This document shows positions 1-64,000 of a stretch of DNA of 64,000 nucleotides, piece after piece. A program made the translations under genes and the position numbers. The DNA is taken from the NCBI RefSeq assembly GCF_009184865.1, contig NZ_CP045096.1:3286001-3350000 (forward strand), in the 5' to 3' direction. Position 1 is the first letter of the stretch. Each line of letters begins with the position of its first letter. Origin of the DNA: Streptomyces phaeolivaceus. Lineage in GTDB: Bacteria; Actinomycetota; Actinomycetes; Streptomycetales; Streptomycetaceae. The notes beneath the pieces are model-generated. The model saw only the letters and a list, made by a program, of their open reading frames with translations. It had not been told where the DNA came from and did not search any database.

Positions 1-478
1 CCGGGGCGAGGAACGTCTGTGTGCCGTCGGTCTTGACGTCGTGGCTCCACCCGCGGGTGAGCAGCGACGCATACGCCTCGTGCGGTGCCGTCTCGTCCCG
101 GAACAGCCGGTCGTGGTCGCTGTGCCGGTCTTCGAGGTAGAGGTCGAGCAGTTCGGTGTGGACGTCGTGCAGCAGCTCGACGGGGGTGGTGGCATCGAAG
201 GTGATCCGCCAGGCCGGCGGGGTGAACGGGGCCCGGTGGGCGCTGACGGTCCAGGTGCCCTTGCCGCGCTGGTCGGGCTGGGGGTCGTAGGTCGTCTGCA
301 GTCGCAGGCACGGGCTGAACGCCGTGGCCGTGCCGTCGTCGGTCTGGGCGAACGTCCAGCCCTCGTCGTAGGGGAAGGCCCATGCGGTACGCGGGTCGAC
401 GGCGCCGGGCCCGGCGAGGTGGCGGGGAAGGACCTGCACAGTCTGGGCCGGGTCGAGGTTTACAAAGGGGTGGATCAT
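1..478 (-). CDS. DUF317 domain protein, 3' end outside window
   Basis: The visible 159 codons start at an ATG preceded by GGAG 11 bases upstream; the C terminus lies beyond the left edge. The sequence has the DUF317 head motif LPRHLAGPG near residue 18, followed by the Trp/Tyr-rich beta pattern of the family (WAFPYDEGW, GTWTVSAH). DUF317 proteins are common in Streptomyces, often in many copies on conjugative elements; their function is unknown. It is the last visible gene of the minus-strand unit and follows the 162-aa gene by 60 bases. Family call is good; function is not known. Confidence 0.8.
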   Translation of the reverse strand, partial: MIHPFVNLDPAQTVQVLPRHLAGPGAVDPRTAWAFPYDEGWTFAQTDDGTATAFSPCLRLQTTYDPQPDQRGKGTWTVSAHRAPFTPPAWRITFDATTPVELLHDVHTELLDLYLEDRHSDHDRLFRDETAPHEAYASLLTRGWSHDVKTDGTQTFLAP

Positions 479-538
479 CGGGGGCAGGGCTCCTGCTGGA
501 AGAGTGCGGAATGCCGGGGCGCGCGGCGGGGGTGCGGC

Positions 539-1027
539 TCAGCGGGCGCGGGCGCCACTGCGGGTGACGGGCATGGCGAGGGACGTGTGCGCGGACCGGC
601 CTGCGGCGCGGCTCGGCGTGGACGCGGTCCAGGCGCCGGGGAACCAGACGGCGGTGTACTGCTCGATGGCCTCGTGCAGCCCGGTGGTGACGGCTCCCTC
701 CCACGGGGGCCGTCCGGGGCGGTGGTATGTGTCGAAGGTGCCGTGGTGCTTGGTGTTCGGCCGGGTGTTGGTCGCTTCGTCGCGGCGGTGGAACGTGCCG
801 TGGTCGAGGAAGCTGAGGGCGACGGCGTCAGTCTCGCCGTGCTCCGGGTGGACGACCGCCAGGCGCAGGCCGCCGTAGGTGTCCGCGTGGATGGTGCGGG
901 TGAAATCGATGCGCAGCCGCAGCGGTGCGCCGGGGACGGGGGCGGCGAAGTAGGTGTTGCCCACGACGGTGCTGTCGTGGAAGGGGAGGCACAGCTCGGC
1001 GAAGAACTCGGGGGCCTGCAGGGACAA
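539..1027 (-). CDS. Hypothetical protein with Arg-ended tail
   Basis: A 162-aa protein of unrecognised family. The first 115 residues look folded (LRLRIDFTRTIHADTYGG, ALSFLDHGTFHRRD, EAIEQYTAVWFPGAW). The last 30 residues are Ser/Ala/Arg-rich and end in SGARAR, matching the tail seen on many proteins here. The start is TTG, preceded by GGAG and a short pyrimidine-rich spacer, as in several neighbours (5025, 9390, 13511). It lies between two DUF317 genes and probably shares their transcript. I assign no function. Confidence 0.75.
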   Translation of the reverse strand: MSLQAPEFFAELCLPFHDSTVVGNTYFAAPVPGAPLRLRIDFTRTIHADTYGGLRLAVVHPEHGETDAVALSFLDHGTFHRRDEATNTRPNTKHHGTFDTYHRPGRPPWEGAVTTGLHEAIEQYTAVWFPGAWTASTPSRAAGRSAHTSLAMPVTRSGARAR

Positions 1028-1057
1028 GAGGGGTCTCCGGTAGGGGGCGGGCCGGGT

Positions 1058-1915
1058 CTATCGGCGTGGACCGGGCAGGGCCGGTCGGCTGGTGGTGCTC
1101 CAGCGCGGGACGCTGGCCGCGGGGAGCGCGGCCGGGCGGGACGAGAGTGCCCGCTGCACGTCGAGCGGGGTGGGGGCCGGCGGTCCGGGTGGAAGGATCG
1201 GGGTGAGCTGGGCCATGCCCTTGATGTAGCTGAAGGTCTCCTCGCGCCACCGGGGCAGCGGAGCCGGATCGGCGACGCACTCGGTGACGGCGGTGAGCAG
1301 GGCGACGGGCGTGTCGGTGCTGGCCGTGGCGTACCAGACGGGCTGGTCGATGGACTTGCCCGCCCACAGCTGCCAGCGGGCGTCACGTGTGGTCAGTTCG
1401 GTTTCCGGATCGAGGTCGCCGGTGGTGAACTCCATTCCGGCGTGTCCGTCCGGGGCCTGGACCGCGAAGACGCCCCAGCGCGGACGGTCGATCTCCCAGC
1501 CCTGTTTCAGGAGCGGGACGACGGCGAGGAAGGGGTCGTGCTCGTCGGTCCCGGAGACCGGCCGGGCGAGGTAGGTGTCCGGACCCTGCTCGTACGCCGT
1601 GGCGAGGACGGTGGTGAACGCCTGGACGAACTCGGTGGGGACGCGGTCGTTGAAACAGACGCCCCACGCCGGCGTGCCGAACGAGTCCTTGTAGGCGTTG
1701 ATACGCCACAGCCCGTCGTCCTCACCCTCGGGCAGGTAGCCCAGGCGAACGCGCCGGTCGGGAGCGCTCAGGTACACGTTGGAGTCCTCGTCGTACCGAA
1801 GGTCCCAGCCGAGGCCGAGCAGCGGGGCGAGAGCGGGGTCGCCAGTCCCGGTGGTGGAGGCGAGATGGCGCGGGGAGACGTAGACGTCGCCGTAGATCTC
1901 ATTGGTGTCGGGCAC
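1058..1915 (-). CDS. DUF317 domain protein
   Basis: A protein of about 285 aa with two DUF317-type repeats. The first begins at VYVSPRHLA and includes LLGLGWDLRYDEDSNVYL; the second runs through LLKQGWEIDRPRWGVFAVQAP. Each ends in a hydrophobic helix (VQAFTTVLATAYEQ; VALLTAVTECVAD). The tail is Pro/Ala/Ser-rich and ends PGPRR. The only NTG start that keeps the first repeat is GTG at 1915, which has a weak ribosome site, so the start is uncertain. The frame stays open upstream over the HAD gene, but that part is clearly a shadow. Confidence 0.78.
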   Translation of the reverse strand: MPDTNEIYGDVYVSPRHLASTTGTGDPALAPLLGLGWDLRYDEDSNVYLSAPDRRVRLGYLPEGEDDGLWRINAYKDSFGTPAWGVCFNDRVPTEFVQAFTTVLATAYEQGPDTYLARPVSGTDEHDPFLAVVPLLKQGWEIDRPRWGVFAVQAPDGHAGMEFTTGDLDPETELTTRDARWQLWAGKSIDQPVWYATASTDTPVALLTAVTECVADPAPLPRWREETFSYIKGMAQLTPILPPGPPAPTPLDVQRALSSRPAALPAASVPRWSTTSRPALPGPRR

Positions 1916-1961
1916 GAAAGTCCAGGGGGTCGGGGCGGTGGTGGGTGGCGCGGCATGAGTG

Positions 1962-2615
1962 TCAGGCGCAGTGGTTGTTGACCGGGGCGGGCAGCAACTG
2001 CTCTTCCAGATCTGTGGGTTGGCCGGTGTAGTGCAGGGTGCGCAGGCCCAGTTCGGCGGCGGCCTGGCAGTTGTCTTCGCGGTCGTCGACGAACAGCACG
2101 CGTGCTGGGTCGACGATGCCGGTGGCGGCCAGGGCGTGTTCGTACGCGGCCGGGTCGGGCTTGCACCGGCCCAGGCGGGCGGAGTACAGGGCGTCATCCA
2201 TCAGCTCGCGCCGCCAGTCGGTGGCGTCCAGGACGTTGCTGAGGTGGGCCGGGGCGTTGGAGAGCAGCACCATCGTCAGCCCCGCGGCCCGGGCGCGGTA
2301 CAGGATGTCGAGGACGCGCGGGTCGGTGCGGGTCCACATGGCGGTGTCGGCATCGCGCAGGGTGCGCAGCCACCGCGGGCCGGGGTGGTGTCCGAGCACC
2401 TTGGCCCAGTAGGCCAGATCGCTCAGTTCCCCTGCGTCGTACGCGTTGCGGGGAGCCCAGAAGGCGTCCTGGAAAGAGGGGAGATGCCGGTCGGGCCACT
2501 CGGCGAGGTCGGCGAGACGGGTCCACATAGCGGTGCCGGGCTGCAGGCCCAAAACCCCGTTGTAGTCGAGGATCAGGGCGTCCACACCGTTCGGGGAGAC
2601 AGATGTGCTGGTCAA
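1962..2615 (-). CDS. HAD-superfamily hydrolase
   Basis: A 217-aa HAD-fold phosphatase-like protein of normal length. Motif I is LDYNGV (residues 16-21) with Asp17 as candidate nucleophile; the second acidic residue of the usual DxD is replaced by Asn, as in some HAD-IA proteins. Motif II is LLSNAP (Ser119), motif III is Lys152 in GRCKPDPAAYEH, and motif IV is FVDDREDN (175-182). The TTG start overlaps the stop of the upstream transporter gene (TTGA) and has GGAG upstream. It belongs with the ATP-grasp and MFS genes and may dephosphorylate a small-molecule intermediate; the substrate is unknown. Confidence 0.88.
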   Translation of the reverse strand: MTSTSVSPNGVDALILDYNGVLGLQPGTAMWTRLADLAEWPDRHLPSFQDAFWAPRNAYDAGELSDLAYWAKVLGHHPGPRWLRTLRDADTAMWTRTDPRVLDILYRARAAGLTMVLLSNAPAHLSNVLDATDWRRELMDDALYSARLGRCKPDPAAYEHALAATGIVDPARVLFVDDREDNCQAAAELGLRTLHYTGQPTDLEEQLLPAPVNNHCA

Positions 2616-3775
2616 GGGGTGAGTTTCTCCAGGGCTTTGGGGGTGAGGGCGGCGACTGCGCCAGCGAGGAGGGCGGGCAGCAGCAGTGCAATCGGCAGAG
2701 CGGTGACGGTGGCGAGGGCACCGATCAGGGCGGGGCCCGCGAGCAGGCCGACGTAGCCGGTGACCGCGACGGTGGCGACCGCGCGGGGGCCGCCGATGCC
2801 GGCGGCGGTGATCAGGCTGGGGATCGTGATGGACAGCCCCAGGCCGAAGGCCGTCCAGCCGAGCAGGGCGAAGGCGATGGTGGAGCCGGCCAGTCCGGTG
2901 GCGAGGCCGAGCGCGGCCAGTGCGGCACCAGTGCGGACGACGCCGATCGCGCCGAAGCGGGCGGTGAGCCGGTCTCCGGCGAGACGGCCTGCGGCCATGG
3001 CGGCGCTGTAGGCGGCATACGCCGCAGCACTGGTTGCGGCCGTCGCGCCGAGGTCATGCAGGTGGACAGCCGCCCAGTCGGCAGCAGCTCCTTCACCCAG
3101 CAGCGTGGCAGCAGCAAGCGCACCCAGCAGCCACAATCGGCGCCGGGACAACCCCCTCTGCCCGTCCGAGCCCAGTGCACCACCGTGGTGGACGGGCTCG
3201 AGTGCCGGGCTGGCGACGGTGCGGGTGAGCCGCGTGGTCGCGCCTGCCGCCGCAGCGGCGCAAGCTGCCACCGCGGCAAACAGAACGGTGTGTGAGGTGT
3301 GAGCGGTGGCCGCGGCCAGCGCGGCACCGAGGAGGGCGCCGAGGCTGTAACTCGCGTGCAGCCGGCCCATGATGGGGCGGCCGTGAGCGTCCTGGCAGCG
3401 GACCGCCGCGGAATTGGCCGCGACGTCGAGGACGCCGTGCGCGACGCCGAAGGCGAACGCCGCCGCCAGGAGGCTCTCCAGACTGCGGCAGAACCCGAGG
3501 AGGGCAAGACAGGCGGCGAGGGCAACGGCACCGCCGGTCAGCAGCACGGGCAGACGGGCCGGGCTGGCGAGGCGTCCGCCCGCTTGGAGTCCGCCGACCA
3601 TGCCGAAGGCGGCGGCCAGCAGGACCAGGGCAAGCCCAGCGGTACTCACCTCGGCGGCGTTCTGAACTGCGGGCATGCGCGCGCCCCAGACGGCCATCAC
3701 CACACCCAGGCCGGCGAAGTACCCGGTCAGCAGGCGGCGGCTGCGCACCAGCTCGGGCGCCGCGGTCTGCCTCAC
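2612..3775 (-). CDS. MFS transporter
   Basis: A 387-aa polytopic membrane protein, the usual size for a 12-helix major facilitator. Hydrophobic segments repeat along its length (YFAGLGVVMAVWGARMPAV near the N terminus; LLAGPALIGALATVTALPI near the end), and a basic loop follows the second pair of helices. The GTG start at 3775 overlaps the ATP-grasp stop by four bases (GTGA), so the two are translationally coupled. The frame remains open far upstream, but that part is a shadow of the ATP-grasp gene. It is probably an exporter for the product of the neighbouring ligase. Confidence 0.88.
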   Translation of the reverse strand: MRQTAAPELVRSRRLLTGYFAGLGVVMAVWGARMPAVQNAAEVSTAGLALVLLAAAFGMVGGLQAGGRLASPARLPVLLTGGAVALAACLALLGFCRSLESLLAAAFAFGVAHGVLDVAANSAAVRCQDAHGRPIMGRLHASYSLGALLGAALAAATAHTSHTVLFAAVAACAAAAAGATTRLTRTVASPALEPVHHGGALGSDGQRGLSRRRLWLLGALAAATLLGEGAAADWAAVHLHDLGATAATSAAAYAAYSAAMAAGRLAGDRLTARFGAIGVVRTGAALAALGLATGLAGSTIAFALLGWTAFGLGLSITIPSLITAAGIGGPRAVATVAVTGYVGLLAGPALIGALATVTALPIALLLPALLAGAVAALTPKALEKLTP

Positions 3776-5025
3776 GCGGCATGCTCCCCGGTAGTCAGGG
3801 CCGCCGGCGGGACCGGGGCAACCTGGACGTCGAGGGTGCGGTACACCTCCTGGGCGCGGGCTTCGGCAACGGCGGCGGTCGGCCCGGTGGTGATCAGAAA
3901 GCCGATACGGGCGGTGTACAGATCGCCGCCGTCCTGTGGCAGTACGAGCGGGTCGCCGACCTGTCGCTGGAAGCGCACACGCTCCACTCCCCCGGTCGCC
4001 TTCGTGACACGGCAGGCGGTGAGAGTGCCGGAGTAGGCGGGGTAGATGAAACGGATCGCCGCCCCCTGGTGGCGGGTGGGTCTTAGGTCGGGGGCACGTC
4101 CGCAGGCGATGTCGGCGGCGGCCCGCGCGAGGTCGACGCCGGTGGCCAGGCGGACGAGGTGGCCGATCATGTCGCCGCCCAGGCGTGCGTTGACCTCGAT
4201 GAGCCGGGACCGGCCGCCGACCAGTCGTATCTCGACGTGCTGCACGCCGTCGGTGATTCCCAGGGCCTTGACGGCAGCAGCGGCGGTCGGTGCGACCTTC
4301 GCGAGGAGCGGATCGGCGGCGTCGACGGTGTGGCCGGTCTCGTCGAAGTAGGGTGCGGGGCCCAGGTTCTTGCGGGTCACGGCGACGGCGGTGGTGGTGC
4401 CGCGGTGGGTGACGCATTCGACGGAGACCTCCGGCCCGTCGAGGTACTCCTCGACCAGGACGCCCTTGTCCTCGCGGCTCCGGCTTGCGCCGACAGAGGC
4501 GAACTCGAAGGCGGCGGGCAGCTCTTCGGGCCGGTCGATCCGGATCACGCCGATGCTGCCGGCCGATGCGGCGGGCTTGATGACGGCGGGGAAGCCGAGG
4601 GTCCTCGTCGCCAGTTCAGCCTCCCGCAGGGTCCGGGCCGTCATCGACGCTGCCGACGGCACTCCGTGGCGGGCAAACAGCGTGCGGGCGGTGGCCTTGT
4701 TGCGGCAGGCCCGCATCACCTCGACGGAGTTCGCGGCCAGACCGAGCGCGCGGGCAAGGCGGGCGGTGGGGACGAGGTTCCATTCGTCCCAGGTGACGAC
4801 GCCGGCAAGGTCGTGTCGTTCCGCCAGAGCCCGGCCGGCGGAGAGGAGCGCGGTGGTGTCGTTCAGATCGGCCACGGCGTGGTCGACGATGTGCGGCTTC
4901 TCCCACGACGGCTCGGCACCGGTCAGCAGGACGATGTCGTACGCCGCGGCCACCTGCTCAAGGCAGTAGCCGCGATCCGCCTCATCGCCCGGAGAGACGA
5001 CGAGTACGAGGGGGCGAGCGGACAA
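3772..5025 (-). CDS. ATP-grasp ligase
   Basis: A 417-aa cytosolic ATP-grasp enzyme of normal length, of the type that joins a carboxylate to an amine through an acyl phosphate. Visible features are the N-terminal Rossmann-like lobe, FPAVIKPA (145-152, nucleotide lysine), VLVEEYLDGPEVSVE (189-203), and the metal/ATP-binding segment LIEVNARLGGDMIGH (275-289). The start is TTG with GGAG and a pyrimidine-rich spacer. It is coupled to the downstream MFS gene and followed by the HAD gene, which suggests a small peptide-like product pathway or a detoxification step. The substrate cannot be read from the sequence. Confidence 0.9.
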   Translation of the reverse strand: MSARPLVLVVSPGDEADRGYCLEQVAAAYDIVLLTGAEPSWEKPHIVDHAVADLNDTTALLSAGRALAERHDLAGVVTWDEWNLVPTARLARALGLAANSVEVMRACRNKATARTLFARHGVPSAASMTARTLREAELATRTLGFPAVIKPAASAGSIGVIRIDRPEELPAAFEFASVGASRSREDKGVLVEEYLDGPEVSVECVTHRGTTTAVAVTRKNLGPAPYFDETGHTVDAADPLLAKVAPTAAAAVKALGITDGVQHVEIRLVGGRSRLIEVNARLGGDMIGHLVRLATGVDLARAAADIACGRAPDLRPTRHQGAAIRFIYPAYSGTLTACRVTKATGGVERVRFQRQVGDPLVLPQDGGDLYTARIGFLITTGPTAAVAEARAQEVYRTLDVQVAPVPPAALTTGEHAA

Positions 5026-5079
5026 GAAGGGGTTCTCCGAGTCGGTAGGCGGCAGGACGAGGGAAGAGAAAGGGGTGTC

Positions 5080-5382
5080 TCAGGCGGCCCGGCGGCGGCG
5101 CAGCTCGAACACGCCGGCCCAGTGGGGGTGGTCGTCGATCAGTCGGCGGGCGTAGAGGGCGGTGAAGTTGTTGTTCAGCCCGGCGACGCCGTAGGGGAGT
5201 TGGCGGCGCAGGTCTTCAAAGAGGTCCTTCAAGCTGACCCGTGTGGCGCCAGCGGCCAGGCGGCGGGCGGCCATGCGTTCCAGAGCGCGGTAGACGTGCG
5301 GGTTGTGTGCGTCGAAGACGTGGAACTGTTCGGTGATGGTGCGACCGCTCGCGCGGTTCGTCCCGAGGAAAGCGGTGGGCAT
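5080..5382 (-). CDS. Small hypothetical protein
   Basis: A 100-aa protein. The ATG is preceded by GGAGAACCTC, a good ribosome site. The sequence is mostly helical with a basic end (FELRRRRAA), and contains SLKDLFEDLRRQLPYGVAGLN followed by NFTALYARRLIDDHPHW. This pattern recalls small phage or plasmid proteins that carry a helix-turn-helix-like region, but I cannot assign a family. It sits between two transporter-linked genes and is probably co-transcribed with them. Confidence 0.72.
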   Translation of the reverse strand: MPTAFLGTNRASGRTITEQFHVFDAHNPHVYRALERMAARRLAAGATRVSLKDLFEDLRRQLPYGVAGLNNNFTALYARRLIDDHPHWAGVFELRRRRAA

Positions 5383-5414
5383 GAGGTTCTCCACAGGCTG
5401 GGGGCGCAGCAGGG

Positions 5415-6650
5415 TCAGGTGCGCAGGGCGGGATCGGTGCGCAGGCGGGCGAAGGCGCAGAACAGGCCGAGGGCCTGCAGGGCGGCACAGACGGTGATGA
5501 CGTGGCCCAGCGCGTCGGGCGGGGTGAGCGCGGTGAGCACGCCGGCGACGGGGAAGGGCAGCAGGAGGATGAGGATGGTCGCCGACAGGGTGCTGCCGAA
5601 CTTCTCCGCTGGGATCAGGCGGGAGCGCAGGGTGCGCAGGACGACCGTCATGCCGCCGTCCGCCGCCATGAGGACCGCGACCAGGGCCAGGTAGGACAGG
5701 TAGTCGGGGGCCTGGGCGGCGGCGAGACAGGCGAGCGAGGCGAGGGCGGCGCAGACTGCGCCGACCGGCCACAGGCCCAGGCGGTCGATCGCGAACCGGC
5801 AGATGGTGACGGCCAAGAGGGTGGCCGCCGCGGCGGCGGACCAGACCAGGCCGACGGCAGTGGTGGACTGCCCGAAGTACTCAACGACGATCACGGGACC
5901 GGCCGCTTGGAGAAGTCCGGTGGCCAGGTTGGACAGGGTCAGCCCGGTCACGAGCCAGCCGAGCGCGGGAAGAGAGCGGATCGTGCGCCACCCGGTGAGG
6001 AGTCCGGCGCCGGACCGCGCCTTCGGCGCGCGGGCCGGGGCGACGGGTGAGGAGGGTGTACGCAGGGCGAGCAGCGCGGCGAGAAGGGAGAGCACGGTGA
6101 TCACCGCGAGCATCGGCGGCGGCCCGGCGAGCAGGAGTACCCCTGCGAGGGCTGGGCCGGCCAGGGTCGAGGTCTGGTCGATGCCGAGCAGGACGGCCTG
6201 GACGCGGTGGGCCCGCTTTCCCGCTCGGCGGCCGGCGGCGGCGCCCGCCGTCTCGGCCGCGATGTAACTGAACTCGGTGAGCACGCCGGTCGTCGCCGCG
6301 AGCACCATCACGGTCGCCGTCGCCGCGGTGCCGGACGGGTGGAGGTGGAGCAGGACCGCGCCGACGGCGAGGGCCAGCGCGCGCCCCAGGGAGGCGAGGT
6401 GGAAGACGACGGCCGCCCCGCGCCGGTCGACGATCGATCCGGCCCACCCGAACGCCGCCAGCCGCGGGAGCCACTCCAGGGCGAACGCGGCCCCCGTCAG
6501 CGCGGCGGAGCGCGTGGTGGCCAGGACCATCAGTGGGATGCCGTAGGTGGACATCGCGAACGCGAGAGCGTCCGCCGTGCGCGGCAGGTAGATGCTGCGC
6601 ATCAGCCCGGCGGCGTGGCGTGCATGCCGGGGCATCACAGCAGCGCTCAC
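5415..6650 (-). CDS. MFS transporter
   Basis: A 411-aa integral membrane protein with about 12 hydrophobic segments and the typical central basic loop (around residues 195-215, rich in Pro, Ala, Arg and Lys). The GTG start at 6650 overlaps the stop of the upstream winged-helix gene (GTGA), which fixes the start and implies coupling. It is the second exporter-like protein of this cluster. A repressor-transporter pairing with the gene directly upstream is plausible but unproven. Confidence 0.88.
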   Translation of the reverse strand: MSAAVMPRHARHAAGLMRSIYLPRTADALAFAMSTYGIPLMVLATTRSAALTGAAFALEWLPRLAAFGWAGSIVDRRGAAVVFHLASLGRALALAVGAVLLHLHPSGTAATATVMVLAATTGVLTEFSYIAAETAGAAAGRRAGKRAHRVQAVLLGIDQTSTLAGPALAGVLLLAGPPPMLAVITVLSLLAALLALRTPSSPVAPARAPKARSGAGLLTGWRTIRSLPALGWLVTGLTLSNLATGLLQAAGPVIVVEYFGQSTTAVGLVWSAAAAATLLAVTICRFAIDRLGLWPVGAVCAALASLACLAAAQAPDYLSYLALVAVLMAADGGMTVVLRTLRSRLIPAEKFGSTLSATILILLLPFPVAGVLTALTPPDALGHVITVCAALQALGLFCAFARLRTDPALRT

Positions 6651-7165
6651 GTGACTGGCTCGGGCTCGAACGCCCGGGTGACCTGGGGGTTGCCGGCCAG
6701 CCACTGGATCAGGAAAGCGCGGGGACGGGCGAGGTCCGCCTCGGCCTCGTCGCTGGGCAGGCGCGCGGCGGACGGCCGCGGGAGGCCGTCCGCGCGCTCG
6801 GCCGCGAGCGAGGGCGCCAGGAGGTCGAGGACGTGGCGGATGCGGCTGCTGAACTCGCAGACCGGTGCCGGGTATGCGTGGCGTCGGGCCCAGCGCGCAG
6901 CCGCGTCGTACAGGTCGGCCAACTCCGAGCCCGACTCGGTGAGTTCCAGGCCGGTGCCGGGTGCGGTCCGGACGAGGCCGTGGGCGCGGGCCGCTTCGGC
7001 AGCGCGGCGCAGTTGGTGCGCGGAGAGGTCGGGGAGGGTAGCGGCCAGCCGCCTGGGCGGTATTGCCCCGTTGTCGTCTATCTCGGTGATCAGGCGGATC
7101 AAGGAGCGGGAAGCCAGCAGCTCGACGGCGTTGCGTACTTCGGCAGGGGTGAAGAAGGTGGTCAT
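6647..7165 (-). CDS. Winged-helix regulator
   Basis: A 172-aa DNA-binding protein of HxlR/ArsR-like build. Residues 10-75 read as a winged helix: ELLASRSLIRLITEIDD, then IPPRRLAATLPDLSAHQLRR (recognition-helix region), then a wing with GLELTESGSELADLYDAAARW. The remainder is a helical partner domain. The ATG at 7165 overlaps the upstream stop (ATGA), and the gene in turn overlaps the MFS gene. It is likely the local repressor of the transporter and ligase genes; the effector is unknown. Confidence 0.78.
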   Translation of the reverse strand: MTTFFTPAEVRNAVELLASRSLIRLITEIDDNGAIPPRRLAATLPDLSAHQLRRAAEAARAHGLVRTAPGTGLELTESGSELADLYDAAARWARRHAYPAPVCEFSSRIRHVLDLLAPSLAAERADGLPRPSAARLPSDEAEADLARPRAFLIQWLAGNPQVTRAFEPEPVT

Positions 7166-8004
7166 CGGCGCGGACCTCCCGCCGGGACGGCCGCCTTCGG
7201 GCGGGCGGTCGTGGGATGGGAGAAGAGATCGCGGTTGCGCCACGCGGGAGAGGACTCACCTGTCCGGGCCTGTGGGAGGGTTGCGGGGGCCAGCCGGGAC
7301 TGGCTGCTGACCCACGGCCTCGGCGCGGGCTTCGCCTGCGGGTGCCCCCAGACCGGGTGGTGGGCCGCCTGGTTGAGGGGTTGCCCGGCGGACCACGCGG
7401 ACAGGGCGCCGAGAACGGGGCTCAGGCCGTCGCCCGCCGGGGACAGCCGGTAGGGCCGTCCGAGGCCCTCGGTGTCGACCAGGCCGTCGGCGACGAGCTG
7501 TCGCAGCGGCGGGTACACGTTGGTCCCGTCGCTGCGGGGCATCACGATCCGGGCCAGGGCCCGTCCGCTGACCTCCTCGCGCGTCTTGAGGACCCACAGG
7601 ATGGCGGCGGCGTGGCGCCTGGTGAGCAGGGTGAGGCTGTCCTCGATCTGCTCGATCGCGGGCAGCGGGCGGTCAGCCTTCTCCAGGTGCTCCTCGGCCC
7701 AGGTGACGATCATCGGCAGGACCGGCAGCAGGGCGGCCCCACGCTCGGTGTGGCCGTAGGTCACATGCCGTGCGGTGTGTTCGGTGCGCTCGACGAGCCC
7801 GGCGTCGCACAGCGCCTTGAGCTTCGGGTGGAGCTGGCCGTTCTGCAGCCAGGACACCTTGGCCGCCAGCTCCGTGTAGCGCAGCGGCGGACCGGAGAGT
7901 GCCAGCAGGATCCTCACGTTCCAGCGCGGGGTGATCATGGCGAGGGCTTCGGTGACCCGCGTGATGTCGGCATCGGTGTCAGGCGGCAGAGCGGTGACGG
8001 CCAA
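7162..8004 (-). CDS. Tandem winged-helix (HxlR-like) regulator
   Basis: A 280-aa protein with two winged-helix domains in tandem. The first is around residues 15-95 (ITPRWNVRILLALSG, LRYTELAAKVSWLQNGQLHP, LKALCDAGLVERTEH). The second is around residues 110-185 (LLTRRHAAAILWVLK, GRALARIVMPRSD, LRQLVADGLVDTEG). A low-complexity tail of about 70 residues ends GGPRR. The start is TTG at 8004 behind AGGAG. It is coupled to the next regulator. Two HTH units in one chain suggest binding to a long or repeated operator. Confidence 0.82.
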   Translation of the reverse strand: MAVTALPPDTDADITRVTEALAMITPRWNVRILLALSGPPLRYTELAAKVSWLQNGQLHPKLKALCDAGLVERTEHTARHVTYGHTERGAALLPVLPMIVTWAEEHLEKADRPLPAIEQIEDSLTLLTRRHAAAILWVLKTREEVSGRALARIVMPRSDGTNVYPPLRQLVADGLVDTEGLGRPYRLSPAGDGLSPVLGALSAWSAGQPLNQAAHHPVWGHPQAKPAPRPWVSSQSRLAPATLPQARTGESSPAWRNRDLFSHPTTARPKAAVPAGGPRR

Positions 8005-8044
8005 GGGAGGAACTCCTGGGTGAATGAAGGGGGATCGCCTGCGG

Positions 8045-8458
8045 TCAGCGGCTGTGCGCCGTGCTCTGGGCCGGTAGAGGCGGAGCCGGAACGGGCAGCG
8101 AGGGAGTCGGCGGAGACGGCGCTGGGGCCCGGACGCGGGCCAGGCTCTGCAAAACGGCGGTGACCGACTTGGCCTGGACGTCGCGGACTGCGACGGCTTC
8201 GGCGAGCCGCCGGGAGCCGTCGAGAAGGTGGGAGACCTCGTGCCGGCCGATCTGCCGCTCGGTATGGATGAGCCGGGCGAGGTAGTCGCGGTGGAAGTCG
8301 ATGCTGCGCTCGGCGAGAGCGAGGTCGTCGTGCATGCCGAGCAGGGCGGAGAGCATGCCGGGCGGCTGGTCCTGGGCGCGTGCTTCGAGGTCGGCGAGCG
8401 GCGCGCCGTACAGGTCCTCGATCCGTCCGGCTGTCTCGGTGGACGTGAGGTGGGCCAA
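8045..8458 (-). CDS. Helical protein, Arg-ended tail
   Basis: A 137-aa protein of unknown function, predicted almost entirely helical up to residue 105 (DDLALAERSIDFHRDYLARL; SRRLAEAVAVRDVQAKSVTA), then a Pro-rich tail ending TAHSR. The TTG start has GAAAG upstream. Its layout (short head, long helix pair, 'D..Q/A..V' helix, Pro-rich tail) resembles the two genes upstream and the N-terminal half of the gene at 10760-11471, so these look like divergent paralogs. Confidence 0.75.
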   Translation of the reverse strand: MAHLTSTETAGRIEDLYGAPLADLEARAQDQPPGMLSALLGMHDDLALAERSIDFHRDYLARLIHTERQIGRHEVSHLLDGSRRLAEAVAVRDVQAKSVTAVLQSLARVRAPAPSPPTPSLPVPAPPLPAQSTAHSR

Positions 8459-8467
8459 GCGGGGCTT

Positions 8468-8911
8468 TCAGGGTCGGCGGGCCGGGGCCGCCCCGGCACG
8501 CGGGGGTGCCGGGGCGGCGGACGGGGACAGGGGTGCGGTGGCCCTGAGCTGCGTCGTGCGGACCGGTCGGGCCCGCCGGTCGGGCGGAGGCATGGTGCGC
8601 AGCAGTTCGCCGAGGGCGGCGCGGTAGCCGTCGCGGGCATCGAGTGCCGCCTCCAGCCACTGCGCGTCGAAGTGGAGCTTGTCCGCCGACAGCTCGCCCA
8701 TGTCGCGGTCCGGATCCATGTCCGCGTGCACGCGGTCGCGGACGCGGGCGACCTGCCCCTCGGTCAGAGCCAGGAAGGAGCGCAGTTCCAGGGCACGGGC
8801 GAGGGCGGGCGAGGCATCGTGGCCGGCGGCCGTCTCGTACAGCTCCGGGACCGGGTTCCCGAAGACCCTCTGCAGGTCGCCGTCCATGGTGCTGGCCTTG
8901 ACCCGGCTCAA
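8468..8911 (-). CDS. Helical protein, Pro/Arg tail
   Basis: About 147 aa. I prefer TTG at 8911, which overlaps the upstream stop (TTGA) and has AGGAAGG upstream; an ATG at 8887 is the alternative. The helical body (LELRSFLALTEGQVARVRDR; LEAALDARDGYRAALGELLR) resembles the neighbouring helical proteins. The tail is rich in Ala/Pro and ends PARRP. The DNA of the tail (8487-8518) forms a perfect 13-bp hairpin that may also affect the transcript. Function is unknown. Confidence 0.72.
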   Translation of the reverse strand: MSRVKASTMDGDLQRVFGNPVPELYETAAGHDASPALARALELRSFLALTEGQVARVRDRVHADMDPDRDMGELSADKLHFDAQWLEAALDARDGYRAALGELLRTMPPPDRRARPVRTTQLRATAPLSPSAAPAPPRAGAAPARRP

Positions 8912-9390
8912 CGGACGGGCCTTCCTGCCCGCCACGCCGACGCCGGCGCGGGTGTACCCGCTGCTCGGTGGGGAGCGCTGGTCTGGACTGCGGGCCCGGT
9001 TCGGGGGCGAAGGCGGGCGAGCCGTTCGGCGGCGAGGTTCTTCTTGCCCGGAGCGTCCGGGTCGAGGAGCCACCGCACGACCATGGCCCGGCCGTCGCGT
9101 GCGGTGACGGCCGCGTTCACGCGGTGGGCGAGGCCCATCGTCGGGCCGTCGACCTCGCTGGGCTGGGTTTCCAGCGCGGCGAGGAGGTCGTCCTCCGCTC
9201 GGTCGAGCGCCAACTGGGCCTGGACGAGAAGGCCGTGCCACTTGACGATGTCGGTGGCGTCAGGGTTCGCGGTCGGCGCGGCGGCGACCGCGGCCTTCAA
9301 CTGGTTCATGTCCATGCCGAAGTGGGCTTCGATCCGTTCGGTGAGCACGCCCACGACATCCTCGGCGTCATCGGATATGCCGTCGGACAA
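8908..9390 (-). CDS. Helical protein, Arg-ended tail
   Basis: A 160-aa protein starting at TTG behind GGAG. The body is helical (VVGVLTERIEAHFGMDMNQL; LLVQAQLALDRAEDDLLAAL) with an 'AAVTARDGRAMVVRWLLD' segment that lines up with ALDARDGYRAALGELL in the next gene. The tail of about 35 residues is Ala/Pro/Thr-rich and ends GRPVR. It is probably translationally coupled to the downstream gene. No known family is recognised. Confidence 0.73.
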   Translation of the reverse strand: MSDGISDDAEDVVGVLTERIEAHFGMDMNQLKAAVAAAPTANPDATDIVKWHGLLVQAQLALDRAEDDLLAALETQPSEVDGPTMGLAHRVNAAVTARDGRAMVVRWLLDPDAPGKKNLAAERLARLRPRTGPAVQTSAPHRAAGTPAPASAWRAGRPVR

Positions 9391-9490
9391 AAGGGGAAAC
9401 TCCTGTTCTGGAAAGACCGGTGCCTGGGGGAATGTGAGGGGCGGCCGTACCCGGCGGCTCAGTCGCTTACGGGCAGGTGCTGAATGCCTG

Positions 9491-9844
9491 TCAGTCCAGG
9501 CACATGCGGGTATCGCGGTAGACGTACGTGCCGGAGACCCAGCCCTTGACGCCGGTCGACTTGTCCGTGATGTAGAGCCAGTTGCCACTCTTCTTGTGGA
9601 CGGTGAACTTGTGGCTCTTGTAGAGCACGCCGACCGCGGTGGACTTCGTGGTGGCCTTGGACCGGATGGTCACTGCCGACGCGTGGACCTTGTACGGCAG
9701 CGGCGGGAGGTCCGGACAGGTAGTGATGCTCGTGGCCGTCGAGGCAGCAGCGGCGGGGGCCGCACTCGCGGGCGTAGTGGACAGCATCGGCAGAGTGATT
9801 GCTCCGAGCATCGCCGCGGATATGGCCATTCGGGTGGAGCGCAT
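9491..9844 (-). CDS. Secreted SH3-like protein
   Basis: A 117-aa exported protein. A signal peptide covers about residues 1-29 (MRSTRMAISAAMLGAITLP, cleavage after PASA). The mature part carries a bacterial SH3-like fold: HASAVTIRSKATTKSTAVGV, then FTVHKKSGNWLYI and GVKGWVSGTYVYR, the usual 'R..p...s..ig.l..G..........W..v....g..GWv...yl' pattern, with two cysteines. It may bind the cell wall. The ATG has GGAGG upstream. A palindromic element (9921-9968), nearly repeated at 40971-41017, lies in its leader. Confidence 0.85.
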   Translation of the reverse strand: MRSTRMAISAAMLGAITLPMLSTTPASAAPAAAASTATSITTCPDLPPLPYKVHASAVTIRSKATTKSTAVGVLYKSHKFTVHKKSGNWLYITDKSTGVKGWVSGTYVYRDTRMCLD

Positions 9845-9920
9845 GCGGAAGAAACCTCCGTGAAGGCATAGGGGTTGCGTGGAATGGCGCCGCGGGAGTT
9901 GTCCCGGCGGCTGTATAAGA

Positions 9921-9968
9921 GTCCGGAGAATCGCCGGTTTGGCTAACCGGCGATCGTCGGCTATGTTT
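9921..9968 (-). promoter_or_regulatory. Palindromic operator-like element (copy A)
   Basis: Between the 9993 gene and the SH3 gene lies a perfect inverted repeat, CGCCGGTT-N5-AACCGGCG (9932-9952). Read on the minus strand it is preceded by AACATAGCCG and followed by CTCCGGAC. The same block occurs at 40971-41017 upstream of a plus-strand operon in the same orientation relative to the gene. Conservation of both palindrome and flanks suggests a regulator binding site rather than a terminator. Confidence 0.6.
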
Positions 9969-9992
9969 CGCCGCCCGCGTCGGCTATGCCGC

Positions 9993-10739
9993 TCAGCGCG
10001 AGCGGCCGGGCGGGCGCGAAGCAGGGGCTTTCGCCACACCGGCGGGGCGGCTGGCTGCGGCTGCCGGGCGGACCGGTGGGAGAGGACCGGCCTCGCCGGT
10101 AAGCCGGTCGTCGCACCACTGCAGGGCCTCGCCCACCGTGTCGAAGCCGCCCTCGCGCAAGGTGTGCGTCCACGCGTCGGTGTCGACCTCCTTGACCACG
10201 ACGCGGAACGGGCTGGGGGCTCGCTCGTCCAGGGCGCGCAGGGCCACGACGGTGACCATGTCGTCCGGGTCGTCGCAGGTGTAGGAGTAGCCCATGGCGT
10301 AGTGGTCGCCGTCGCCCGCGAGGCGTCGCTCCAGCGCACGAGTCGTCTCGTCCGCCGGCGGTGGGCCCAGCTCCGGGTCGAGGCCGATGGCGTCGGGCGG
10401 GCACCCGCGGTGGATGAGCCAGGACTGCGCCATCGCGGGCAGTGGCAGCAGGGCCTGCTCGAAGTCGAACGTCTCCTTCTCCCGGTCCCGCTTCAGGTGA
10501 ATGGCGACGTATTGCGGCATGCCGGGGTGCCCGAGAGTGGCGGTGCGGTCGAAGAGGACGTAGTAGCTGTGCGCGCCGTTGGGGGTGTGGTGTTCGGCGA
10601 GGGGGACGAGCATGTCCTCGCGGACGGCGACCTGGCGGTAGAAGTCGAGGTACATCTCCTCGTCGGCATCGAAGTCGTCCAGCTCGAAGTCGACTTGGGG
10701 GAGGGACTTCCGAGCCGGCGCCGGTTCGGTGGGAGACAA
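9993..10739 (-). CDS. Hypothetical protein, Arg-ended tail
   Basis: A 248-aa protein of unrecognised family. The body is acidic and looks folded (LDDFDADEEMYLDFYRQVAV; HSYYVLFDRTATLGHPGMPQ; DHYAMGYSYTCDDPDDMVTV; GGFDTVGEALQWCDDRL). The last 30 residues are Pro/Ala/Arg-rich and end PGRSR. The start is TTG at 10739 (a TTG-TTG pair) behind GAAAGG at proper spacing. The frame stays open upstream into the N-terminal part of the frameshifted gene at 10760-11471, which is coincidental. Confidence 0.72.
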   Translation of the reverse strand: MSPTEPAPARKSLPQVDFELDDFDADEEMYLDFYRQVAVREDMLVPLAEHHTPNGAHSYYVLFDRTATLGHPGMPQYVAIHLKRDREKETFDFEQALLPLPAMAQSWLIHRGCPPDAIGLDPELGPPPADETTRALERRLAGDGDHYAMGYSYTCDDPDDMVTVVALRALDERAPSPFRVVVKEVDTDAWTHTLREGGFDTVGEALQWCDDRLTGEAGPLPPVRPAAAASRPAGVAKAPASRPPGRSR

Positions 10740-10759
10740 CAAGGGCCTTTCGATGGAGT

Positions 10760-11471
10760 TCAGCGGCGCTGCGCCGGGGCGGACGGCGATGTGCCGGGTC
10801 GAGCCGGGACCTTCGGCGCCTGGGTCGTGGGCGTCCGGCGGGCGGCGAACAGCGCGGCGCGTCCGGCGTCGGTGAGTGAGACCGGCTGGCCGGCGTGCAC
10901 GGGGTGGCCGGTATCCCTCACGACCAGGCCGGCGTCCTCCAGCCGCTGCAGCTTGGCGTGAGGGATGCGGGTGCCGGAGGCGGCGGTGACGGACATCCGG
11001 CCGGTCAGCAGGTGTTCGTAGAGCTTGGCGCCGCCGACGATGGCGAGCAGCGCCGCCTGGTCGTCCGTCGAGAGTGGCTTCGCGCCGGGCGCCAAGGCCG
11101 CTGCGGCGGCCTCGATGGGCTCCAGGGCGGCGAGCACCTTCCGGGCAGCGGCGTCCCGCGCGTCGGTGGCCTCCTCCAACTGGTCCACTGATAAAGCCAA
11201 CGGTGCGGTCGATGCGCGTGAACAGGGCGTCATCGACGTCGAACTCGCCGCTGGAAAGGCGGTTGAGGAGGCGGAGGTAGAAGGTGACGCTGGTCTGGAC
11301 CTTGGCCAACTCCCTGTACCGGTCGACCAGGTGGGCGTGCGGCTCGTCGAGGAGGCCGCGGTCGCGGTAGGCCCACAGGGTGTCGATGTCGTGACCGGTG
11401 ACGGCTTCGAGGCGATGGTCGAGCGGGGAGACCGCACGCCGGGCTGGCGTCGGCGCGGGTTCAGGGGGCAT
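10760..11471 (-). pseudogene. Winged-helix protein broken by a frameshift
   Basis: Two overlapping frames appear to make one protein. The ATG at 11471 (GGAG upstream) starts a helical N-terminal part up to about 11195 (LDHRLEAVTGHDIDTLW; FYLRLLNRLSSGEFDVDD). From about 11195 the next frame (+1) continues with ALSVDQLEEATDARDAAARK, then a winged helix (KLQRLEDAGLVVRDTGHPVH, SLTDAGRAALFAARR) and a tail ending PAQRR. Related proteins (8468, 50229) join these parts in one chain. The C-terminal part alone could start at GTG 11188, but no ribosome site precedes it. This is either a real lesion or a base-call error. Confidence 0.6.
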
Positions 11472-11489
11472 AGGCGAGGCTCCGTGCGT

Positions 11490-11975
11490 TCAGCGGGTGT
11501 GATGGTGCGCGGGGTTGTGTGCGGGACGGGGCAGGCCCGGCAGTGCGGTGGGCGGCGGACCGGGCCGGGGCACGGGAGTGCGGGCGGTCAGCTGCGGGGA
11601 GCGGGAGCGTGCCGCGTGGGTGCGGGCGCTCAGCGGCCGACGGGTCATCCCCAGGCGGCGGCCGACCTCGTCGTAGACGTCGTTGCCCGCACGCGGCCGG
11701 ATGGCGACGACGTGGATCTCCTTCGGGTGCGCGGACTCCGCGGGCGCCGGGCGAACGCCGTAGACGACGCGCCAGTCCTTGCGCGAGTCCACGAACAGCT
11801 TCCGGAATCCCTCCAGGTCGCCGTCGAGGCGTAGCCCGAAACGCTGCGCGTTCACGACTTCCTGCAGGTAGGCGAGGGTCAGGTCGCGGATGTCGCTGGG
11901 GGCCTGGAGGAGATCGGTCAGCGCGCGGGGGTCGAAGCTCAGTCCGAAGGCGGGCTGCCCCTGTCCCGCGGTCAT
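11490..11975 (-). CDS. RelE/ParE-like protein with long tail
   Basis: A 161-aa protein. Residues 10-115 follow the RelE/ParE toxin fold: an N-terminal helix pair (LTDLLQAPSDIRDLTLAYLQ), then LEGFRKLFVDSRKDWRVVYG and EIHVVAIRPRAGNDVYDEVG, the core strands and C-terminal helix of that family. A Pro/Arg/His tail of about 45 residues ends HHHTR, unusual for a toxin. The ATG overlaps the stop of the DUF4913 gene (ATGA). Whether it is a toxin is uncertain; no obvious antitoxin is present unless the DUF4913 protein serves as one. Confidence 0.7.
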   Translation of the reverse strand: MTAGQGQPAFGLSFDPRALTDLLQAPSDIRDLTLAYLQEVVNAQRFGLRLDGDLEGFRKLFVDSRKDWRVVYGVRPAPAESAHPKEIHVVAIRPRAGNDVYDEVGRRLGMTRRPLSARTHAARSRSPQLTARTPVPRPGPPPTALPGLPRPAHNPAHHHTR

Positions 11976-12616
11976 GACGTCGGCTCGTCCGGCTCGGCGG
12001 CCTCCGCCCGGTCCGCCGCCGTCTCCGTACGAACGGATGGCGGCGGGCCGGGCAGAAGACGGTGCGCGGGCCGGTCGGGAGAGGTCATGCAGGCCGACAG
12101 CGGCCCGCCCGGTGCGCGGATCGCCGCAACGGCGTGGGTGAGGAAGTCCCGGTGCCACACGAACAGGCCGGAGAGTCCGGCTTCGGGGTCCTTGTGCTGC
12201 TCGTACGCAAGCCACAGGGCGTGGAGCCAGGCCACGACATCGTCGTGCTCCTGCCACTGCAGACACCAGGGCGCAGCGGTGGTGACCTCCGACCCGTAGA
12301 CCGGGAGGAAGAAGTCGTCGACCCAGTCCGACAAGGCGTCGAGTTCGTCTTCCCTTTCCTCCCCGTCGAGTTCCAGGATCGGGTGGGGCTCCGGCAAAGC
12401 GGCGGCAAGCGGTCCGCCGAGCCCCGGCATGCCGAACGCGGCGAACGGCGATCCGCTCGGCTCCGGGGCGGACGCGAGGTGGTCGAGTTGCTGCGCCTGT
12501 TGCGCCGACTGCTCCATGAGCCGTCGGACGCTCGCCTCGATTCCCTCCAACTGCGGATCGGGAATGCGAACCGGCTCCAACTCCCCATCGTCAGACGGTT
12601 TTGTGGACTCGGGCAT
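11972..12616 (-). CDS. DUF4913 domain protein
   Basis: A 214-aa protein. Residues 95-175 match the DUF4913 pattern seen in Streptomyces plasmids and phages: LSDWVDDFFLPVYG, APWCLQWQEHDDVVAWLHAL, WLAYEQH, FVWHRDFLTHAVAAI. The N terminus is acidic with a helix (EGIEASVRRLMEQSAQQAQQ). The ATG has AGGAGG upstream. Unlike its neighbours it lacks an Arg-ended tail and ends EPDEPTS. It is coupled to the RelE-like gene. Function is unknown. Confidence 0.8.
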   Translation of the reverse strand: MPESTKPSDDGELEPVRIPDPQLEGIEASVRRLMEQSAQQAQQLDHLASAPEPSGSPFAAFGMPGLGGPLAAALPEPHPILELDGEEREDELDALSDWVDDFFLPVYGSEVTTAAPWCLQWQEHDDVVAWLHALWLAYEQHKDPEAGLSGLFVWHRDFLTHAVAAIRAPGGPLSACMTSPDRPAHRLLPGPPPSVRTETAADRAEAAEPDEPTS

Positions 12617-12755
12617 GAAAAGGTTGGCCTCCTACGAGACGCGGAATGAGAGAAGGGCGAAATCGGCGAGGTAAAACGGCCAGCGAGCCATAAGTCCGCT
12701 TCGCCGGATTGCCGACTTGGGCGCCGGTCGCCTTGACGGGAGGCGCGCTCGCGGC

Positions 12756-13511
12756 TCAGACGGTGAGAGTCACGTCGTCTTGCGTGAGGGTCTCGCGGAT
12801 CGTTTCGGTGAGCCGGTCGGCCGCGATCGACGCGTAGTGCTCGGTCTTCTCAACGCCGATGAAGTCCCGGCCTTCCAGTAGGGCGGCGACGCCCGTGGAG
12901 CCGGAGCCGGCACAGAAGTCGAGCACCGTGCCGCCCTCGGGGCTGATCTTGACCAGCTCGCGCATCACCTCGACGGGCTTCTGCGTGATGTGCTGGCGCT
13001 TCGCCCCCGAGGGCTGCGACGCGGAGTACATGCCCGGTAGATAGACCGGGTTGCGGGAGCCGTCGATCGGCCCCTTGCTGGCCCAGACGATGAACTCGCA
13101 GTTTTGCGTGAACCTCCCGCGCTGGGGCCTGGCCTGCGGCTTGTGCCAGGCCAGTACCCCACGCCACAGCCAGCCGGCCGCCTGGATCGCGTCCGTCGTG
13201 GTCGGCAGTTGGCGCCAGTCGGTGAACAGCAGCGCGGTCCCGCCGGTCTTGGTGAGGCGGTGGGCCTCGGTCATGATCTGCGTCAGCCAGAACGAGTAAG
13301 ACCTCTGGTCCATGTTCTCGCCGGTGAAGTCGGCGAGGTCGTTCTTGGAATCGGCAGAGGTGTACTTCTGCTTCGCGGAGCGGGTCGTGCGCTCCTTCGC
13401 AGTCCTACCGCCCGAGTTGTACGGCGGATCGGTGATGACGGAGTCGACGCAGCCGTCCGGAAGGCCGGCGAGAACACTGAGGGCGTCGCCCTGGTGCAGG
13501 GAAAAAGGCAA
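12756..13511 (-). CDS. DNA methyltransferase, beta class (N6-A or N4-C)
   Basis: A 251-aa DNA methyltransferase. The catalytic motif IV DPPY (28-31) precedes the AdoMet motif I FCAGSGSTG (199-207), the beta-class order. HKPQARPQRGRF and ITQKPVEVMRELVKIS are typical of the family. The start is TTG at 13511 with AGGGG upstream; a longer frame exists but crosses the promoter. No cognate restriction enzyme is adjacent, so it is likely a solitary methyltransferase protecting the element or marking its DNA. It is the first gene after the divergent promoter. Confidence 0.9.
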   Translation of the reverse strand: MPFSLHQGDALSVLAGLPDGCVDSVITDPPYNSGGRTAKERTTRSAKQKYTSADSKNDLADFTGENMDQRSYSFWLTQIMTEAHRLTKTGGTALLFTDWRQLPTTTDAIQAAGWLWRGVLAWHKPQARPQRGRFTQNCEFIVWASKGPIDGSRNPVYLPGMYSASQPSGAKRQHITQKPVEVMRELVKISPEGGTVLDFCAGSGSTGVAALLEGRDFIGVEKTEHYASIAADRLTETIRETLTQDDVTLTV

Positions 13512-13696
13512 AGAGGAACCCCTATTCGGGTGCGGAGTCACGGAGGTAACCAACCGCCTCGCGCAGGAGTCCTCGCGGGCCGGAATTGGGCATACAGAAG
13601 CCCAGGGCCGCAGACCGAGGAGGGCGAGGGGGAGTCCAAAAACTGTAGAGGCGAAAGCGCCGACGGCCAAGAAGCGCGTTGCTGAGGTGCCGGATT

Positions 13697-13746
13697 CCGA
13701 TACCTCACGCCGACTTTTTGGTCAACCGCCGATTCGCGCTTACTGT
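13697..13746. promoter_or_regulatory. Overlapping divergent promoters
   Basis: On the minus strand, TTGACC (13725-13720), 17 bases, then TATCGG (13702-13697) points at the methyltransferase. On the plus strand, TTGGTC (13718-13723), 17 bases, then TACTGT (13741-13746) points at the secretion operon. The two -35 boxes share the palindrome TTGGTCAA, so the two polymerases would compete for the same DNA. The nearby AATCGGCGGTTGACCAAA weakly resembles the palindromic element at 9921 and 40971. Confidence 0.6.
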
Positions 13747-13965
13747 TTTTGAACCGCCCGGCGCACACCGCCGCTGGCTACTCCCCGCCCTACCTCACGG
13801 AGGTACCCCCCTGCCTCGGCACACCTAGCTCACGGCCCGGCCACGCGGAGCGAGCGGCAACTCGCCCGCGCCTGCCCGTCCCGATCGCCCACCCCGGCCG
13901 CCGCGCCCTTCCACCACGCCTCGCGCACGCGGCACGCCGGACACCACACCCCGAAGGACACGCTC
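13747..13965 (+). other. Leader region of the secretion operon
   Basis: About 220 bases between the plus-strand -10 box and the first ribosome site of the secretion operon. An 84-codon frame starting at a TTG runs through it (13749-14003), but it has no ribosome site and a composition unlike the genes around it, so I do not call it. With the minus-strand leader (13512-13696) this makes a 454-base gap without a confident gene. Confidence 0.5.
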
Positions 13966-15155
13966 ATGACGTCTCGCTACCCGCCCCCGCCCGAAAACGC
14001 TGACCGGCGAGCGGTCCGCTCCGGTTGAAGGCGCTCGCCGCCGGCATCGGCGTCGTCTTCCTCTCCCCGATCCTGATCGCCAGCACCGGCATGATGCTGG
14101 CCTCCTCCGCCGACGCCGTGCAGAGCAGCGGCTCCTTCAGCAACTGCCTGACCGACCTCGACACCGACAAGGTCGCCGAACAGGTCACCAAGATCCTCGA
14201 CGGCGCGTCCGGCAAGAACGTCCACATCAAGGGCCTGGACCTGCCCGCTGAGCAGGTCCCCAACGCGGCGACGATCGTGGCCACCGGCCTCTCGCTCGAC
14301 GTCCCCAAGAAGGGACGGATCGTCGCGCTCGCCACGGCGATGCAGGAGAGCCGACTGCGCAACCTCAACTACGGGGACCGGGATTCCCTCGGCCTGTTCC
14401 AGCAGCGCCCCTCGCAGGGCTGGGGCAGCGCCCAGCAGATCCGCGACCCGGTCTACGCGAGCGAGCAGTTCTACAAGCACTTGCTCAAGGTGAACGGCTG
14501 GCAGCAGATGACCATCACCCAGGCCGCCCAAGCCGTGCAGAGATCCGGCTACCCCGACGCGTACGCGCAGTGGGAGAAGCTGGCCACCGCACTGCAGGAA
14601 GCCATCGCCAAGACCTTCCCCGGCGGCAACGACGCGGACAGCAAGGACGCAGACCAGGGCAAGCAGCCATCGACCGGCACGAGCGGCTGCGCGCCGGGCC
14701 AGGACGGATCCGGCTTCGGCCGCATCCCCGAGGGAAGCGTCCCCAAGGGATACGCGATCCCCAGGGACGCCGATCCGAAGGCACGCAAGGCCATCGAGTG
14801 GGCGATGCACCAGCTCGGCACGCTCTACCAGTGGGGCGGCTCCTGCACCAACGCGCACGGCCCCGACCCCATGGGCCGCTGCGACTGCTCCAGCCTGATG
14901 CAGCAGGCGTACGCGCATGCCGGCGTCACGCTCACTCGCACCACCTACACGCAGGTCAACGAGGGTAAGGCGGTCCCGAACGCCCAACTTGAGCCCGGTG
15001 ACCTGATCTTCAGCCGTGGCACCGCCGCCCGGCCCGAGCACGTCGGCATGTACATGGGCGAGGGCCTCGTGATCGAGGCGCCGCGCACATCGAAGCCGGT
15101 CCGGATCACCCCGATCAAGGACTGGACGATTCTCGCCGCCCGCCGCGTCCTCTGA
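13966..15155 (+). CDS. VirB1-like transglycosylase / NlpC-P60 hydrolase (possible frameshift near 14025)
   Basis: From TTG 14025 the protein is 376 aa. It has a membrane segment at residues 2-28, a lytic-transglycosylase-like domain (ALATAMQESRL, Glu108; SLGLFQQRPSQGWGS), a linker, and a C-terminal NlpC/P60 cysteine peptidase (CDCSSLMQQAYAHAG near 287; EHVGMYMG near 337). It would open peptidoglycan for the conjugation channel. The only strong ribosome site (AAGGA) precedes ATG 13966, which opens a 20-codon frame ending at a TGA that overlaps the TTG. Either that is a coupled leader, or the true N terminus is joined by a -1 frameshift or base-call error. Confidence 0.85.
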
Positions 15156-15294
15156 CGCCGCCCCCGTCCCGGCACCGCTCCGGCGGGCCGCCGCCGCGGC
15201 CACTTCCGCGCCCCGAGCGCGCCTCCCTCTCCGCTTCCCCTCTTTCCGGCGGGCCCTCGCCTGGCCCGCGTATGCAAGGAGCCCCGCCACCCCT

Positions 15295-15609
15295 ATGTCC
15301 GTCTCTCTCGCAGACCGCGTCATCCAGCTCGCCTATGACCCAGGAATCTCGCCCAAGGGCGGCGGGTTGCCCGGGCTGAGCGTGCTGAAGAACGTCGTCA
15401 ACTCGATCAACCTGTTCGGGATCATCGCCGTCGTCGGCGCCCTCGCCGTCTCGCTCGGCGTATGGGCCTGGGGTCACCACACCGGTGGTCACCAGGCCGA
15501 GGCCAACGGCAAGAAGGGTGCGGTCGTGGCCGCGGGCGCCGCCCTCGGTCTGGGCGCCGCGAACGGCATCGTCGCCTTCTTCTCCGCCCTCGGGTCGCAG
15601 GTCCGCTGA
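15295..15609 (+). CDS. Small membrane protein, VirB2/DUF6112-like
   Basis: A 104-aa protein with two hydrophobic helices (INLFGIIAVVGALAVSLGVW and VVAAGAALGLGAANGIVAFF) separated by a polar, Gly/His-rich loop. This size and topology match the pilin-like component found at this position of actinobacterial type IV secretion operons. It starts at ATG 15295 and overlaps the start of the next gene (TGATG). It is probably an assembly component of the channel; assignment is by topology and position. Confidence 0.75.
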   Translation: MSVSLADRVIQLAYDPGISPKGGGLPGLSVLKNVVNSINLFGIIAVVGALAVSLGVWAWGHHTGGHQAEANGKKGAVVAAGAALGLGAANGIVAFFSALGSQVR

Positions 15610-16301
15610 TGCGGAAACGATTCCCCTCCTTTTCGCTGTCCTCGTACGGCGCAGGCTGGTCGGCCAACCGGCGCATCGCGATCGTCGCCTGCGTCCTCGC
15701 CGTCCTGCTCGCCATCGCCGGGATCGTCGCCCTGCTGACCGGCGGCAGGGACGGCCACCCTGTCCCAGACGCCGCCGCGCCTACCCCGGTTCACAGCGCG
15801 TCCTCCTCCGAGGCCGCCCCGGAGCCTTCCTCCGGATCCGGGTCGGTGCCCAAGCCTCCGCAGATCGCCGAGCCGGTCGCCTATTCCAAGGCGGCGGCCC
15901 AGATGCTGTGGTCCTACGACACCCGCGACACCAGCCGCGACCAGCAACTCGCCGGTATGCGCGCCTGGATGACGACGGAGACCAGGTACGCCGACTGGGC
16001 CTCGGTCTCCGGCCAGGTTCCCGATCCGGTGCTGTGGTCGCGGATGGCCGACCAGGACCAGCACGCCACTGCCAGCGTCACCGAGGGCCACTACCCCTCC
16101 GCGTTCAAGCAGGCACTGGCCGACGACCCGTCCGCGATCACCGAGGCGTACATCTACGTCGTCACCGTCAACGGCAAGCAGCAGATCGCCTGGAAGAAGG
16201 GCGGCGGCGGAGCCGAGGAACGCGCCGTGACCCTCGCCGTGCAGTGCCGCCCGAATCACGACTGCACCTTGGCCGCCATCGCTCCGAGCGTCACGCAGTG
16301 A
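15609..16301 (+). CDS. VirB8-like secretion protein
   Basis: A 230-aa protein with a short cytoplasmic N terminus, one membrane helix (RIAIVACVLAVLLAIAGIVA, about residues 22-45), a Pro/Ser-rich linker, and an extracytoplasmic domain with an NTF2-like layout (AAAQMLWSYDTRDTSRDQQL; AYIYVVTVNGKQQIAW). This is the build of VirB8/TcpC proteins that bridge the inner-membrane complex. ATG 15609 overlaps the preceding stop. Confidence in the role comes mainly from topology and operon position. Confidence 0.78.
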   Translation: MRKRFPSFSLSSYGAGWSANRRIAIVACVLAVLLAIAGIVALLTGGRDGHPVPDAAAPTPVHSASSSEAAPEPSSGSGSVPKPPQIAEPVAYSKAAAQMLWSYDTRDTSRDQQLAGMRAWMTTETRYADWASVSGQVPDPVLWSRMADQDQHATASVTEGHYPSAFKQALADDPSAITEAYIYVVTVNGKQQIAWKKGGGGAEERAVTLAVQCRPNHDCTLAAIAPSVTQ

Positions 16302-16337
16302 CCCGCGCCTGACACAAGAATGGAGGAGTAACTCCCC

Positions 16338-17717
16338 GTGGGTTTCTGTGACTTTCCCCTGGCAGACAAGCTGTGCGCCGTCGGCGACGCGGTGGATTTC
16401 GCCTCGGACCCCGGCAAGGCCATCGGCGACTGGATGGCGAAGTCGGCAGGTGAACTGGCAGCTGCCGCAGCCGATCTGGCGGCCGAGGCGGTCAACACCA
16501 CCACCAAGGTCGATCTGAACGCCGGCTGGTTCCGCGACAACTACGAGCTGCTCTTGCCGCTGGGCCTGGTTCTGCTGGTGGCGACGTTCTGCGCGCAGCT
16601 GGTCCGGGCCGCCGTCAGACGCGACGGACAAGCCCTCACACAGGCATTCACCGGCACCATGTCGGGCGTTCTGTTCGCCTTCTGCGCCATCACCCTGACC
16701 ACGGTTGCCGTCGAGGTGGTCGACGCCGTCTCCGACGGCCTGTTCAAAGCCGCGAAGCTGGACATCGCGTCGGCGGTGCGCCGCATCGTGAAGGTGAACC
16801 AGATCGCCAGCCTGTCCGGCCTGGGCTGGCTCGTTACGGTCGTCACCGGTCTCGGCGCCGCCCTCGGCGCCTTCCTCTACTGGTGCGTGATGATGGTCCG
16901 CAAGGTCGGCATCCTCGTCATGGTCACCCTGGCCATCTTCGCTTCCGCCGGTGGCGGGTGGGAGGTCGCACGCCGCTGGCGCAAGGGCTGGATCGAAGCC
17001 ACCGCCACCCTCGTCGTCTCCAAGCTCCTGATGACCGTGATCTTCGTACTCGGTATCGCTGCCATGGGCAAAACCGAGGCCAAGGACGGCATCGCCGCTC
17101 TGGCCGACGTCATGTCCGGCATCGTGATCATGATCCTGGTCCTGCTGTGCCCGTACGCCGTCTTCAAGTTCGTGCACTGGGCGGCCGACGGCACCGACGG
17201 CGAGTCCATCCACCGGGCCGGTGGCGCTGGAGCCCAGATCGCCAAGGCCCACGCCGAGAAGGCCGCCCGCAAAGCCGCCGCAGCTGCGGCCACCGCCGGA
17301 ACCGGTGGCGCTGCAGCCGGAGCAGGCGCCGCACCGCAGGGGCCCGCCGCCGCTGGCGGGGGCGGTTTCCCCGGCGATGTCGCCGCCAACCCGACCGGTG
17401 GAGGCGCAGACGGCAGGGAAGGTTCGCAGGGCGGCGGGGGAACGGGCGTCTCGCCCGGTGGCGATGCCGTCAAGTCCGGTCTGGAGAAGGCCGTCCAGCC
17501 CGGGCCGACGAGCGTGTCGGACGACACCACCGGCCAGGTGGGCGGCAGCCCGGGGCCGGGCGGATCCGGCGCGAGCGCCGCGTCCGGCCAGGGCGGCGGA
17601 TGGCAGTCCGCTCCGCCGACCACGACTCCGCCGCCGCAGGGAGCACCCCCCTCCCTCGGCTCACAGAACGCCACGTCCAGCGGGTCGGCATCACCGCCGC
17701 CACCGACCGGCCTCTGA
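16338..17717 (+). CDS. VirB6/TrbL-like polytopic channel protein
   Basis: A 459-aa protein with a soluble N terminus and about six membrane helices between residues 70 and 290 (LLLPLGLVLLVATFCAQLV; LGWLVTVVTGLGAALGAFLY; GIVIMILVLLCPYAVFKFV). A long Gly/Ala/Pro-rich cytoplasmic tail (about 315-459) ends PPPTGL, without the Arg ending seen elsewhere. It matches the SCO6881/VirB6-type channel subunit. The start is GTG behind GGAGGAG. It is the third membrane component of the secretion operon. Confidence 0.82.
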   Translation: MGFCDFPLADKLCAVGDAVDFASDPGKAIGDWMAKSAGELAAAAADLAAEAVNTTTKVDLNAGWFRDNYELLLPLGLVLLVATFCAQLVRAAVRRDGQALTQAFTGTMSGVLFAFCAITLTTVAVEVVDAVSDGLFKAAKLDIASAVRRIVKVNQIASLSGLGWLVTVVTGLGAALGAFLYWCVMMVRKVGILVMVTLAIFASAGGGWEVARRWRKGWIEATATLVVSKLLMTVIFVLGIAAMGKTEAKDGIAALADVMSGIVIMILVLLCPYAVFKFVHWAADGTDGESIHRAGGAGAQIAKAHAEKAARKAAAAAATAGTGGAAAGAGAAPQGPAAAGGGGFPGDVAANPTGGGADGREGSQGGGGTGVSPGGDAVKSGLEKAVQPGPTSVSDDTTGQVGGSPGPGGSGASAASGQGGGWQSAPPTTTPPPQGAPPSLGSQNATSSGSASPPPPTGL

Positions 17718-17798
17718 TCCCCTGCCCGACTCCCGGGGGTGGGATGTGCACGCTCCCTCCCGCCCCCGGGTTCCACCCACGCCTCCAGGAGCCGCCCC

Positions 17799-19271
17799 TT
17801 GACTGATCTCTCCGTCGCCCCGGTCACGGTGAAGTTCCCGCACCGGTCCCGCCGCGGCATCCTCCTCGGCCTCTCCTTGCCCCAACTCGTCCTCGTGTCG
17901 TGCACGTTGGCGCTGCTGCTGATGACGGTGATCTCCACCGGACTGCTCGGCGCCGTCGCCCTGGCCCCGCTGTGGGCTGCGTCGGGGGCGCTCGTCGCGA
18001 TCCGCCGGCACGGCCGCTCCCTGATCGACTGGGCGCCGATCGTCGCCCGCTACGCGCAGCGCCGCCGCACCGGCCAGATGCTCTGGCTCGCCCGGCCCCT
18101 CACTCGGCCCCGGCAGGACGGCATCCTTCACCTGCCCGGCACCGCCGCCTCGCTCAAGGTCGTCACCCCCGGCGACTCCGCCAACGGGGCTGCCGCCGTT
18201 TACGATCCGCACCGCCAGACCCTGACCGCCGTCGCCCGCGTCACATCCCGCGCATTCGCCCTGCTGGACGCCGCGACGCAGAACCACAACGTGAACGGCT
18301 GGGGGCGTGCGCTGGCGGGTATCGCCCGCACCGGGCACGTCGCCACCGTGCAGGTCCTGGAGCGCACGGTCCCCGACTCCGGCGACACCCTCGTCCGCCA
18401 CTGGACTCAGCACGGCCAGCCCCAGACCCCGGTCGCCGGGCAGATCTACTCCGAACTGGTCGCCTCCGCCGGCCCGGCCGCCGCCCCGCACGAGACCTAC
18501 CTCGCCATCTCCCTCGACCTCAAGGCCGCCAAACGCCTGATCTCGCAGGCCGGTGGAGGGCTGCCGGGCGCGTTCACCGTCATGGAGCAGACCACCGCCT
18601 CCGTCGCCCAGGCCGCCCGCAACGCCGGACTACTGGTCACCGGGTGGCTGAGCGCCCGGGAGATCGCCGCCGTGATCCGCACCGCCTACGACCCGCAGGC
18701 CCTCGCCGCGCTCCAGCAGTGGTCCGACACCGGCCGCGCCGAGGCAGACCCGGCAGCCGCCGGGCCCGTCGTCCAGGTCGAGGAGTACGACCGGCTCGCC
18801 ACCGACACCGCCCGCCACGCCACGTACTGGGTGGAAAACTGGCCGCGGACCGAGATGGGGGCCGGGTTTCTGCACCAGATCATGTTCACCGCCGGGGTCC
18901 GCCGCAGCCTCTCCCTCATATACGTGCCGCAGCAGCTCGAGTCCGCGCTGCGGGACGTCCAGCGGAAGAAGGCGGCGATCATCGCCGATGCCAACGAGCG
19001 CGCCCGCCGCGGCCAGGTCGACAGCGAGGAAGACTCCGTCGAGTACGCCGACGTCAAACAGCGCGAGCGCCAGCTCATCGCCGGGCACGCCGACGTCGCC
19101 CTGACCGGCCTGGTCACCGTCACCGCCGACACCGATGCCCTCCTCGACGCGGCCTGCGCGCAGATCGAGACCGCCGCCGTCACCGCCGGCGTCGACCTGC
19201 GCCGCCTCAACTACCAGCAGCCGACGGCCTTCACTCTCGCCGCCCTGCCCCTCGCCCGCACCGCTCTGTAA
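17799..19271 (+). CDS. SCO6880-family secretion protein
   Basis: A 490-aa protein with two adjacent membrane helices near the N terminus (about residues 28-70), followed by a large cytoplasmic domain (TQNHNVNGWGRALAGIARTG; MFTAGVRRSLSLIYVPQQLE; ADVKQRERQLIAGHADVALT). This is the family that lies between the VirB6-like and VirB4-like genes in Streptomyces conjugation clusters and resembles the N-terminal part of VirB4. It has no Walker motifs. The start is TTG (LTDLSVAP) behind GGAG with 7-base spacing. Confidence 0.83.
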   Translation: MTDLSVAPVTVKFPHRSRRGILLGLSLPQLVLVSCTLALLLMTVISTGLLGAVALAPLWAASGALVAIRRHGRSLIDWAPIVARYAQRRRTGQMLWLARPLTRPRQDGILHLPGTAASLKVVTPGDSANGAAAVYDPHRQTLTAVARVTSRAFALLDAATQNHNVNGWGRALAGIARTGHVATVQVLERTVPDSGDTLVRHWTQHGQPQTPVAGQIYSELVASAGPAAAPHETYLAISLDLKAAKRLISQAGGGLPGAFTVMEQTTASVAQAARNAGLLVTGWLSAREIAAVIRTAYDPQALAALQQWSDTGRAEADPAAAGPVVQVEEYDRLATDTARHATYWVENWPRTEMGAGFLHQIMFTAGVRRSLSLIYVPQQLESALRDVQRKKAAIIADANERARRGQVDSEEDSVEYADVKQRERQLIAGHADVALTGLVTVTADTDALLDAACAQIETAAVTAGVDLRRLNYQQPTAFTLAALPLARTAL

Positions 19272-19297
19272 CGTCCTTCCAGACTCCGGGACATGCG

Positions 19298-19903
19298 CTG
19301 ACATCCCTCAACGACGACGAGCTGAGACGCGAACTGCGCGCCCTGCTCACCTCCTGCCAGGAACGGGCCGCCCGCCACCGCGCCGCCCTCGATCAGTACC
19401 GCGACAGCGACGGCAACGTCACCGAGGGGAAGTACGCCGACTACGACGAGGCCCCGATCAGTACCGCCCTTGAGGCCAGCGACCGGTTCGACACGGTGCT
19501 CGAACGCCTCGCCGACCTCGTAGGCCCGCCGGCTCCCCGCGCGTTCACGCTCACCTTCGCCGGACGCGAGCGGCACAACGCCCAGGCCCCGACGAGCTTC
19601 GTCGTCAACGCCGCCAACCTCGACGACGCCGCCCGCGTACTGGCCGGCCTCCCGAGCCGGCACAAGTGGTACCAAGCCGACGCCGCCCGCGCCGAGGAAG
19701 GCACGGACGTCGTCCACCTGCCGGAGCACAGCCATGCCGGCCCGCCTTCCTCGGGCCACTTCGTCGACCGTCGCGGCGAACAGAGCCCGCGCCCGTCCCC
19801 AGGCCAACGCCACAGCGCCCTCCGCCGCCCGTCCCGCCCCGCCGCCACCGGTCCACGACCGGCCGCTGACCCCGCCTCCCCGGCGGCAAGGACCCCCCAT
19901 TGA
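19298..19903 (+). CDS. Hypothetical protein, apparent CTG start
   Basis: About 201 aa. The reading frame is clearly coding (LNDDELRRELRALLTSCQER; ISTALEASDRFDTVLERLAD; TLTFAGRERHNAQAPTSFVV; DDAARVLAGLPSRHKWYQAD), but no ATG, GTG or TTG lies before the first helix; CTG 19298 with GGGA upstream is the best start. The second half resembles the small alpha/beta domain repeated across this element. The tail is Pro/Arg-rich but ends ARTPH. It overlaps the next gene by four bases (TTGA). Confidence 0.65.
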   Translation: MTSLNDDELRRELRALLTSCQERAARHRAALDQYRDSDGNVTEGKYADYDEAPISTALEASDRFDTVLERLADLVGPPAPRAFTLTFAGRERHNAQAPTSFVVNAANLDDAARVLAGLPSRHKWYQADAARAEEGTDVVHLPEHSHAGPPSSGHFVDRRGEQSPRPSPGQRHSALRRPSRPAATGPRPAADPASPAARTPH

Positions 19904-20373
19904 CCCAACCCCGCACCACTGAACTCGACGCGCACCCCTACCTCCGCGCCGCCAGCGCCGGAGTCCGCCATCACACCCGGGCCCTGGCCCGGTCAGCGCC
20001 CCCCTCCCCAGCGCCGGTGGATCGCGTGCACCTCGACGTGGTGCACGCCCATCTGACCGCGCTGCACCACCTGCTCGACCAGCTCGCCGACCTCGCCCGG
20101 CCCCCGCACCCCGCCGCCGGACGACACCTCGCCACCGCGCGCACCCGGCTGTTCCAAGCCGCCGCCGGCGTGCACGACGCCTTCCATCTCCTGCCCGTCG
20201 CGGACCAGACCCCGACGGACACGGACTGCCACCCCGAGCGGCTGCCCGAGGGACCGCCCGTCCTGACCATCTGCCAGCGACACCTGGCCGCAGGCCACGT
20301 CGTCCGCCGCAAGACCACCCCGAGCGACCTCAACACCCCGCTGCACGGCCACACCACCACCTGCAGCCAGTAA
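19900..20373 (+). CDS. Helical hypothetical protein
   Basis: A 157-aa protein starting at TTG behind AAGGA, overlapping the previous stop. Helices dominate residues 15-100 (VDRVHLDVVHAHLTALHHLL; ARTRLFQAAAGVHDAFHLL). The second segment matches the 'AR..L..A...L..A' helix found near the end of several other proteins here (23087, 27220, 29915). The C-terminal third is His/Cys/Arg-rich and lacks the Arg ending. Function is unknown. Confidence 0.65.
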   Translation: MTQPRTTELDAHPYLRAASAGVRHHTRALARSAPPSPAPVDRVHLDVVHAHLTALHHLLDQLADLARPPHPAAGRHLATARTRLFQAAAGVHDAFHLLPVADQTPTDTDCHPERLPEGPPVLTICQRHLAAGHVVRRKTTPSDLNTPLHGHTTTCSQ

Positions 20374-20396
20374 CCCCCACCACCGAAAGGCCCTCA

Positions 20397-20936
20397 ATGC
20401 GCGCCCTGAAGCGCTCCACCTCCGCTGCCGTCATACTCGCCGCACTCGCCGGCACCGCCACCCTGGCCACCGCCACCCCGGCATCCGCCGCCAGCTACCA
20501 CTGCAAGACCAGCAGCCACTCCGTCGACGCCCCGTCGTACAACGGCCCCGACTCCGACAACTGGGACTTCGAGGTGACGCTCTGCGCCATGCGCTCCGGC
20601 GGCACCATCTACACCACCGCCACCGTGTACTGGGACGGCCCGTACACGGCCAAGAACCGCAACACCTCCACCTTCAACAAGGCCAAGTTCCAGCTCCAGA
20701 CCAAGCGCAGCGTCAGCGGCACGGACCCGGTCATGAAGTCCGCCGCCTACACCGGGCTTGAGTACACGCTCGAACACAGCAACAGCTACGGCAACGCTTA
20801 CTACTCGACCGGAACCCTCAAGTACCCGGCTGGATCCGGCCGTTACCTCGCCGACGGCTACATCCAGCTGGACTGGAGCGGTGACGGCAAGGACTACCGC
20901 AGCCCGATTCTGTTCACTGCCTCACCGGTCGTCTGA
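20397..20936 (+). CDS. Secreted hypothetical protein
   Basis: A 179-aa exported protein. It has a classical signal peptide (MRALKRSTSAAVILAALAG, cleavage after PASA near residue 31), then a Ser/Thr/Tyr-rich beta-type mature domain (WDFEVTLCAMRSGGTIYTTA; ADGYIQLDWSGDGKDYRSPI) with two cysteines that could form a disulfide. It sits inside the secretion operon just before the VirB4-like ATPase and could be a surface or cell-wall component of the channel. Family not recognised. Confidence 0.8.
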   Translation: MRALKRSTSAAVILAALAGTATLATATPASAASYHCKTSSHSVDAPSYNGPDSDNWDFEVTLCAMRSGGTIYTTATVYWDGPYTAKNRNTSTFNKAKFQLQTKRSVSGTDPVMKSAAYTGLEYTLEHSNSYGNAYYSTGTLKYPAGSGRYLADGYIQLDWSGDGKDYRSPILFTASPVV

Positions 20937-20982
20937 CCCCAGCACCGCGTCCAGACCGCCGTCACGTGAAAGCCGCCCTTCT

Positions 20983-22515
20983 ATGAGCCACCGGCCCGCG
21001 CGCCGAGCCCGTCGCGCCTCGGCCTCTCCCTTGTTCACCCCGCACGGCACCGACCGCGCCTCCCGCAGGGCCGCCCGACGGCAGCTCGCCGAGGCCACCG
21101 CCAAGGCCCGCGTCGAAGCCGCCGCCCATACCAGCGGCGCCGACGTGGAGGAGCGGCAGATGCCGCCGCCTCTCTTCCCGCCCACCGGGCGGCCCGGCCC
21201 CGCGTCCTCCCGCAACAACAAGCTCAAGCTGCCCGCCCACCGCATGACCACCGCCACCGCAAGCGGGGCCTATCCCTTTCTCGCCGAAGGCGGCCTCGGC
21301 GCCGAGGGCATCTACATCGGCCGCGACGTCCACGCTGAAGCGAGCTTCGTCTTCGACCCGTTCGCGCTGTACGGCAAGGTCGAGGGCTTCACCAACCCCA
21401 ACGTGCTGTTGGCCGGCGTGATCGGGCAGGGCAAGAGCGCGTTGGCCAAGAGCTTCGCACTGCGATCGATCGCCTTCGGATACCGGGTCTACGTCCCGTG
21501 TGATCCCAAGGGTGAATGGACTCCCGTGGCACAGGCGCTGGGCGGCACCTCGATCGCACTCGGTCCCGGGCTGCCAGGCAAGCTGAATCCCCTGGACGCG
21601 GCGCCGCGACCGCCGTCGGTCTCCGAGACGGACTGGGCGGGTGAGATCCGTAAGCGCCGTCTGCTGCTGCTCGGCTCGCTGGCCCGCACCGTGCTCGGGC
21701 GAGACCTGCTGCCGATGGAGCACACCGGCCTCGACGTCGCCCTGGACGCCGTCGTCACCCGCGCCGCCGAGAGCGGACGCACCCCGCTGCTCGGCGACAT
21801 CGCCGCCACCCTCAACAACCCCGCCGAACTCGACACGGCCGGCGGCATCATGTCCGGCCGCCTCGGCGACGCCTCCCGCGACCTGGCCCACGCCATGCGC
21901 CGCCTCGTCCACGGCGACCTCGCCGGGATGTTCGACGCCCCGAGTACCGTCACGTTCGACCCCAGCTCGCCGATGCTGACCATCGACCTGTCCCGCCTGG
22001 GCGGATCCGGCGACGACACTGCCCTCGTCCTCGCCATGACCTGCGCCTCGGCGTGGATGGAGTCCGCGCTGTCCGACCCGAACGGCGGGAGGCGCTGGAT
22101 CGTCTACGACGAAGCCTGGCGCCTGATGCGCCACCCCGGCCTCCTACAGCGCATGCAGTCCCAGTGGAAGCTCAGCCGCGGCCTGGGCATCGCCAACCTC
22201 ATGGTCATCCACCGACTGTCCGACCTGCTCACCGCAGGCGACGCCGGATCCCGCGGACGCGCTCTGGCCGAAGGTCTGCTCGCCGACTGCTCCACCCGCA
22301 TCATCTACCGGCAGGAGACCGACCAACTCCACGGGGCGGCAGCACTGCTGGGGCTGACCTCGGTGGAGGCCGAAGCGATCTCCCACCTCAACCGCGGGCG
22401 CGGACTGTGGAAGGTCGCCGGACGATCTTTCATCGTCCAACATCAACTCCACCCGCACGAGCTGGCGCTCTTCGACACCGACGCCCGCATGCACATGACA
22501 ATCTCAGCAAAATAG
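20983..22515 (+). CDS. VirB4-like conjugation ATPase
   Basis: A 510-aa cytoplasmic ATPase that powers type IV secretion. The N terminus (residues 1-90) is basic and Ala-rich. The P-loop domain has Walker A GVIGQGKSAL near residue 145 and Walker B RRWIVYDEAWRL near 370, with downstream RGLGIANLMVIHRLSDLL and a QETDQLHGAAALLGLT segment typical of the VirB4/TraC C-terminal lobe. The ATG at 20983 has a weak ribosome site. It is shorter than full VirB4 because the N-terminal half may be supplied by the SCO6880-like protein. Confidence 0.9.
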   Translation: MSHRPARRARRASASPLFTPHGTDRASRRAARRQLAEATAKARVEAAAHTSGADVEERQMPPPLFPPTGRPGPASSRNNKLKLPAHRMTTATASGAYPFLAEGGLGAEGIYIGRDVHAEASFVFDPFALYGKVEGFTNPNVLLAGVIGQGKSALAKSFALRSIAFGYRVYVPCDPKGEWTPVAQALGGTSIALGPGLPGKLNPLDAAPRPPSVSETDWAGEIRKRRLLLLGSLARTVLGRDLLPMEHTGLDVALDAVVTRAAESGRTPLLGDIAATLNNPAELDTAGGIMSGRLGDASRDLAHAMRRLVHGDLAGMFDAPSTVTFDPSSPMLTIDLSRLGGSGDDTALVLAMTCASAWMESALSDPNGGRRWIVYDEAWRLMRHPGLLQRMQSQWKLSRGLGIANLMVIHRLSDLLTAGDAGSRGRALAEGLLADCSTRIIYRQETDQLHGAAALLGLTSVEAEAISHLNRGRGLWKVAGRSFIVQHQLHPHELALFDTDARMHMTISAK

Positions 22516-22553
22516 CCGATCTCGACCGGCTCAGGGATACGCACAGGACAGGG

Positions 22554-23060
22554 ATGTACGACACCTCCACCTACCCCCATGACATTCGTAGAACGAACCC
22601 CGACTGCCTCCGGGCATCGGCGCGGAGCCTCGAAAGGTGCGCAGACCAACTCCCCCAGTCCGTCGCCGGAGGACAGGGCGAGGCCATCAGCAACGCGATC
22701 GATGCGGCGCTCGTGCAGATCGCCTGGGAATTGAACTGCCTCGCCGATGACCTGCTCACCAGTTTCAACGGCCAGGGCAGCGACCGCGCCATGCACGCGA
22801 CGGCTATTCGCAAGTGTGCAGCGCCTCTGGGTCTCGCCCTCCACTGCCTGGCCAAGGCCATGGACCACATCAGCTCCCACCACCGCTCCTTTGTGCCTCC
22901 CACGGATGCGCAGATCAAAGCCCCGAAAGATCTGCTCCTGTTGTTGAAGCAGGACATCGATCAGGCTCGCGCCGCGATCTACGCCACCGCAAACCAGTTC
23001 AAGATCAACGCTTCGCTACTAGGCAGCAGCCCCATTGCCGACACGCCCACGCCGAACTGA
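22554..23060 (+). CDS. Helical hypothetical protein
   Basis: A 168-aa, mostly helical protein (NPDCLRASARSLERCADQL; ALVQIAWELNCLADDLLTSF; LGLALHCLAKAMDHISSHH; DLLLLLKQDIDQARAAIYAT). The ATG has AGGACAGGG upstream. It belongs to the loosely related helical set of this array (19900, 23087, 27220, 29915) but lacks the Pro/Arg tail, ending PTPN. It follows the VirB4-like gene by 38 bases, so it may be the last gene of that transcript. Confidence 0.7.
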   Translation: MYDTSTYPHDIRRTNPDCLRASARSLERCADQLPQSVAGGQGEAISNAIDAALVQIAWELNCLADDLLTSFNGQGSDRAMHATAIRKCAAPLGLALHCLAKAMDHISSHHRSFVPPTDAQIKAPKDLLLLLKQDIDQARAAIYATANQFKINASLLGSSPIADTPTPN

Positions 23061-23086
23061 CGGCACTACAGACACGCAAAAGACTC

Positions 23087-23653
23087 ATGAAACCTGATAT
23101 CCAGCGTGATCTGATCCCGCGCGCCACCACCCTCCACCTCATCGACGCGCTCAACGCCGTAAGGGGCAAACTCTCCGGCGCGTTCGAGCAGTGGGAGCTG
23201 CTGGACGACACCGGTCATGTCCCGGCCTCGCCGTCCTACACCGCGCTTCTCCAGCACGTCACCGACGCACAGGCTCTCGCCCGTGATGTCGTCCAGCTGA
23301 CCGCAGACTTCGCCCGGACCACCTCCAGTACGAACCGTGTCGGCAGCGCCGTCCTCGCCCATCTGGCGTCGTCGGTCACCCTGTCGAGCCAGGCCGTACC
23401 GCACTTCGCCGAGACCGCGCAGACCGCGCTCTCCCTGCCCCGGCCGCGCGGAGAGAACGACAGTTACGTCCGGGACAACCGCATGATCATCGAACACGCG
23501 ACGGCGCGTTCCCGTCTGCGGCGCGCGTCGCAGGCGCTCGGTGACGCAGTCCAGGAACTCACCGACCACCTCGACTTCCACCGCTTCCTCCTCACGCCCT
23601 CCCGCCGCCAGAGCCCGGCGCCGCCGCCCAGACCGGGCGGTCGCCACCGCTGA
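23087..23653 (+). CDS. Helical protein, Arg-ended tail
   Basis: A 188-aa helical protein (LIDALNAVRGKLSGAFEQW; DAQALARDVVQLTADFARTT; IIEHATARSRLRRASQALGD). The last listed helix is shared with 27220 and 29915. A Pro-rich tail of 25 residues ends GGRHR. ATG 23087 has a poor ribosome site. The helical repeats resemble a four-helix-bundle adaptor more than an enzyme; no function is assigned. Confidence 0.7.
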   Translation: MKPDIQRDLIPRATTLHLIDALNAVRGKLSGAFEQWELLDDTGHVPASPSYTALLQHVTDAQALARDVVQLTADFARTTSSTNRVGSAVLAHLASSVTLSSQAVPHFAETAQTALSLPRPRGENDSYVRDNRMIIEHATARSRLRRASQALGDAVQELTDHLDFHRFLLTPSRRQSPAPPPRPGGRHR

Positions 23654-23686
23654 CCCGGGCCGATCCCCACCCCTTCAAGGAGTCCT

Positions 23687-23932
23687 CTGAACCGCCCCGC
23701 CCACTTCAGCGACGCCGACTGGGCCGACTACCAGCAGTGCCAGGCCGAGCACGACGACCTCATGGCACAGATCGCCGAACGCGAAGCCCAGATGGAGCAC
23801 GGCCTGATCGCCGCCTACGACGAGTACGAACTCGATTTCAGTCCGGTGCCGAAGCCGAAAGCCGACCCCGCTCGCCGGATACCTCCGCCCCACCGCACGC
23901 CGGCCTCCCGCAGGAGGAACCGTGGCCGCTGA
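23687..23932 (+). CDS. Small protein, apparent CTG start
   Basis: An 81-codon frame directly behind AAGGAG: CTG-AAC-CGC-CCC, then HFSDADWADYQQCQAEHDD and AYDEYELDFSPVPKPKADP, with a basic Pro-rich tail ending RNRGR. An in-frame stop lies 12 codons upstream and no ATG, GTG or TTG intervenes; the next NTG is ATG about 26 codons in, without a ribosome site. It overlaps the next gene's GTG by 11 bases. It is probably real and is missed by standard start rules. Confidence 0.62.
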   Translation: MNRPAHFSDADWADYQQCQAEHDDLMAQIAEREAQMEHGLIAAYDEYELDFSPVPKPKADPARRIPPPHRTPASRRRNRGR

Positions 23933-24839
23933 CCGGGAGAGCACTCCAGACGCCCGCCGCGCGGCTGCGCTCGCACCGCTTCCCGACCATCACAACGTGG
24001 ACACCCTGTGGTGGCAGGAGCTGTGGCACCGCCACGCGCACATCACCACGCCGCTGCGAGAGCGCGGGCTGGAGTGCGACATCGAGTTCGGGCTCAGCGC
24101 CTACATCGTGCGCGTATCACTCCCCGACAACAGTTACCTGATCATCGGTCCGCCGCAGGAGCCTTCCTCCGACCGCCCGCCCGGAAGCCCGGAGGGCTGG
24201 ATCGCGACCCGCGAGCACCCTGACGACCCCTCGGTGTTCGAGGTCCTCTACGACTCGGTGCCCTCCGACGACCCCGGTGCACCTGACCGGCCCGAAACCC
24301 GGCATGGCGGCAGCGCCCAGCCCCTGGTCGAGGCGATCGAACATCGCCTCGACCAGCTCGGGCTGCTGCCAACTCCCTCCTCGCCCACCGCCCGTACGAC
24401 CATGTCCGCAACTGAGCCGACGCTCCGCACCCCCAAACCCCTGGACGTCTCCGGCAACGCGGACCGCACCTTCGTCTACGGCGACGTACTCCTCGCGCTC
24501 ACCGACCGGCTCAACGCCACCGAGTCACCCACGGACGCCGCCGCGATGCTGCACCAGATCCTGGACCCCACCAGCGGCCTGCTGGAACGGCTCGGCGAGT
24601 TCTTCGAAGCAGCCGCGGAAAAGGCCAAGGAATCCGAGCAGGACGACGGATTCGACCTCCACCACGACCTCCAGGACGCCGCGGCCACCCTGCGCAGTCT
24701 CGGCGAGGACCTGCACACCGCTGTCGACCGCATGCGTGCCCTGGCCCCCGCGCGCCGGACCACCCGGACCGGTCTCCCGCCCGGCCCGAGCCCGGGGCCA
24801 CCGACGGCGACCACCCCCATGCCCCGCCGCACACGGTGA
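23922..24839 (+). CDS. Hypothetical protein, Arg-ended tail
   Basis: A 305-aa protein starting at GTG behind AGGAGG. The N-terminal 130 residues form an alpha/beta region (LWWQELWHRHAHITTPLRER; YIVRVSLPDNSYLIIGPPQE; VFEVLYDSVPSDDPGA). A helical region follows (VLLALTDRLNATESPTDAAA; LLERLGEFFEAAAEKAKESE; LHTAVDRMRALAPAR) and a Pro-rich tail ends PRRTR. The helical part resembles the small protein at 44679-45062. Family not recognised. Confidence 0.72.
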   Translation: MAADRESTPDARRAAALAPLPDHHNVDTLWWQELWHRHAHITTPLRERGLECDIEFGLSAYIVRVSLPDNSYLIIGPPQEPSSDRPPGSPEGWIATREHPDDPSVFEVLYDSVPSDDPGAPDRPETRHGGSAQPLVEAIEHRLDQLGLLPTPSSPTARTTMSATEPTLRTPKPLDVSGNADRTFVYGDVLLALTDRLNATESPTDAAAMLHQILDPTSGLLERLGEFFEAAAEKAKESEQDDGFDLHHDLQDAAATLRSLGEDLHTAVDRMRALAPARRTTRTGLPPGPSPGPPTATTPMPRRTR

Positions 24840-25007
24840 ACCCGGCACACCCGACGCTCACCGCGCCCTCGCCCGGCTCAAAGACCAGGAACGTGCCGCC
24901 TTCCCGAAATGGCGAGGTCCACCAGCCACAGGCTCCACTTCGCAGACTTCCGCCCGGCCGGCAGGTGACCCGGACAGCGGTCGGCGGCGCCTCCGGGGAG
25001 GTCCACG

Positions 25008-25832
25008 GTGCGCTACCTCGGCACTCCCTCGGGGCCTGAGATACGGGCTGCGATGAGCGCCGGACGCATCGGCTGCATGACCACACCCGCGCAAGGCAGC
25101 CGGATCCCCGAGGGTGCGCTGTATGCCTGTGACAACTCCAAGTTCGGCAGCGACGGACGTGGCCGCTACTGGCCCGGCGCCGAAGCGTGGTTCGCCTGGC
25201 TGCGCCGGACCGTTGAACGGTACGGGCCGGATCGCTGCCTGTGGGCGCTCGCCCCGGACCAGCCGTTCGACGCCGCCGGCACCCTCACCGAGTCCCTGCC
25301 GTGGCTGGCCCGCATCCGCGACCTAGGCATGCCCGCGGCCTACGCGGCCCAGGACGGCTGCGATGCCCCCGGGCTGCTGCCCTGGGACGACTTCGACGTC
25401 CTGTTCCTGGCCGGATCGACCGAGTGGAAACTCGGCCCCGTAGCCGAACAGCTCGCCCGCGAGGCGAAGGCCCGCAGCAAAGGCGTGCACATGGGCCGCG
25501 TCAACTCCCGGATCAGGCTGGGGATAGCCGAGTGGTTCGGCTGCGACAGCGCCGACGGCACCTACCTCGCGTTCGGGCCCGACAAGAACCTGCCCAAACT
25601 CCTGAGCTGGCTCGACGAACTCGACGGCCGCCCCTCCCTCATCGGCGGCACACACCCCCTCCCCGCCCCGGGCGCACCGTCATCGACTCCGCCTGCGCGA
25701 GCAGACCTCGACCGACGCAGCATGCCTGATCACGAGGCTGCCACGAGGTTGAAGAAGCACCCGCTCACGGCGAGAACCGATCCAGCCCCCGCCCTCCCGA
25801 CACTACGAGGTACACGTGCCAGAACCCGCTGA
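25008..25832 (+). CDS. TIM-barrel protein resembling tRNA-guanine transglycosylase-like family
   Basis: A 274-aa protein beginning MRYLGTPSGPEIRAAM behind GGGGAGG. It contains YACDNSKFG, CLWALAPDQPFDAAGT, MPAAYAAQDGC, FDVLFLAGSTEWKLGP, and a C-terminal GVHMGRVNSRIRLGIAEWFG. This conserved actinobacterial and actinophage family is described as queuine-transglycosylase-like and has the same order of strand motifs. Here it carries an extra basic tail ending RARTR. It may act on tRNA or modified nucleosides; this is inferred from family resemblance only. Confidence 0.75.
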   Translation: MRYLGTPSGPEIRAAMSAGRIGCMTTPAQGSRIPEGALYACDNSKFGSDGRGRYWPGAEAWFAWLRRTVERYGPDRCLWALAPDQPFDAAGTLTESLPWLARIRDLGMPAAYAAQDGCDAPGLLPWDDFDVLFLAGSTEWKLGPVAEQLAREAKARSKGVHMGRVNSRIRLGIAEWFGCDSADGTYLAFGPDKNLPKLLSWLDELDGRPSLIGGTHPLPAPGAPSSTPPARADLDRRSMPDHEAATRLKKHPLTARTDPAPALPTLRGTRARTR

Positions 25833-26706
25833 ACAGCCGACGCCGTACCGGCCGCAGGAGCTGACCTTCTCATCAACGTCCGGTACCAACTCCACCCGCA
25901 CGAGCGCCACGTTGCCCGGCGCCGACGGACCCGGAGGCGAGCGCATGCCCCCCATCAGCCTCGGCGATCATGAACAGGTCGGTGTCATCGCCGTCACCAG
26001 CACCGACGCCCCCGCGGCAGCCCACACGCTCCTGGCAGAGCACGGCTTCTGGCGCCCACGCGGTGTCTTCGGCTCCATCCTGATCCACGACAGGTACGAC
26101 CAGGACGTTCCGGCCCGGCTCAGGCGGTTCCTCGCCGATGCCGACCGGCAAGGCATCGGCGTGGAATACCACCTGCCCCGCATCCTCGCGGACGCCGGTT
26201 CTCCCGCTGCGGGCAAGCGAGTCGACGAACTGTGGCGCGACAACCAGCAACGGGAGTACCGCCGTTACCAGCGTGAGGCCGTCCGCATCGCGACCTTTGG
26301 CAGCGATCTGGAGTCCCTCGCCCATGGCCTGTGTCACCGTCTGCCCGGCGAATGGGCTTGCCACGTAACCGACTTCGCCGATCCGGACAGCCAGCTCGAC
26401 TTCTTCGACGACCTGTGGGACAACGCGTCTCTGGCCAGCGCCTGGATGCAATTCCGCGTTCCCCGCGCCGCGATCCTCACCGGCCCCGATCGCCTTGAGC
26501 TTGTCATGATCGACCGCCCGCTGCACCGCGACCAGGTCCTCGTCGGCGCGCTGTCCCTGCACGGCATCACCCACGACTACTTCGGCGACGACAACGCCCC
26601 GCACGCGATCGCGGTCCCCTCCGAGGCCGTCCGCGCCGCACACACGGTCTCCCGGCGGCTCCTGCCCCGCTACCACCAGGCCGCCCAACGCCTCAGGCAC
26701 CCATGA
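25816..26706 (+). CDS. Hypothetical protein of the LPGxW paralog family
   Basis: A 296-aa protein starting at GTG inside the previous gene (17-base overlap). The first half has an alpha/beta domain (GVIAVTSTDAPAAAHTLLAE, HGFWRPRGVFGSILIHDRYD). The second half matches the LPGxW domain found in 43045 and 27762: LAHGLCHRLPGEW, DLWDNASLASAWMQF, LELVMIDRPLHRDQVLVGAL, IAVPSEAVRAAHTVSRRLLP, RYHQAAQRL. It ends LRHP without a long Arg tail. It is a useful reference member of the family; function is unknown. Confidence 0.75.
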   Translation: MPEPAEQPTPYRPQELTFSSTSGTNSTRTSATLPGADGPGGERMPPISLGDHEQVGVIAVTSTDAPAAAHTLLAEHGFWRPRGVFGSILIHDRYDQDVPARLRRFLADADRQGIGVEYHLPRILADAGSPAAGKRVDELWRDNQQREYRRYQREAVRIATFGSDLESLAHGLCHRLPGEWACHVTDFADPDSQLDFFDDLWDNASLASAWMQFRVPRAAILTGPDRLELVMIDRPLHRDQVLVGALSLHGITHDYFGDDNAPHAIAVPSEAVRAAHTVSRRLLPRYHQAAQRLRHP

Positions 26707-27190
26707 GCGCATCCCGCACCGACCTGTCCGCCTTCACCACCACCCTCGCCCAGCACCTGCCTGGGCAGTGGTTCCGAAAGTACGAAGGCTTCCCTCCTCC
26801 CAGGAACCACCGGTTGAGCGAACCCAGCCCGAGCCCCCGCACCGGTTGCCCGCACCGGAGGTCGCCCACACCCTCACGCTGAGCTGGTACCCCGACGGGG
26901 TCATAGGCGCACCGTATCGGTCGGTGCCCGAAGACGCCCGCATGGTGCTGTTCGGCTGCCGTTTCCAGTACAGCCCGCACGAGGCGGCGTTCGTCCTGCC
27001 CGCCTCCTACAGCACCAGCGACCGCGCCGTGCTCATCCAGACCGCCGTGCGGCTGCTCACCAGTTAGGGCATCGGCGTCAGCTTCCGCCACGCCGCCCCA
27101 CCGATCTCCGCCCAGCCGACCCTTCCACCGACGACCAGGCCCGATCTGCCGCCGACGCCGCCGAACCCGCCGGCCACAGCCCGGCGGTAG
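26703..27190 (+). pseudogene. Degraded LPGxW-family paralog
   Basis: ATG 26703 overlaps the previous stop and opens LSAFTTTLAQHLPGQWF, the family head, but this frame ends after 59 codons. The neighbouring frame carries the family's C-terminal domain: HTLTLSWYPDGVIGAPYRSV, MVLFGCRFQYSPHEAAFVLP, LIQTAVRLLTS. It meets an in-frame TAG at 27065 exactly where paralogs read 'xGIGxxxxH'. Past the TAG the frame continues GIGVSFRHA and a Pro-rich tail ending PPATARR at 27190. So an internal deletion, a frameshift and an amber stop have broken the gene. Confidence 0.7.
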
Positions 27191-27219
27191 CCCGGCCGAT
27201 CCCTCTCTCGGAGATGCCG

Positions 27220-27771
27220 CTGTCCGACCTCGACCAGCGATTGCTGCTGCACTCCGTGGCCGACCGGCTCAACACCGTCGCCGACCATCTCCCGCTCCCC
27301 GACCAGTTCACGTCGCCCCCCGATCCGGGGCTGAGCGAGATCCTCGACGACGAGGTCCGCCACCTCGCCCGCCTGCTCGGCTACCTGGCCGGCGAGCACG
27401 CCTTCCGGCACCGGGCCGCCACCCGCTACCCGAACCGGGTCACGACCATCAGCCGCCGCACCGCCCTCGCGATCGCCAGCGCCGCCGAACCCACCGCAGC
27501 TGCGCTCGCGGCGCTCGGCTCGGCCGTCCACCACCTCGGCCGCTTGGCCGACCTCGCCCACCAGGCGCCGAGCCCCGCTAGGGCCCGGGCGACCGCCGCC
27601 ACGCGTGACGCACTCGCGGACCGCATGGTCGGCGCCCGTACGCACCTGGCCCGTGCATCGAAACAGCTGCGCACCGCAGCCGACACCTGGACGGCACCGA
27701 TCCTCACCACGCCGCCGCCTGCACCTTCCACTCCAACGACGCACCGCCCGAGGAACCGCCCTTGCACATAA
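27220..27771 (+). CDS. Helical protein, probable CTG start
   Basis: A protein of about 183 aa. An ATG at 27214 lies directly against the GGAG ribosome site with no spacing; CTG 27220 (CTG-TCC-GAC) has a 6-base spacer and is preferred, matching the TTG-TCC and CTG-TCC starts of other genes here. It is mostly helical (LLLHSVADRLNTVADHLPLP; LARLLGYLAGEHAFRHRAAT; ARTHLARASKQLRTAADTW), with a Pro/Thr tail ending RNRPCT. It overlaps the next TTG start. It is related to 23087 and 29915. Confidence 0.7.
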   Translation: MSDLDQRLLLHSVADRLNTVADHLPLPDQFTSPPDPGLSEILDDEVRHLARLLGYLAGEHAFRHRAATRYPNRVTTISRRTALAIASAAEPTAAALAALGSAVHHLGRLADLAHQAPSPARARATAATRDALADRMVGARTHLARASKQLRTAADTWTAPILTTPPPAPSTPTTHRPRNRPCT

Positions 27772-28454
27772 CCGAGTTCACCGACACACTCGCCGAACGG
27801 CTCCCCGGCTGGCGCCCCTCTAGCACTGCGGTAGCCATCGCCGACGATCCGGCCGCCAACCGGATCTGGGACAGCGGCTCCCTTCCATATGCCTCCTTCG
27901 AGACCGACGACGTCGAGCGCAGCGTGCTCACTCATCACTGGGGGCTGCAGCTGTACGTCATGCCCCGCCCTCACCGGCCGGGCGAGTATCTGGCGCTGCC
28001 GATGCTGCCCGCCAACACCAGCCACCAGCACGTCCGGGGCCTGAGGGCCCCGCGCGGCATCGCCGTACCCGCCGACCCCGTCCGGGCCACGGCCCTGCTG
28101 AAGCGCCGGCTGCTGCACGACTACCGCTTCACCTCCCCCACCGCGATCCGGCGCAGCAGCCCCGGCCACCTCCAGGTCCACGTCGCCTTCGACGCCGACC
28201 GGCGTCCGCGGATCCGCTCCGGCTACATCGGCGCCAACAGCGCTCTGCTCCGCGGTGGTTTCCTGCTCGACCCGGCCACCGGCGAATGCCACCTCCCCGA
28301 CACCCTCACACCCACGCAGACCCGGCATCAGCTGGTCAGGGCCGTGCAGTACCTGCGCCATCGCGACTTCCACATCGTCATGCACTACGCCGAAGGACCG
28401 CGCTCCCACCCACCCCTTCCCCGAGTCAACCCCCGCAAGGGGATGGGCCGGTGA
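27762..28454 (+). CDS. LPGxW-family protein
   Basis: A 230-aa protein starting at TTG behind GAGGAA. It has the head TEFTDTLAERLPGW, a middle region LQLYVMPRPHRPGEYLALPM and RGIAVPADPVRATALLKRRL, and a C-terminal alpha/beta domain (LQVHVAFDADRRPRIRSGYI; LLRGGFLLDPATGECHLPDT; VRAVQYLRHRDFHIVMHYAE). The same two-domain order occurs in 43045-43803 and, broken, in 26703-27190. It ends KGMGR. It is an intact member of the family; function is unknown. Confidence 0.75.
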   Translation: MHITEFTDTLAERLPGWRPSSTAVAIADDPAANRIWDSGSLPYASFETDDVERSVLTHHWGLQLYVMPRPHRPGEYLALPMLPANTSHQHVRGLRAPRGIAVPADPVRATALLKRRLLHDYRFTSPTAIRRSSPGHLQVHVAFDADRRPRIRSGYIGANSALLRGGFLLDPATGECHLPDTLTPTQTRHQLVRAVQYLRHRDFHIVMHYAEGPRSHPPLPRVNPRKGMGR

Positions 28455-28522
28455 GCCAGAACCACCACCCCTGACCCCGCAGGGGTCAACCACCGCCCGC
28501 CTGCACGTCCTTGGAGAACCCT

Positions 28523-29113
28523 CTGGCCACGCGCTCCTTCATCGCCCGCCCCACCACCGGAACGGGATACAGCGGCATTTACGTCCAGCTCGACGGCGTA
28601 CCCAGCCACCACCTCCCGCTGCTCCTGGCCGCCTACCAGTACAAGTTCGGACGCGACGTGGAAGCCATGTCCCGTCACCTCATCGACGACGTCGCCGTCG
28701 GCTGGGACGAGCTCGGCACCGACCTCCTCGACGGCGCCCCGCCCTCGCTCGTGGCCGCGCTGACCGGCGGCGAGCAGTGGCCCAGCCGTCACCTCGACCA
28801 CCTCATCACCCCGGACGGCTCCCCGCCGGTGCGCATGTCGGTCACCGACGAGACCGCCGACGAGCAGGACATGCAGTGGGGGTACATCCTGCACAAGGAG
28901 GGCATCGAGGTGATCAGCCTCCTCCACGAGGACATCGGCCCGGTCGTGGACTGGGCCGTCGACCCGCGCACCGGCTTCACCGACCACCCGGCGGCCTGGT
29001 CCTCCCTCGACCCCGCACCGGTTATCCGGGCATCGCACAGCACGCCGCCCCCAGGCGCTCCCGCTGCATCCCCGGCGAAGGCCCACGCCCCGCGTCCCGC
29101 CACGCGCCGCTAG
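28523..29113 (+). CDS. Hypothetical protein, CTG start, Arg-ended tail
   Basis: A 196-aa protein. GGAG is followed after six bases by CTG-GCC-ACG-CGC; the upstream in-frame TTG (28511) is itself part of the ribosome site. The body (ATRSFIARPTTGTGYSGIYV; LLLAAYQYKFGRDVEAMSRH; WGYILHKEGIEVISLLHEDI) looks like an alpha/beta fold with a conserved YxYKFGRDVE segment; a Pro/Ala tail ends PATRR. Family not recognised. Confidence 0.72.
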   Translation: MATRSFIARPTTGTGYSGIYVQLDGVPSHHLPLLLAAYQYKFGRDVEAMSRHLIDDVAVGWDELGTDLLDGAPPSLVAALTGGEQWPSRHLDHLITPDGSPPVRMSVTDETADEQDMQWGYILHKEGIEVISLLHEDIGPVVDWAVDPRTGFTDHPAAWSSLDPAPVIRASHSTPPPGAPAASPAKAHAPRPATRR

Positions 29114-29141
29114 TTCACTCCCGTCTTCCCGGAGCCTCCCC

Positions 29142-29915
29142 CTGCCCTCGCACACCCCGCCCCTGATCACCGTCGTCATCGCCAGCCGCCTGCGCGAAGA
29201 CCGGCTCGACTACCTGACCGCCATGCACGCCAGCCTCACCCGGCAGTCCGTGCCGTGGGAGGCCGTGATCGCACTCGACGGTGCATCGCCGGACCGCCTG
29301 CCCGACCCGCTCGCGCAGGACTCCCGCGTCCGCACGCTCGCTCTGCCCCGCCCGGTCGGCGCCGCCTGCGCCCGGAACCTGGCCCTCGCCCATGTCCGCA
29401 CCCGGTACACCAACTGGGCAGACGACGATGACGAGTTCACCGACGACGCCATGTCCGTACGGCTGAACATCCTGGAATCGACCGGGGTCGGCTGGTGTGC
29501 GGGATGGAGCGAGGACCGGCACCCCGACGGCTCGACCACCCTGTGGCGATGCCCCGCCCCGCCCGGCCGGCACGAAGCCGGCGACGTGTGGACGTACTGG
29601 AAATCACCGGCGGACACCATCCCCATCGGGCCGACCACGATCCTCGCCCACACCGACCTGGTGCGCGCCGCTCCGATGGGCGGGCTCGTCCAGGGCGAGG
29701 ACTACTGTGCCGCCCTCGGCGTCACCAGCCTCGCCCCCGGGATCCTGCTTCCCCAGCCGGTCTACCGGTACCGCAAACACCCTGGCCAGATGACCCGCCA
29801 GGACGCCTATGACGTCCTGGAGCCGGAGGCTCGGCGGCATGCGTGGAACTACGGACGCAGCCTGCGAGCCGCCCTCCGCGCCCGGGACACAAGCGCTGCG
29901 GCCGGGGTGGTCTGA
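29142..29915 (+). CDS. Family 2 glycosyltransferase, CTG start
   Basis: A 257-aa GT-A glycosyltransferase. The first strand PLITVVIASRLREDRL and the nucleotide-site segment PVGAACARNLAL (71-82), with the DDDDE metal-binding motif (94-98) and a late GEDYCAAL, fit family 2. The first strand lies upstream of the first ATG (29223), so translation must start before it; CTG 29142 behind GGAG with 7-base spacing is the only NTG available ahead of the strand, apart from a CTG within it. It may glycosylate a surface or small molecule; acceptor unknown. Confidence 0.82.
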   Translation: MPSHTPPLITVVIASRLREDRLDYLTAMHASLTRQSVPWEAVIALDGASPDRLPDPLAQDSRVRTLALPRPVGAACARNLALAHVRTRYTNWADDDDEFTDDAMSVRLNILESTGVGWCAGWSEDRHPDGSTTLWRCPAPPGRHEAGDVWTYWKSPADTIPIGPTTILAHTDLVRAAPMGGLVQGEDYCAALGVTSLAPGILLPQPVYRYRKHPGQMTRQDAYDVLEPEARRHAWNYGRSLRAALRARDTSAAAGVV

Positions 29916-30392
29916 TGTCTTCCTCCGTCACACCGGCCACATTCGACTATCTGGCCAGGCGTCTCGCTCACCGACGACATCGGCGTGCTGGCCCACCATC
30001 TGCAGCACACCTTCGAACACGCACAGGAACGGTTCACCACACCGCAGACGGTCTACCAGCCCGAACGCTTCGCCCTGGTCCAGCTCGCCCGGGCCGCCGC
30101 CGGTATCAAGCGAGTTCTGGACACACTCGCCGAAGCCCTGACCTCCGCCACGACCGGCTTCCAGCGCGAGGTCGTGGAGGATCTCGCCCACTCGCCTCTG
30201 CGCAACGACCCCGAAGTCCTGCGGATCATGACGGCCGAGAAATATGTCGCGGCCCGCGCACGCCTGCGCCACACCGCCGCCGCCCTGCGCGCGACCTCCG
30301 CCCCGGCACCGCCTGGGCCGTCCGCACCGCGCACGACCGGCCCACGGACCCAGCCAGCCGCCGTCCAGTCACGGCAGCCGAACCGCCGCTGA
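29915..30392 (+). pseudogene. Helical protein with frameshifted N terminus
   Basis: ATG 29915 overlaps the glycosyltransferase stop and opens MSSSVTPATFDYLARRLA. From about 29965 the sense reading moves to the +1 frame: LTDDIGVLAHHLQHTFEHA, LVQLARAAAGIKRVLDTLAE, MTAEKYVAARARLRHTAAAL, then a Pro/Thr tail ending QPNRR. The C-terminal part alone could start at GTG 29985 (135 aa), but no ribosome site is there. The last helix is shared with 23087 and 27220. A one-base indel would restore a full protein. Confidence 0.62.
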
Positions 30393-30414
30393 ACGACACC
30401 AGCAGGCCCCGGGA

Positions 30415-30558
30415 ATGCCCCCGAACCCCCTGGCCGCCATCGCCCACGGCAGGCGGTGCCAGTGGGCCAACACCGCCTTGGACCAGGCCGGATTCGCCGA
30501 ACGGGACGACGGAAGCGACAGCACGCCCGGCCCTCCGCCGGCGGACCCGCCCCTTTGA
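30415..30558 (+). CDS. Very small protein, truncated AGF-domain
   Basis: A 47-codon frame: MPPNPLAAIAHGRRCQW, NTALDQAGFAERDDG, then a Pro-rich end. The A..L..AGF core is the start of the small alpha/beta domain found in 32277, 42343 and 49599, but the second half of the domain is missing here. The ribosome site is weak. It could be a remnant rather than a functional gene; it is listed because the motif is clear. Confidence 0.4.
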   Translation: MPPNPLAAIAHGRRCQWANTALDQAGFAERDDGSDSTPGPPPADPPL

Positions 30559-30629
30559 GACCAGCTCGGCGTACCACGACCCGTCCGCCGTCCCCTCGGC
30601 GCTGACCAGCAGAAAGAAGGAATCCTTCC

Positions 30630-31082
30630 CTGTCCGATCACTTCCGCTTCCGTGCCCATCCCGAGCACGGTTTCGTCGCCACCGCCGCACCGAGCTTCAC
30701 CCCTCACCTGGCCGAGTGGTTCCTCGTCCGCGAGCAGTTCGAGCCCGTCCCCTTTTCACCGGGCCTGTACCGGCTCACCGAGCCGGAACGCGATGGGCTG
30801 CGCCGTACCCGCCAAGCCGTCCACGACCTGCGCAGCCTCGGCTACAGCGTGCAGGCCGACATTCGCCCCGGCCCGTCCCTCTCCGCCGGCTCACCGCGCC
30901 CGGACCGGCCGAACGGGCTGCAGGAGCGCCGCAGTCGTCTCGCCCAAGCAGCAGCCGGCCGAACGACGCAGCGCGCCACACCGCCCACCACTTCCCCGCC
31001 CTCGGCCCGACCGATCCCACCGAAGCCCGTCTACGCACCGACCGTCCACCTGACGGCCTCGGGCAGTGGACGGTCCCGATGA
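30630..31082 (+). CDS. Hypothetical protein, CTG start, Arg-ended tail
   Basis: A 150-aa protein behind AAGAAGGA: CTG-TCC-GAT-CAC. No ATG, GTG or TTG lies between the ribosome site and the domain (FRFRAHPEHGFVATAAP; WFLVREQFEPVPFSPGLYRL; AVHDLRSLGYSVQADIRPGP), so CTG is the likely start. This is the small alpha/beta domain shared with 42343 and 43996. The tail is 65 residues of Pro/Ser/Thr/Ala ending SGRSR. It overlaps the next ATG (ATGA). Confidence 0.72.
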   Translation: MSDHFRFRAHPEHGFVATAAPSFTPHLAEWFLVREQFEPVPFSPGLYRLTEPERDGLRRTRQAVHDLRSLGYSVQADIRPGPSLSAGSPRPDRPNGLQERRSRLAQAAAGRTTQRATPPTTSPPSARPIPPKPVYAPTVHLTASGSGRSR

Positions 31083-32266
31083 CGCCCGCGAGCAATCCGG
31101 CCCCGGACGGCTCCGTCCCGGTGACACCGGATCTCGCGGACGGTGCACGCAATTTCCGGCTGCGGATGGCGGTCATCGACCGCGAGTTCGAGGTCGCGCT
31201 CGACATGGCATGCGACCGCTACGGTCGCACCGTCCACACAGGCGCCGCGGCAGCCGCACGAGCCCACCGCAACAGGGCGGCGGTGGAGGCGTACACCACA
31301 CACCTCGCCCCGCACGCCGACACTCTGCTCGACGCCGCCCGCAGTGTCCTCGACGAGCTGCCACCCGCCCGGCACCTGGCCGGGTGGCGGGCCGTGCTGG
31401 ACGGCCTGGCCGCTTCCGCCGCCGAGATTCGCCGGGCCCTCGACCGGCCGGCCGCCCCTGGCTCCCCGGCCGAACGCACGCAGCACTCGACCCTGTGGCC
31501 GCACCTCGCCGCCTGGGCGGATCACAGCTCCGTCGTCGGCGACCTCGCCGACCAGACCAAGCACCACCCCAGGGCCCCGCTGACGGGCGAGGAACAGCGG
31601 ATGTGGACGGAGAGGGCCCGGGCCGCGCAGCAGCGGGGCGAGCTGGAGCTGACCGAGTCGTGGTACGCCGCCGACGGGCAGCCGATCACCCTCGCCCACC
31701 TCGTCGAGAGCGACGACTCGACGCTGGTCGCGCTGCGAGGTGACCCGGACGCGCCGGGCTGGCAGGTGATCGGGCACTACGCCCACGAATACGAGGCAGG
31801 GAAGGCACTGCCTGCCCCGGTCCCGCCCGGTGTGCTGCGCGCGGACGTCTCCCGGTTCAACCGCCCTGCGCCCGCCCCGGAGGTGTCGCTGCAGGAACTC
31901 ATCCGCGACGTGGTCGAAGGCCGGACCTCAGGAGACGCCTCCGAAGCTCTCCTCGGCGCCGTCCAGCGCGGCTACATCTCGGGGCCGATGGTCCGTCTCC
32001 AGGAACTCCTCGAAACGAGTGGCCAGTTCGCCGGCGCGCTGGAGACCGTGCAGGGCCGCCAGATCGCCGCCCGCCTTGCGGCGCTGGGCCGGCAGATCGA
32101 GTTCCTCACCCGCGAAGTCGAGGAGGCGGCCGAGGACCTCGGCGCGACCGTCGCCGTCCTGCCTCCGCACCGCACCCCCGTGCTGCGAATCCGCCCGCGC
32201 CCCGCCGTGGACACCACACCCCCCACTCCGCCGCCCCGCACCAGCACGCCCGCCCGCCACCGCTAG
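31079..32266 (+). CDS. Hypothetical protein, Arg-ended tail
   Basis: A 395-aa protein coupled to the previous gene (ATGA). It is helical in the first third (RLRMAVIDREFEVALDMACD; RHLAGWRAVLDGLAASAAEI), then LTGEEQRMWTERARAAQQRG and ELELTESWYAADGQPITLAH, and a long helical end (LLGAVQRGYISGPMVRLQEL; LAALGRQIEFLTREVEEAAE). The tail is Pro/Thr-rich and ends TPARHR. The frame is open 1.2 kb upstream, but that part is a shadow. Family not recognised. Confidence 0.75.
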   Translation: MTPASNPAPDGSVPVTPDLADGARNFRLRMAVIDREFEVALDMACDRYGRTVHTGAAAAARAHRNRAAVEAYTTHLAPHADTLLDAARSVLDELPPARHLAGWRAVLDGLAASAAEIRRALDRPAAPGSPAERTQHSTLWPHLAAWADHSSVVGDLADQTKHHPRAPLTGEEQRMWTERARAAQQRGELELTESWYAADGQPITLAHLVESDDSTLVALRGDPDAPGWQVIGHYAHEYEAGKALPAPVPPGVLRADVSRFNRPAPAPEVSLQELIRDVVEGRTSGDASEALLGAVQRGYISGPMVRLQELLETSGQFAGALETVQGRQIAARLAALGRQIEFLTREVEEAAEDLGATVAVLPPHRTPVLRIRPRPAVDTTPPTPPPRTSTPARHR

Positions 32267-32276
32267 GAGATCCGCC

Positions 32277-32578
32277 TTGCCCGAAGCACCAGCAGAGCCG
32301 TTCATGACGATTCGGCACGCCATCACCGGCGAGATCACCACCACCGGCTACAACGCCGCCGCCCGGCGGATCCTGCTCCAGGCCGGCTTCGAAGAGACGC
32401 CCGGCTGCGCCTGCCGAGCGACGGAACCCGGTACGCAGCGGACGCACGGGCCTGCCCGGCAGCCGGCGAGCTGCTCGTCGCCGGCCATCCCCTGCACCTG
32501 CACCGAGCCCTCGGCCGACCGGTGAGCACCGACGGCACGCCCCGGCAGGCCGGTCGCCGATGTCGGCACAGTCCGTGA
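32277..32578 (+). pseudogene. AGF-domain protein with frameshift
   Basis: TTG 32277 behind AGGAG starts LPEAPAEPFMTIRHAITG, then NAAARRILLQAGFEETPG. After that the frame becomes low-complexity and stops at 32525. The -1 frame from about 32405 gives the expected second half of the domain (LRLPSDGTRYAADARACPAA, GELLVAGHPLHLHRALGRP) and ends at 32578. Intact relatives (42343, 49599) have both halves in one frame, so a one- or two-base indel is likely, by mutation or sequencing error. Confidence 0.6.
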
Positions 32579-32656
32579 TCCGCTCCGAGAGCGGCCGGCC
32601 TCTCCAGCGCATCGCCAACCCCGCCCGCAACCGCACCTGTTGAAGGAACCTCGTTC

Positions 32657-33871
32657 TTGACCACACCCGGAACACCTACCCCTCCAGCGCGGACCAAGGG
32701 CGGCGAACTACGGGCCAAGGTGGCCCGACTGCTGGCCGACCGGCCGGCGGACACGCTCACCATCGGGGACATGGCCCGGCAGCTGGGCCACTCCCACGGC
32801 GCTGTGCGCAACGCCGCCCTCACCCTGGTGCGACGCGGCGAGGCCGACCAAGGCGGAATGGGACAACCGGAGTTCCGCGCGAACGCGAAAACCGCCGCAG
32901 CCGCGCAGACCGCTGTGATCAGCCCACCGGGCACCCACGCTCCCCGCGCCCAGGCGGCCACGGCCCCCACGGCCCGCACGACCATTCCCGCCGCAACCAC
33001 GCCGAAGCAGACCGGCCCGATCCGCCGCGCGGGGGGCCAGCTCTACCACCCCCGGGAGCTGGCCGATCTGCCCGACGTCGAGGCGCTGAATCGCCTGCGC
33101 GACGCCGACGTGCCGGTGCTGCTCTACGGCCCTCCAGGCACCGGCAAGACGAGTCTGGTCGAGGCGGCGTTCGAGGACCTGCTCACCGTCGCCGGTGACG
33201 GCGACACCACGGTCGGCGACTTGATCGGCGAGTACACACAGGACGACGCGGGAGCCTACGTCTTCCAGTACGGTCCGCTGGTCACCGCGATGACCGAGGG
33301 CCGCGCCCTGCTGATCGACGATGCCACCTTGATCTCACCGAAGGTCCTGGCGGCGCTGTATCCCGCGATGGACGGGCGCAGGCAGATCCAGGTCAAGGCC
33401 CACAAGGGCGAGACCATCAAGGCCGAGCCGGGCTTCTACGTGGTGGCGGGCCACAATCCCGGCGTCCACGGCGCGGTGTTGACGGAGGCGCTCGCGAGCC
33501 GGTTCAGCGTGCAGATCCAGATCGGCACGGACTATGACCTCGCCCTGGCCTTGAGGATCGATGCCCGGGTGGTCCGGGTCGCCCGACACCTCGCCCACGA
33601 GGTCGAACTCGGCGAGCTGGGCTGGGCCCCCCAACTGCGGGAACTGCTCAGCTACCAGAAGACCGAGGCCGTCCTCGGCACCAAGGCCGCGCTCGCGAAC
33701 CTGGTCGGCATCGCTCCTGTGGAGGATCGCGACGCCGTCGCCGCCGCCGTCATCAAGGCTGCCGGCGTCAAGAAGATCGCGCCCCTCACCCTCGGCAAGC
33801 AGCTCCCCGCCTCAGCCGTCCGCCGGCCCCCGGGCAGCACCGGCTCCGCGCACCGGGGCCGCTCGCGTTGA
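32657..33871 (+). CDS. MoxR-type AAA+ ATPase with N-terminal HTH
   Basis: A 404-aa protein starting at TTG behind AAGGAA. Residues 10-75 look like a helix-turn-helix (ELRAKVARLLADRPADTLTI, MARQLGHSHGAVRNAALTL). The AAA+ domain has Walker A LLYGPPGTGKTSL near 155, Walker B GRALLIDDATLISPKVLAAL near 216, and sensor FYVVAGHNPGVHGAVLTEAL. It is a MoxR/CbbQ-type ATPase and, as usual for that group, is followed directly by a VWA gene (overlap of four bases). Tail ends RGRSR. The pair probably remodels a protein target. Confidence 0.88.
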   Translation: MTTPGTPTPPARTKGGELRAKVARLLADRPADTLTIGDMARQLGHSHGAVRNAALTLVRRGEADQGGMGQPEFRANAKTAAAAQTAVISPPGTHAPRAQAATAPTARTTIPAATTPKQTGPIRRAGGQLYHPRELADLPDVEALNRLRDADVPVLLYGPPGTGKTSLVEAAFEDLLTVAGDGDTTVGDLIGEYTQDDAGAYVFQYGPLVTAMTEGRALLIDDATLISPKVLAALYPAMDGRRQIQVKAHKGETIKAEPGFYVVAGHNPGVHGAVLTEALASRFSVQIQIGTDYDLALALRIDARVVRVARHLAHEVELGELGWAPQLRELLSYQKTEAVLGTKAALANLVGIAPVEDRDAVAAAVIKAAGVKKIAPLTLGKQLPASAVRRPPGSTGSAHRGRSR

Positions 33872-35667
33872 GCGCCCACCACCACGTCCAGTCCCCCGCC
33901 ACCATCCGGGACGACGACGCCGACCTCGCGCGCTGGGACGACGACGGCGCCCCGCCCGCGCAACCCCGTTCCTCCCCTGACGCGTGGCTGCGCGTGGGAG
34001 CCGAACTCGGCGACCGGCTGGTCGACCTCTCCGGCCGCCAGGACCTCCTCGTCACCTGCCGCCCCGGCACGCGCAGCGGTGCACCGGCCGCGTTCTTCCC
34101 CACTCTGGGCGAGGTCGAGTTCGACGCCGGCCTGTTCGCCCCGCTCCAGCCTCACGAGATCCATCCGCGGATCGTGGGCGACGAGGAGCGGTATCCCGCC
34201 GCCTGGGGAGTGTTCGTCCACGAGGCCGCGCACGCGGCCCACTCCGTCTGGACGCAGCCTGCCGGAGCGGACCCCCGTGTCGTCGAGGCCGCGCTCCTGC
34301 TGGAGGAGAGCCGTGTCGAAGGCGCGCATCTGATCACGCGGCCCACGGACCGCACGTACCTGCGCACCAGTGCCCGAATCCTGGTCATGCCCGACATCGC
34401 CCACCCCACGCTCCAGGGCATCGAGCACGCCGCCGGCGTGGCGGCTCTGGTCCTCGGCCGCCGTGACGTCGGCATCCTGGACGCCGGCGAGACCCGGGCC
34501 GTCGCCGATCTGTGCGAGAAGGTGCTGGGCGCAGACCTGTTGGCCACCCTCACCCGCATCTGGACCGCAGCCCACCGGTGCGCCGACCACGACGCCACGA
34601 CCATGCTCGCGCACGGTCAAAAATGGTGCGACGCTCTGGACGCCGCAGCCCCCGCCCTGCCCGTGCCGGAGAACCTCACCGATCTGCTGTCCGGCGCCGT
34701 GGGGGTCGTCATGGACAGCACGGCCGCCACCGACGCCGCCGACCTCGCGGCACAGGCCGCAGCGACCAACGCCATGGCCGCGCAGTCCAAGGCGCAGGCT
34801 CAGGACCGCGCCCAGCGGGCCGGCCGACGACGCAAAGCCGCCGCCACCGCCAAGTCGGTCTTCAACGCCCGTGGCACCACCGTCACCCCCGACGGCACAC
34901 CGGCGCCCTCCGGCAACCCGGTCACCGGCACCCGCAAACCGACCGCCGCAGAGCAGGGTGCCGCCGCGCGCCTGAGCCGCGCCCTGCGTGCCGCCGCCTA
35001 CCGCGAGCGGACCGAGGAACGGACCACCAGCCCCACCCCGCCCGGCCGCCTCCACATGCGCGCGGCCCTCGCCCGCGACGCTCAGCGCGCGGCCGGTTCG
35101 GTCCCCACCGCGGAGCCGTTCACCCATACCCGCCGCCGGAACTCCCCCACCCCACCGCTGCGTGTGGGTATCGCCGTCGACGTCTCCGGCTCCATGCGTG
35201 CCGCCTGCGCGCCCGTCGCGTCCGCTGCCTGGATCGTGGCACGCGCCGCAGCCCTGACCGACCCCGACTCCCTCACCGCCACCATCGCCTACGACAGGCA
35301 CCTGACCGCACTGACCCGACCCACCCACCGAGCACCAGAGCGCGTGACGACGTTCGAAGCCAACGGCGGCCACCACAACCTCGGCGACGCCATCGACGCA
35401 CTCGACCACGGCCTCGAACTCAGCCGCCCCGGCGCCGGCCGCCTCCTCGTGATCGTCACCGACGCCCGGTACCGCAGCGACGAAACCGCTTCTGCCGTCA
35501 CCCTCGTCAAGCAGCTCACGACCGCCGGCTGCGCCGTACTCCAGCTCACCCTCACCGCGAAATCCCACCACTTGCCGGGGACCACCTTGCTGCACCTGCC
35601 TCGGCCCTCCAGCGCTCCCGTCGCCATCGCCACGGCGGCCACAGACGCCATCCGCAGGACACGCTGA
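33868..35667 (+). CDS. Zincin-like / VWA domain protein
   Basis: A 599-aa partner of the MoxR ATPase, starting at TTG (TTGA overlap). The N-terminal half holds a zinc-metallopeptidase signature HEAAH (118-122) with a downstream LLLEESRVEGAHL whose Glu could be the third ligand. The C-terminal third is a von Willebrand A domain with the MIDAS motif VAVDVSGSMR-like sequence DVSGSMR near residue 436 and a TEFEANGGHHNLGDAI-like loop. A long Ala-rich helix links them. The tail ends IRRTR. Such MoxR-VWA pairs act as chaperone or effector modules. Confidence 0.85.
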   Translation: MSAHHHVQSPATIRDDDADLARWDDDGAPPAQPRSSPDAWLRVGAELGDRLVDLSGRQDLLVTCRPGTRSGAPAAFFPTLGEVEFDAGLFAPLQPHEIHPRIVGDEERYPAAWGVFVHEAAHAAHSVWTQPAGADPRVVEAALLLEESRVEGAHLITRPTDRTYLRTSARILVMPDIAHPTLQGIEHAAGVAALVLGRRDVGILDAGETRAVADLCEKVLGADLLATLTRIWTAAHRCADHDATTMLAHGQKWCDALDAAAPALPVPENLTDLLSGAVGVVMDSTAATDAADLAAQAAATNAMAAQSKAQAQDRAQRAGRRRKAAATAKSVFNARGTTVTPDGTPAPSGNPVTGTRKPTAAEQGAAARLSRALRAAAYRERTEERTTSPTPPGRLHMRAALARDAQRAAGSVPTAEPFTHTRRRNSPTPPLRVGIAVDVSGSMRAACAPVASAAWIVARAAALTDPDSLTATIAYDRHLTALTRPTHRAPERVTTFEANGGHHNLGDAIDALDHGLELSRPGAGRLLVIVTDARYRSDETASAVTLVKQLTTAGCAVLQLTLTAKSHHLPGTTLLHLPRPSSAPVAIATAATDAIRRTR

Positions 35668-35860
35668 GACGACGCAGAAGACGGAAGCGTCCCCGGGACC
35701 ACCGCCAAGCACTCCAGACCACCTCCGCCCGCCGCGTGAACCGTGCATCTGATGCACGACCCTCCGCGACGACGCAGGCCACCACCATCTGTCTGCTCGA
35801 CCGCACAGACCCGCTCTTAACCCCTGAACTGCCCGTCACCGCAAGGAGATCACCCCGAAT

Positions 35861-36025
35861 ATGGCTGTCCGTACGACCTGGAAAATTGTCCACAGCTGTG
35901 GACACGAAGTGGCACACAACCTGTCCGACCGACCTGCCGACCGGCGGGCCGGCTTCGCCCGCTGGCTCGCCGAGCGTGACTGCTCCGTTAACTGCACCAT
36001 CTGCACCTCGTTGGTCACGGCGTAA
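35861..36025 (+). CDS. Small zinc-ribbon-like protein, C terminus possibly replaced
   Basis: A 54-aa protein behind AAGGAG: MAVRTTWKIVHSCGHEV, then DLSDRP-like HNLSDRPADRRAGFARW and LAERDCSVNCTICTS. Two Cys/His pairs suggest a small zinc site. Close relatives in Streptomyces end soon after the ARWLAxRDC segment; here the last ten residues look foreign, and the recombinase remnant begins 25 bases later, so the transposon may have inserted into the end of this gene. The start holds an inverted pair of DnaA-box-like sites. Confidence 0.65.
   Translation: MAVRTTWKIVHSCGHEVAHNLSDRPADRRAGFARWLAERDCSVNCTICTSLVTA
35886..35905. promoter_or_regulatory. Inverted DnaA-box-like pair
   Basis: TTGTCCACA (35886-35894) and TGTGGACAC (35897-35905) form an inverted pair separated by two bases. 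TTGTCCACA is the preferred DnaA-box sequence of Streptomyces. The pair lies inside the small zinc-ribbon gene and could be coincidental codon usage. A replication origin normally has many boxes; I saw only these two here. Confidence 0.3.
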
Positions 36026-36049
36026 CAGGCCGCGATCAAGGAGCAAGTG

Positions 36050-36536
36050 ATGGATGTACGCGATGAGTTGATGGAGGGCCAGAGGGCCATCCCGCGCCTC
36101 GGCCGAGTGGTCGAGGTGAACCGGGCACATCCGCCGTACGCGATGCTCGATGCGGCGGGGGCCGAGGTCGAGCCGGTCACCGCGTTTCTGCGGGACCTGG
36201 CGCTTGGGGATTCCAGCCCGCTGACCTGCCGCAGCTACGGCTACGGAATGTTGCGGTGGTTCCGCCTGCTGTGGCTGCTGGGCACCGGGTGGGAGCGGGC
36301 AACGGAGTCGGAGGTCGCGGTGCTGACGGGCTGGCTGCGCTCGGCCGCCAACCCGCAGCGTCAGCGGCACCTGGTCGATGCTCCGGTGGCCGGGACGGTC
36401 AATCTCCGCACGGGCAAAGCATCCCTGAGCGCCGGATACGCGCCGCGCACCATCAACCACGCTCTGACGGTGATCAGCGGGTTCTACGAGTTCCACGCCC
36501 ATCACGGCCGCGGCCCGGTCGTCAACCAGGGCTTGA
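36050..36536 (+). pseudogene. Tyrosine recombinase (TnpA-like), N-terminal remnant
   Basis: ATG 36050 behind AAGGAG starts 162 codons of the core-binding part of a tyrosine recombinase: PRLGRVVEVNRAHPPYAML, EVEPVTAFLRDLALGDSSP, CRSYGYGMLRWFRLLWLLG, YAPRTINHALTVISGFYEFH. The catalytic domain (R-H-R-Y) is absent because the ISAs1-type element begins at 36537. It is the first gene of a Tn554-like recombinase trio. Confidence 0.85.
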
Positions 36537-37766
36537 TCAAGTTCCGTGTGTGTTCGGATTGTTGGTGATGCCCAGGATGGCGAGTGCTCGTTCGGGTTCG
36601 TGGCGGAGGGCTCGGGTGGTCTTGGCTATGTTGTCGGCTCCGAGGATCTTCAGGGTGCCGATGGCGAGGTTGCGGAGGGTGGCCATGGCGCGGGGTGCGG
36701 TGCCGGTGTGAATGGTCGAGGCGTCCTCGGCGAACGTGACATCCCGGATGTAGTGGGAGGAATTCTCGATGCCCCAGTGCTCGCGGATGGCGGCGGCGAG
36801 GTCGGCGGGGCGGGTTTGGTGGGCGGCGAGGCTGGTGACCGCGTAGACGTTCTCGCGGGTTTCGGGCCGGCCTGTGGGCTTGCGGCGGCGGTGGACCCGG
36901 ATGGCGAGGTGGGCGTGGGGGAAAGCGATGCCGCCGAGGTTGTCGGCGATGGCGCAGGTTTTGACCGAGCGGGACTCGCGGCGGCCGTGGGCGGTGGCCG
37001 CGGCGGTGTGCTGGACCTTGATCGAGGTCCAGGGCAGGGCGGCGAGCTGGGCGTGGGCGGTGGGCTGGTTGGTCTTGATGACGGCGATGTAGTGGGCTTT
37101 CTTCGTCTCGACCAGCCAGGTGATGTTGGCCTTCACCGAGTGGAGGGCGTCGAAGGTGACGACGGTGTCGGCGAGGTCGAGCGGTGCCAGCAGGGGCTTG
37201 AAGTGGCGTACTTCGTTGGTTTTCGCACCGACTTCGACCTGGGCGATCGTGGCGACGCGGTCGTGGGTGACCGCCGAGAGCAGGTGACGGCGCGGCGTGT
37301 CCAGGCGGGCTGAGCCCTTGAGGGACTTGCCGTCCACGGCGATGACCTGCCGCGATCGGGTCTCGGGCATGTCCGCGGACGCGGTGATGCGGTGCCGGTC
37401 GGCCAGGTAGGCGCCCACCGCCTGGTCCAGGGCGTCGCCGTCAAGTGCCTGAAGGACGCGTCCGAGAGTGACCGGTTTGGGGCTGCGCCGCCAGCCGAGC
37501 AGGTGACGGCGTATCCCGAGGGATGCCAGCAGCGAATTCGTGGCCCGCTCGCCGAACTCGGCGAGTTCGTCGATGCTCTTCGCGCCGCAGACGGCCGCAC
37601 AGGCACACACCAGCAAGATCGCCGTCAGCGAGTACCACCTGCCCCGGCGTGAGCGCGGATCCGGGACCGATTCGAGGTAGGGACGCAGGTCAGCGATCCG
37701 GTCCGCATCCAGCGGACCCAGTTTTTCCAGCACGGCAGCGATAGGGGAAGATGCAACAGCAGGCAC
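36537..37766 (-). CDS. ISAs1-family transposase
   Basis: A 409-aa DDE transposase of normal length. It has the N-terminal VPDPRSRRGRWYSLTAIL and IDELAEFGERATNSLLASLG blocks, the catalytic VIAVDGKSLKGSAR (first Asp), VVTFDALHSVKANITWLV (second Asp) and REHWGIENSSHYIRDVTFAE (Glu in the H-W-x-I-E-N block). Start is GTG at 37766. All expected catalytic residues are present, so it is likely active. Confidence 0.92.
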   Translation of the reverse strand: MPAVASSPIAAVLEKLGPLDADRIADLRPYLESVPDPRSRRGRWYSLTAILLVCACAAVCGAKSIDELAEFGERATNSLLASLGIRRHLLGWRRSPKPVTLGRVLQALDGDALDQAVGAYLADRHRITASADMPETRSRQVIAVDGKSLKGSARLDTPRRHLLSAVTHDRVATIAQVEVGAKTNEVRHFKPLLAPLDLADTVVTFDALHSVKANITWLVETKKAHYIAVIKTNQPTAHAQLAALPWTSIKVQHTAAATAHGRRESRSVKTCAIADNLGGIAFPHAHLAIRVHRRRKPTGRPETRENVYAVTSLAAHQTRPADLAAAIREHWGIENSSHYIRDVTFAEDASTIHTGTAPRAMATLRNLAIGTLKILGADNIAKTTRALRHEPERALAILGITNNPNTHGT

Positions 37767-37883
37767 GGGACGTCCTCGTGATCATCTGGCTTCGACACCA
37801 CAATGATCACGAACCCCCGTGCCTGCTCTGCTGTTCGCCCCTACCGGTAGATCGCCAACCCTCCACGCAAGCACGGAACTTGA
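36537..37883 (-). mobile_element. ISAs1-family insertion sequence
   Basis: A 1347-base element bounded by perfect 12-bp inverted repeats, TCAAGTTCCGTG at 36537-36548 and its complement at 37872-37883. One transposase gene fills it. Flanking bases (GGGCTTGA left, CGGAGCCC right) show no target duplication, consistent with deletion of DNA next to the element after insertion. The left repeat includes the transposase stop codon. Confidence 0.8.
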
Positions 37884-38481
37884 CGGAGCCCTGGGCGGGG
37901 CCCAGGCCAGGTTCCTGGCCGAGGTCAACGCCGAAGAGGGAAAGCGGAATGTGGAGCTCGCCCTGGCCGAATACCGAAACTACCAGGAAGGAATCATGCC
38001 GTCCGGACCCGGCGCACGCGATCTGATCGACTTCTTCGCCAACGTCGACGGCCAGCTCGCCCGCGCGGCCCGGGAGGACCCGAGTGCCGTGGCCAGTGAC
38101 CAGGAGGTTCGCCGGTTGGTGGCCGCACGCGCGAAGACGCTCTACCTGGGGGCGGCGAACTACTGCTGGTTCATCGACCCCTCCAAAGCGTTGTGCCTGC
38201 GGCTGGCCGGGACGCCGGACGCGGACAAGCCGCTGGCGGGGATGTGCGACTCGGCCCGATGCCCGCAGGCGACCCACCATCCCTGCCACCGCCCGGCCTG
38301 GGACAGCAAGGCCCGCGCGGGGAAGGTCTTCATCGGCGGGCTGAGCCGGGGACAGTCCGCCGAGCGGGCCCGGCTGGAAGCGTCGCTTGCGCGCGCCGAA
38401 CAGGTCGTCGCGCAGATCGACCAAGCGGCCGGAACAGCCGTCGCCAGCATGCAGGAGGGTATCCATGGGACGCGTGACTGA
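37884..38481 (+). pseudogene. Tyrosine recombinase (TnpB-like), C-terminal remnant
   Basis: The frame enters from the IS end and reads ALGGAQARFLAEVNAEEGK, MPSGPGARDLIDFFANVDGQ, then a Cys/His-rich block (CLRLAG, MCDSARCPQATHHPCHRPAW) and a helical end (RLEASLARAEQVVAQIDQAA). This is the C-terminal tail of the second Tn554-type recombinase, beyond its catalytic domain. Its stop overlaps the TnpC-like start by 17 bases, as in intact trios. Confidence 0.75.
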
Positions 38482-38962
38482 CCAGACTCGGCAGGCCAAC
38501 GAGGCGGCGATCCGCGCCGCGATCGACCGCCTACTGCGAGGAGACCTGCCGCCCGGGGGCAAGTGCGACCTGAAGACCCTGGCCACCGTGTCCGGGGTCA
38601 CCCGCACCGGCTTCTATTCCAAGAAACACCGCGACGGCACCACCCGGCCTGGCCCCTACCAGCACCTTGCCGAGGAGTTCGAGCGGCGCCTTACGGCTCT
38701 GCAGGAGGCCCGCGAGATTGTCGACCCACGGGCCGCGCAGATCGAACGGCTCAAGGCCCAGGTCAGCGAGCTCAAGGAGCGGGTCACGAAGCGGGACGAA
38801 GCCCTGGCCGAGCTCACCGTGTTCAAGTCGCTCGCCATCTCCCGGATCGCGGCCCAGCACGACGAGATCGAGCGGCTGCGGGAACAGGCTGCCGGACTCG
38901 GCAACGTCCGCCGCCTGCCTGCCGCCCGCAGCGGTACAGCACCGTACGAGTCGCGCAGTTGA
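38465..38962 (+). CDS. TnpC-like (DUF6262) protein
   Basis: A 165-aa protein: MGRVTDQTRQANEAAIRAAI, CDLKTLATVSGVTRTGFYSK (helix-turn-helix-like), then a long coiled coil (AQIERLKAQVSELKERVTKR; IAAQHDEIERLREQAAG). This is the third gene of Tn554-like trios, which modulates transposition. It appears intact although its partner recombinases are destroyed. It may still be transcribed from the IS or from upstream. Confidence 0.8.
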   Translation: MGRVTDQTRQANEAAIRAAIDRLLRGDLPPGGKCDLKTLATVSGVTRTGFYSKKHRDGTTRPGPYQHLAEEFERRLTALQEAREIVDPRAAQIERLKAQVSELKERVTKRDEALAELTVFKSLAISRIAAQHDEIERLREQAAGLGNVRRLPAARSGTAPYESRS

Positions 38963-39050
38963 GGCCGTCCGGACCTCTTCCCACGCAGCGGCAGGGACTC
39001 GGGCAAATTTCGCCAGGCGCGCCCCGCCACGGCGTTGCCATCGGCATCCG

Positions 39051-39395
39051 CTACCGCGTCAGCCCAAAGAACAGCATCGTGGCGGCCGTCAGCACTGGCG
39101 CCAAAACCTCGCGCGCCGTATCCCATGCAACTTGCACCGCCGTTCGGACAGCAGGTGCGTCTGCGTCCATCGTGCCTCGGCTGGCTTCCTCTATAGCCGT
39201 CAAGCTCGGTTCCAGCTCCCGGATCTGCACCGCCGACAGCTGGTTAGCATTCACGGCATCTCGTAGAGCACGATGGATTTCGCTTAGGGCAGCGACCTGC
39301 TCGGCGGCACGGGATGAATGAATTACCGGGCCGTCATTTTGATACAGATGCTTCACCGGCGAATTTGTAAAGTTATTTTCATACTTTGCAGCCAT
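39051..39395 (-). CDS. Small protein with HLYQN motif and hydrophobic C-terminal helix
   Basis: A 114-aa protein starting at ATG behind AAGGGTGA. The N terminus has NSPVKHLYQNDGPVIHSS; the middle is helical (AEQVAALSEIHRALRDAVNA; IRELEPSLTAIEEASRG); the C terminus is a long amphipathic to hydrophobic helix (TAREVLAPVLTAATMLFFGL). The HLYQN(D/Q)G motif is repeated in the larger protein encoded just upstream. The GC content is lower than the rest, suggesting separate acquisition. It may be a membrane-acting effector; this is inference. Confidence 0.7.
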   Translation of the reverse strand: MAAKYENNFTNSPVKHLYQNDGPVIHSSRAAEQVAALSEIHRALRDAVNANQLSAVQIRELEPSLTAIEEASRGTMDADAPAVRTAVQVAWDTAREVLAPVLTAATMLFFGLTR

Positions 39396-39399
39396 GAAA

Positions 39400-40596
39400 T
39401 CACCCTTCCCATGCCGAAAAGAATCGTGCAACCTTAGGCTCCATCTGAGCCAAATGCGGATAATGCTGAATTATCCACCTGACCGAGGAAACCAAATCCG
39501 ATGGATTGAAATTACCGCCTACGGCAGCATGCACGATAGAGATATGTCGATTAAGTTCCCCTTCGAGCGTCGCATTGGATTCAACAACAGGGATCCCCTC
39601 GAAAATCTGACGCATGACCGAATGGTCGACCTGAATCCGGTCGACCATTCGCCGCCTACGATCCTTGGCCGCCGAAACGATATCTTGCAACGCAACTCGG
39701 AACTCGTCGTCCGTAACTTCGCTTGCGCTGCGGTAGACGGGCGGGTGCGTTGACGGGTGCGAGACATCGCCCTGATTCTGATAGAGATGCTCAATCGTCG
39801 AATTATCGATTTTCGTGACGTAGGTTGGCGCGCTGCCCTTCTTATCGTGCTCTGGAATCGATTCACCAGCCAGGCGACGCAAAGCCTCTCTGTACCAAAG
39901 CCCGGCCCCCGTAGCGGTCGTCTGGCGATCCTGAACCTTTAACAGACCCCAGACGTGCCCTACCCGCATCGCCTCATAGCGAATGACATCCCGGACATCA
40001 TCCGAATCCGCAAGCCGCGCATAATCATCCGTTCCGGCCTGCAACTGACCGTGAAGCAGAATCTTTTCTAGGAACTTAGCAACATCGCGAGTATTGCACC
40101 CGCCCTCGCAGATCGCCGGCAGTGCATAAGGAGAGTGACGTAAAAGCTCTTCACTAAACCGATGCGTCGATACGGTTCCACCAGCCGAAACCAATACGAC
40201 TTTCCCTCTCCCGCCGTTGCGCGAATAATCCACAAACCGTGCAGTTATCATAAACTGAAATGCGCGAAAGGATCCATCCTCGGGAGTCACAATGTTCGAC
40301 CCCAGCGTAAAACCCTCCGCATCGGACCTGTAAACGTTACGCTGCCCCGGCCAATGAAATGATGCGAGATCCCCAAATTTGACAAATGCCGGCCAAGGCC
40401 ATGCATCACGATACCCACTGTTGGATGATCTCTCCCAAGTCCTGCCAACCGTTGGGAGAATCCGGCGGTCTCTTCGCAACCTGGCTTCGTATCCCGCGCG
40501 AAGAAGGAGGCGCGGCCCTGACTCGTCGGCTCTTGTGTCAAGCAAGTGCAGGGAGCACACCATCCGCCGTAGATCGAATACGGCTGCATCCGCCAC
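39400..40596 (-). CDS. Large partner protein with internal HLYQN motif
   Basis: A protein of about 398 aa from GTG 40596 (AAGGA upstream; an ATG at 40683 gives 427 aa but has no ribosome site). Its N-terminal 260 residues form an unrecognised alpha/beta domain (FMITARFVDYSRNGGRGKVV; VDYSRNGG). Near residue 306 is NSTIEHLYQNQGDVSHPS, matching the motif in the small downstream protein. The C-terminal 130 residues are helical (HISIVHAAVGGNFNPSDLVS; RWIIQHYPHLAQMEPKVARF). It has lower GC than the flanks. The pair looks like a sensor-effector islet. Confidence 0.65.
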   Translation of the reverse strand: MADAAVFDLRRMVCSLHLLDTRADESGPRLLLRAGYEARLRRDRRILPTVGRTWERSSNSGYRDAWPWPAFVKFGDLASFHWPGQRNVYRSDAEGFTLGSNIVTPEDGSFRAFQFMITARFVDYSRNGGRGKVVLVSAGGTVSTHRFSEELLRHSPYALPAICEGGCNTRDVAKFLEKILLHGQLQAGTDDYARLADSDDVRDVIRYEAMRVGHVWGLLKVQDRQTTATGAGLWYREALRRLAGESIPEHDKKGSAPTYVTKIDNSTIEHLYQNQGDVSHPSTHPPVYRSASEVTDDEFRVALQDIVSAAKDRRRRMVDRIQVDHSVMRQIFEGIPVVESNATLEGELNRHISIVHAAVGGNFNPSDLVSSVRWIIQHYPHLAQMEPKVARFFSAWEG

Positions 40597-40823
40597 ACGG
40601 CCCCCATCCTTCGAGTCAACTCTCCTTAGCGTAGCCAACTTGGGCACGACAGAGGTAGAACTCACGCACACTGTCAAGCTCATGTGCCGGGCAACTCTGG
40701 GACCTCGAGCTACCTGAAGTGTCTGGACGCCGCGGGGTAGGCAACCAACGCGTGACCTCCGACACATCGAAGCAGCCGTAAGAGACACAGTGACCTATCT
40801 GGATCAACAGCTCGAAGGAGCCG

Positions 40824-40961
40824 TTGATCCAGCTGCAGAGCGACATGCCGCCGTGGGACACGGTCTCTGCCGACACAAGCGACGCCGAGGGCACTGACCT
40901 GCTCGAACTCCTCAACGCTGCAGGCGAGAACGACCGCGGTACGGAGAACCCGTTCCGCTGA
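40824..40961 (+). CDS. Possible small acidic protein
   Basis: A 45-codon frame: TTG-ATC-CAG with AAGGAG just upstream (short spacing), then QLQSDMPPWDTVSADTSDA and LLELLNAAGENDRGTENPFR. The acidic C terminus looks coding, but the spacing is poor and a second frame (GTG 40791) overlaps it, so this may be the tail of a deleted gene at the border of the lower-GC islet. Confidence 0.3.
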   Translation: MIQLQSDMPPWDTVSADTSDAEGTDLLELLNAAGENDRGTENPFR

Positions 40962-40970
40962 CGGCGCGGG

Positions 40971-41017
40971 AACATAGCCGGGAAACGCCGGTTAGCCAAA
41001 CCGGCGTTCCTCCGGAC
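40971..41017 (+). promoter_or_regulatory. Palindromic operator-like element (copy B)
   Basis: The perfect inverted repeat CGCCGGTT-N5-AACCGGCG lies at 40986-41006, preceded by AACATAGCCG (40971-40980) and followed by CTCCGGAC. It is nearly identical to the element at 9921-9968 when each is read toward its downstream gene. Here it precedes the operon beginning at 41062. A shared regulator probably controls both units. Confidence 0.6.
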
Positions 41018-41061
41018 CATTGTTCCTCCCACCCCGCCACCGATTGCGTGGAAGGAACCGC

Positions 41062-41487
41062 ATGTCCCAGCCCCCGCCCACTTCGGCCTTCGCGCCGACG
41101 CCCGACCCGCTCACCCCCGCCCGGGACATCACGCACCAGCACTTCCAGGCCGGCGACACCGTCGTCGTCCTGAAGGGGGTGGCCGGCGGGGAACTGTGGG
41201 GCGACGCGATGCGCGTCGTCGCCCCGTCCTGGCACACCCCGACCGACGAGGACGGCTGGCGGCTGCGTGATGCGACCGGCGGCGCCCAGACCTACGTCAC
41301 CGGCCACCCCCGCTACCTCGTGCACCTCTCGCGCCGCTGCCCGGACTGCCTGATCTACCTGCGGGCCATGGAAGACGCGCTCCTGCCGCGGTATGCGGGC
41401 CGTGACGAGCTGATCGACTGCGGCTGGTACACCACCACCGCCCTCAACCAACTCGTGCACATCGCCGACGTCCGGGGCGGCCGGTGA
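41062..41487 (+). CDS. Hypothetical protein, first gene of second array
   Basis: A 141-aa protein starting at ATG behind GAAGGAA. It contains DITHQHFQAGDTVVVLKGVA, DAMRVVAPSWHTPTDEDGWR (beta-rich), RCPDCLIYLRAMEDALLPRY (CxxC) and a helical end. It may bind a metal through Cys/His. Its stop overlaps the next GTG (GTGA). It is the first gene after the palindromic element; no family is recognised. Confidence 0.72.
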   Translation: MSQPPPTSAFAPTPDPLTPARDITHQHFQAGDTVVVLKGVAGGELWGDAMRVVAPSWHTPTDEDGWRLRDATGGAQTYVTGHPRYLVHLSRRCPDCLIYLRAMEDALLPRYAGRDELIDCGWYTTTALNQLVHIADVRGGR

Positions 41488-42329
41488 TTCCCCGCCTCCA
41501 TGAGCGGACCCACACGCCGCACGACCCGCTCGCCGAGGCACTGGGGCGGCCAGTTTCGCCGAATGAGGGCCTGACGCAGTACACGGTCGTCGCCCACTGG
41601 CCGGGCCTGGATTACTTCACCCTGGACGACGAGCAGAAGACCTGGACATCGGTCCAGTGGGCCGAGCACCTCGAAGACCCGTACCTGGAGCACCCGTTCG
41701 CCGCCAGCCCGGACGACGACCGGCGGGCGATCCTCCACCTCGACGTCCGGCTTCACCCGGACGGCCGGGAGCTGACCGGCCCCGAGTGGGCCGAGACCGC
41801 CCACCGGCTCGCCCGCGTTGCCGGCATCGAGATTCCCGGCAAGGAGCACGGCTGCCGGTGGATCGCCGTTCAGGCCCAGCCCGGACGCCTCGACCTGATC
41901 GCCAACCTGATCCACCTCGACGGCGCGTGGCACGCCTCGCCCACGGACATCCTGCGGCGCCTCTCGGACGAGGCGCGCCGCATCGAGCGGGACCGCCACC
42001 TGCTCCCCGTCCGCACCGGATCCGCGGCGCGGCCCGCCATCCGCACGGCGCCCACGGCATCGGCCCAGTTCGCGAGCGTCCTAGCGCAACTCGCCGACGA
42101 GCAGGCCGGCCCGCTGGCCACGGTCCGCGGACTGGTCGAGCACACCGCGCACCGGATCGCCCGCCAGCCCGGCGCCGCCGGAACCGACACGGCGCACCGC
42201 CTGGAGCTGATCGCCCGCCGCCTCCACGCCATCCAGCAGGACCTGGACAGTACCGCCGCGCAGCTGGTCCAGCCGCGGGTCGCCGCCGTACCGCCCGCCG
42301 CCCGGCACACCACCCACCGATCACCGTAG
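41484..42329 (+). CDS. Relaxase-like protein lacking catalytic histidines
   Basis: A 281-aa protein. Residues 60-165 follow the relaxase core of Streptomyces mobilization proteins: RAILHLDVRLHPDGRELTGP, EWAETAHRLARVAGIEIPGK, GCRWIAVQAQPGRLDLIANL, LDGAWHASPTDILRRLSDEA, RRIERDRHLL. In true relaxases the third block holds the H-x-H metal site; here it reads RLDLIAN, so both histidines are gone. The C-terminal helices resemble relaxase accessory regions; the tail ends THRSP. It may bind the transfer origin without nicking it. GTG start overlaps the previous stop. Confidence 0.6.
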   Translation: MIPRLHERTHTPHDPLAEALGRPVSPNEGLTQYTVVAHWPGLDYFTLDDEQKTWTSVQWAEHLEDPYLEHPFAASPDDDRRAILHLDVRLHPDGRELTGPEWAETAHRLARVAGIEIPGKEHGCRWIAVQAQPGRLDLIANLIHLDGAWHASPTDILRRLSDEARRIERDRHLLPVRTGSAARPAIRTAPTASAQFASVLAQLADEQAGPLATVRGLVEHTAHRIARQPGAAGTDTAHRLELIARRLHAIQQDLDSTAAQLVQPRVAAVPPAARHTTHRSP

Positions 42330-42342
42330 GAGAAACGTCTCC

Positions 42343-43002
42343 TTGCCCCGTACCGACCGCTTCCTGGACATCCGCCGCGACCCGCACTCCGACGAACTCC
42401 TCGCCCGCGGCGGTGACTCCGAGGCACACAGCGTCCTGCAGCGCGCGGGTTTCATCACCGTCGTCCGCCTCCACGAGACCTACCACCGCGCCCCCACCGG
42501 CCTCACCAAGGACGACGAGTCCGATCTCGCCACCGACGCCGTCGCCCGCCTCCGGGCCGCCGGGTACCACGTCGCCTGCGCCCCGGACTTCGACACCGAC
42601 GCCCGGCCGTCCAGTTACCTGCCGCTGGGCTCCTCCGTCGCCCACCTCGCCGAGCGCATTCGCGACGCCACCACCACGGGCGAGGCTGCCGATGCACTGA
42701 CCGAGCTGACCGCAGCCCATGACGGCATCCTCGCCGCGCTGGAGGAAGTGCTCACCGCCACCGCCGAGTTCCACGACGGTCTCGGCCAGCCGGCTGACCC
42801 GTATTCCGCCCTGCGACTGCGCTCCCCCGCCGACGAGCACCTCCACATCATCCGCACCGCCCTCGCCCACACCCGCACCGCCCTCGCCGACCACGCCCCG
42901 CACCCCGGCCGCAGCACCTGCACCGGGGAGGTCCCCACCACCGAACGCGAACGCTCCGCCGGCCCCCGCCGCGCACGCTCCCGGCCCCGCCGCCACCGGT
43001 AG
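42343..43002 (+). CDS. AGF-domain / helical protein, Arg-ended tail
   Basis: A 219-aa protein starting at TTG behind GGAGAAA. The first 90 residues are the small alpha/beta domain: FLDIRRDPHSDELLA, AHSVLQRAGFITVVRLHETY, ATDAVARLRAAGYHVACAPD. A helical domain follows (AADALTELTAAHDGILAALE; HLHIIRTALAHTRTALADH), with a very basic tail ending RPRRHR. It is an intact reference for the frameshifted 32277 gene. Function is unknown. Confidence 0.75.
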   Translation: MPRTDRFLDIRRDPHSDELLARGGDSEAHSVLQRAGFITVVRLHETYHRAPTGLTKDDESDLATDAVARLRAAGYHVACAPDFDTDARPSSYLPLGSSVAHLAERIRDATTTGEAADALTELTAAHDGILAALEEVLTATAEFHDGLGQPADPYSALRLRSPADEHLHIIRTALAHTRTALADHAPHPGRSTCTGEVPTTERERSAGPRRARSRPRRHR

Positions 43003-43044
43003 CCGCCGGACTGCGCCGCTGACCCCACCTCTCCCAAGGACACC

Positions 43045-43803
43045 ATGCACAACCACGACACCTCTGAGCGCCTCGCCTCGTACGCCGACGTCCTCGCCGG
43101 CGAACTCCCCGGCACCTGGACCAGTACGCACCTCCCGCCGGAGGCCAAGGACGACCTCGCCGAACTGGCCGACCGCATCTGGGACCTGGACCTGGCCGCC
43201 GCTGCCCTCGCCGAGCGTCCGCTTCGGCAGGCAGCCGTCCTGAGCCGCCCCGACGGCGCCCAGCTCGTCCTTCTGGACCGGCACGACGCACGCGACGGTT
43301 TCCTCATCGCCGCCGTCGCCCCCCACGCCCTGCCGGACGAGGCGTACCACGCCGTCCGCGAGCCCAACGGCATCGCCCTGGCGGACGACCCGTTCCTGAG
43401 CGCGGAGCAGATAGCCGGCGACCTGCTCGCCCGCTACGACAGTGCGCTCGCCCAGGTCCGGCACAACGCCCTGGGCGGCATCCAGCCCTCCCAGCCGGAC
43501 CGGGTCGTGCTGACCTGGCAGCAGGACGGCAGCGTCGCCACCGCACCCGTCGACGACCGTGCCGGCGCGATCCTCGTCACCCACGGCTTTGCCCAGGACC
43601 CGCAGAGCGGCATCTTCCGCCTCAGCGGTGAAGACACCAGGGCGCAGGCGCGCGCCCTGCGCGAGATCGGCCCGCAGCTGGACGCGCTCGGCATCGGCAC
43701 CGCCCTCCAGCACCCTGCAGGCCGGACCACGCCCACCTCCGCCCCTGCCGCCATGCCGCCCTCTCCGGCCGGCAGTCGTGCGCCGGCCACCAGGGCTCGA
43801 TGA
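43045..43803 (+). CDS. LPGxW-family two-domain protein
   Basis: A 252-aa protein starting at ATG behind AAGGA. Domain 1: LASYADVLAGELPGTW, LADRIWDLDLAAAALAER, GAQLVLLDRHDARDGFLIAA, NGIALADDPFLSAEQIAG. Domain 2: DRVVLTWQQDGSVATAPVDD, GAILVTHGFAQDPQSGIFRL, ALREIGPQLDALGIGTALQH. The tail ends PATRAR. It aligns by eye with 25816 (domain 1), 27762 (both) and the broken 26703 gene. Function is unknown. Confidence 0.77.
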   Translation: MHNHDTSERLASYADVLAGELPGTWTSTHLPPEAKDDLAELADRIWDLDLAAAALAERPLRQAAVLSRPDGAQLVLLDRHDARDGFLIAAVAPHALPDEAYHAVREPNGIALADDPFLSAEQIAGDLLARYDSALAQVRHNALGGIQPSQPDRVVLTWQQDGSVATAPVDDRAGAILVTHGFAQDPQSGIFRLSGEDTRAQARALREIGPQLDALGIGTALQHPAGRTTPTSAPAAMPPSPAGSRAPATRAR

Positions 43804-43979
43804 AGCAGACGGAGCCCGAGTTCTGGGTGCTGGAGTACATCACCATCACCAAGGATCCCCGCAGCAGTCTGGTCGTCGTCATCGGCGGCGCCGAGAAGGC
43901 CGCGGACATCCTCCAGCGAACCGGCGGCCCCACACCGCCGCCGAGCACCGCCCAGCCCTCGGCCTCCCGCAGCCGTTAG
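43800..43979 (+). CDS. Very small protein, Arg-ended tail
   Basis: A 59-aa protein whose ATG overlaps the previous stop (ATGA). It reads MKQTEPEFWVLEYITITKD, SSLVVVIGGAEKAADILQRT, GG, then a Pro/Ser tail ending SASRSR. The A..IL...G core is half of the small alpha/beta domain, followed directly by the tail, so it looks like a truncated module that kept its C-terminal tag. It is too short for many gene finders. Confidence 0.65.
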   Translation: MKQTEPEFWVLEYITITKDPRSSLVVVIGGAEKAADILQRTGGPTPPPSTAQPSASRSR

Positions 43980-43995
43980 CCCCGGAGAGACATAC

Positions 43996-44403
43996 ATGGC
44001 CAACCTGGCCGACGAATACGGCACGGACGTCGAGATCTACATCAAGGCCCTGACGACCACCATCCACGCCGACACCCCCACCGGCGCCCCCGCCAAGCTC
44101 CACGACCTGCTAGAACAGGTCGGCCTGGAACGCCACGAATACCCCACGGACAGGCCGCTGTACATCTGGCACACCGTGCCCGAACACCTCGGTGCCGACG
44201 AGCAGAAGCGCGTGGCGACCCGCGCCATCCCCGCCCTGCTCCTGGCCGGGTACGAGGTCAACTGCACGCCCGACGTCTTCGACGAAGCCGCCTACCGGCA
44301 AGCCGTGCACGAGGCCCGCACCCGTGCCGCCCGTCCCTCCACGCAGCATCCGCCACCGGCCGGCTCCCCCTCGCACCCCGCACCGGCCCAGCGCACCCCG
44401 TAA
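43996..44403 (+). CDS. AGF-type alpha/beta domain protein
   Basis: A 135-aa protein starting at ATG behind GGAGAGA. It has LADEYGTDVEIYIKALTTTI, KLHDLLEQVGLERHEYPTDR, PLYIWHTVPEHLGADEQKRV, AIPALLLAGYEVNCTPDVFD: the same strand-helix-strand arrangement as 42343 and 30630. The tail is Pro/Ser-rich but ends QRTP. A hairpin terminator follows at 44412-44441. Confidence 0.72.
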   Translation: MANLADEYGTDVEIYIKALTTTIHADTPTGAPAKLHDLLEQVGLERHEYPTDRPLYIWHTVPEHLGADEQKRVATRAIPALLLAGYEVNCTPDVFDEAAYRQAVHEARTRAARPSTQHPPPAGSPSHPAPAQRTP

Positions 44404-44411
44404 GACCGCCC

Positions 44412-44441
44412 GGGCGGCCCCGGCACTCTCCGGGGCCGCCC
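44412..44441 (+). terminator. Hairpin, probable terminator
   Basis: GGGCGGCCCCGG (44412-44423) pairs perfectly with CCGGGGCCGCCC (44430-44441) across a 6-base loop, directly after the stop of the 43996 gene. There is no T-run, as is common in Streptomyces. It probably ends the transcript that starts near 41.0 kb or reduces read-through. Confidence 0.6.
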
Positions 44442-44469
44442 ACCGCACCACTCAATCCCGGAGAAACCC

Positions 44470-44655
44470 GTAGCAGCCCGCACACCCCCGCCGATCAGCC
44501 ACCGGCTCAAACCCCGACTCGCGACCGCGCTGTTCCGCCGCTATCTGCGCGCCTGCATCCCGACCGGCCCGAACCGCGCTTCCCCGCTGGCCGGCACCCG
44601 CCCGGAGGCCGTCCTCGCCGAGACGCAGCGCGTCGGCCACCGCCACCACCACTGA
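44470..44655 (+). CDS. Small basic protein with no NTG start
   Basis: A 61-codon frame directly behind GGAGAAACCC, reading GTA-GCA-GCC-CGC and then PPPISHRLKPRLATALFRRY, LRACIPTGPNRASPLAG, and ending VGHRHHH. The spacing matches the ribosome sites of neighbours, but the codon in start position is GTA; no NTG precedes the first basic helix. Either GTA (very rare) is used, or translation begins at a CTG about 21 codons in, or this is a remnant. Confidence 0.35.
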   Translation, partial: VAARTPPPISHRLKPRLATALFRRYLRACIPTGPNRASPLAGTRPEAVLAETQRVGHRHHH

Positions 44656-44678
44656 CCGACCCCCTGACCCGGAGGAGC

Positions 44679-45062
44679 ATGTCCCACCCCGCCCCCTACC
44701 CGGTGCGACTGGCCGACGAGATCACCCGCCAGCTCGGCCAGCTCGCCGATCACCTCTCTCAGCTTCCCCCTCCCCAGGCCGCGCAGGTCATCGCCCGCGT
44801 TCTCGACCCGGACGCCGGAGTCCTGGGCGGCATCGCCCACCTCGTCGCCACCGGCAGCGTGTTCGCCAAGGACCAGGCCGAACGAGGCGCCCTCCCCGCG
44901 GAGGTATGGCTCGCTCTGGGCCGCGCCTCGAACGAACTGCACGACATCACCCTCGACCTGGACGAACACAAGGACACCCTGCAGCACGTCGGCACCCAGC
45001 CCGCCACCACCGCGGCGAAGCCCCCGGCACCCGCACCGCTCGTCATCCGGCGGCACCGGTGA
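44679..45062 (+). CDS. Helical protein, Arg-ended tail
   Basis: A 127-aa protein starting at ATG behind GGAGGAG. It is helical throughout the first 100 residues (VRLADEITRQLGQLADHLSQ; AQVIARVLDPDAGVLGGIAH; ASNELHDITLDLDEHKDTLQ). The tail is Thr/Ala/Pro-rich and ends VIRRHR. The middle resembles the helical region of the 23922 gene (L..ILDP.sGLL). It overlaps the DUF317 gene by four bases. Function is unknown. Confidence 0.73.
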   Translation: MSHPAPYPVRLADEITRQLGQLADHLSQLPPPQAAQVIARVLDPDAGVLGGIAHLVATGSVFAKDQAERGALPAEVWLALGRASNELHDITLDLDEHKDTLQHVGTQPATTAAKPPAPAPLVIRRHR

Positions 45063-45862
45063 AGAAGAAGCAATGGCAGGGCTGGGGGCCAGGCGAACAG
45101 GCCGAGCAGCACTACCTCGTCCAGCCCCGGACCCTCGCCGGCGGCGGCGACGTCCGCCACGTCGCGGCGTTCCTGCGTGCCTCGGGATGGCGGGACAAGT
45201 CCAAGACGAACGGCCCCCTGCTCATGGAGAGCCCCGACCGCACCGTCCGTGTCGCCTACGACCCCTACGTCCTTCCCGGCGGGTGGACCGTGCACGGCAG
45301 AGCGGACGGCCCCAACGGCGAGTGGACGGCGCACCTGGGCCGGCAGACCCCGGTGGAGATCGTCGCCGGTCTGACCGACGCCCTCACCCGCCCCCGCTCC
45401 GCCCACGCTCCCAACGTCTGGGCACCGTTGCAGGAGCAGAACTGGCACACGCGTTTCGAGGGCGAGCACTACACCGCGACCAGCCCCGACGGCACCACGT
45501 GGATGCAATACCACCACAGCCCCGACGGCATGGCGATGTGGTGGACCGGAGCGAAGGACAAGCAGGGCAACGGGTGGACGGCCAACTTCACGCCCAACAC
45601 CCCGATGCACCTGGTGCAAGCCTTCTCGACCGAACTCGCCAGCCCCGATCCCGTGATGCGCCCGCGCGGACGCGTACCGCACAGCGCGCAGATCCGTACC
45701 TGGTCAGTCTCCGTCAAGCCCTCCCAGCTCAGTGCGTGGCAGCAGGCCCGGATCACGGCCGCCCGCGCCGCCACCTGGGCCCGCAACAGCGCCCGAAGCA
45801 CCCGGCCACGCCCCACCGCCCGTCCCTACACCCCGGCCGGCGGCGCCCGGACCCGCCGCTGA
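45059..45862 (+). CDS. DUF317 domain protein
   Basis: A 267-aa protein starting at GTG (GTGA overlap). Two DUF317 repeats are visible: HYLVQPRTLAGGGDVRHVAA to IVAGLTDALTRP, and APLQEQNWHTRFEGEHYTAT to LVQAFSTELASPDP. Each has the GGWTVHGRADGPNGEWTAHL-like or MAMWWTGAKDKQGNGWTANF strand block. The tail is Arg/Pro-rich and ends GARTRR. It is typical of the family; function is unknown. Confidence 0.88.
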   Translation: MKKKQWQGWGPGEQAEQHYLVQPRTLAGGGDVRHVAAFLRASGWRDKSKTNGPLLMESPDRTVRVAYDPYVLPGGWTVHGRADGPNGEWTAHLGRQTPVEIVAGLTDALTRPRSAHAPNVWAPLQEQNWHTRFEGEHYTATSPDGTTWMQYHHSPDGMAMWWTGAKDKQGNGWTANFTPNTPMHLVQAFSTELASPDPVMRPRGRVPHSAQIRTWSVSVKPSQLSAWQQARITAARAATWARNSARSTRPRPTARPYTPAGGARTRR

Positions 45863-45888
45863 CCCGACGCCCCGTCCCAAGGAGCCCG

Positions 45889-46245
45889 ATGCCCGCACTC
45901 ACCCCGGACACCATCCACACACTGACCGAAACGCTGTCGGACCTCACCGACTACCTGCGCGAGAACCCCGACCCCGTGGAGGCCCTCGCCCTCGTCGAGC
46001 CTCTCCTCGACGAGTACACGGGCCTGCCCGTCCAACTCGCCGACACGCTGCGCGCCCTCGCCCGTGCCCTTCAGAACCACACGGACGTCCCGCGCACCGC
46101 GCAGGTCGACCTTCTGATCACCGAGTTGCGCACGGCCGCGTGGGAGCAGACCGACCAGCACACCCTCCACTACGTCCTGGACGACCTCCGCGACCTGTAC
46201 GGCAGCGCCGTCACGAGCGAGCCGGGGTACTGCCGGTGGCGCTGA
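45889..46245 (+). CDS. Helical hypothetical protein
   Basis: A 118-aa protein starting at ATG behind AAGGAG. It is entirely helical and acidic (TIHTLTETLSDLTDYLRENP; VEALALVEPLLDEYTGLPVQ; LADTLRALARALQNHTDVPR; HYVLDDLRDLYGSAV). It lies between two DUF317 genes and overlaps the second by 10 bases. It lacks the long tail, ending CRWR. It may be a DUF317 partner protein. Confidence 0.72.
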   Translation: MPALTPDTIHTLTETLSDLTDYLRENPDPVEALALVEPLLDEYTGLPVQLADTLRALARALQNHTDVPRTAQVDLLITELRTAAWEQTDQHTLHYVLDDLRDLYGSAVTSEPGYCRWR

Positions 46246-47063
46246 GCGAACGGCAGCTCGCCGCGTACGCAGACAAGCACGCCGGGCGCATCCCGTTCGA
46301 CACCAGCCCCCGCCACCTCGCCGGCCCCGGAGACGCCCGCCACGTCACCCACGGTCTGGCTGCCGCCGGATGGAGCGCCGTCTCCGACCCCCTGAGTGCC
46401 GAGATCGTCCTGCACAGCCCCGACCTGCGCCACCGCCTCCAGTTCGACCCGCAGTCCACCACCTCCGCGTGGTGGCGGCTGCGGGCGGAGCCCACCGACA
46501 CCGAGCCCGGCTGGTACGCGGAGTTCGGCGAACTCGTGCCCGCCGAGGTCCTCGCCGGCTTCACCGACGCCCTCGTCGTCCCGCCGCCACAGCAGCCGGA
46601 CCCGTGGCACCCGGTGACTGCGGCAGGGTGGCACCGCGACTCAGACGGCACAGCGCGCTCGCCAGACTCCATGTGCCACATCGAACTGCGCCCGCTGAGC
46701 GAATTCCGCGACCTGCCGTCCTGGCACGTCGAGACCCGTGAGCCCGGCCACGGAGAGTTCCACGGCCCGCGCATCTGGCACGCCTACTTCGACGAGCACA
46801 CCCCCGCCCACCTGGTCGAATCGTTCCTCACCGCACTGGCCGACCGTAGCCCGCTCCAGCGCGGCATGTATGACCGCACCGGCCACTACAGCGCCGTGCA
46901 GAAGCCCAGTGCGCTACGCCCGCAGCAGGTGGTCGACGCGCACACCACCCGTATCGACTCCCTCCGCGCACGGGCACGCTCCACCCGCCGTCAGCAGACG
47001 AAACCCGCGACGGCCCCGGCCCCAGCGAACCTCGGCCCAGCCCAGCCGACCGCTCGCCGCTGA
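46236..47063 (+). CDS. DUF317 domain protein
   Basis: A 275-aa protein starting at GTG. It is a very typical DUF317 protein: DTSPRHLAGPGDARHVTHGL, AAAGWSAVSDPLSAEIVLHS, LRAEPTDTEPGWYAEFGELV, LAGFTDALVV; then a second repeat (VTAAGWHRDSDGTARSPDSM; ARIWHAYFDEHTP-like segment; LVESFLTALAD). An Arg/Gln-rich helix precedes the tail, which ends PTARR. Function is unknown. Confidence 0.9.
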   Translation: MALSERQLAAYADKHAGRIPFDTSPRHLAGPGDARHVTHGLAAAGWSAVSDPLSAEIVLHSPDLRHRLQFDPQSTTSAWWRLRAEPTDTEPGWYAEFGELVPAEVLAGFTDALVVPPPQQPDPWHPVTAAGWHRDSDGTARSPDSMCHIELRPLSEFRDLPSWHVETREPGHGEFHGPRIWHAYFDEHTPAHLVESFLTALADRSPLQRGMYDRTGHYSAVQKPSALRPQQVVDAHTTRIDSLRARARSTRRQQTKPATAPAPANLGPAQPTARR

Positions 47064-47082
47064 ACCGACAGGACTCCACCTC

Positions 47083-47649
47083 ATCTCCAGCGACCACCAC
47101 GCACACCGCGACTCCCTCCGGCACCTCGACGACTATCTGAACGACAGCAAGAAGATCCTCGACGCCTGGGACGCCTACTCCGACGAGCACACCGACCTCG
47201 ACGGCTGGCCCCACGACGACCACGCCTACGGCATGCGCGCGAGCCAGCGCGACGCCGACACCCTGACAGCGTTCGAGCCGCTCCGCTACGGCGCCCGTCA
47301 CCTGCTGGCCACCGCCGAGACACAGCTGACCCAGCTGCCGCAGAACACGGTGCAGAGCCGCTGGGTCTACCAGTTGGGCGTCCTGCGCGACGCCCTCGAC
47401 CGGCTCAACGAACTGCACGAGCAGTGGCTGGCCACCCGAGACGCCCTCCCCACCACCGCCAGGCCCGGCACCGCCGACTTCGACGACGCCCTCGCCGAGC
47501 ATCACGCCGAATCATGGAGCCACCTCGACGACTGGGCCACTCACGGCAAGACGCTCCGGGAGATCAACTCCGCTGCCCGCAAGGCCCGTTCACCTCTGGC
47601 CCCCATACCGCTCCCCGCACCTCTCCGGCGGATTGCGACACGGAAGTGA
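47083..47649 (+). CDS. Helical protein with apparent ATC start
   Basis: About 188 aa: HRDSLRHLDDYLNDSKKILD, WDAYSDEHTDLDGWPHDDHA, ARHLLATAETQLTQLPQNTV, LGVLRDALDRLNELHEQWLA, then a Pro-rich basic end IATRK. AGGA is followed after nine bases by ATC-TCC-AGC. Between the upstream gene's stop and this helix no NTG occurs; the first internal NTG is a CTG inside the first helix. The ATC-TCC context mirrors TTG-TCC and CTG-TCC starts nearby. Coding is clear, the start is not. Confidence 0.62.
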   Translation: MSSDHHAHRDSLRHLDDYLNDSKKILDAWDAYSDEHTDLDGWPHDDHAYGMRASQRDADTLTAFEPLRYGARHLLATAETQLTQLPQNTVQSRWVYQLGVLRDALDRLNELHEQWLATRDALPTTARPGTADFDDALAEHHAESWSHLDDWATHGKTLREINSAARKARSPLAPIPLPAPLRRIATRK

Positions 47650-47744
47650 GCATGCCCCCAGGCTCCCGAGACCGTCGAGGTCGCGCCGGTCAAGAACGGC
47701 CACAGTCGCTCATCCCCCCATCCCCGTCCGGAAGCACGTAGCCC

Positions 47745-49541
47745 TTGCCCCCTTCCTCCTCCTCGAACGGTTCCACCGACGGATACGACCTCGTCCTGCG
47801 CCTCCTCCTCGGCGTACTCGCGATCGTCGTCCCCCTCGCCCACTTCGCCTGGCTGTCGGGCAACATCACCGCCTACCTCACCGGAGCCGGCTGGGCGCCG
47901 TACCAGCCGACCGCCGCCCTGCTCCACCCCGAGCAGGTCTGGCCCGGTGCGGGAGAAACGTCCCTGCTGATCGGCGCCCGCATCGTGCCCGTCCTTCTGC
48001 TCCTGGCCCTCGGGGTTGTGGTCGGCGTCGTATGGGCCCGGCACAGGAGCCGCAGCGGCGGTCGGAAAAAGAAGATCGCAGACATGGCCAAGGCCCGGGA
48101 CATCGAGCCCCTGATGGCCAGGGCGATCGCCGACAAGGCCCGCTCCCTGCGGCCGAGTCTGAAGGACGCCAAGAACATCGACGCGAAGGACACCGGCATC
48201 CTCCTGGGCAACCTGCAGGGCACCAAGCACGAGGTGCGCATGGGGTTCGAGGACGTCGCCGTTGCGATTATGGCGCCCCGGTCCGGCAAGACGACCTCGC
48301 TCGCGATCCCCTCCATCCTGCACGCCCCGGGCCCGGTGCTGCTCACCAGCAACAAGGCCGCCGGCGATGCCTTCACCACGGCCTACGAAGCGCGGGCGAA
48401 AGCGGGACAGGTGTGGACCATGGACCCGCAGCAGATCGCCCATGCTGCCCGCGAGATGTGGTGGAACCCCCTGGCCGGCGCGACCACCCTGGACGGGGCG
48501 AACCGGCTGGCCGGCCACTTCCTCGCCGCGAGCGTGGATGCGTCCCAGCAGGGAGACTTCTGGTCCAAGGCCGGCAGCAACATCCTGTCCCAGCTGCTCC
48601 TGGCCGCGGCTCTCGACGAGCGGCCGATCACCGACATCATGCAGTGGCTCGCCTTCCCTGCCGACCGGACTCCGCTCGACATCCTCCGTGATCACGGTTT
48701 CGCCGCCGTCGCTGCGCAGTTGAAGGGCACCGTGGAGGGGCCGCCCGAGACCCGCGACGGCATCTACGAGACCGCCCGCCAGTACGCCGCCGCGCTGCTC
48801 AACTCCGAGATCGCGGCCTGGGTGACGCCGCAGGAGGGCGTCCCCGAATTCCAGCCGGCGCAGTTCGTCGGCTCGACCGACACGCTCTTCCTGCTCAGCA
48901 AAGACGGAGGCGGCGGCGCCTCCGCGCTGATCGCGGCGTGCGCGGACTCGGTGATGCGCGCCGCGACCGCCCAGGCCGAACGCGCCGGCGGACGGCTCGA
49001 CCCGCCCATGCTGGCGATCCTCGACGAGGCCGCCAACGTGTGCAAGATCAGCGACTTGCCGGATCTGTATTCGCACCTCGGGTCGCGCGGGATCATTCCG
49101 ATCACGATCCTGCAGTCCTACCGCCAGGGCCAGAAGGTCTGGGGTGACGCCGGCATGGACGCCATGTGGTCCGCCTCGACCGTGAAGGTCATCGGCTCCG
49201 GAATCGACGACCCCGACTTCGCCGACAAGCTCAGCCGCCTGATCGGCGACCACGATGTCGAGACCACCTCGACCTCCCACTCGGAGTCCGGCAAGTCGAC
49301 CTCCGTGTCGATGCGGCAAGAGCGGATCCTGCCCCCCGACGCGATCCGGGCCCTGCCCAAGGGCACCGCGCTGTGCTTCGCCACCGGCATGCGCGCCGCG
49401 ATGCTCGACCTGCGTCCCTGGTACCTGGAGCCCGGCGCTGACGAGCTGTCCGCCGCCTCCGCCCGCGCGTCGAAGGCCATCACCGCCCGCGCCATAGCCA
49501 AGCACGCACCCCAGCAGGGCGACTACGACACGGCCGCCTAA
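47745..49541 (+). CDS. VirD4/TraG-type coupling ATPase
   Basis: A 598-aa type IV coupling protein that recruits substrates to the secretion channel. Two N-terminal membrane helices (LRLLLGVLAIVVPLAHFAWL; LIGARIVPVLLLLALGVVVG) are followed by a P-loop domain with Walker A MAPRSGKTTSLA near 176, a TSNKAAGDAF strand, Walker B MLAILDEAANV near 425, and PITILQSYRQGQKVWG. The start is TTG 47745. It lies 25 kb from the VirB4-like gene. It has no Arg-ended tail, as expected if it is the receptor rather than a substrate. Confidence 0.92.
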   Translation: MPPSSSSNGSTDGYDLVLRLLLGVLAIVVPLAHFAWLSGNITAYLTGAGWAPYQPTAALLHPEQVWPGAGETSLLIGARIVPVLLLLALGVVVGVVWARHRSRSGGRKKKIADMAKARDIEPLMARAIADKARSLRPSLKDAKNIDAKDTGILLGNLQGTKHEVRMGFEDVAVAIMAPRSGKTTSLAIPSILHAPGPVLLTSNKAAGDAFTTAYEARAKAGQVWTMDPQQIAHAAREMWWNPLAGATTLDGANRLAGHFLAASVDASQQGDFWSKAGSNILSQLLLAAALDERPITDIMQWLAFPADRTPLDILRDHGFAAVAAQLKGTVEGPPETRDGIYETARQYAAALLNSEIAAWVTPQEGVPEFQPAQFVGSTDTLFLLSKDGGGGASALIAACADSVMRAATAQAERAGGRLDPPMLAILDEAANVCKISDLPDLYSHLGSRGIIPITILQSYRQGQKVWGDAGMDAMWSASTVKVIGSGIDDPDFADKLSRLIGDHDVETTSTSHSESGKSTSVSMRQERILPPDAIRALPKGTALCFATGMRAAMLDLRPWYLEPGADELSAASARASKAITARAIAKHAPQQGDYDTAA

Positions 49542-49598
49542 CCGCGCTGCGCCACACCCCCAGATCGCGCTGACCGCACCACGACCCTCCGGACCACC

Positions 49599-50197
49599 AT
49601 GGCTCTCACCGATCACCACGACATCTTCATCGGCTCGACCGGCGACGGATGGACCTTCCTCGTCCTCAACCGCCCTCTCCGCAACGCCGCCCGCATCCTG
49701 ACCGGCGCGGGATTCACCGCCCGCGAGCACCAGGGCCGCACCCTCTACCTCCTGCCGCCCGAGACGGCCGAGGACGCGCACGAGCGCGCCGGTGTCGCGG
49801 CCTACGGGCTCATGGCCCACACCCTGGACCTCGTCGACCTGGCCTGGACCACGCGCCAGCACGGCGCCAGCCCGGATGCCCAGCCCCACGTGACCATCCG
49901 CTTCACCGAGCACGCGGTCGCCGCGACCGCGGCCACGGGCCAGGCAGGCGCCGTCCTCGTCCAGTACGGCTTCGTACCAGCGGTGGCCCAGCGGCAGTAC
50001 GCGTGCCGTCCGGACTAGGTAAACGCGACGCCCTCAGCGCTGTTGTCCGTGCCGAGGCCCATCTCTACGCCGACGGCGTCAGCGTGCGCATCGACCTCGG
50101 CATCGCGACCTGGCAGGACATTCCACCGGCGCCATCGCGCCCCGGTGCCGCCCCCGCACCGCCGCCCACCACACCGGTCCAGCGTCGCAGCCGCTGA
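49599..50197 (+). pseudogene. AGF/two-domain paralog with C-terminal frameshift
   Basis: ATG 49599 gives 139 aa: WTFLVLNRPLRNAARILTGA, GFTAREHQGRTLYLLPPETA, PHVTIRFTEHAVAATAATGQ, GAVLVQYGFVPAVAQRQYAC, stopping at 50018. The -1 frame from about 50010 continues as relatives do: GKRDALSAVVRAEAHLYADG, VSVRIDLGIATWQDIP, then a Pro tail ending VQRRSR at 50197. The segment GAVLVQYGF aligns with GAILVTHGF of 43045, whose frame is intact. Indel or base-call error is likely. Confidence 0.65.
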
Positions 50198-50228
50198 CCA
50201 TCGTCCGCCTTCCCCGGAGCACTGCACC

Positions 50229-51092
50229 ATGCGCCAGATCGACCTGCAAGCCGAGGTAGCCCATCTACGGCAACTCGGGAGCGACTTCGAGGACTTGCAC
50301 AGCGAGATCCGCTCGCTCACCCTCACCCCCGGCACCGACGCCCGGCAGCAGCTCACAGCAAAGATCGTGGACACGAACGAGCTGGTCCAACAGGCTATGT
50401 TCCGCCTCGCCGCCCTCGACGGCAGCCAGTACATCGCCGTACCCGGCAGCCGTCCGGCTCTGGAGGCGCTCGCCTCCGTCGTCTCCGCCGCCAGTATCGC
50501 CGCATGCGACTTGGCCTGCGCCTTGGAGGCCAACCCGCTGGAGGGCGCCCCGTTCCCCGGCCCGCCGGGTGCCCCGTTCTCCAACTCGCCGGCTAATGAG
50601 GCAGCCGTGCGCACGGCGCGGCATGCGGAGGCGGTCCCCGCCATGGCGGAGCACCTCGCGAACGCTGCCCACCAGCTCGACCTGGCCTACACCGGCTGCT
50701 ACTACCTCGCCAGCGGCATCACCCGGGACCTGAAGCAGCACGCCGAACAGAACCAGGCGACACCGGCGCCGAAGATCACGATCAGCCAGTACGCCGTCCT
50801 CGCCCGGTTGTCCGCAAGTGGCGGCACCCGCTACGTGATCAGCCGATACGGCGTGCTCAAGGCCAGCGACAAGGACCGGGCCACCGTGAACGTCGCCACC
50901 CTCAACGCCCTGATCAAGCGAGGACTCGTCGAGGTGGACACCACGACATCCCTGCACCAGGGCCAGAGCCTCCACGTCACCGCCGAAGGCCAGCGTGCCC
51001 TCGCCCAGCACAAGCCCACCACAGCCCCCGCCCCAACTGCGGCCGTGACGCCTCCTGCGACCAAGCAGGCCGCCGTGGGACGCACGCGATGA
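50229..51092 (+). CDS. Helical plus winged-helix protein, Arg-ended tail
   Basis: A 287-aa protein starting at ATG behind GGAG. The first 185 residues are helical (IDLQAEVAHLRQLGSDFEDL; ELVQQAMFRLAALDGSQYIA; NAAHQLDLAYTGCYYLASGI). A winged helix follows (ITISQYAVLARLSASGGTRY; VATLNALIKRGLVEVDTTTS; LHVTAEGQRALAQH). The tail ends AVGRTR. The same helical-plus-wing build, broken by a frameshift, is at 10760-11471. It is likely a DNA-binding protein of the element. Confidence 0.78.
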   Translation: MRQIDLQAEVAHLRQLGSDFEDLHSEIRSLTLTPGTDARQQLTAKIVDTNELVQQAMFRLAALDGSQYIAVPGSRPALEALASVVSAASIAACDLACALEANPLEGAPFPGPPGAPFSNSPANEAAVRTARHAEAVPAMAEHLANAAHQLDLAYTGCYYLASGITRDLKQHAEQNQATPAPKITISQYAVLARLSASGGTRYVISRYGVLKASDKDRATVNVATLNALIKRGLVEVDTTTSLHQGQSLHVTAEGQRALAQHKPTTAPAPTAAVTPPATKQAAVGRTR

Positions 51093-51206
51093 CCGGCTGA
51101 CCGCGTCCTGGTCAGCCCCGTCCACCTCGTCGGCCCCGGCAGCTCCACCGTGGCACGGCCGCCCGCCGTTGCCGCCCCCGCCGTCACGCCGGGCCCGCGC
51201 CGCTGA
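51093..51206 (+). pseudogene. DUF317 remnant: head motif plus tail
   Basis: In the 325-base gap before the hydrolase gene, 37 codons read DRVLVSPVHLVGPGSSTVA followed at once by a Pro/Ala stretch ending TPGPRR and TGA. The first part is the DUF317 head (compare SPRHLAGPGD); the last is the usual tail; everything between is missing. No start codon of standard type precedes it. The rest of the gap (51207-51417) holds nothing I recognise. Confidence 0.5.
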
Positions 51207-51417
51207 ACATCTCCGCCGCCGGGATCCAGCGCGACACAGCCACCGAAGGCCGCAGCTGTACGGGCTGGCCAGCCGGCCCTCTCGTGGCCGCCTCCTCGCC
51301 ATCCGCCCGACCCAGTACGGCGGCAAGCGCAGTGCGGTGCCGGACGGGCGGTTCCACCGCCCCGGCGCGAACGACGAACGGCAGCCCCCTACTGATCCCC
51401 GTTTGGGAGTCCTCCCT

Positions 51418-52380
51418 GTGCGCAACCCAACTTCTGCCACTGAGGTGTTGTCGGTCTCCGCCGCAGACGGCACGCGTCTGTCCGTCTACCGCGACACTCC
51501 GGTGCACCCGCGTCCCGGCGGCGCGACGGTCGTGCTGGTGCACGGCGCGTCCGTCACCGCGGACCTGTGGCGTGTCCACGCCCGGCACCTGACCGGTCTG
51601 GGCTTGACCGTCGTGCGCTACGACCAGCGCGCGCACGGTCACACCCCCCGTGGTCAGGCACCGCTGACGATCCGGCAGCTCGCCGACGACCTGCACCAGA
51701 TCCTGACCCACCTCGTCCCCGACGGGCCGCTCGTGCTCGCCGGCCATTCCCTGGGCGCCCTCGTCCTGCAGGAACTCACCGCCCTGCACCCCCACCACCA
51801 GACCCGCGTACGGGGGTCGGTGCTGCTGTCGGCCACCGCACGCAGGGCGAGCGTGCTGCCCGGCCGCAGCCCGCGTGCCCTGCTTCTGGCCGCCGGTCGC
51901 AGCCTGTTCGCCCTGACCTGCACCCACGCGCCCCAGGCCGTGGACCGGCTGCGGCACCGGCTGCCCACCACACACCCCTACCGCCTCGCGCCGCACCCCG
52001 ACCAGCCGGCCGACGGGCCACCGCCGTGCCGGCACGGCATCCGCCACACCCACACCCGCGATCTCGCCGACCTGTGGCAGTGCCTGCGCGGCTACCAGCC
52101 GCGCGATGCCACCGTGCTCAACCAGTTCGGCGACCGGCTGCTGCTGATGGCTGGCGCGGACGACCGGCACATCCCCGCCGCCCACACCCAGCGGCTGGCC
52201 GCCCAACTCCCGGCCGCCCGCCTGGAGATCCTCCCCCGCACCACGCACGCGCTGCCCATCCGCCACCCCGCGCTCATCAGCGAACGCATCGCTCGCCTCG
52301 CCGTCGAACCGGGCCCCCACCCTCCTCACCCCCAGGACCGATCATTTCCGAACTCCCCACTTTCCGGGCAATTTCACTAG
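51418..52380 (+). CDS. Alpha/beta hydrolase
   Basis: A 320-aa alpha/beta hydrolase starting at GTG behind GGGAG. It has the oxyanion strand VVLVHGASVTADLW, the nucleophile elbow LAGHSLGALVL (Ser in GHSLG), LLMAGADDRHIPAAHT (acid) and PRTTHALPIRHP (His). It is of normal length. The open frame extends 250 bases upstream, but that part is not coding. Its end overlaps the following PAPS-reductase-like gene by about 37 bases. Substrate unknown. Confidence 0.88.
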   Translation: MRNPTSATEVLSVSAADGTRLSVYRDTPVHPRPGGATVVLVHGASVTADLWRVHARHLTGLGLTVVRYDQRAHGHTPRGQAPLTIRQLADDLHQILTHLVPDGPLVLAGHSLGALVLQELTALHPHHQTRVRGSVLLSATARRASVLPGRSPRALLLAAGRSLFALTCTHAPQAVDRLRHRLPTTHPYRLAPHPDQPADGPPPCRHGIRHTHTRDLADLWQCLRGYQPRDATVLNQFGDRLLLMAGADDRHIPAAHTQRLAAQLPAARLEILPRTTHALPIRHPALISERIARLAVEPGPHPPHPQDRSFPNSPLSGQFH

Positions 52381-53276
52381 GTGCCGGTGTCCAGTCCAGC
52401 GCCATGCTCGCCCTCTCCGCACACGGCATACTCCCGAAGGTCGACTACGCAATTTTCGCCGACACGGGCTGGGAACCAAGAGCCGTCTATTCCCATCTCG
52501 ACCGGCTGGAGCGAGAAATAGCCGGACCCGCAGACATACCCATTCTTCGCGTATCATCCGGACACATACGCAAGGATGCCCTGGACCCCGACCACAGATT
52601 TGCGTCCATGCCGCTCTACGTCCTGAACAAGGACGGAAATCCGGGTATGACCAGGCGCCAATGCACCGGGGAATACAAGATCAAGCCGATCAAGAAAAAG
52701 GTCCGCGAACTACTCGGCTACCCCTACCCGGCACGCATTCCCAGGGACGTATTCGTCGAGCAGTGGGTCGGCATCTCCACCGACGAATTCCACCGGGCCA
52801 AGGACGCCGACGTCAAGTACATGCGCAACCGGCACCCGCTCATCGACATGGGCTGGTCACGGTCCGACTGCATCCGCTACCTGACGTCGCTCGGCCTGGC
52901 CGACACCCCGAAATCGAGCTGCCTCGGATGCCCGTTCCACGGAAACGCCCAATGGCGCAATATCCGCGACAACTCCCCGGCGGAATGGGAGGACGTAGTG
53001 GAGTTCGACGCGGCCATCCGCAAGGGAAACGCCCGCGCCAACGCCACCGGCAACCGTCTGCTCGGCGAGGCGTTTCTCCACCGCTCCCGCGTCCCTCTCA
53101 GCGAAGCCCCGATCGATCACGTCACCGCCGCCGAATGGGCAGCGATGCAGCAAGAACTCACCGACAGCGGACCGGACCTTCAGGAGCTGGAACAGGGCGT
53201 CATCGACGGCTGTTCCCCGTGGGCCTGCCGCGGTGAAGTCGAGCCGGTCCAGGACGACTTCGGACTGGCCTCTTGA
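52344..53276 (+). CDS. PAPS-reductase-like PP-loop protein, ATT start
   Basis: About 310 aa. The PP-loop SLGAGVQSSAML sits at residues 11-22; later come IFADTGWEPRAVYSHLDRLE, TRRQCTGEYKIKPIKKKVRE, VEQWVGISTDEFHRAKDADV, and a CLGCPFH cysteine pair. It belongs to the phosphoadenosine-phosphosulfate reductase-like family common in phages and DNA-modification loci. No ATG, GTG, TTG or CTG lies between the ribosome site (AGGA) and the PP-loop; ATT 52344 (or ATC 52341) is in start position. The first ATG would delete the loop. It overlaps the C5 methyltransferase. Confidence 0.82.
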   Translation: MSELPTFRAISLGAGVQSSAMLALSAHGILPKVDYAIFADTGWEPRAVYSHLDRLEREIAGPADIPILRVSSGHIRKDALDPDHRFASMPLYVLNKDGNPGMTRRQCTGEYKIKPIKKKVRELLGYPYPARIPRDVFVEQWVGISTDEFHRAKDADVKYMRNRHPLIDMGWSRSDCIRYLTSLGLADTPKSSCLGCPFHGNAQWRNIRDNSPAEWEDVVEFDAAIRKGNARANATGNRLLGEAFLHRSRVPLSEAPIDHVTAAEWAAMQQELTDSGPDLQELEQGVIDGCSPWACRGEVEPVQDDFGLAS

Positions 53277-54547
53277 CCATCCTGGACCTGTTTGCAGGAC
53301 CGGGGGGATGGAGCCACTCACTTAACGTCCTCGGCGTACGGGACGTGGGCCTGGAATGGGACGAATGGGCCTGCAAAACCCGTACGGCAGCAGGCCAGTT
53401 GACCATTCGCACCGACGTGGCACTGTACCCCGTCTGGCCCTTCCTCGGAAAAACCGCCGGGCTCATCGCGAGCCCTCCCTGCCAGGCATGGTCCATGGCC
53501 GGCAAACGCCTCGGCCTGGTCGACCAGCCCTTGGTCCACCAGGCCGTCGCCGACCTCGCCACCGGCCGCGACACCCGCGAGCAACTCCTGGCCGCCTGCC
53601 GCGACGAGCGCTCCCTGCTGGCGGCCGAGCCGATGCGCTACCTGCATGCCCTCAACACGGTCGGCGAACCGGAGTGGGTGGCCATGGAGGAGGTCCCCGA
53701 CGTGCTGCCGCTGTGGCGCCAGTACGCGGCCGTCCTGCGCGGCTGGGGGTTCTCGGTCTGGTACGGGATCCTCAACGCCGCCGATTTCGGCGTTCCGCAG
53801 ACGCGGAGGCGGGCGATTCTGCTCGCCTCCCGGGTCCGTACGGCACAGCCTCCCACGCCGACGCACTCCCAAGTCGCCGAGCCCGAATCGCTGTTCGGTC
53901 CGGGCCGCGCCCGCTGGGTGAGCATGGCTGAGGCGCTCGGGTGGGGCGCGACCGACCGGCCCGTCCCCACCGTCTGCGCAGGCGGCGGCCCCGGAGGCGG
54001 GCCCGAGCCCTTCCCTTCCGGCTCCCGAAAGACGCTGTCCGATGCCCGGGAGCGCGGCACCTGGATGCCCCGGCCGGACGGAGTGGTTCTGCAGTCCCGC
54101 CGAGAAGGCGCAGGGTGGGCGGCGCGACACGGCACCCGTGAGAACCGTGCCGCCAACGCTCCGGCGCCGACGTTCACCGCCGAGGCCCACCGTTGGTCCT
54201 GGTCGCTGCGCAGCAACAACCAGGCCAACGCCACCATCCGGTCCATCGAGGAGCCGGCGGGAACGCTGTTCTTCGGACACCGCGCGAACGAGTGCACGTG
54301 GGTCGCGGAACCAGCCGCTGCGCCGACACAGGACACGGAAACCCCCGCCGTGCCGGAGCCGATCCGGATCACCGCCCGCGAGGCGGGCCTCCTGCAGACC
54401 TTCCCCGCCGACTACCCCTGGGCCGGCAACAAAGGCCAGGTCTTCGGCCAAATCGGCAACGCGGTCCCACCGTTGCTCGCCGGCCATCTCCTCGCCCCGC
54501 ACCTCGGCGTCACCCTCGACCCCGACGACTTCACCTTGGCTGCCTGA
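53273..54547 (+). CDS. C5-cytosine DNA methyltransferase
   Basis: A 424-aa m5C methyltransferase. It has motif I ILDLFAGPGGWSHSL (3-17), catalytic motif IV SPPCQAWSM (67-75, Cys70), motif VI region WVAMEEVPDVLPLW (usual ENV replaced by EEV), motif VIII VPQTRRRAILLAS, and motifs IX-X ending QIGNAVPPLLAGHLL. The variable target region lies between VIII and IX. The TTG start overlaps the upstream stop (TTGA). No adjacent restriction endonuclease is seen. Confidence 0.92.
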   Translation: MTILDLFAGPGGWSHSLNVLGVRDVGLEWDEWACKTRTAAGQLTIRTDVALYPVWPFLGKTAGLIASPPCQAWSMAGKRLGLVDQPLVHQAVADLATGRDTREQLLAACRDERSLLAAEPMRYLHALNTVGEPEWVAMEEVPDVLPLWRQYAAVLRGWGFSVWYGILNAADFGVPQTRRRAILLASRVRTAQPPTPTHSQVAEPESLFGPGRARWVSMAEALGWGATDRPVPTVCAGGGPGGGPEPFPSGSRKTLSDARERGTWMPRPDGVVLQSRREGAGWAARHGTRENRAANAPAPTFTAEAHRWSWSLRSNNQANATIRSIEEPAGTLFFGHRANECTWVAEPAAAPTQDTETPAVPEPIRITAREAGLLQTFPADYPWAGNKGQVFGQIGNAVPPLLAGHLLAPHLGVTLDPDDFTLAA

Positions 54548-55674
54548 TGCCCCACAGCCCCGAACCGAACAAAGACGACCTCGACGACCTGCCCGACACA
54601 CATCCGCCGCAGCCCGTGCGCTACGCCGAGCAGGCCCTCCTCGGTGCCCTCCTCCTCGACCCGCATCGGCTCGGCGACGTGACCGGGATTACCGCCGACT
54701 CGTTCTCCACCGCCACGCACACCGCCCTGTTCGCCGCGATCAGCGCCCTGCCCCGGCCCGATCCGGCCGAGCACGCGAAGAACACCAAGTGGCTCAACCA
54801 GGTGCTCGCCGCCGGCCGCGAGCAGGCGCGCGGACTGTCCGTCTCATACCTGCACACCCTCATCCAGATCTGCCCCTGGCCCCGCCACGCGCCGGCCTAC
54901 GCGCGGATGGTCGAGGCCGAACACGCCCGCCGCCGTCTGGAGGCCGCCGCGGAACGCCTCGTCCAAACCGTCCACGATGCCTCCCTCCCGCACCCCGTCC
55001 AGACAGTGCTCGCCGAGGCCGACGCGCTCGCCGCGGTCGTGGACGACATCGCGAGCCGCTTCCCTCCGCGCGCCGGCGTCCTGCCCCGCACCACGGCACC
55101 GCCACCGACCATCGCGCCCGACTACACCGAGGCGGTCGAGGAGGAGCAGCTGCTGCTCGCGACTGCCACCGCGCACCCCGCAGATATCGAGTCCCTCCGG
55201 TGGCTGCTCCCCGAGGACTTCAACCGACCGCTGCACGCCGGGCTCTGGCAGTGCCTGACCGCCCTCGCTCGCCGCCGCGAACCCGTCGACCCCGTCACCG
55301 TTCTGTGGGAAGCCCAGCAGCGCGGTCTGCTGGACGACGGAAGTGAACCAGGCGAGGTGCTCCGCCTGCTGGCCGAACCGGCCGGGTCCGTGGAGCACTG
55401 GGGCGAGCGGGCCCTGCAGCGTTCCCTCCTGGCCACCGCCGAACACACCGGCCGGCACATCGAGGCGTACGCCGGCGACCCGGCGAACACCCCGTTCCAG
55501 CTCGTCGTCGGCGCCCGCCGCTCCCTCGCCGACATCGGCGCCGTCCGCACCCGCTGGCAGCACGCCACCGGAACGGTCCCGCCGCCACGACCGCGCCCCG
55601 CACCCACCACCCGTGCCGGCCCGCCGACCACCACAGCCGCGCGCCCCGCCCGCGCCGCGCGAGCAACCCGATAG
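54547..55674 (+). CDS. DnaB N-terminal-domain-like protein without helicase domain
   Basis: A 375-aa protein whose ATG overlaps the methyltransferase stop (TGATG). Two regions resemble the DnaB N-terminal domain: AEQALLGALLLDPHRLGDVT at about 27-46, and EEEQLLLATATAHPADIESL near 198, followed by DFNRPLHAGLWQCLTALARR and WEAQQRGLLDDG. There is no RecA-like ATPase domain (no Walker A). The tail is Pro/Ala/Arg-rich and ends ARATR. It might bind primase or host DnaB; function is inferred from fold resemblance only. Confidence 0.7.
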   Translation: MPHSPEPNKDDLDDLPDTHPPQPVRYAEQALLGALLLDPHRLGDVTGITADSFSTATHTALFAAISALPRPDPAEHAKNTKWLNQVLAAGREQARGLSVSYLHTLIQICPWPRHAPAYARMVEAEHARRRLEAAAERLVQTVHDASLPHPVQTVLAEADALAAVVDDIASRFPPRAGVLPRTTAPPPTIAPDYTEAVEEEQLLLATATAHPADIESLRWLLPEDFNRPLHAGLWQCLTALARRREPVDPVTVLWEAQQRGLLDDGSEPGEVLRLLAEPAGSVEHWGERALQRSLLATAEHTGRHIEAYAGDPANTPFQLVVGARRSLADIGAVRTRWQHATGTVPPPRPRPAPTTRAGPPTTTAARPARAARATR

Positions 55675-55686
55675 CACCCCGCATAC

Positions 55687-55723
55687 GCCGGTGGCCGGAC
55701 CCACCCAAGGCCCGGCCACCGGC
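55687..55723 (+). terminator. Hairpin, probable terminator
   Basis: GCCGGTGGCCGG (55687-55698) pairs perfectly with CCGGCCACCGGC (55712-55723) over a 13-base loop, just after the stop of the DnaB-N-like gene and before the DUF317 gene at 55743. It probably separates the two transcripts, although the next ribosome site follows closely. Confidence 0.6.
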
Positions 55724-55742
55724 AGAAGAGACGACACCCAAC

Positions 55743-57113
55743 GTGACTCCCACCATCGACGCCCACGTCCGCCTCGACACCCACCCCACCCATCCCAGCG
55801 CCGTGACCGCCGTCCTGACCGGCGCCCAGGCACACATCGCCCACCTGGGCCTGGAGGCAGCCGACTGGACCGTCGTCACCGACAACGTCCTGGCCCTGGT
55901 CCGCATCGACCACGAGGAACCCCACTGGGCGCAGGACGCAGCCAAGCACCTGACCGCCGAAGGCATCACCGTCGAGATCACCCCTCGGCTCCAGAAGGCC
56001 ATTGACGAAGAATGGACCTGGGCCAACTACCCGATGCCCTGGTGCACCCGCAGCGAAATCCGCGAAGTCTCCAATCAGGCGCAGAAGATCCACGACGACA
56101 TCCGCCACGGCCACCTCCTCATCCACGCCCACGCCCACGACGGCCACACCACCGTCGCGGTCGGCACCTACCTCCACCGCAACGGCAAGTCCGTCTACCT
56201 CCACGGCGAGGACCACCTGCGGCAAATCGCCGACACCTTCGACTCACCCGCTGGGGCCATGGTCGCCTTCGAGAAGATCCACGGCGCCGAGATGCACCCC
56301 GGCCCGGCGCCTCTGACCGACACCGAACGCGCCGCCGCCGAAGCCCGCACCCCACTCGCCTGCACCGCAGCCAAGCCCGAACCGGCCCGCCCGGAGCCGG
56401 AGACCGTCCCGGCCTACCTGGCCGATGCCGGCGACCACGACGCCATCCTCGACACCTTCCTCGATGCACACGGCGACTGGGAGAAATGGCGCACCTGGTC
56501 CGACGAGACCACCCACGCCATCCACGAATCGCAGACCCTGCGCATCGAGCGGGTCCACGAAGCCCACCCCCGTGAAACCGCCTGGACCGTGGCCGCGTAC
56601 GAGACGCCAGTGTCCGACCGCATGTGGCACCTGACCGCCACGGGCACTGCCCCCGCCCCCATGCTTCAGGCACTGCTGAACCACCTCGCCGACGGTGACG
56701 GATGGGACACCGCCCTGGGGAGCCCCGTTGACGAGAAGACCGTCACCGCCGCCACGAAACCCCTCGCTGACGCCGGATGGCAACACACTGTGGACGGACG
56801 CTGGCTCCGCTGGACGAACGCCTCCCAGGACGCCGGTGTCCAGTTCGACGCCTTCGCCGCCCAGCAACCAAACGGCAGCCTCGCCACCTGGACCATCTGG
56901 GCCGGCCCCACCATCGGCCAGCCCACCTGGACGATCCACGCCTCCCCCTACGCACCCGCCCCCATGATCGCCGACCTGGCCGAGGAACTCGCGCACGGCA
57001 CCGGCACGCGGCGGTTCAACCCCAGCGTCCAGCGGCAGCCTCCGCGTCTCACCGCTACCGCACCGGCCATCGCCACGACCGTCGTCAGACCTCAGGCGAG
57101 CCGAAGTCGCTGA
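55743..57113 (+). CDS. DUF317-related multi-domain protein
   Basis: A 456-aa protein starting at GTG. The N-terminal domain (VRLDTHPTHPSAVTAVLTGA; HIAHLGLEAADWTVVTDNVL; LTAEGITVEITPRLQKAIDE) resembles the small alpha/beta domain of the arrays. The C-terminal half holds DUF317-type repeats (TAWTVAAYETPVSDRMWHLT; PLADAGWQHTVDGRWLRWTN; ATWTIWAGPTIGQPTWTIHA). The tail ends PQASRSR. A strong terminator follows. It joins two families of this element in one chain. Confidence 0.8.
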   Translation: MTPTIDAHVRLDTHPTHPSAVTAVLTGAQAHIAHLGLEAADWTVVTDNVLALVRIDHEEPHWAQDAAKHLTAEGITVEITPRLQKAIDEEWTWANYPMPWCTRSEIREVSNQAQKIHDDIRHGHLLIHAHAHDGHTTVAVGTYLHRNGKSVYLHGEDHLRQIADTFDSPAGAMVAFEKIHGAEMHPGPAPLTDTERAAAEARTPLACTAAKPEPARPEPETVPAYLADAGDHDAILDTFLDAHGDWEKWRTWSDETTHAIHESQTLRIERVHEAHPRETAWTVAAYETPVSDRMWHLTATGTAPAPMLQALLNHLADGDGWDTALGSPVDEKTVTAATKPLADAGWQHTVDGRWLRWTNASQDAGVQFDAFAAQQPNGSLATWTIWAGPTIGQPTWTIHASPYAPAPMIADLAEELAHGTGTRRFNPSVQRQPPRLTATAPAIATTVVRPQASRSR

Positions 57114-57140
57114 CCAGCACACTCACGCACGCGAACAGCA

Positions 57141-57178
57141 GTGTGGCCCTGCGGACGGGGGATGCCGCAGGGCCACAC
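57141..57178 (+). terminator. Strong hairpin terminator
   Basis: GTGTGGCCCTGCGG (57141-57154) pairs perfectly with CCGCAGGGCCACAC (57165-57178) across a 10-base loop, 28 bases after the DUF317-type gene. The 14-bp GC-rich stem makes a convincing terminator for the operon. The following 100 bases up to the IS contain no gene that I recognise. Confidence 0.8.
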
Positions 57179-57281
57179 TCGCACCGTACCGCGCCTGTCC
57201 GTTTCACGAGGGCTTACTCTCGCTGAATGCCGACGAGGCCCCGCCCTCGGCAACCCAGCGCGAGGGCGCTCGTGGATTCAC

Positions 57282-59080
57282 TGAGCGACTCTGTCGGGAA
57301 TCTTGAGGATGGGCAGTTAACGATCGTGACGTTGCGTCAGGCTCGTTGGAACGTTCCGCCCTCGTTCCCCAGGAGCCCGATGTGTCCCTCCAGCCTCACT
57401 CCGGAGCCGAGATCCCGCCGCTGACCGCCCGGGTTGCCCGCGCGGCCAACCCCAAAGGCACCACCGCGATGTGGATCCGCGACCGCCTCGACGGCCTCTG
57501 GAGCGACGAGGACTTCACCGCCTGGTACCCGCGTGACGGCCGACCTGGGCTCTCACCCGCCCAACTCGCCACCGTCTGCGTGCTGCAGTACGCGATGAAC
57601 CTCTCCGACCGCCAGGCCGCCGAGGCAGTGCGCTGCCGAATCGACTTCAAGTACGCCCTCGGCCTGGACCTGGACGATCCCGGCTTCCACCACAGCGTCC
57701 TGTCCGACTTCCGCGACCGGCTCGCCGAAGGCGACCGCGCCGACCGGCTACTGGGCCTCGCACTCACCCGGATCCGACGGGCCGGCCTGCTCAAAGGGCG
57801 GGTCACGCAGCGCACCGACTCCACCCACGTCCTGTCCGCCGCACGGGAGCTGACCCGCCTGGAGCTGGCGTGCGAGGCGGTCCGCGCCGTGCTGGAAGAG
57901 GCGGCCCGCGACGCGCCAGAGGTGCTGGACGAGCTGGTCACCGCCGAATGGGCCCAACGCTACGGCCGGCCGGTTCGCCTGTGCTCCCAGCCCAGCCACC
58001 CCGTCGCCCGCCTGGAGCAGGTGGGCAACGACGCCCGCGAACTGCTGTACCGTCTCGACGCCCGGTTCCCCGGCGGCGCTCCGGCGCAGGCGAACGTGCT
58101 CCGAACGATCCTGGTGCAGCACTTCTTGGTGGATGCCAAGGGGCGGTTCAGGCCGCGCACGAAACGCGACGGCCAGCCGCCCTCCCGAGTCCGAATCGAA
58201 TCCCCGTACGAGACCGAGGCCCGCTGCACCATGCGCGGTGACACACGCTGGACCGGCTACCTCGTGCACCTGACCGAGACCTGCGACGACAAGCGGGTCA
58301 ACATCATCACCGACGTGGCCACGGCCGTCTCCAGCGCGGACAGCCAGGCGCTGCCCGGCATCCACGCCCGCCTCAGGCGACGGCGTCTACTGCCGAATCG
58401 GCACTTGGTCGACGGCGGCTACACCTCCGTGGCCGGCATGGACGAAGCCGCCCGCCTGCACCGCGTCACCCTGATCGGGCCGCTTCCGCCCAGCACCACC
58501 CCGCAGCACCGGGCAGGGGACGGCTTCGGCCGGGAGAACTTCATCATCGACTTCGACCAGCGCGAGGTGACCTGCCCCAACGGGCAGGTCAGCGGCAACT
58601 GGCAGGACCTGCCGACAGTCGAGCCGACCAAGGTCACAGTCCGGTTCGACGCCCGCCAGTGCGGCCGCTGCCCCGAGCGGGCCAAGTGCACTCCGGGCCG
58701 GTTTCGCAGCCTGTACTTCCCGACACGGCGCCTGTACGAACTCCAGGTCAAGAACCGGGCCGATCAGCAGGATGCGGACTGGCGCCGGCTCTACAGGCGG
58801 CGCTCGGGGGCCGAGGGCACCATCGAGGAGTTCGCGGACGGCCACCGCGGACGCCGGTGCCGCTACCGCGGCCTGGCCAAGACGCACGTCCAGCACGTCC
58901 TGACCGCACTCGCGATCAACATCGAGCGGCTGAGCCTTCAAGAACCCGCCGACAGCTCGTACCGGCCCCGCCCTCCCACAGCATTCCAGCAGTACCTCGA
59001 CGCACGCGACTTACCCCGGCCGCTGTGGTGGCGCCAAGGGAAGTGACGCCCGTCCTCAAGATCCCCGACAGAGTCGCTCA
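57282..59080 (+). mobile_element. IS1182-family insertion sequence
   Basis: About 1.8 kb bounded by imperfect inverted repeats of roughly 30 bp: TGAGCGACTCTGTCGGG(A/G)AT... at 57282 and its complement ending at 59080, differing at only a few positions. One transposase gene lies within. I did not find a clear target duplication (left flank TTCAC, right flank CTCTG). The element separates the DUF317 operon from the restriction locus. Confidence 0.82.
57382..59046 (+). CDS. IS1182-family transposase
   Basis: A 554-aa DDE transposase starting at GTG behind AGGAG. It has WYPRDGRPGLSPAQLATVCV and LQYAMNLSDRQAAEAVRCRI at the N terminus, the first Asp in RTDSTHVLSAARELT, second in RHLVDGGYTSVAGMDEA, a Cys-rich segment (CGRCPERAKCTPG), and the Glu region RRRSGAEGTIEEFADGHR. 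Length and motif order are complete, so it is probably functional. Confidence 0.92.
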   Translation: MSLQPHSGAEIPPLTARVARAANPKGTTAMWIRDRLDGLWSDEDFTAWYPRDGRPGLSPAQLATVCVLQYAMNLSDRQAAEAVRCRIDFKYALGLDLDDPGFHHSVLSDFRDRLAEGDRADRLLGLALTRIRRAGLLKGRVTQRTDSTHVLSAARELTRLELACEAVRAVLEEAARDAPEVLDELVTAEWAQRYGRPVRLCSQPSHPVARLEQVGNDARELLYRLDARFPGGAPAQANVLRTILVQHFLVDAKGRFRPRTKRDGQPPSRVRIESPYETEARCTMRGDTRWTGYLVHLTETCDDKRVNIITDVATAVSSADSQALPGIHARLRRRRLLPNRHLVDGGYTSVAGMDEAARLHRVTLIGPLPPSTTPQHRAGDGFGRENFIIDFDQREVTCPNGQVSGNWQDLPTVEPTKVTVRFDARQCGRCPERAKCTPGRFRSLYFPTRRLYELQVKNRADQQDADWRRLYRRRSGAEGTIEEFADGHRGRRCRYRGLAKTHVQHVLTALAINIERLSLQEPADSSYRPRPPTAFQQYLDARDLPRPLWWRQGK

Positions 59081-59155
59081 CTCTGCAGAGCGCTCTCTCC
59101 TTAGCTTGTGGCCCCTAAGGTCCAAGCAGTGCTCGTGGGCGGCAAGGGAGTCCAA

Positions 59156-60016
59156 GTGAAACGTGAACGGGCAACGGAGATGCTTCACAAGATGCTCGAC
59201 AATCTGGACGCAGGCAGTCGCCCCCTCGACCTCGTAGACGAGGTCTATGTATTCGGTTCCTACGCCCGAGGCGCGCTGCAGCCAGGCGACCTCGACGTGG
59301 CCGTGATCCACCGGACCGACACTGAATTCACCGAACACGTCGTCGGCGCCCTCATGTACGGGCGGGATCCCATGGCGGGCATGAAGCGCGCGCTCAAAGG
59401 CAGCAAGCGCGGCTTCCAATTCCAGTTCAACCAGAATGACCGCCTCCCCGAAGGCTCCGAGCCACGACTGCTGTGGAAACGCGGCGACACCCGCGCCACC
59501 GCAGAAGAACGGCTGCAGGCCATGAAGGCGGACCCGGACGCCGGCCGAGCGCCCCGCGACGCCATGATCGAGCAGTTCGACGGACTCGACCGGTGGATCC
59601 CCCTCCCCATACGCATCCGGCTAGTGGAACTGGTCGACACCGGCGCGATCGAAATCAGCCGCATCGCCCTCACGGCCGCCGACCCCACCGACCCGGCCGC
59701 CGTAGCCGCCCTGGGGCGCCGATGGAAGACGGACAGCCCACTGCATCGCGCAGCCGCTGCCGCCGTGCGCTATACCGAGGACTCCGGCATGTCGCCGCCG
59801 TCCCTATGGGTGCAGGGACAGCCACTCGACCACCGCCGCAACCAGTACGGCGCGGACGCCCTGTGGATCAACCTCGGCTGGTACCACTTCGACCAGCTCG
59901 TCTTCCGGCTTCGTGAGGGCGCACAAAGTCTGGAGGTCGTGCGCCCCACACGGACTCAGCCTCTTCACGCCCTCCACATCACCGTGCGCGACATCGCAGC
60001 CCTGGCCCCGTTGTAG
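59156..60016 (+). CDS. Nucleotidyltransferase-domain protein
   Basis: A 286-aa protein. The nucleotidyltransferase signature is VYVFGSYARGALQPGDLDVA (31-50: Gly-Ser 34-35, Asp45 and Asp47). The rest is unfamiliar (RIRLVELVDTGAIEISRIAL; LWINLGWYHFDQLVFRLREG). GTG 59156 has GGGAG upstream and is preferred over the GTG at 59108. It sits between an IS and a type I restriction operon, convergent with hsdR. Such solitary nucleotidyltransferases can be toxins or defence proteins; no HEPN partner is adjacent. Confidence 0.8.
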   Translation: MKRERATEMLHKMLDNLDAGSRPLDLVDEVYVFGSYARGALQPGDLDVAVIHRTDTEFTEHVVGALMYGRDPMAGMKRALKGSKRGFQFQFNQNDRLPEGSEPRLLWKRGDTRATAEERLQAMKADPDAGRAPRDAMIEQFDGLDRWIPLPIRIRLVELVDTGAIEISRIALTAADPTDPAAVAALGRRWKTDSPLHRAAAAAVRYTEDSGMSPPSLWVQGQPLDHRRNQYGADALWINLGWYHFDQLVFRLREGAQSLEVVRPTRTQPLHALHITVRDIAALAPL

Positions 60017-60089
60017 CATCCCCGCCAGCCGGAACGACGACGAAAGTTGGCGTCGCTCAGGGGACAGGTCGGGGCCCGAGCAGCGCGAC

Positions 60090-60123
60090 GAGGCCCGGCA
60101 ACCGTCACAGGTTGCCGGGCCTC
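60090..60123. terminator. Bidirectional hairpin terminator
   Basis: GAGGCCCGGCAACC (60090-60103) pairs perfectly with GGTTGCCGGGCCTC (60110-60123) over a 6-base loop. It lies between the convergent nucleotidyltransferase gene and hsdR, whose stop is only 11 bases away, so it probably terminates transcription from both sides. Confidence 0.85.
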
Positions 60124-60133
60124 CACGCACTCG

Positions 60134-63100
60134 TCAGTCAACGAGGTAGTGGGCTTCGACGTAGGCGACGGTGGAGCCGTACGGTTCGCCCACCGGCTTC
60201 AGCATGTACCGGCGGAAGACCGCGGCGGTGGCACGGCGGACGCCTCGGTTGCGAGCCTCGGCGTTGTCCCACGACTGGGCGAGGGTGCGCTTGACCACGT
60301 GGTCGATCTCCTCGGCCAGGTTCCGCTCCGTGACGGTGAGGCCGGGCGGAGCATGGTCGTGGATGATCCGCGTCAGGACACCCACGTGGTCGTCGTCCAG
60401 CACGACGGCTTCGTCGGGGTGCTTCTCCGCGTTCACGATGGCACGGGCGACCCGGAGTGCTTCGGCCAGGAACTCCAGGGCGTCCTGGGCGTTCTGGATG
60501 ATCCGGTCCCGCAGCTGCCTGATCCGCTCTGCCAGGGCGGTGTACTTCGCAGACCCCGGTTCGACGCCCTTCTCGAGGGCAGCCTTGATCTGGTCCAGGA
60601 TCTCCGCCGCAGACGGTGGCCTCTTGTCCTCGCTGTCGTCCTTGTCGGGCTTGGGACGGACGAGGGCCAGCAGCTCCTTGAGGATCGTAATGCCCTGGGC
60701 ATCCAGGACGAGGGCTTCTTCCTGGGAGGCGGCCACCGAGAAGGAGTGGACGTGGGCGTTGATTATCTCCAGGACCATCGGCCCCAGCTCGCCCAGTCGC
60801 TCCTTCCTTTCCTCGTCGGAAGACTTCTTGAACAGGGTCGTGTACGCAGACCCGAAGAGCCCGAACCCGTCCTGGTACTTGGCGACCCGCTTGTCCGTGT
60901 TGATGAGCGGGTACAGGCGGGCCAGAAGCCGGTAGTTCTTGCTGAAGACCTCGGCAGCGTCAGGGTTGGCGTCCAGGAAGCCGTTGATGACACGTACGGA
61001 CTCGTATCCGTGGGCCGTGAGGTCGAGGCCGTCCACGTCTGCGAGGAGGTCTTCGATGCGGGCGAAGGTGGTGCGAAACTCGGCGACCAGATCGGTCAGG
61101 TCGGTCACGAAGCCGCCGCCCTTGCCGGCGGACCCCTCCGAGGTGGGGTCGACGACCGCACGCTGGACCTCTTCGGCCAGGCTGATGTAGTCCACGACCA
61201 CGCCGGTGGTCTTCACGAAACCGGCCGGGGAGACCCAGGTGCGGTTCGGGCGGGTGATCGTCTGGAACAGATTGTGAGCCTTCATCGGCTTGTCCAGGTA
61301 GAGGACGCCCTCGTTGGGGGCGTCAAACCCAGTCATCAGCTTGGCTGTCACAACCAGGAAGCACAGCGGGTCATCGGGAGTGAGGAATCGCCGCTTCTGG
61401 TCCTCCTCGTCAACCTCGGAGAGCCGGTAGGGCCGCATGGCCGCTTCCTCGGTCTTGGCGTCCGAGACGTGGATATTCACCTCTGCGGTGATCCGATCGT
61501 GCTTGCCCACCTCGGCGAGTACCTGCGACGCCTCGAAGCCGGCCAGCAGCTCGTTGATCTTGTCCGTGTATGCCACGGCCAACTCACGGTTGTAGGCGAC
61601 GACCTGCGCCTTGAGGCCGTTGCGATAGGTGCCGGCCAGGTAGTGGTCCACGATGTCCTGGCAGACCGTGTGGATGCGTTCGGGGTTGGCGAACACCGAG
61701 GTGAGGCGCCCGAACTTGCGGGACAAGGTTTCACGGTCAGGGTCGTCGAGGTCGAATTCGTCGGCGAACTGGTCGAACTCGGCCTGGAGCGCCTGGTCGT
61801 TCATCTCGAAGGTGACCGGGTGCGGGTCCAGCATGACAGGAACGGTTGCCTCGTCCTGCAGAGACCGGGACACCGAATACCGGTGCAGCACCCTGTTCGG
61901 GTCGGTCTCCTCACCGAAGAGGGCGAAGGTGTTGGTGGCGAGGTTCCTGACGGGTGTGCCGGTCATGCCGAAGAACTTCGCGTGCGGCAACGCTGCGCGC
62001 ATCTGCCCCGCCAGGGACTCTTCCTCGGATGACTGGGTGCGGTGTGCCTCATCGACCAGCACGATGATGTTGCGGCGGGTCGACAGGTTCTTGCCGGCGT
62101 CGGCGAACTTGTGGACAGTCGTGGAGATGACGCCGCGCACATCGTCAGCCAGCAGGGAACGCAACTCCTTGCTGGTGGAGGGCTGGTGGAAGTAGGCGTC
62201 GCCCATCGCGGAGGTGAATACCCCGGAGGTTTGCCGCACGAGCTGGGTTCGGTCCGAGAGCAAGATAATCGTGGGCGACTCGGTGCGGGTGTCAGCCAGC
62301 AACAGCGAAGCAGCGAACACCATCAGCAGCGTCTTCCCGCTGCCTTGGTGGTGCCAGACCAGACCCTTCTTGCCGTCGGCCAGGACCCGCCTGTGGATCA
62401 GATGGGCGGCCTCCATCTGTGGATAGCGGGGCAGGTACTTCTTGTCCGCCCCGCCCCCAGAGGTGTCGAAGAGGGCGAAGTTGGCGAGCATGTCCAGGAC
62501 CGTGGCCGGGTTGAGCAGCAACTCGACGGAGCGCTGCACGTCGGCCTGCCCGGACAGGTTCTCGTCGTCGTCAGTGGATCGGAACGGCTGCCACAGGTTC
62601 AGGGGCGCACCAGCGGCACCGAACCGCAGCTTCAGCCCGTCGGAGGCGACAGCGAAGACATTGGGGGTGAAGAACCACGGGTATTCGGTGGCGTACACGT
62701 CGTTGATCTCGCGTGCGGCGTCGGCCCATCCGGACTTAGCGGTCGGTGACTTCACCTCTACGACAACGAGGGGCAGGCCATTGGCCCAGTACACGAGATC
62801 GAACCGGCGGGGGGTCTTGCCGGGGATGGTTATGGTCACCTCGTCCGACACGACCAGGGTGTTGGTGGTCGGGTGCTCGAAATCGATGACCTTCAAGGCG
62901 TGCCACACGCCGTCGGAGCCCCGGAACTCCTTGTGCCCTCGCAGCAGTTCCAGCACCTGCTCGTTGGCTCGCACCAGTCCGCCTTCGACGGCGTTGACCG
63001 TGGCGATGATCTCCTCGACCACGGCGTCCATGTCGAACCCGTCGATCACCTCAGGGTTGAGCCGGACGATGGCGTCCCGCAGCTGGCCGGCGAGCACCGT

Positions 63101-63211
63101 TTGTGTCGTCTCACGCGGTAGCGACCTGCCCGCTGTAAAGCCCCAGCCCATGGGCAGAGACCAATGGATCATTAGGTTCTGGAACTCACGCTCGCGAATT
63201 CCCTTCGCCAC
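60134..63211 (-). CDS. hsdR: Type I restriction enzyme, HsdR subunit
   Basis: A 1025-aa motor and nuclease subunit of a type I restriction-modification system, of normal length. The N-terminal PD-(D/E)xK nuclease is RRFDLVYW...LVVVEVKSP (Asp138, Glu152, Lys154). The helicase motor has Walker A GSGKT (290-294), DEAH (386-389), MTGTPVRNLATN, and TRPNRTW late motif; a helical C terminus contacts the methylase. GTG start at 63211, four bases after the hsdS stop. hsdM should lie upstream of hsdS outside the window. Confidence 0.95.
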   Translation of the reverse strand: MAKGIREREFQNLMIHWSLPMGWGFTAGRSLPRETTQTVLAGQLRDAIVRLNPEVIDGFDMDAVVEEIIATVNAVEGGLVRANEQVLELLRGHKEFRGSDGVWHALKVIDFEHPTTNTLVVSDEVTITIPGKTPRRFDLVYWANGLPLVVVEVKSPTAKSGWADAAREINDVYATEYPWFFTPNVFAVASDGLKLRFGAAGAPLNLWQPFRSTDDDENLSGQADVQRSVELLLNPATVLDMLANFALFDTSGGGADKKYLPRYPQMEAAHLIHRRVLADGKKGLVWHHQGSGKTLLMVFAASLLLADTRTESPTIILLSDRTQLVRQTSGVFTSAMGDAYFHQPSTSKELRSLLADDVRGVISTTVHKFADAGKNLSTRRNIIVLVDEAHRTQSSEEESLAGQMRAALPHAKFFGMTGTPVRNLATNTFALFGEETDPNRVLHRYSVSRSLQDEATVPVMLDPHPVTFEMNDQALQAEFDQFADEFDLDDPDRETLSRKFGRLTSVFANPERIHTVCQDIVDHYLAGTYRNGLKAQVVAYNRELAVAYTDKINELLAGFEASQVLAEVGKHDRITAEVNIHVSDAKTEEAAMRPYRLSEVDEEDQKRRFLTPDDPLCFLVVTAKLMTGFDAPNEGVLYLDKPMKAHNLFQTITRPNRTWVSPAGFVKTTGVVVDYISLAEEVQRAVVDPTSEGSAGKGGGFVTDLTDLVAEFRTTFARIEDLLADVDGLDLTAHGYESVRVINGFLDANPDAAEVFSKNYRLLARLYPLINTDKRVAKYQDGFGLFGSAYTTLFKKSSDEERKERLGELGPMVLEIINAHVHSFSVAASQEEALVLDAQGITILKELLALVRPKPDKDDSEDKRPPSAAEILDQIKAALEKGVEPGSAKYTALAERIRQLRDRIIQNAQDALEFLAEALRVARAIVNAEKHPDEAVVLDDDHVGVLTRIIHDHAPPGLTVTERNLAEEIDHVVKRTLAQSWDNAEARNRGVRRATAAVFRRYMLKPVGEPYGSTVAYVEAHYLVD

Positions 63212-63214
63212 GGC

Positions 63215-64000
63215 TCAGACCCCCTGCTCGACGGACTCGATGTTGATGGTGATGCTCTGGTCCAGCAGGCCCGACACCAGGCTTGCGCGGGTTGCTCGAA
63301 GGCTGCGTGCCTGGCCCCGAAGGGATTCCATTGTCTCCGCGACGGCCCCGATACGCCCCGCCCAATCCTGCTGGACGGCCACCGGGACATCCGGGACGGG
63401 GAATCTGCTGAGGGTCGCGCGGTTAATGGAGGCGATCCCGGTCGTCTGGGTGCCGAATGTCTCGAACCACTCCCGACCGAAGGTATTACCCCAAGCCGAC
63501 AAGAAATGCGGGTCGAAGCGTCGATCGGTGACTCGGACCCTAAAAACGTGATTCTGGTGAATACAGTCGGGAATCTGATCCTCCCAGACATGGCCTCGAC
63601 CAAGCTTATCCTTGTCCCCGCCCTCGTTCATCAGCACGTCGCCCGATTGCAGTCGAAGCTTGTCCGCCTTCGCCCGGGTGGTCTTGATCATCGCCACCTC
63701 GGACAAATTCAGATGGCGCCGATGGACGTTCGCAACACGCAGATAGGGCACCTCCACAAGGTCCGGCTGATCAAGGTCCTTCTTGTTCTTTGTGAGACCT
63801 CCCGAGATGTCGCAGAACGACGCCAATGGGGCCATCGCCACGTCACCAAATACTGTCACCATCTCCCGTCCCAGCGCCCACCAAAGCTCATCGAGCACGT
63901 CAGCCTCGGCTTCCAGTGCGACGATCTGGGCGTCCACAGAATCGAGCACTTCGACGATCCGCGCTTGCACCTCGCGGGGTGGGATTGGGAGTTGGATCTG
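63215..64000 (-). CDS. hsdS: Type I restriction specificity subunit, HsdS (partial)
   Basis: The 3' 261 codons of hsdS; the 5' part lies beyond the right edge. It opens with IQLPIPPREVQARIVEVLDS and VDAQIVALEAEADVLDELWW, the first conserved region after target-recognition domain 1 and its spacer helix. Target-recognition domain 2 follows (FCDISGGLTKNKKDLDQPDL; VPYLRVANVHRRHLNLSEVA; LQSGDVLMNEGGDKDKLGRG; SINRATLSRFPVPDVPVAVQ), then the closing helix (SLRATRASLVSGLLDQSITI). It sets DNA specificity for HsdR/HsdM. Confidence 0.93.
   Translation of the reverse strand, partial: QIQLPIPPREVQARIVEVLDSVDAQIVALEAEADVLDELWWALGREMVTVFGDVAMAPLASFCDISGGLTKNKKDLDQPDLVEVPYLRVANVHRRHLNLSEVAMIKTTRAKADKLRLQSGDVLMNEGGDKDKLGRGHVWEDQIPDCIHQNHVFRVRVTDRRFDPHFLSAWGNTFGREWFETFGTQTTGIASINRATLSRFPVPDVPVAVQQDWAGRIGAVAETMESLRGQARSLRATRASLVSGLLDQSITINIESVEQGV

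Follow-up and report, generated by a model that had tools for sequence, protein, structure and literature searches.

The window, a stretch of 64,000 nucleotides from Streptomyces phaeolivaceus (NZ_CP045096.1, positions 3,286,001 to 3,350,000), lies in the 10.1 Mb host chromosome (C2) and not, as the sequence-only reading had assumed, on a plasmid or other separate replicon; it is included in an element bearing a type IV secretion system (T4SS). Of the features that define T4SS-type integrative and conjugative elements (ICEs), it holds a coupling protein (T4CP) above cut-off and a VirB4-like ATPase that is a weak AAA_10 match below cut-off; no PF03432 or TrwC relaxase was found within the window. 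The nearest relaxase found is a MobP relaxase ending SSKTR (C2:3245743-3247437), about 39 kb to the left of the window and a candidate member of the same element. A tyrosine integrase is located at C2:3365931, 16 kb to the right, and a tRNA-Arg call (L013:4338-4423) sits within a called gene.

Many proteins of the window share a C-terminal tail rich in Pro, Ala and Thr (P/A/T) that ends in arginine (Table 1). The 29 C-terminal strings from which the sequence-only reading started all terminate open reading frames close to the positions given, and 26 of them end genes accepted by an independent gene caller based on codon usage. Checked against the public gene tables of two plasmid stretches, this caller recovered 37 of 41 and 26 of 32 stops (truncated CDS and those below about 60 aa being excluded) and made 3 and 0 calls that the tables lack. 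The strings at 23687 and 30630 belong to short, uncalled frames, and at 49599 the caller chooses another frame (49599-50018); three relatives of the 49599 gene end ANRRAR, QVQRHR and APRRTR. The two gene remnants said to keep the tail are open frames of 40 codons (27190, ...PPATARR) and 37 codons (51206, ...TPGPRR). Furthermore, three window genes of at least 60 aa that end in arginine (32304, 41062 and 45889) were absent from the original list. Many of the tailed proteins are unrelated, but some are paralogous (the four DUF317 proteins; 43045 and 27762). As the sequence-only reading stated, none of the T4SS genes, the coupling ATPase, the transporters, the methylases, the hydrolase or the transposases carries the tail; a loose case is the DUF6112 protein (15295), whose last residue is arginine but which lacks a P/A/T tail. 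In the two proteins modelled with AlphaFold, the tail is predicted to lie C-terminally, outside the folded domain: the body is confident over residues 1-183 (42343) or up to about residue 222 (43045), and the last 30 or so residues of each have low confidence. No BID-type Pfam family matched among the tailed window proteins given to Pfam scans.

Table 1. Tailed and untailed genes of the window (positions within the window; R at -1, arginine as last residue)
Feature	Position	Strand
Tailed protein, ends GARAR, no Pfam family	539..1027	-
Tailed DUF317 (SPDY) protein, ends PGPRR	1058..1915	-
Tailed HxlR-type helix-turn-helix protein, ends GGPRR; family R at -1 8/8	7162..8004	-
Tailed protein, ends TAHSR	8045..8458	-
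Tailed protein, ends GRPVR	8908..9354	-
Tailed protein, ends PGRSR; family R at -1 8/12	9993..10739	-
Tailed protein, ends PAQRR	10760..11188	-
Tailed protein, RelE/ParE-like by eye, no Pfam match, ends HHHTR; family R at -1 8/9	11490..11975	-
Untailed DUF4913 gene, overlapped by 11490..11975	11972-12517	
N6/N4 DNA methylase, no Arg tail (R at -1 0/13), ends QDDVTLTV (second C-terminal motif)	12756..13511	-
T4SS NlpC/P60 hydrolase, untailed (R at -1 0/16)	14025..15155	+
DUF6112 small protein, no P/A/T tail (R at -1 3/16)	15295..15609	+
T4SS VirB6/TrbL-like protein, weak Pfam match, untailed (R at -1 0/16)	16338..17717	+
T4SS-linked protein, weak EccE match, relative annotated SCO6880 family, untailed (R at -1 0/20)	17799..19271	+
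T4SS VirB4-like ATPase, weak AAA_10 match; family mostly untailed (R at -1 3/20, tail 1/20)	21031..22515	+
Tailed protein, ends GGRHR	23087..23653	+
Tailed protein, ends PRRTR	23997..24839	+
Tailed protein, ends RARTR	25053..25832	+
Tailed protein, ends KGMGR	27762..28454	+
Tailed protein, ends PATRR; R ends 5/5 of family	28511..29113	+
Tailed protein, ends QPNRR	29985..30392	+
Tailed protein, ends PARHR; R ends 4/5 of family	31166..32266	+
Tailed AAA_5 ATPase (presumably MoxR-like), ends RGRSR; R ends 4/4 of family	32720..33871	+
Tailed protein, weak VWA match, ends IRRTR; R ends 3/4 of family	33868..35667	+
Relaxase-like protein (by relatives; no Pfam match), without relaxase HxH, ends HRSP; precedes tailed 42343	41484..42329	+
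Tailed protein, ends PRRHR; its domain fused to relaxase-like domain in other elements	42343..43002	+
Tailed protein, ends ATRAR	43045..43803	+
Small tailed protein (59 aa), ends ASRSR	43800..43979	+
Tailed protein, ends IRRHR; R ends 5/6 of family	44679..45062	+
Tailed DUF317 protein, ends ARTRR	45059..45862	+
Tailed DUF317 protein, ends PTARR	46236..47063	+
T4SS coupling protein (TraG/VirD4 family), untailed (R at -1 1/20), ends GDYDTAA; proposed receptor	47745..49541	+
QRRSR tail region; caller prefers other frame	49599..50197	+
Tailed protein, ends VGRTR	50229..51092	+
Untailed protein, ends QDDFGLAS (second C-terminal motif)	52608..53276	+
C5 DNA methylase, untailed, ends PDDFTLAA (second C-terminal motif)	53495..54547	+
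Tailed DnaB-N-domain protein, ends RATR; R ends 7/15 of family	54547..55674	+
Tailed DUF317 protein, ends ASRSR	55743..57113	+

The same tail frequency, sought in host chromosomal proteins, was not found there. Arginine occupies position -1 in 29 of the 67 window genes of at least 60 aa, against 79 of 667 genes (11.8%) from 41 stretches of the same chromosome (Fisher p ~2e-9). When at least 40% P/A/T at positions -21 to -7 is also required, the counts are 25/67 and 20/667 (p ~9e-17); beside these window counts, 2000 length-matched draws averaged 8.8 and never exceeded 25. The main competing explanation had been that a GC-rich genome yields disordered ends rich in Pro, Ala and Arg, the genes of the element being simply more disordered than others. 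Tails are P/A/T-rich throughout the elements, and even the chromosomal frequency of terminal arginine exceeds its bulk frequency of 8%. However, at matched P/A/T content, R at -1 stays at 12-13% in the chromosome, whereas it reaches 39%, 54% and 76% in element regions. P/A/T-rich disorder does not explain the tail because, at 60% P/A/T or more, arginine is last in 156 of 205 proteins from 16 element regions and in only 4 of 17 from the chromosome (its richest bin). Overall, R at -1 accounts for 59% of P/A/T-rich element ends versus 14% in the chromosome, Asp and Glu being depleted. The enrichment is limited to the last four residues, arginine is favoured over lysine, and, as detailed below, protein families divide into tailed and untailed. 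On plasmid stretches of 63-69% GC, five of six relaxases end in arginine, several of them without P/A/T-rich ends. The compositional explanation, which appears most improbable, was rejected.

An effect at the level of translation (stop-codon context or translational coupling at the 3' end of the gene) or a tail that binds nucleic acid, as Arg-rich ends can, might also be envisaged. CGA, which makes an overlapping ATG when it precedes TGA, represents 16% of the arginine codons at -1 versus 6.5% in gene bodies. However, all six codons are in use at -1, CGC most often, as in gene bodies, and an overlap with the next start occurs in only 4 of 26 tailed window genes. Furthermore, the arginines are usually few and fixed at the very end, and the 12756-type DNA methylases and most MobC proteins lack the tail, all of which makes such effects scarcely credible as its cause.

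Of 15 fetched elements whose T4CP is close (at least 60% identity, or short class), 14 show the tail pattern again. In six control stretches, arginine is last in 7 of 93 genes, none of which has a P/A/T-rich end as well. The tail is family-specific: among the 52 families present in at least four regions, the fraction with R at -1 is at most 20% in 23 and at least 80% in 15. Kinship among relatives inflates some of the counts given here. T4SS machine genes mostly lack it (Table 1), the exceptions being some DUF6112 and VirB4-like proteins, the latter ending in arginine more often than the 12% chromosomal level. T4CP relatives at 53% and 45% identity are found without tail clusters (arginine with a P/A/T-rich end in 0, 1 and 2 genes of G278, G250 and G257), and a T4SS alone is therefore not sufficient. 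Another element (G069) has a T4CP of 65% identity, yet only 2 tailed genes. Conversely, G056 carries a tailed DUF317 gene and relaxase homologues, and no T4CP was found there at E <= 1e-40.

Relaxases are established T4SS substrates, exported while piloting DNA, and a terminal arginine is nearly universal on those sampled, in sets that overlap in part. It is seen in 32 of 33 matches of a first set, in 116 of the best 120 of 3853 public MobP proteins and in 76 of the 79 MobP relaxases found in the best 80 of 420 GTDB loci. In the same way, plasmid relaxases from a spread list end in arginine in 12 of 12 and 5 of 6 cases (17/18), with very different end sequences. The arginine-ended relaxases span 13 actinobacterial genera. 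Besides MobC, the operon partner of the relaxase, a second relaxase-adjacent protein was compared, and its last residue is arginine in 40/42 cases. Those without a terminal arginine are L225 (ends F), L209 (ends H), the public proteins P0014, P0024 (a partial record), P0103 and P0108, the GTDB-locus relaxases L281, L290 and L308, the Nocardia relaxase L337 and a MobF relaxase on a plasmid of the host. The relaxase of the L211 plasmid ends in arginine, yet only 6 of its 33 listed proteins do; on a Cellulomonas plasmid, arginine is last in 18 of 89 CDS examined, including metabolic and membrane proteins.

A second C-terminal motif, a DDFxLAA-type end borne by methylases and the T4CP, occurs in 24 of 893 proteins of the elements versus 0 of 667 from the chromosome. 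This end resembles that of ssrA. Its presence in the same elements could suggest that both ends govern stability, the ssrA-like one hastening decay and the terminal arginine shielding proteins from ClpXP-type proteases or being read by another host factor. This is very unlikely, since it would leave unexplained both the preference for arginine over lysine and the occurrence of the tail on relaxases of 13 genera versus most other examined proteins of the same plasmids.

MobC and Fic proteins bear on whether tailed proteins leave the donor. The arginine end could dock proteins on the coupling protein, the relaxosome or another hub of the element, where they would remain to regulate or assemble transfer. 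Several tailed proteins look regulatory (HxlR-type HTH) or like ATPase partners (AAA_5 and VWA-like), and four elements carry a tailed domain in fusion with a relaxase-like domain devoid of HxH. However, MobC, the adjacent operon partner of the relaxase, taken as a donor relaxosome component, mostly lacks the tail: R is last in 17/76 and 5/20 (22-25%, above the 12% chromosomal level). Among the best 120 of 1018 Fic proteins, arginine ends 48 of the 71 of at least 235 aa and 16 of the 49 shorter ones. The tail is thus carried by relaxases and many Fic proteins; in other systems, relaxases and at least one Fic toxin, VbhT, which has a relaxase-derived signal, are described as exported (PMC5675462). 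Docking without export consequently seems unlikely.

As the tail is found on unrelated proteins of the element and on nearly all sampled relaxases, it probably serves to address proteins for export to the recipient. The best reading is that a C-terminal arginine tag, on about 20 protein families in the window element, would recruit substrates to actinobacterial T4SSs. This supports the original proposal of a T4SS recruitment tag deduced from sequence, in which binding to the coupling protein and export are putative. It is likely that the signal consists of a disordered P/A/T linker and an arginine at -1, often with more arginines at -2 to -4, and marks substrates of the conjugative T4SS of the element. 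It presumably originated on the relaxase, which the T4SS must engage to pilot DNA out, and could later have spread within this family of elements, each of which would have the tag on some 10 to 25 other genes. The most likely reader would be the coupling ATPase, or a factor bound to it, recognising the terminal arginine and its carboxylate, and the linker would let the tag reach the coupling protein and begin threading. Tagged DUF317, HTH, AAA/VWA-like, DnaB-N, toxin-like and many uncharacterised proteins would be co-delivered with DNA and would prepare or subdue the recipient.

A more general export code of actinobacterial conjugation is conceivable, though slightly doubtful: a C-terminal arginine with a free carboxylate would be read by the T4SS coupling complex, and elements of the window type would send 10 to 25 proteins (toxins, regulators, establishment factors) with their DNA. 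If one arginine code marks exported proteins, the exported set of any such element could be read straight from its sequence. DUF317 and many Pfam-less proteins would then become predicted conjugation-delivered effectors, and protein export by Gram-positive T4SSs could be tested with one reporter assay in Streptomyces.

In the Agrobacterium VirB/D4 system, several unrelated substrates (VirF, VirE2, VirE3 and VirD5) carry a short basic C-terminal transport signal that contains arginine (PMC10025392). The likeness is of type and not of sequence: here, the last residue itself is the fixed arginine, in most cases behind a P/A/T linker, and the tag occurs in actinomycete hosts, on relaxases and about 20 window families. 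T4SS-type ICEs of Actinobacteria (PMC3218068) and Streptomyces ICEs (PMC9513070) are the same sort of element, with coupling protein, VirB4-like ATPase, relaxase and integrase. Unlike for the window element, no C-terminal tails are mentioned in the relevant parts of these papers, and the main text of PMC3218068 never uses the term 'C-terminal'. The conjutome of the F plasmid pED208 likewise includes many translocated plasmid proteins, which may assist the plasmid in establishing itself in the recipient; its characterised chromosomal substrates have signals of several types, located at the C-terminus or internally (PMC11288057), whereas one end motif is visible here. As with the effectors of the Xanthomonas X-T4SS, whose C-terminal module (XVIPCD) interacts with VirD4 (PMC10025392), the proposed signal is C-terminal, but XVIPCD has about 120 residues and the tail only a few on a linker. 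In Bartonella, the Fic toxin VbhT shares its secretion signal with a conjugative relaxase (PMC5675462); that signal is a BID domain, whereas actinobacterial Fic proteins and relaxases share only the Arg-ended tail. The C-terminal signals of most T4SS machineries are described as very short, basic and notoriously hard to predict (PMC5675462), whereas the signal here, on relaxases of 13 genera and many unnamed families, may be readable by eye.

A C-terminal arginine borne on a disordered linker rich in proline, alanine and threonine (P/A/T) is common to relaxases and to specific accessory families, and is rare on the T4SS machine. The 29 tail strings listed in the sequence-only reading all exist, and in 26 cases a codon-usage caller accepted the gene that the string terminates (the caller recovered 37/41 and 26/32 of the stops listed in public gene tables, with 3 and 0 unlisted calls). 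Arginine is the last residue (R-1) of 29 of the 67 window proteins of at least 60 aa, against 79/667 in 41 stretches of the host chromosome (Fisher p about 2e-9), which bears out the observation. The corresponding counts are 30/191 in ten flanking stretches and 9/60 on the plasmid, and among 2000 length-matched draws the highest count was 25, short of 29. R-1 together with a P/A/T-rich end (P/A/T of at least 40% at positions -21 to -7) is seen in 25/67 window proteins versus 20/667 chromosomal ones (Fisher p about 9e-17). Lysine shows no such excess in the last position (3/67 versus 28/667).

High-GC or disorder bias, initially put forward as the main competing explanation, was rejected once P/A/T content had been matched. 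At equal content, R-1 is far commoner in element regions (sixteen regions, 893 proteins) than on the chromosome: 64/163 against 14/108 for a P/A/T fraction of 0.4-0.5, 48/89 against 2/16 for 0.5-0.6, and 156/205 against 4/17 for at least 0.6. Within ends of at least 0.4, arginine is enriched at -1 to -4 only (59, 24, 35 and 23%) and stays close to the chromosomal level from -5 inward; acidic residues are depleted at -1 to -4, while lysine stays at 1-2%. All six arginine codons are used for the terminal arginine, which argues that selection acts on the protein, and no DNA- or codon-level signal was seen apart from a mild CGA excess. Shared descent as the sole cause was also rejected, since many tailed families fall into separate clusters in an all-against-all comparison of their bodies. 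The proposal that unrelated proteins share the tail thus holds for many separate families, although paralogy (four DUF317 genes, among others) inflates the raw count.

The Arg tail is family-specific. A first single-linkage clustering chained relaxases with small proteins, and the families were re-clustered more strictly. Of the 52 families present in at least 4 of the 16 regions, 23 have R-1 in no more than 20% of their members and 15 in at least 80%. Tailed families (numbered here by the start of their window gene) include DUF317 (44/49, first clustering), HxlR (8/8), the 11490 family (8/9) and the 28511 family (5/5). A few families, such as the 41062 type (7/8), have the terminal arginine without a P/A/T linker. 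In line with the earlier statement that T4SS parts and the methylases lack the tail, R-1 is absent from the families of 17799 (0/20), the VirB6-like (0/16) and NlpC/P60 (0/16) proteins and methylase 12756 (0/13), and occurs in 1/20 coupling proteins (T4CP) and 3/20 VirB4-like proteins. In structural models of two tailed families the body is predicted with confidence and the tail behind it with low confidence. A PDB structure search with these two bodies gave no match at E <= 0.001, and NCBIfam named none of 10 tailed proteins above its cut-off.

Most DUF317 copies elsewhere stop right after the domain, and the tail is therefore an add-on. Outside the fetched T4CP neighbourhoods, 2/27 copies end in arginine, one of these two being tailed (two of the 27 are fragments of one gene pair). 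These copies are unsuitable as a T4SS-free control because many of them adjoin relaxases; what they establish is limited to the tail being separate from the DUF317 fold. An untailed DUF317 subfamily occurs in the host chromosome (C2) at C2:4805096, 5748608, 5832230 and 5553270. The genes at 5.55, 5.75 and 5.83 Mb adjoin MobP relaxase matches, which suggests further mobilisable elements in this chromosome.

The genome comprises a 10.1 Mb chromosome and one 59 kb plasmid, and the window, previously regarded as plasmid DNA, belongs to the former (C2:3286001-3350000). With a MobP relaxase some 39 kb to its left (C2:3245743-3247437) and a tyrosine integrase 16 kb away on its right (C2:3365931), the window probably represents the central part of a large integrative conjugative element. 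Its closest relatives in searches are from Streptomyces. Two long transposase genes (window 36537-37733 and 57382-59046) lie inside the element or at its edge, and the gene at window 49599-50197 may be frameshifted or mis-started compared with three relatives that have Arg-tail ends.

The Arg tail is also a property of a family of elements. Among 297 genomes from the same family, 145 contain T4CP relatives (E <= 1e-40). Sixty kb were fetched around the T4CP of 18 elements hand-picked from the longer list, and control stretches were likewise hand-picked. In 15 of the 18, the T4CP has at least 60% identity or falls into a short class (roughly 70% identical). R-1 occurs in 21-56% of the genes of 14 of these 15 elements, which carry 9-27 genes combining the arginine with a P/A/T-rich end, declining towards most edges; the sole exception, in genome G069, has 2 such genes. 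Three elements with T4CPs of 53% and 45% identity have 0, 1 and 2, and six control stretches from the same genomes 0/93 (7/93 for R-1 itself). In the window's own genome, 12/39 genes of a second element (5.94-5.98 Mb) are tailed; the two other chromosomal T4CP loci and the plasmid have at most one per stretch. Ends of this kind (GRSR, SRTR, GPRR, GRPR, GRGR) also occur on plasmid p1 of Streptomyces angustmyceticus, which is annotated.

Four elements encode fusions in which a relaxase-like domain is followed by a tailed domain homologous to the 42343-type proteins (58% identity over 220 residues in one example). The front domain can be aligned with relaxase-like proteins that stand alone (about 36%, E 3e-20), and those proteins with the N-termini of relaxases (about 35%, E 1e-21); Pfam did not recognise the relaxase-like domains. 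Because they lack the HxH motif of relaxases, these proteins look like pseudo-relaxases. Both parts of the fusion are neighbouring genes in the window, 41484 and 42343, the former presumably encoding the same relaxase-like domain, judging from a relative in genome G217 and a shared motif region. Another terminal motif, with approximately D-D-F-x-L-A-A as the last residues, occurs in 24/893 element proteins versus 0/667 chromosomal ones. It is carried by DNA methylases, a protein that looks WhiB-like on inspection, the coupling protein and 52608-type proteins, and it resembles the end of the ssrA degron.

Features of the window (start positions or ranges) and of related loci (L numbers)
Feature	Coordinates	Remark
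T4SS: NlpC/P60	14025	
T4SS: DUF6112	15295	
T4SS: VirB6-like	16338	weak match
T4SS: relative of SCO6880-family proteins	17799	
T4SS: VirB4-like	21031	weak match
T4SS: VirD4/TraG coupling protein	47745	
Genes with D-D-F-x-L-A-A motif	12756-13511; 52608-53276; 53495-54547; 47745-49541	related elements too
Putative pseudo-relaxases, alone or fused to tailed domain	41484-42329; L097:11879-13198; L111:7075-8343; L114:4435-5694; L117:13466-14716	no HxH motif
Fic/VbhA-type toxin-antitoxin pair	L335:28985-29925	on plasmid of Cellulomonas sp. C5510; MobC and relaxase some 1 kb away

Relaxases were checked because a T4SS tag should sit on the relaxase. R-1 is found in 32/33 matches to the MobP relaxase of locus L209 (itself ending in H), in 116 of the top 120 among 3853 public proteins and in 76 of the 79 recovered from the top 80 of 420 GTDB loci, these sets overlapping in part. 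Furthermore, 17 of 18 plasmid relaxases, hand-picked from a spread list (45 of 285 records) to span genera (Streptomyces, Streptosporangium, Saccharothrix, Nocardiopsis, Pseudarthrobacter, Arthrobacter, Citricoccus, Cellulomonas, Cryobacterium, Yimella, Gordonia, Rhodococcus and Nocardia), end in arginine with diverse ends (PDIER, GPGQDR, RPRR, TPYR); the exception, from Nocardia, ends in L. The host's own plasmid encodes a MobF relaxase lacking the terminal arginine. On L211, a plasmid of the 53% T4CP class, the relaxase ends in RRPRR and 6/33 listed proteins end in R. Retention of the tag on this relaxase would be expected if the tag were old and had multiplied in some elements only.

Neighbours of relaxases can carry the same end. 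For example, an unnamed protein beside the MobP relaxase on Streptomyces plasmids (L332:8356-9498, L211:17213-18367), for which no Pfam family scored above cut-off, has R-1 in 40/42 relatives. Genes in a similar place in other genera often end in arginine too. On the Cellulomonas plasmid, the Fic protein beside a VbhA-type antitoxin ends in LDLER and a zeta toxin in DPAVER, but 18/89 CDS examined on it end in R, unrelated metabolic ones among them. Among the best 120 Fic relatives, R-1 occurs in 48/71 of at least 235 aa versus 16/49 shorter ones.

Most likely the coupling complex reads the C-terminal arginine end, and the Arg-tailed proteins would then pass to the recipient. The main rival explanation, that they dock in the donor and are not exported, would fit the sequence data too but is less likely. 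MobC (assumed to belong to the donor relaxosome), or whichever gene takes its position beside the relaxase, has R-1 in 17/76 and 5/20, somewhat above the chromosomal 12%. No description of a terminal-arginine tag on actinobacterial T4SS substrates was found in the titles and abstract starts of the open-licence papers that literature searches listed. Recognition and export of the tailed proteins would have parallels in known systems: conjugation systems are reported to export many plasmid proteins (PMC11288057), Agrobacterium substrates to share a common arginine motif (PMC10025392), and a Fic toxin to be exported with a relaxase-derived signal (PMC5675462).
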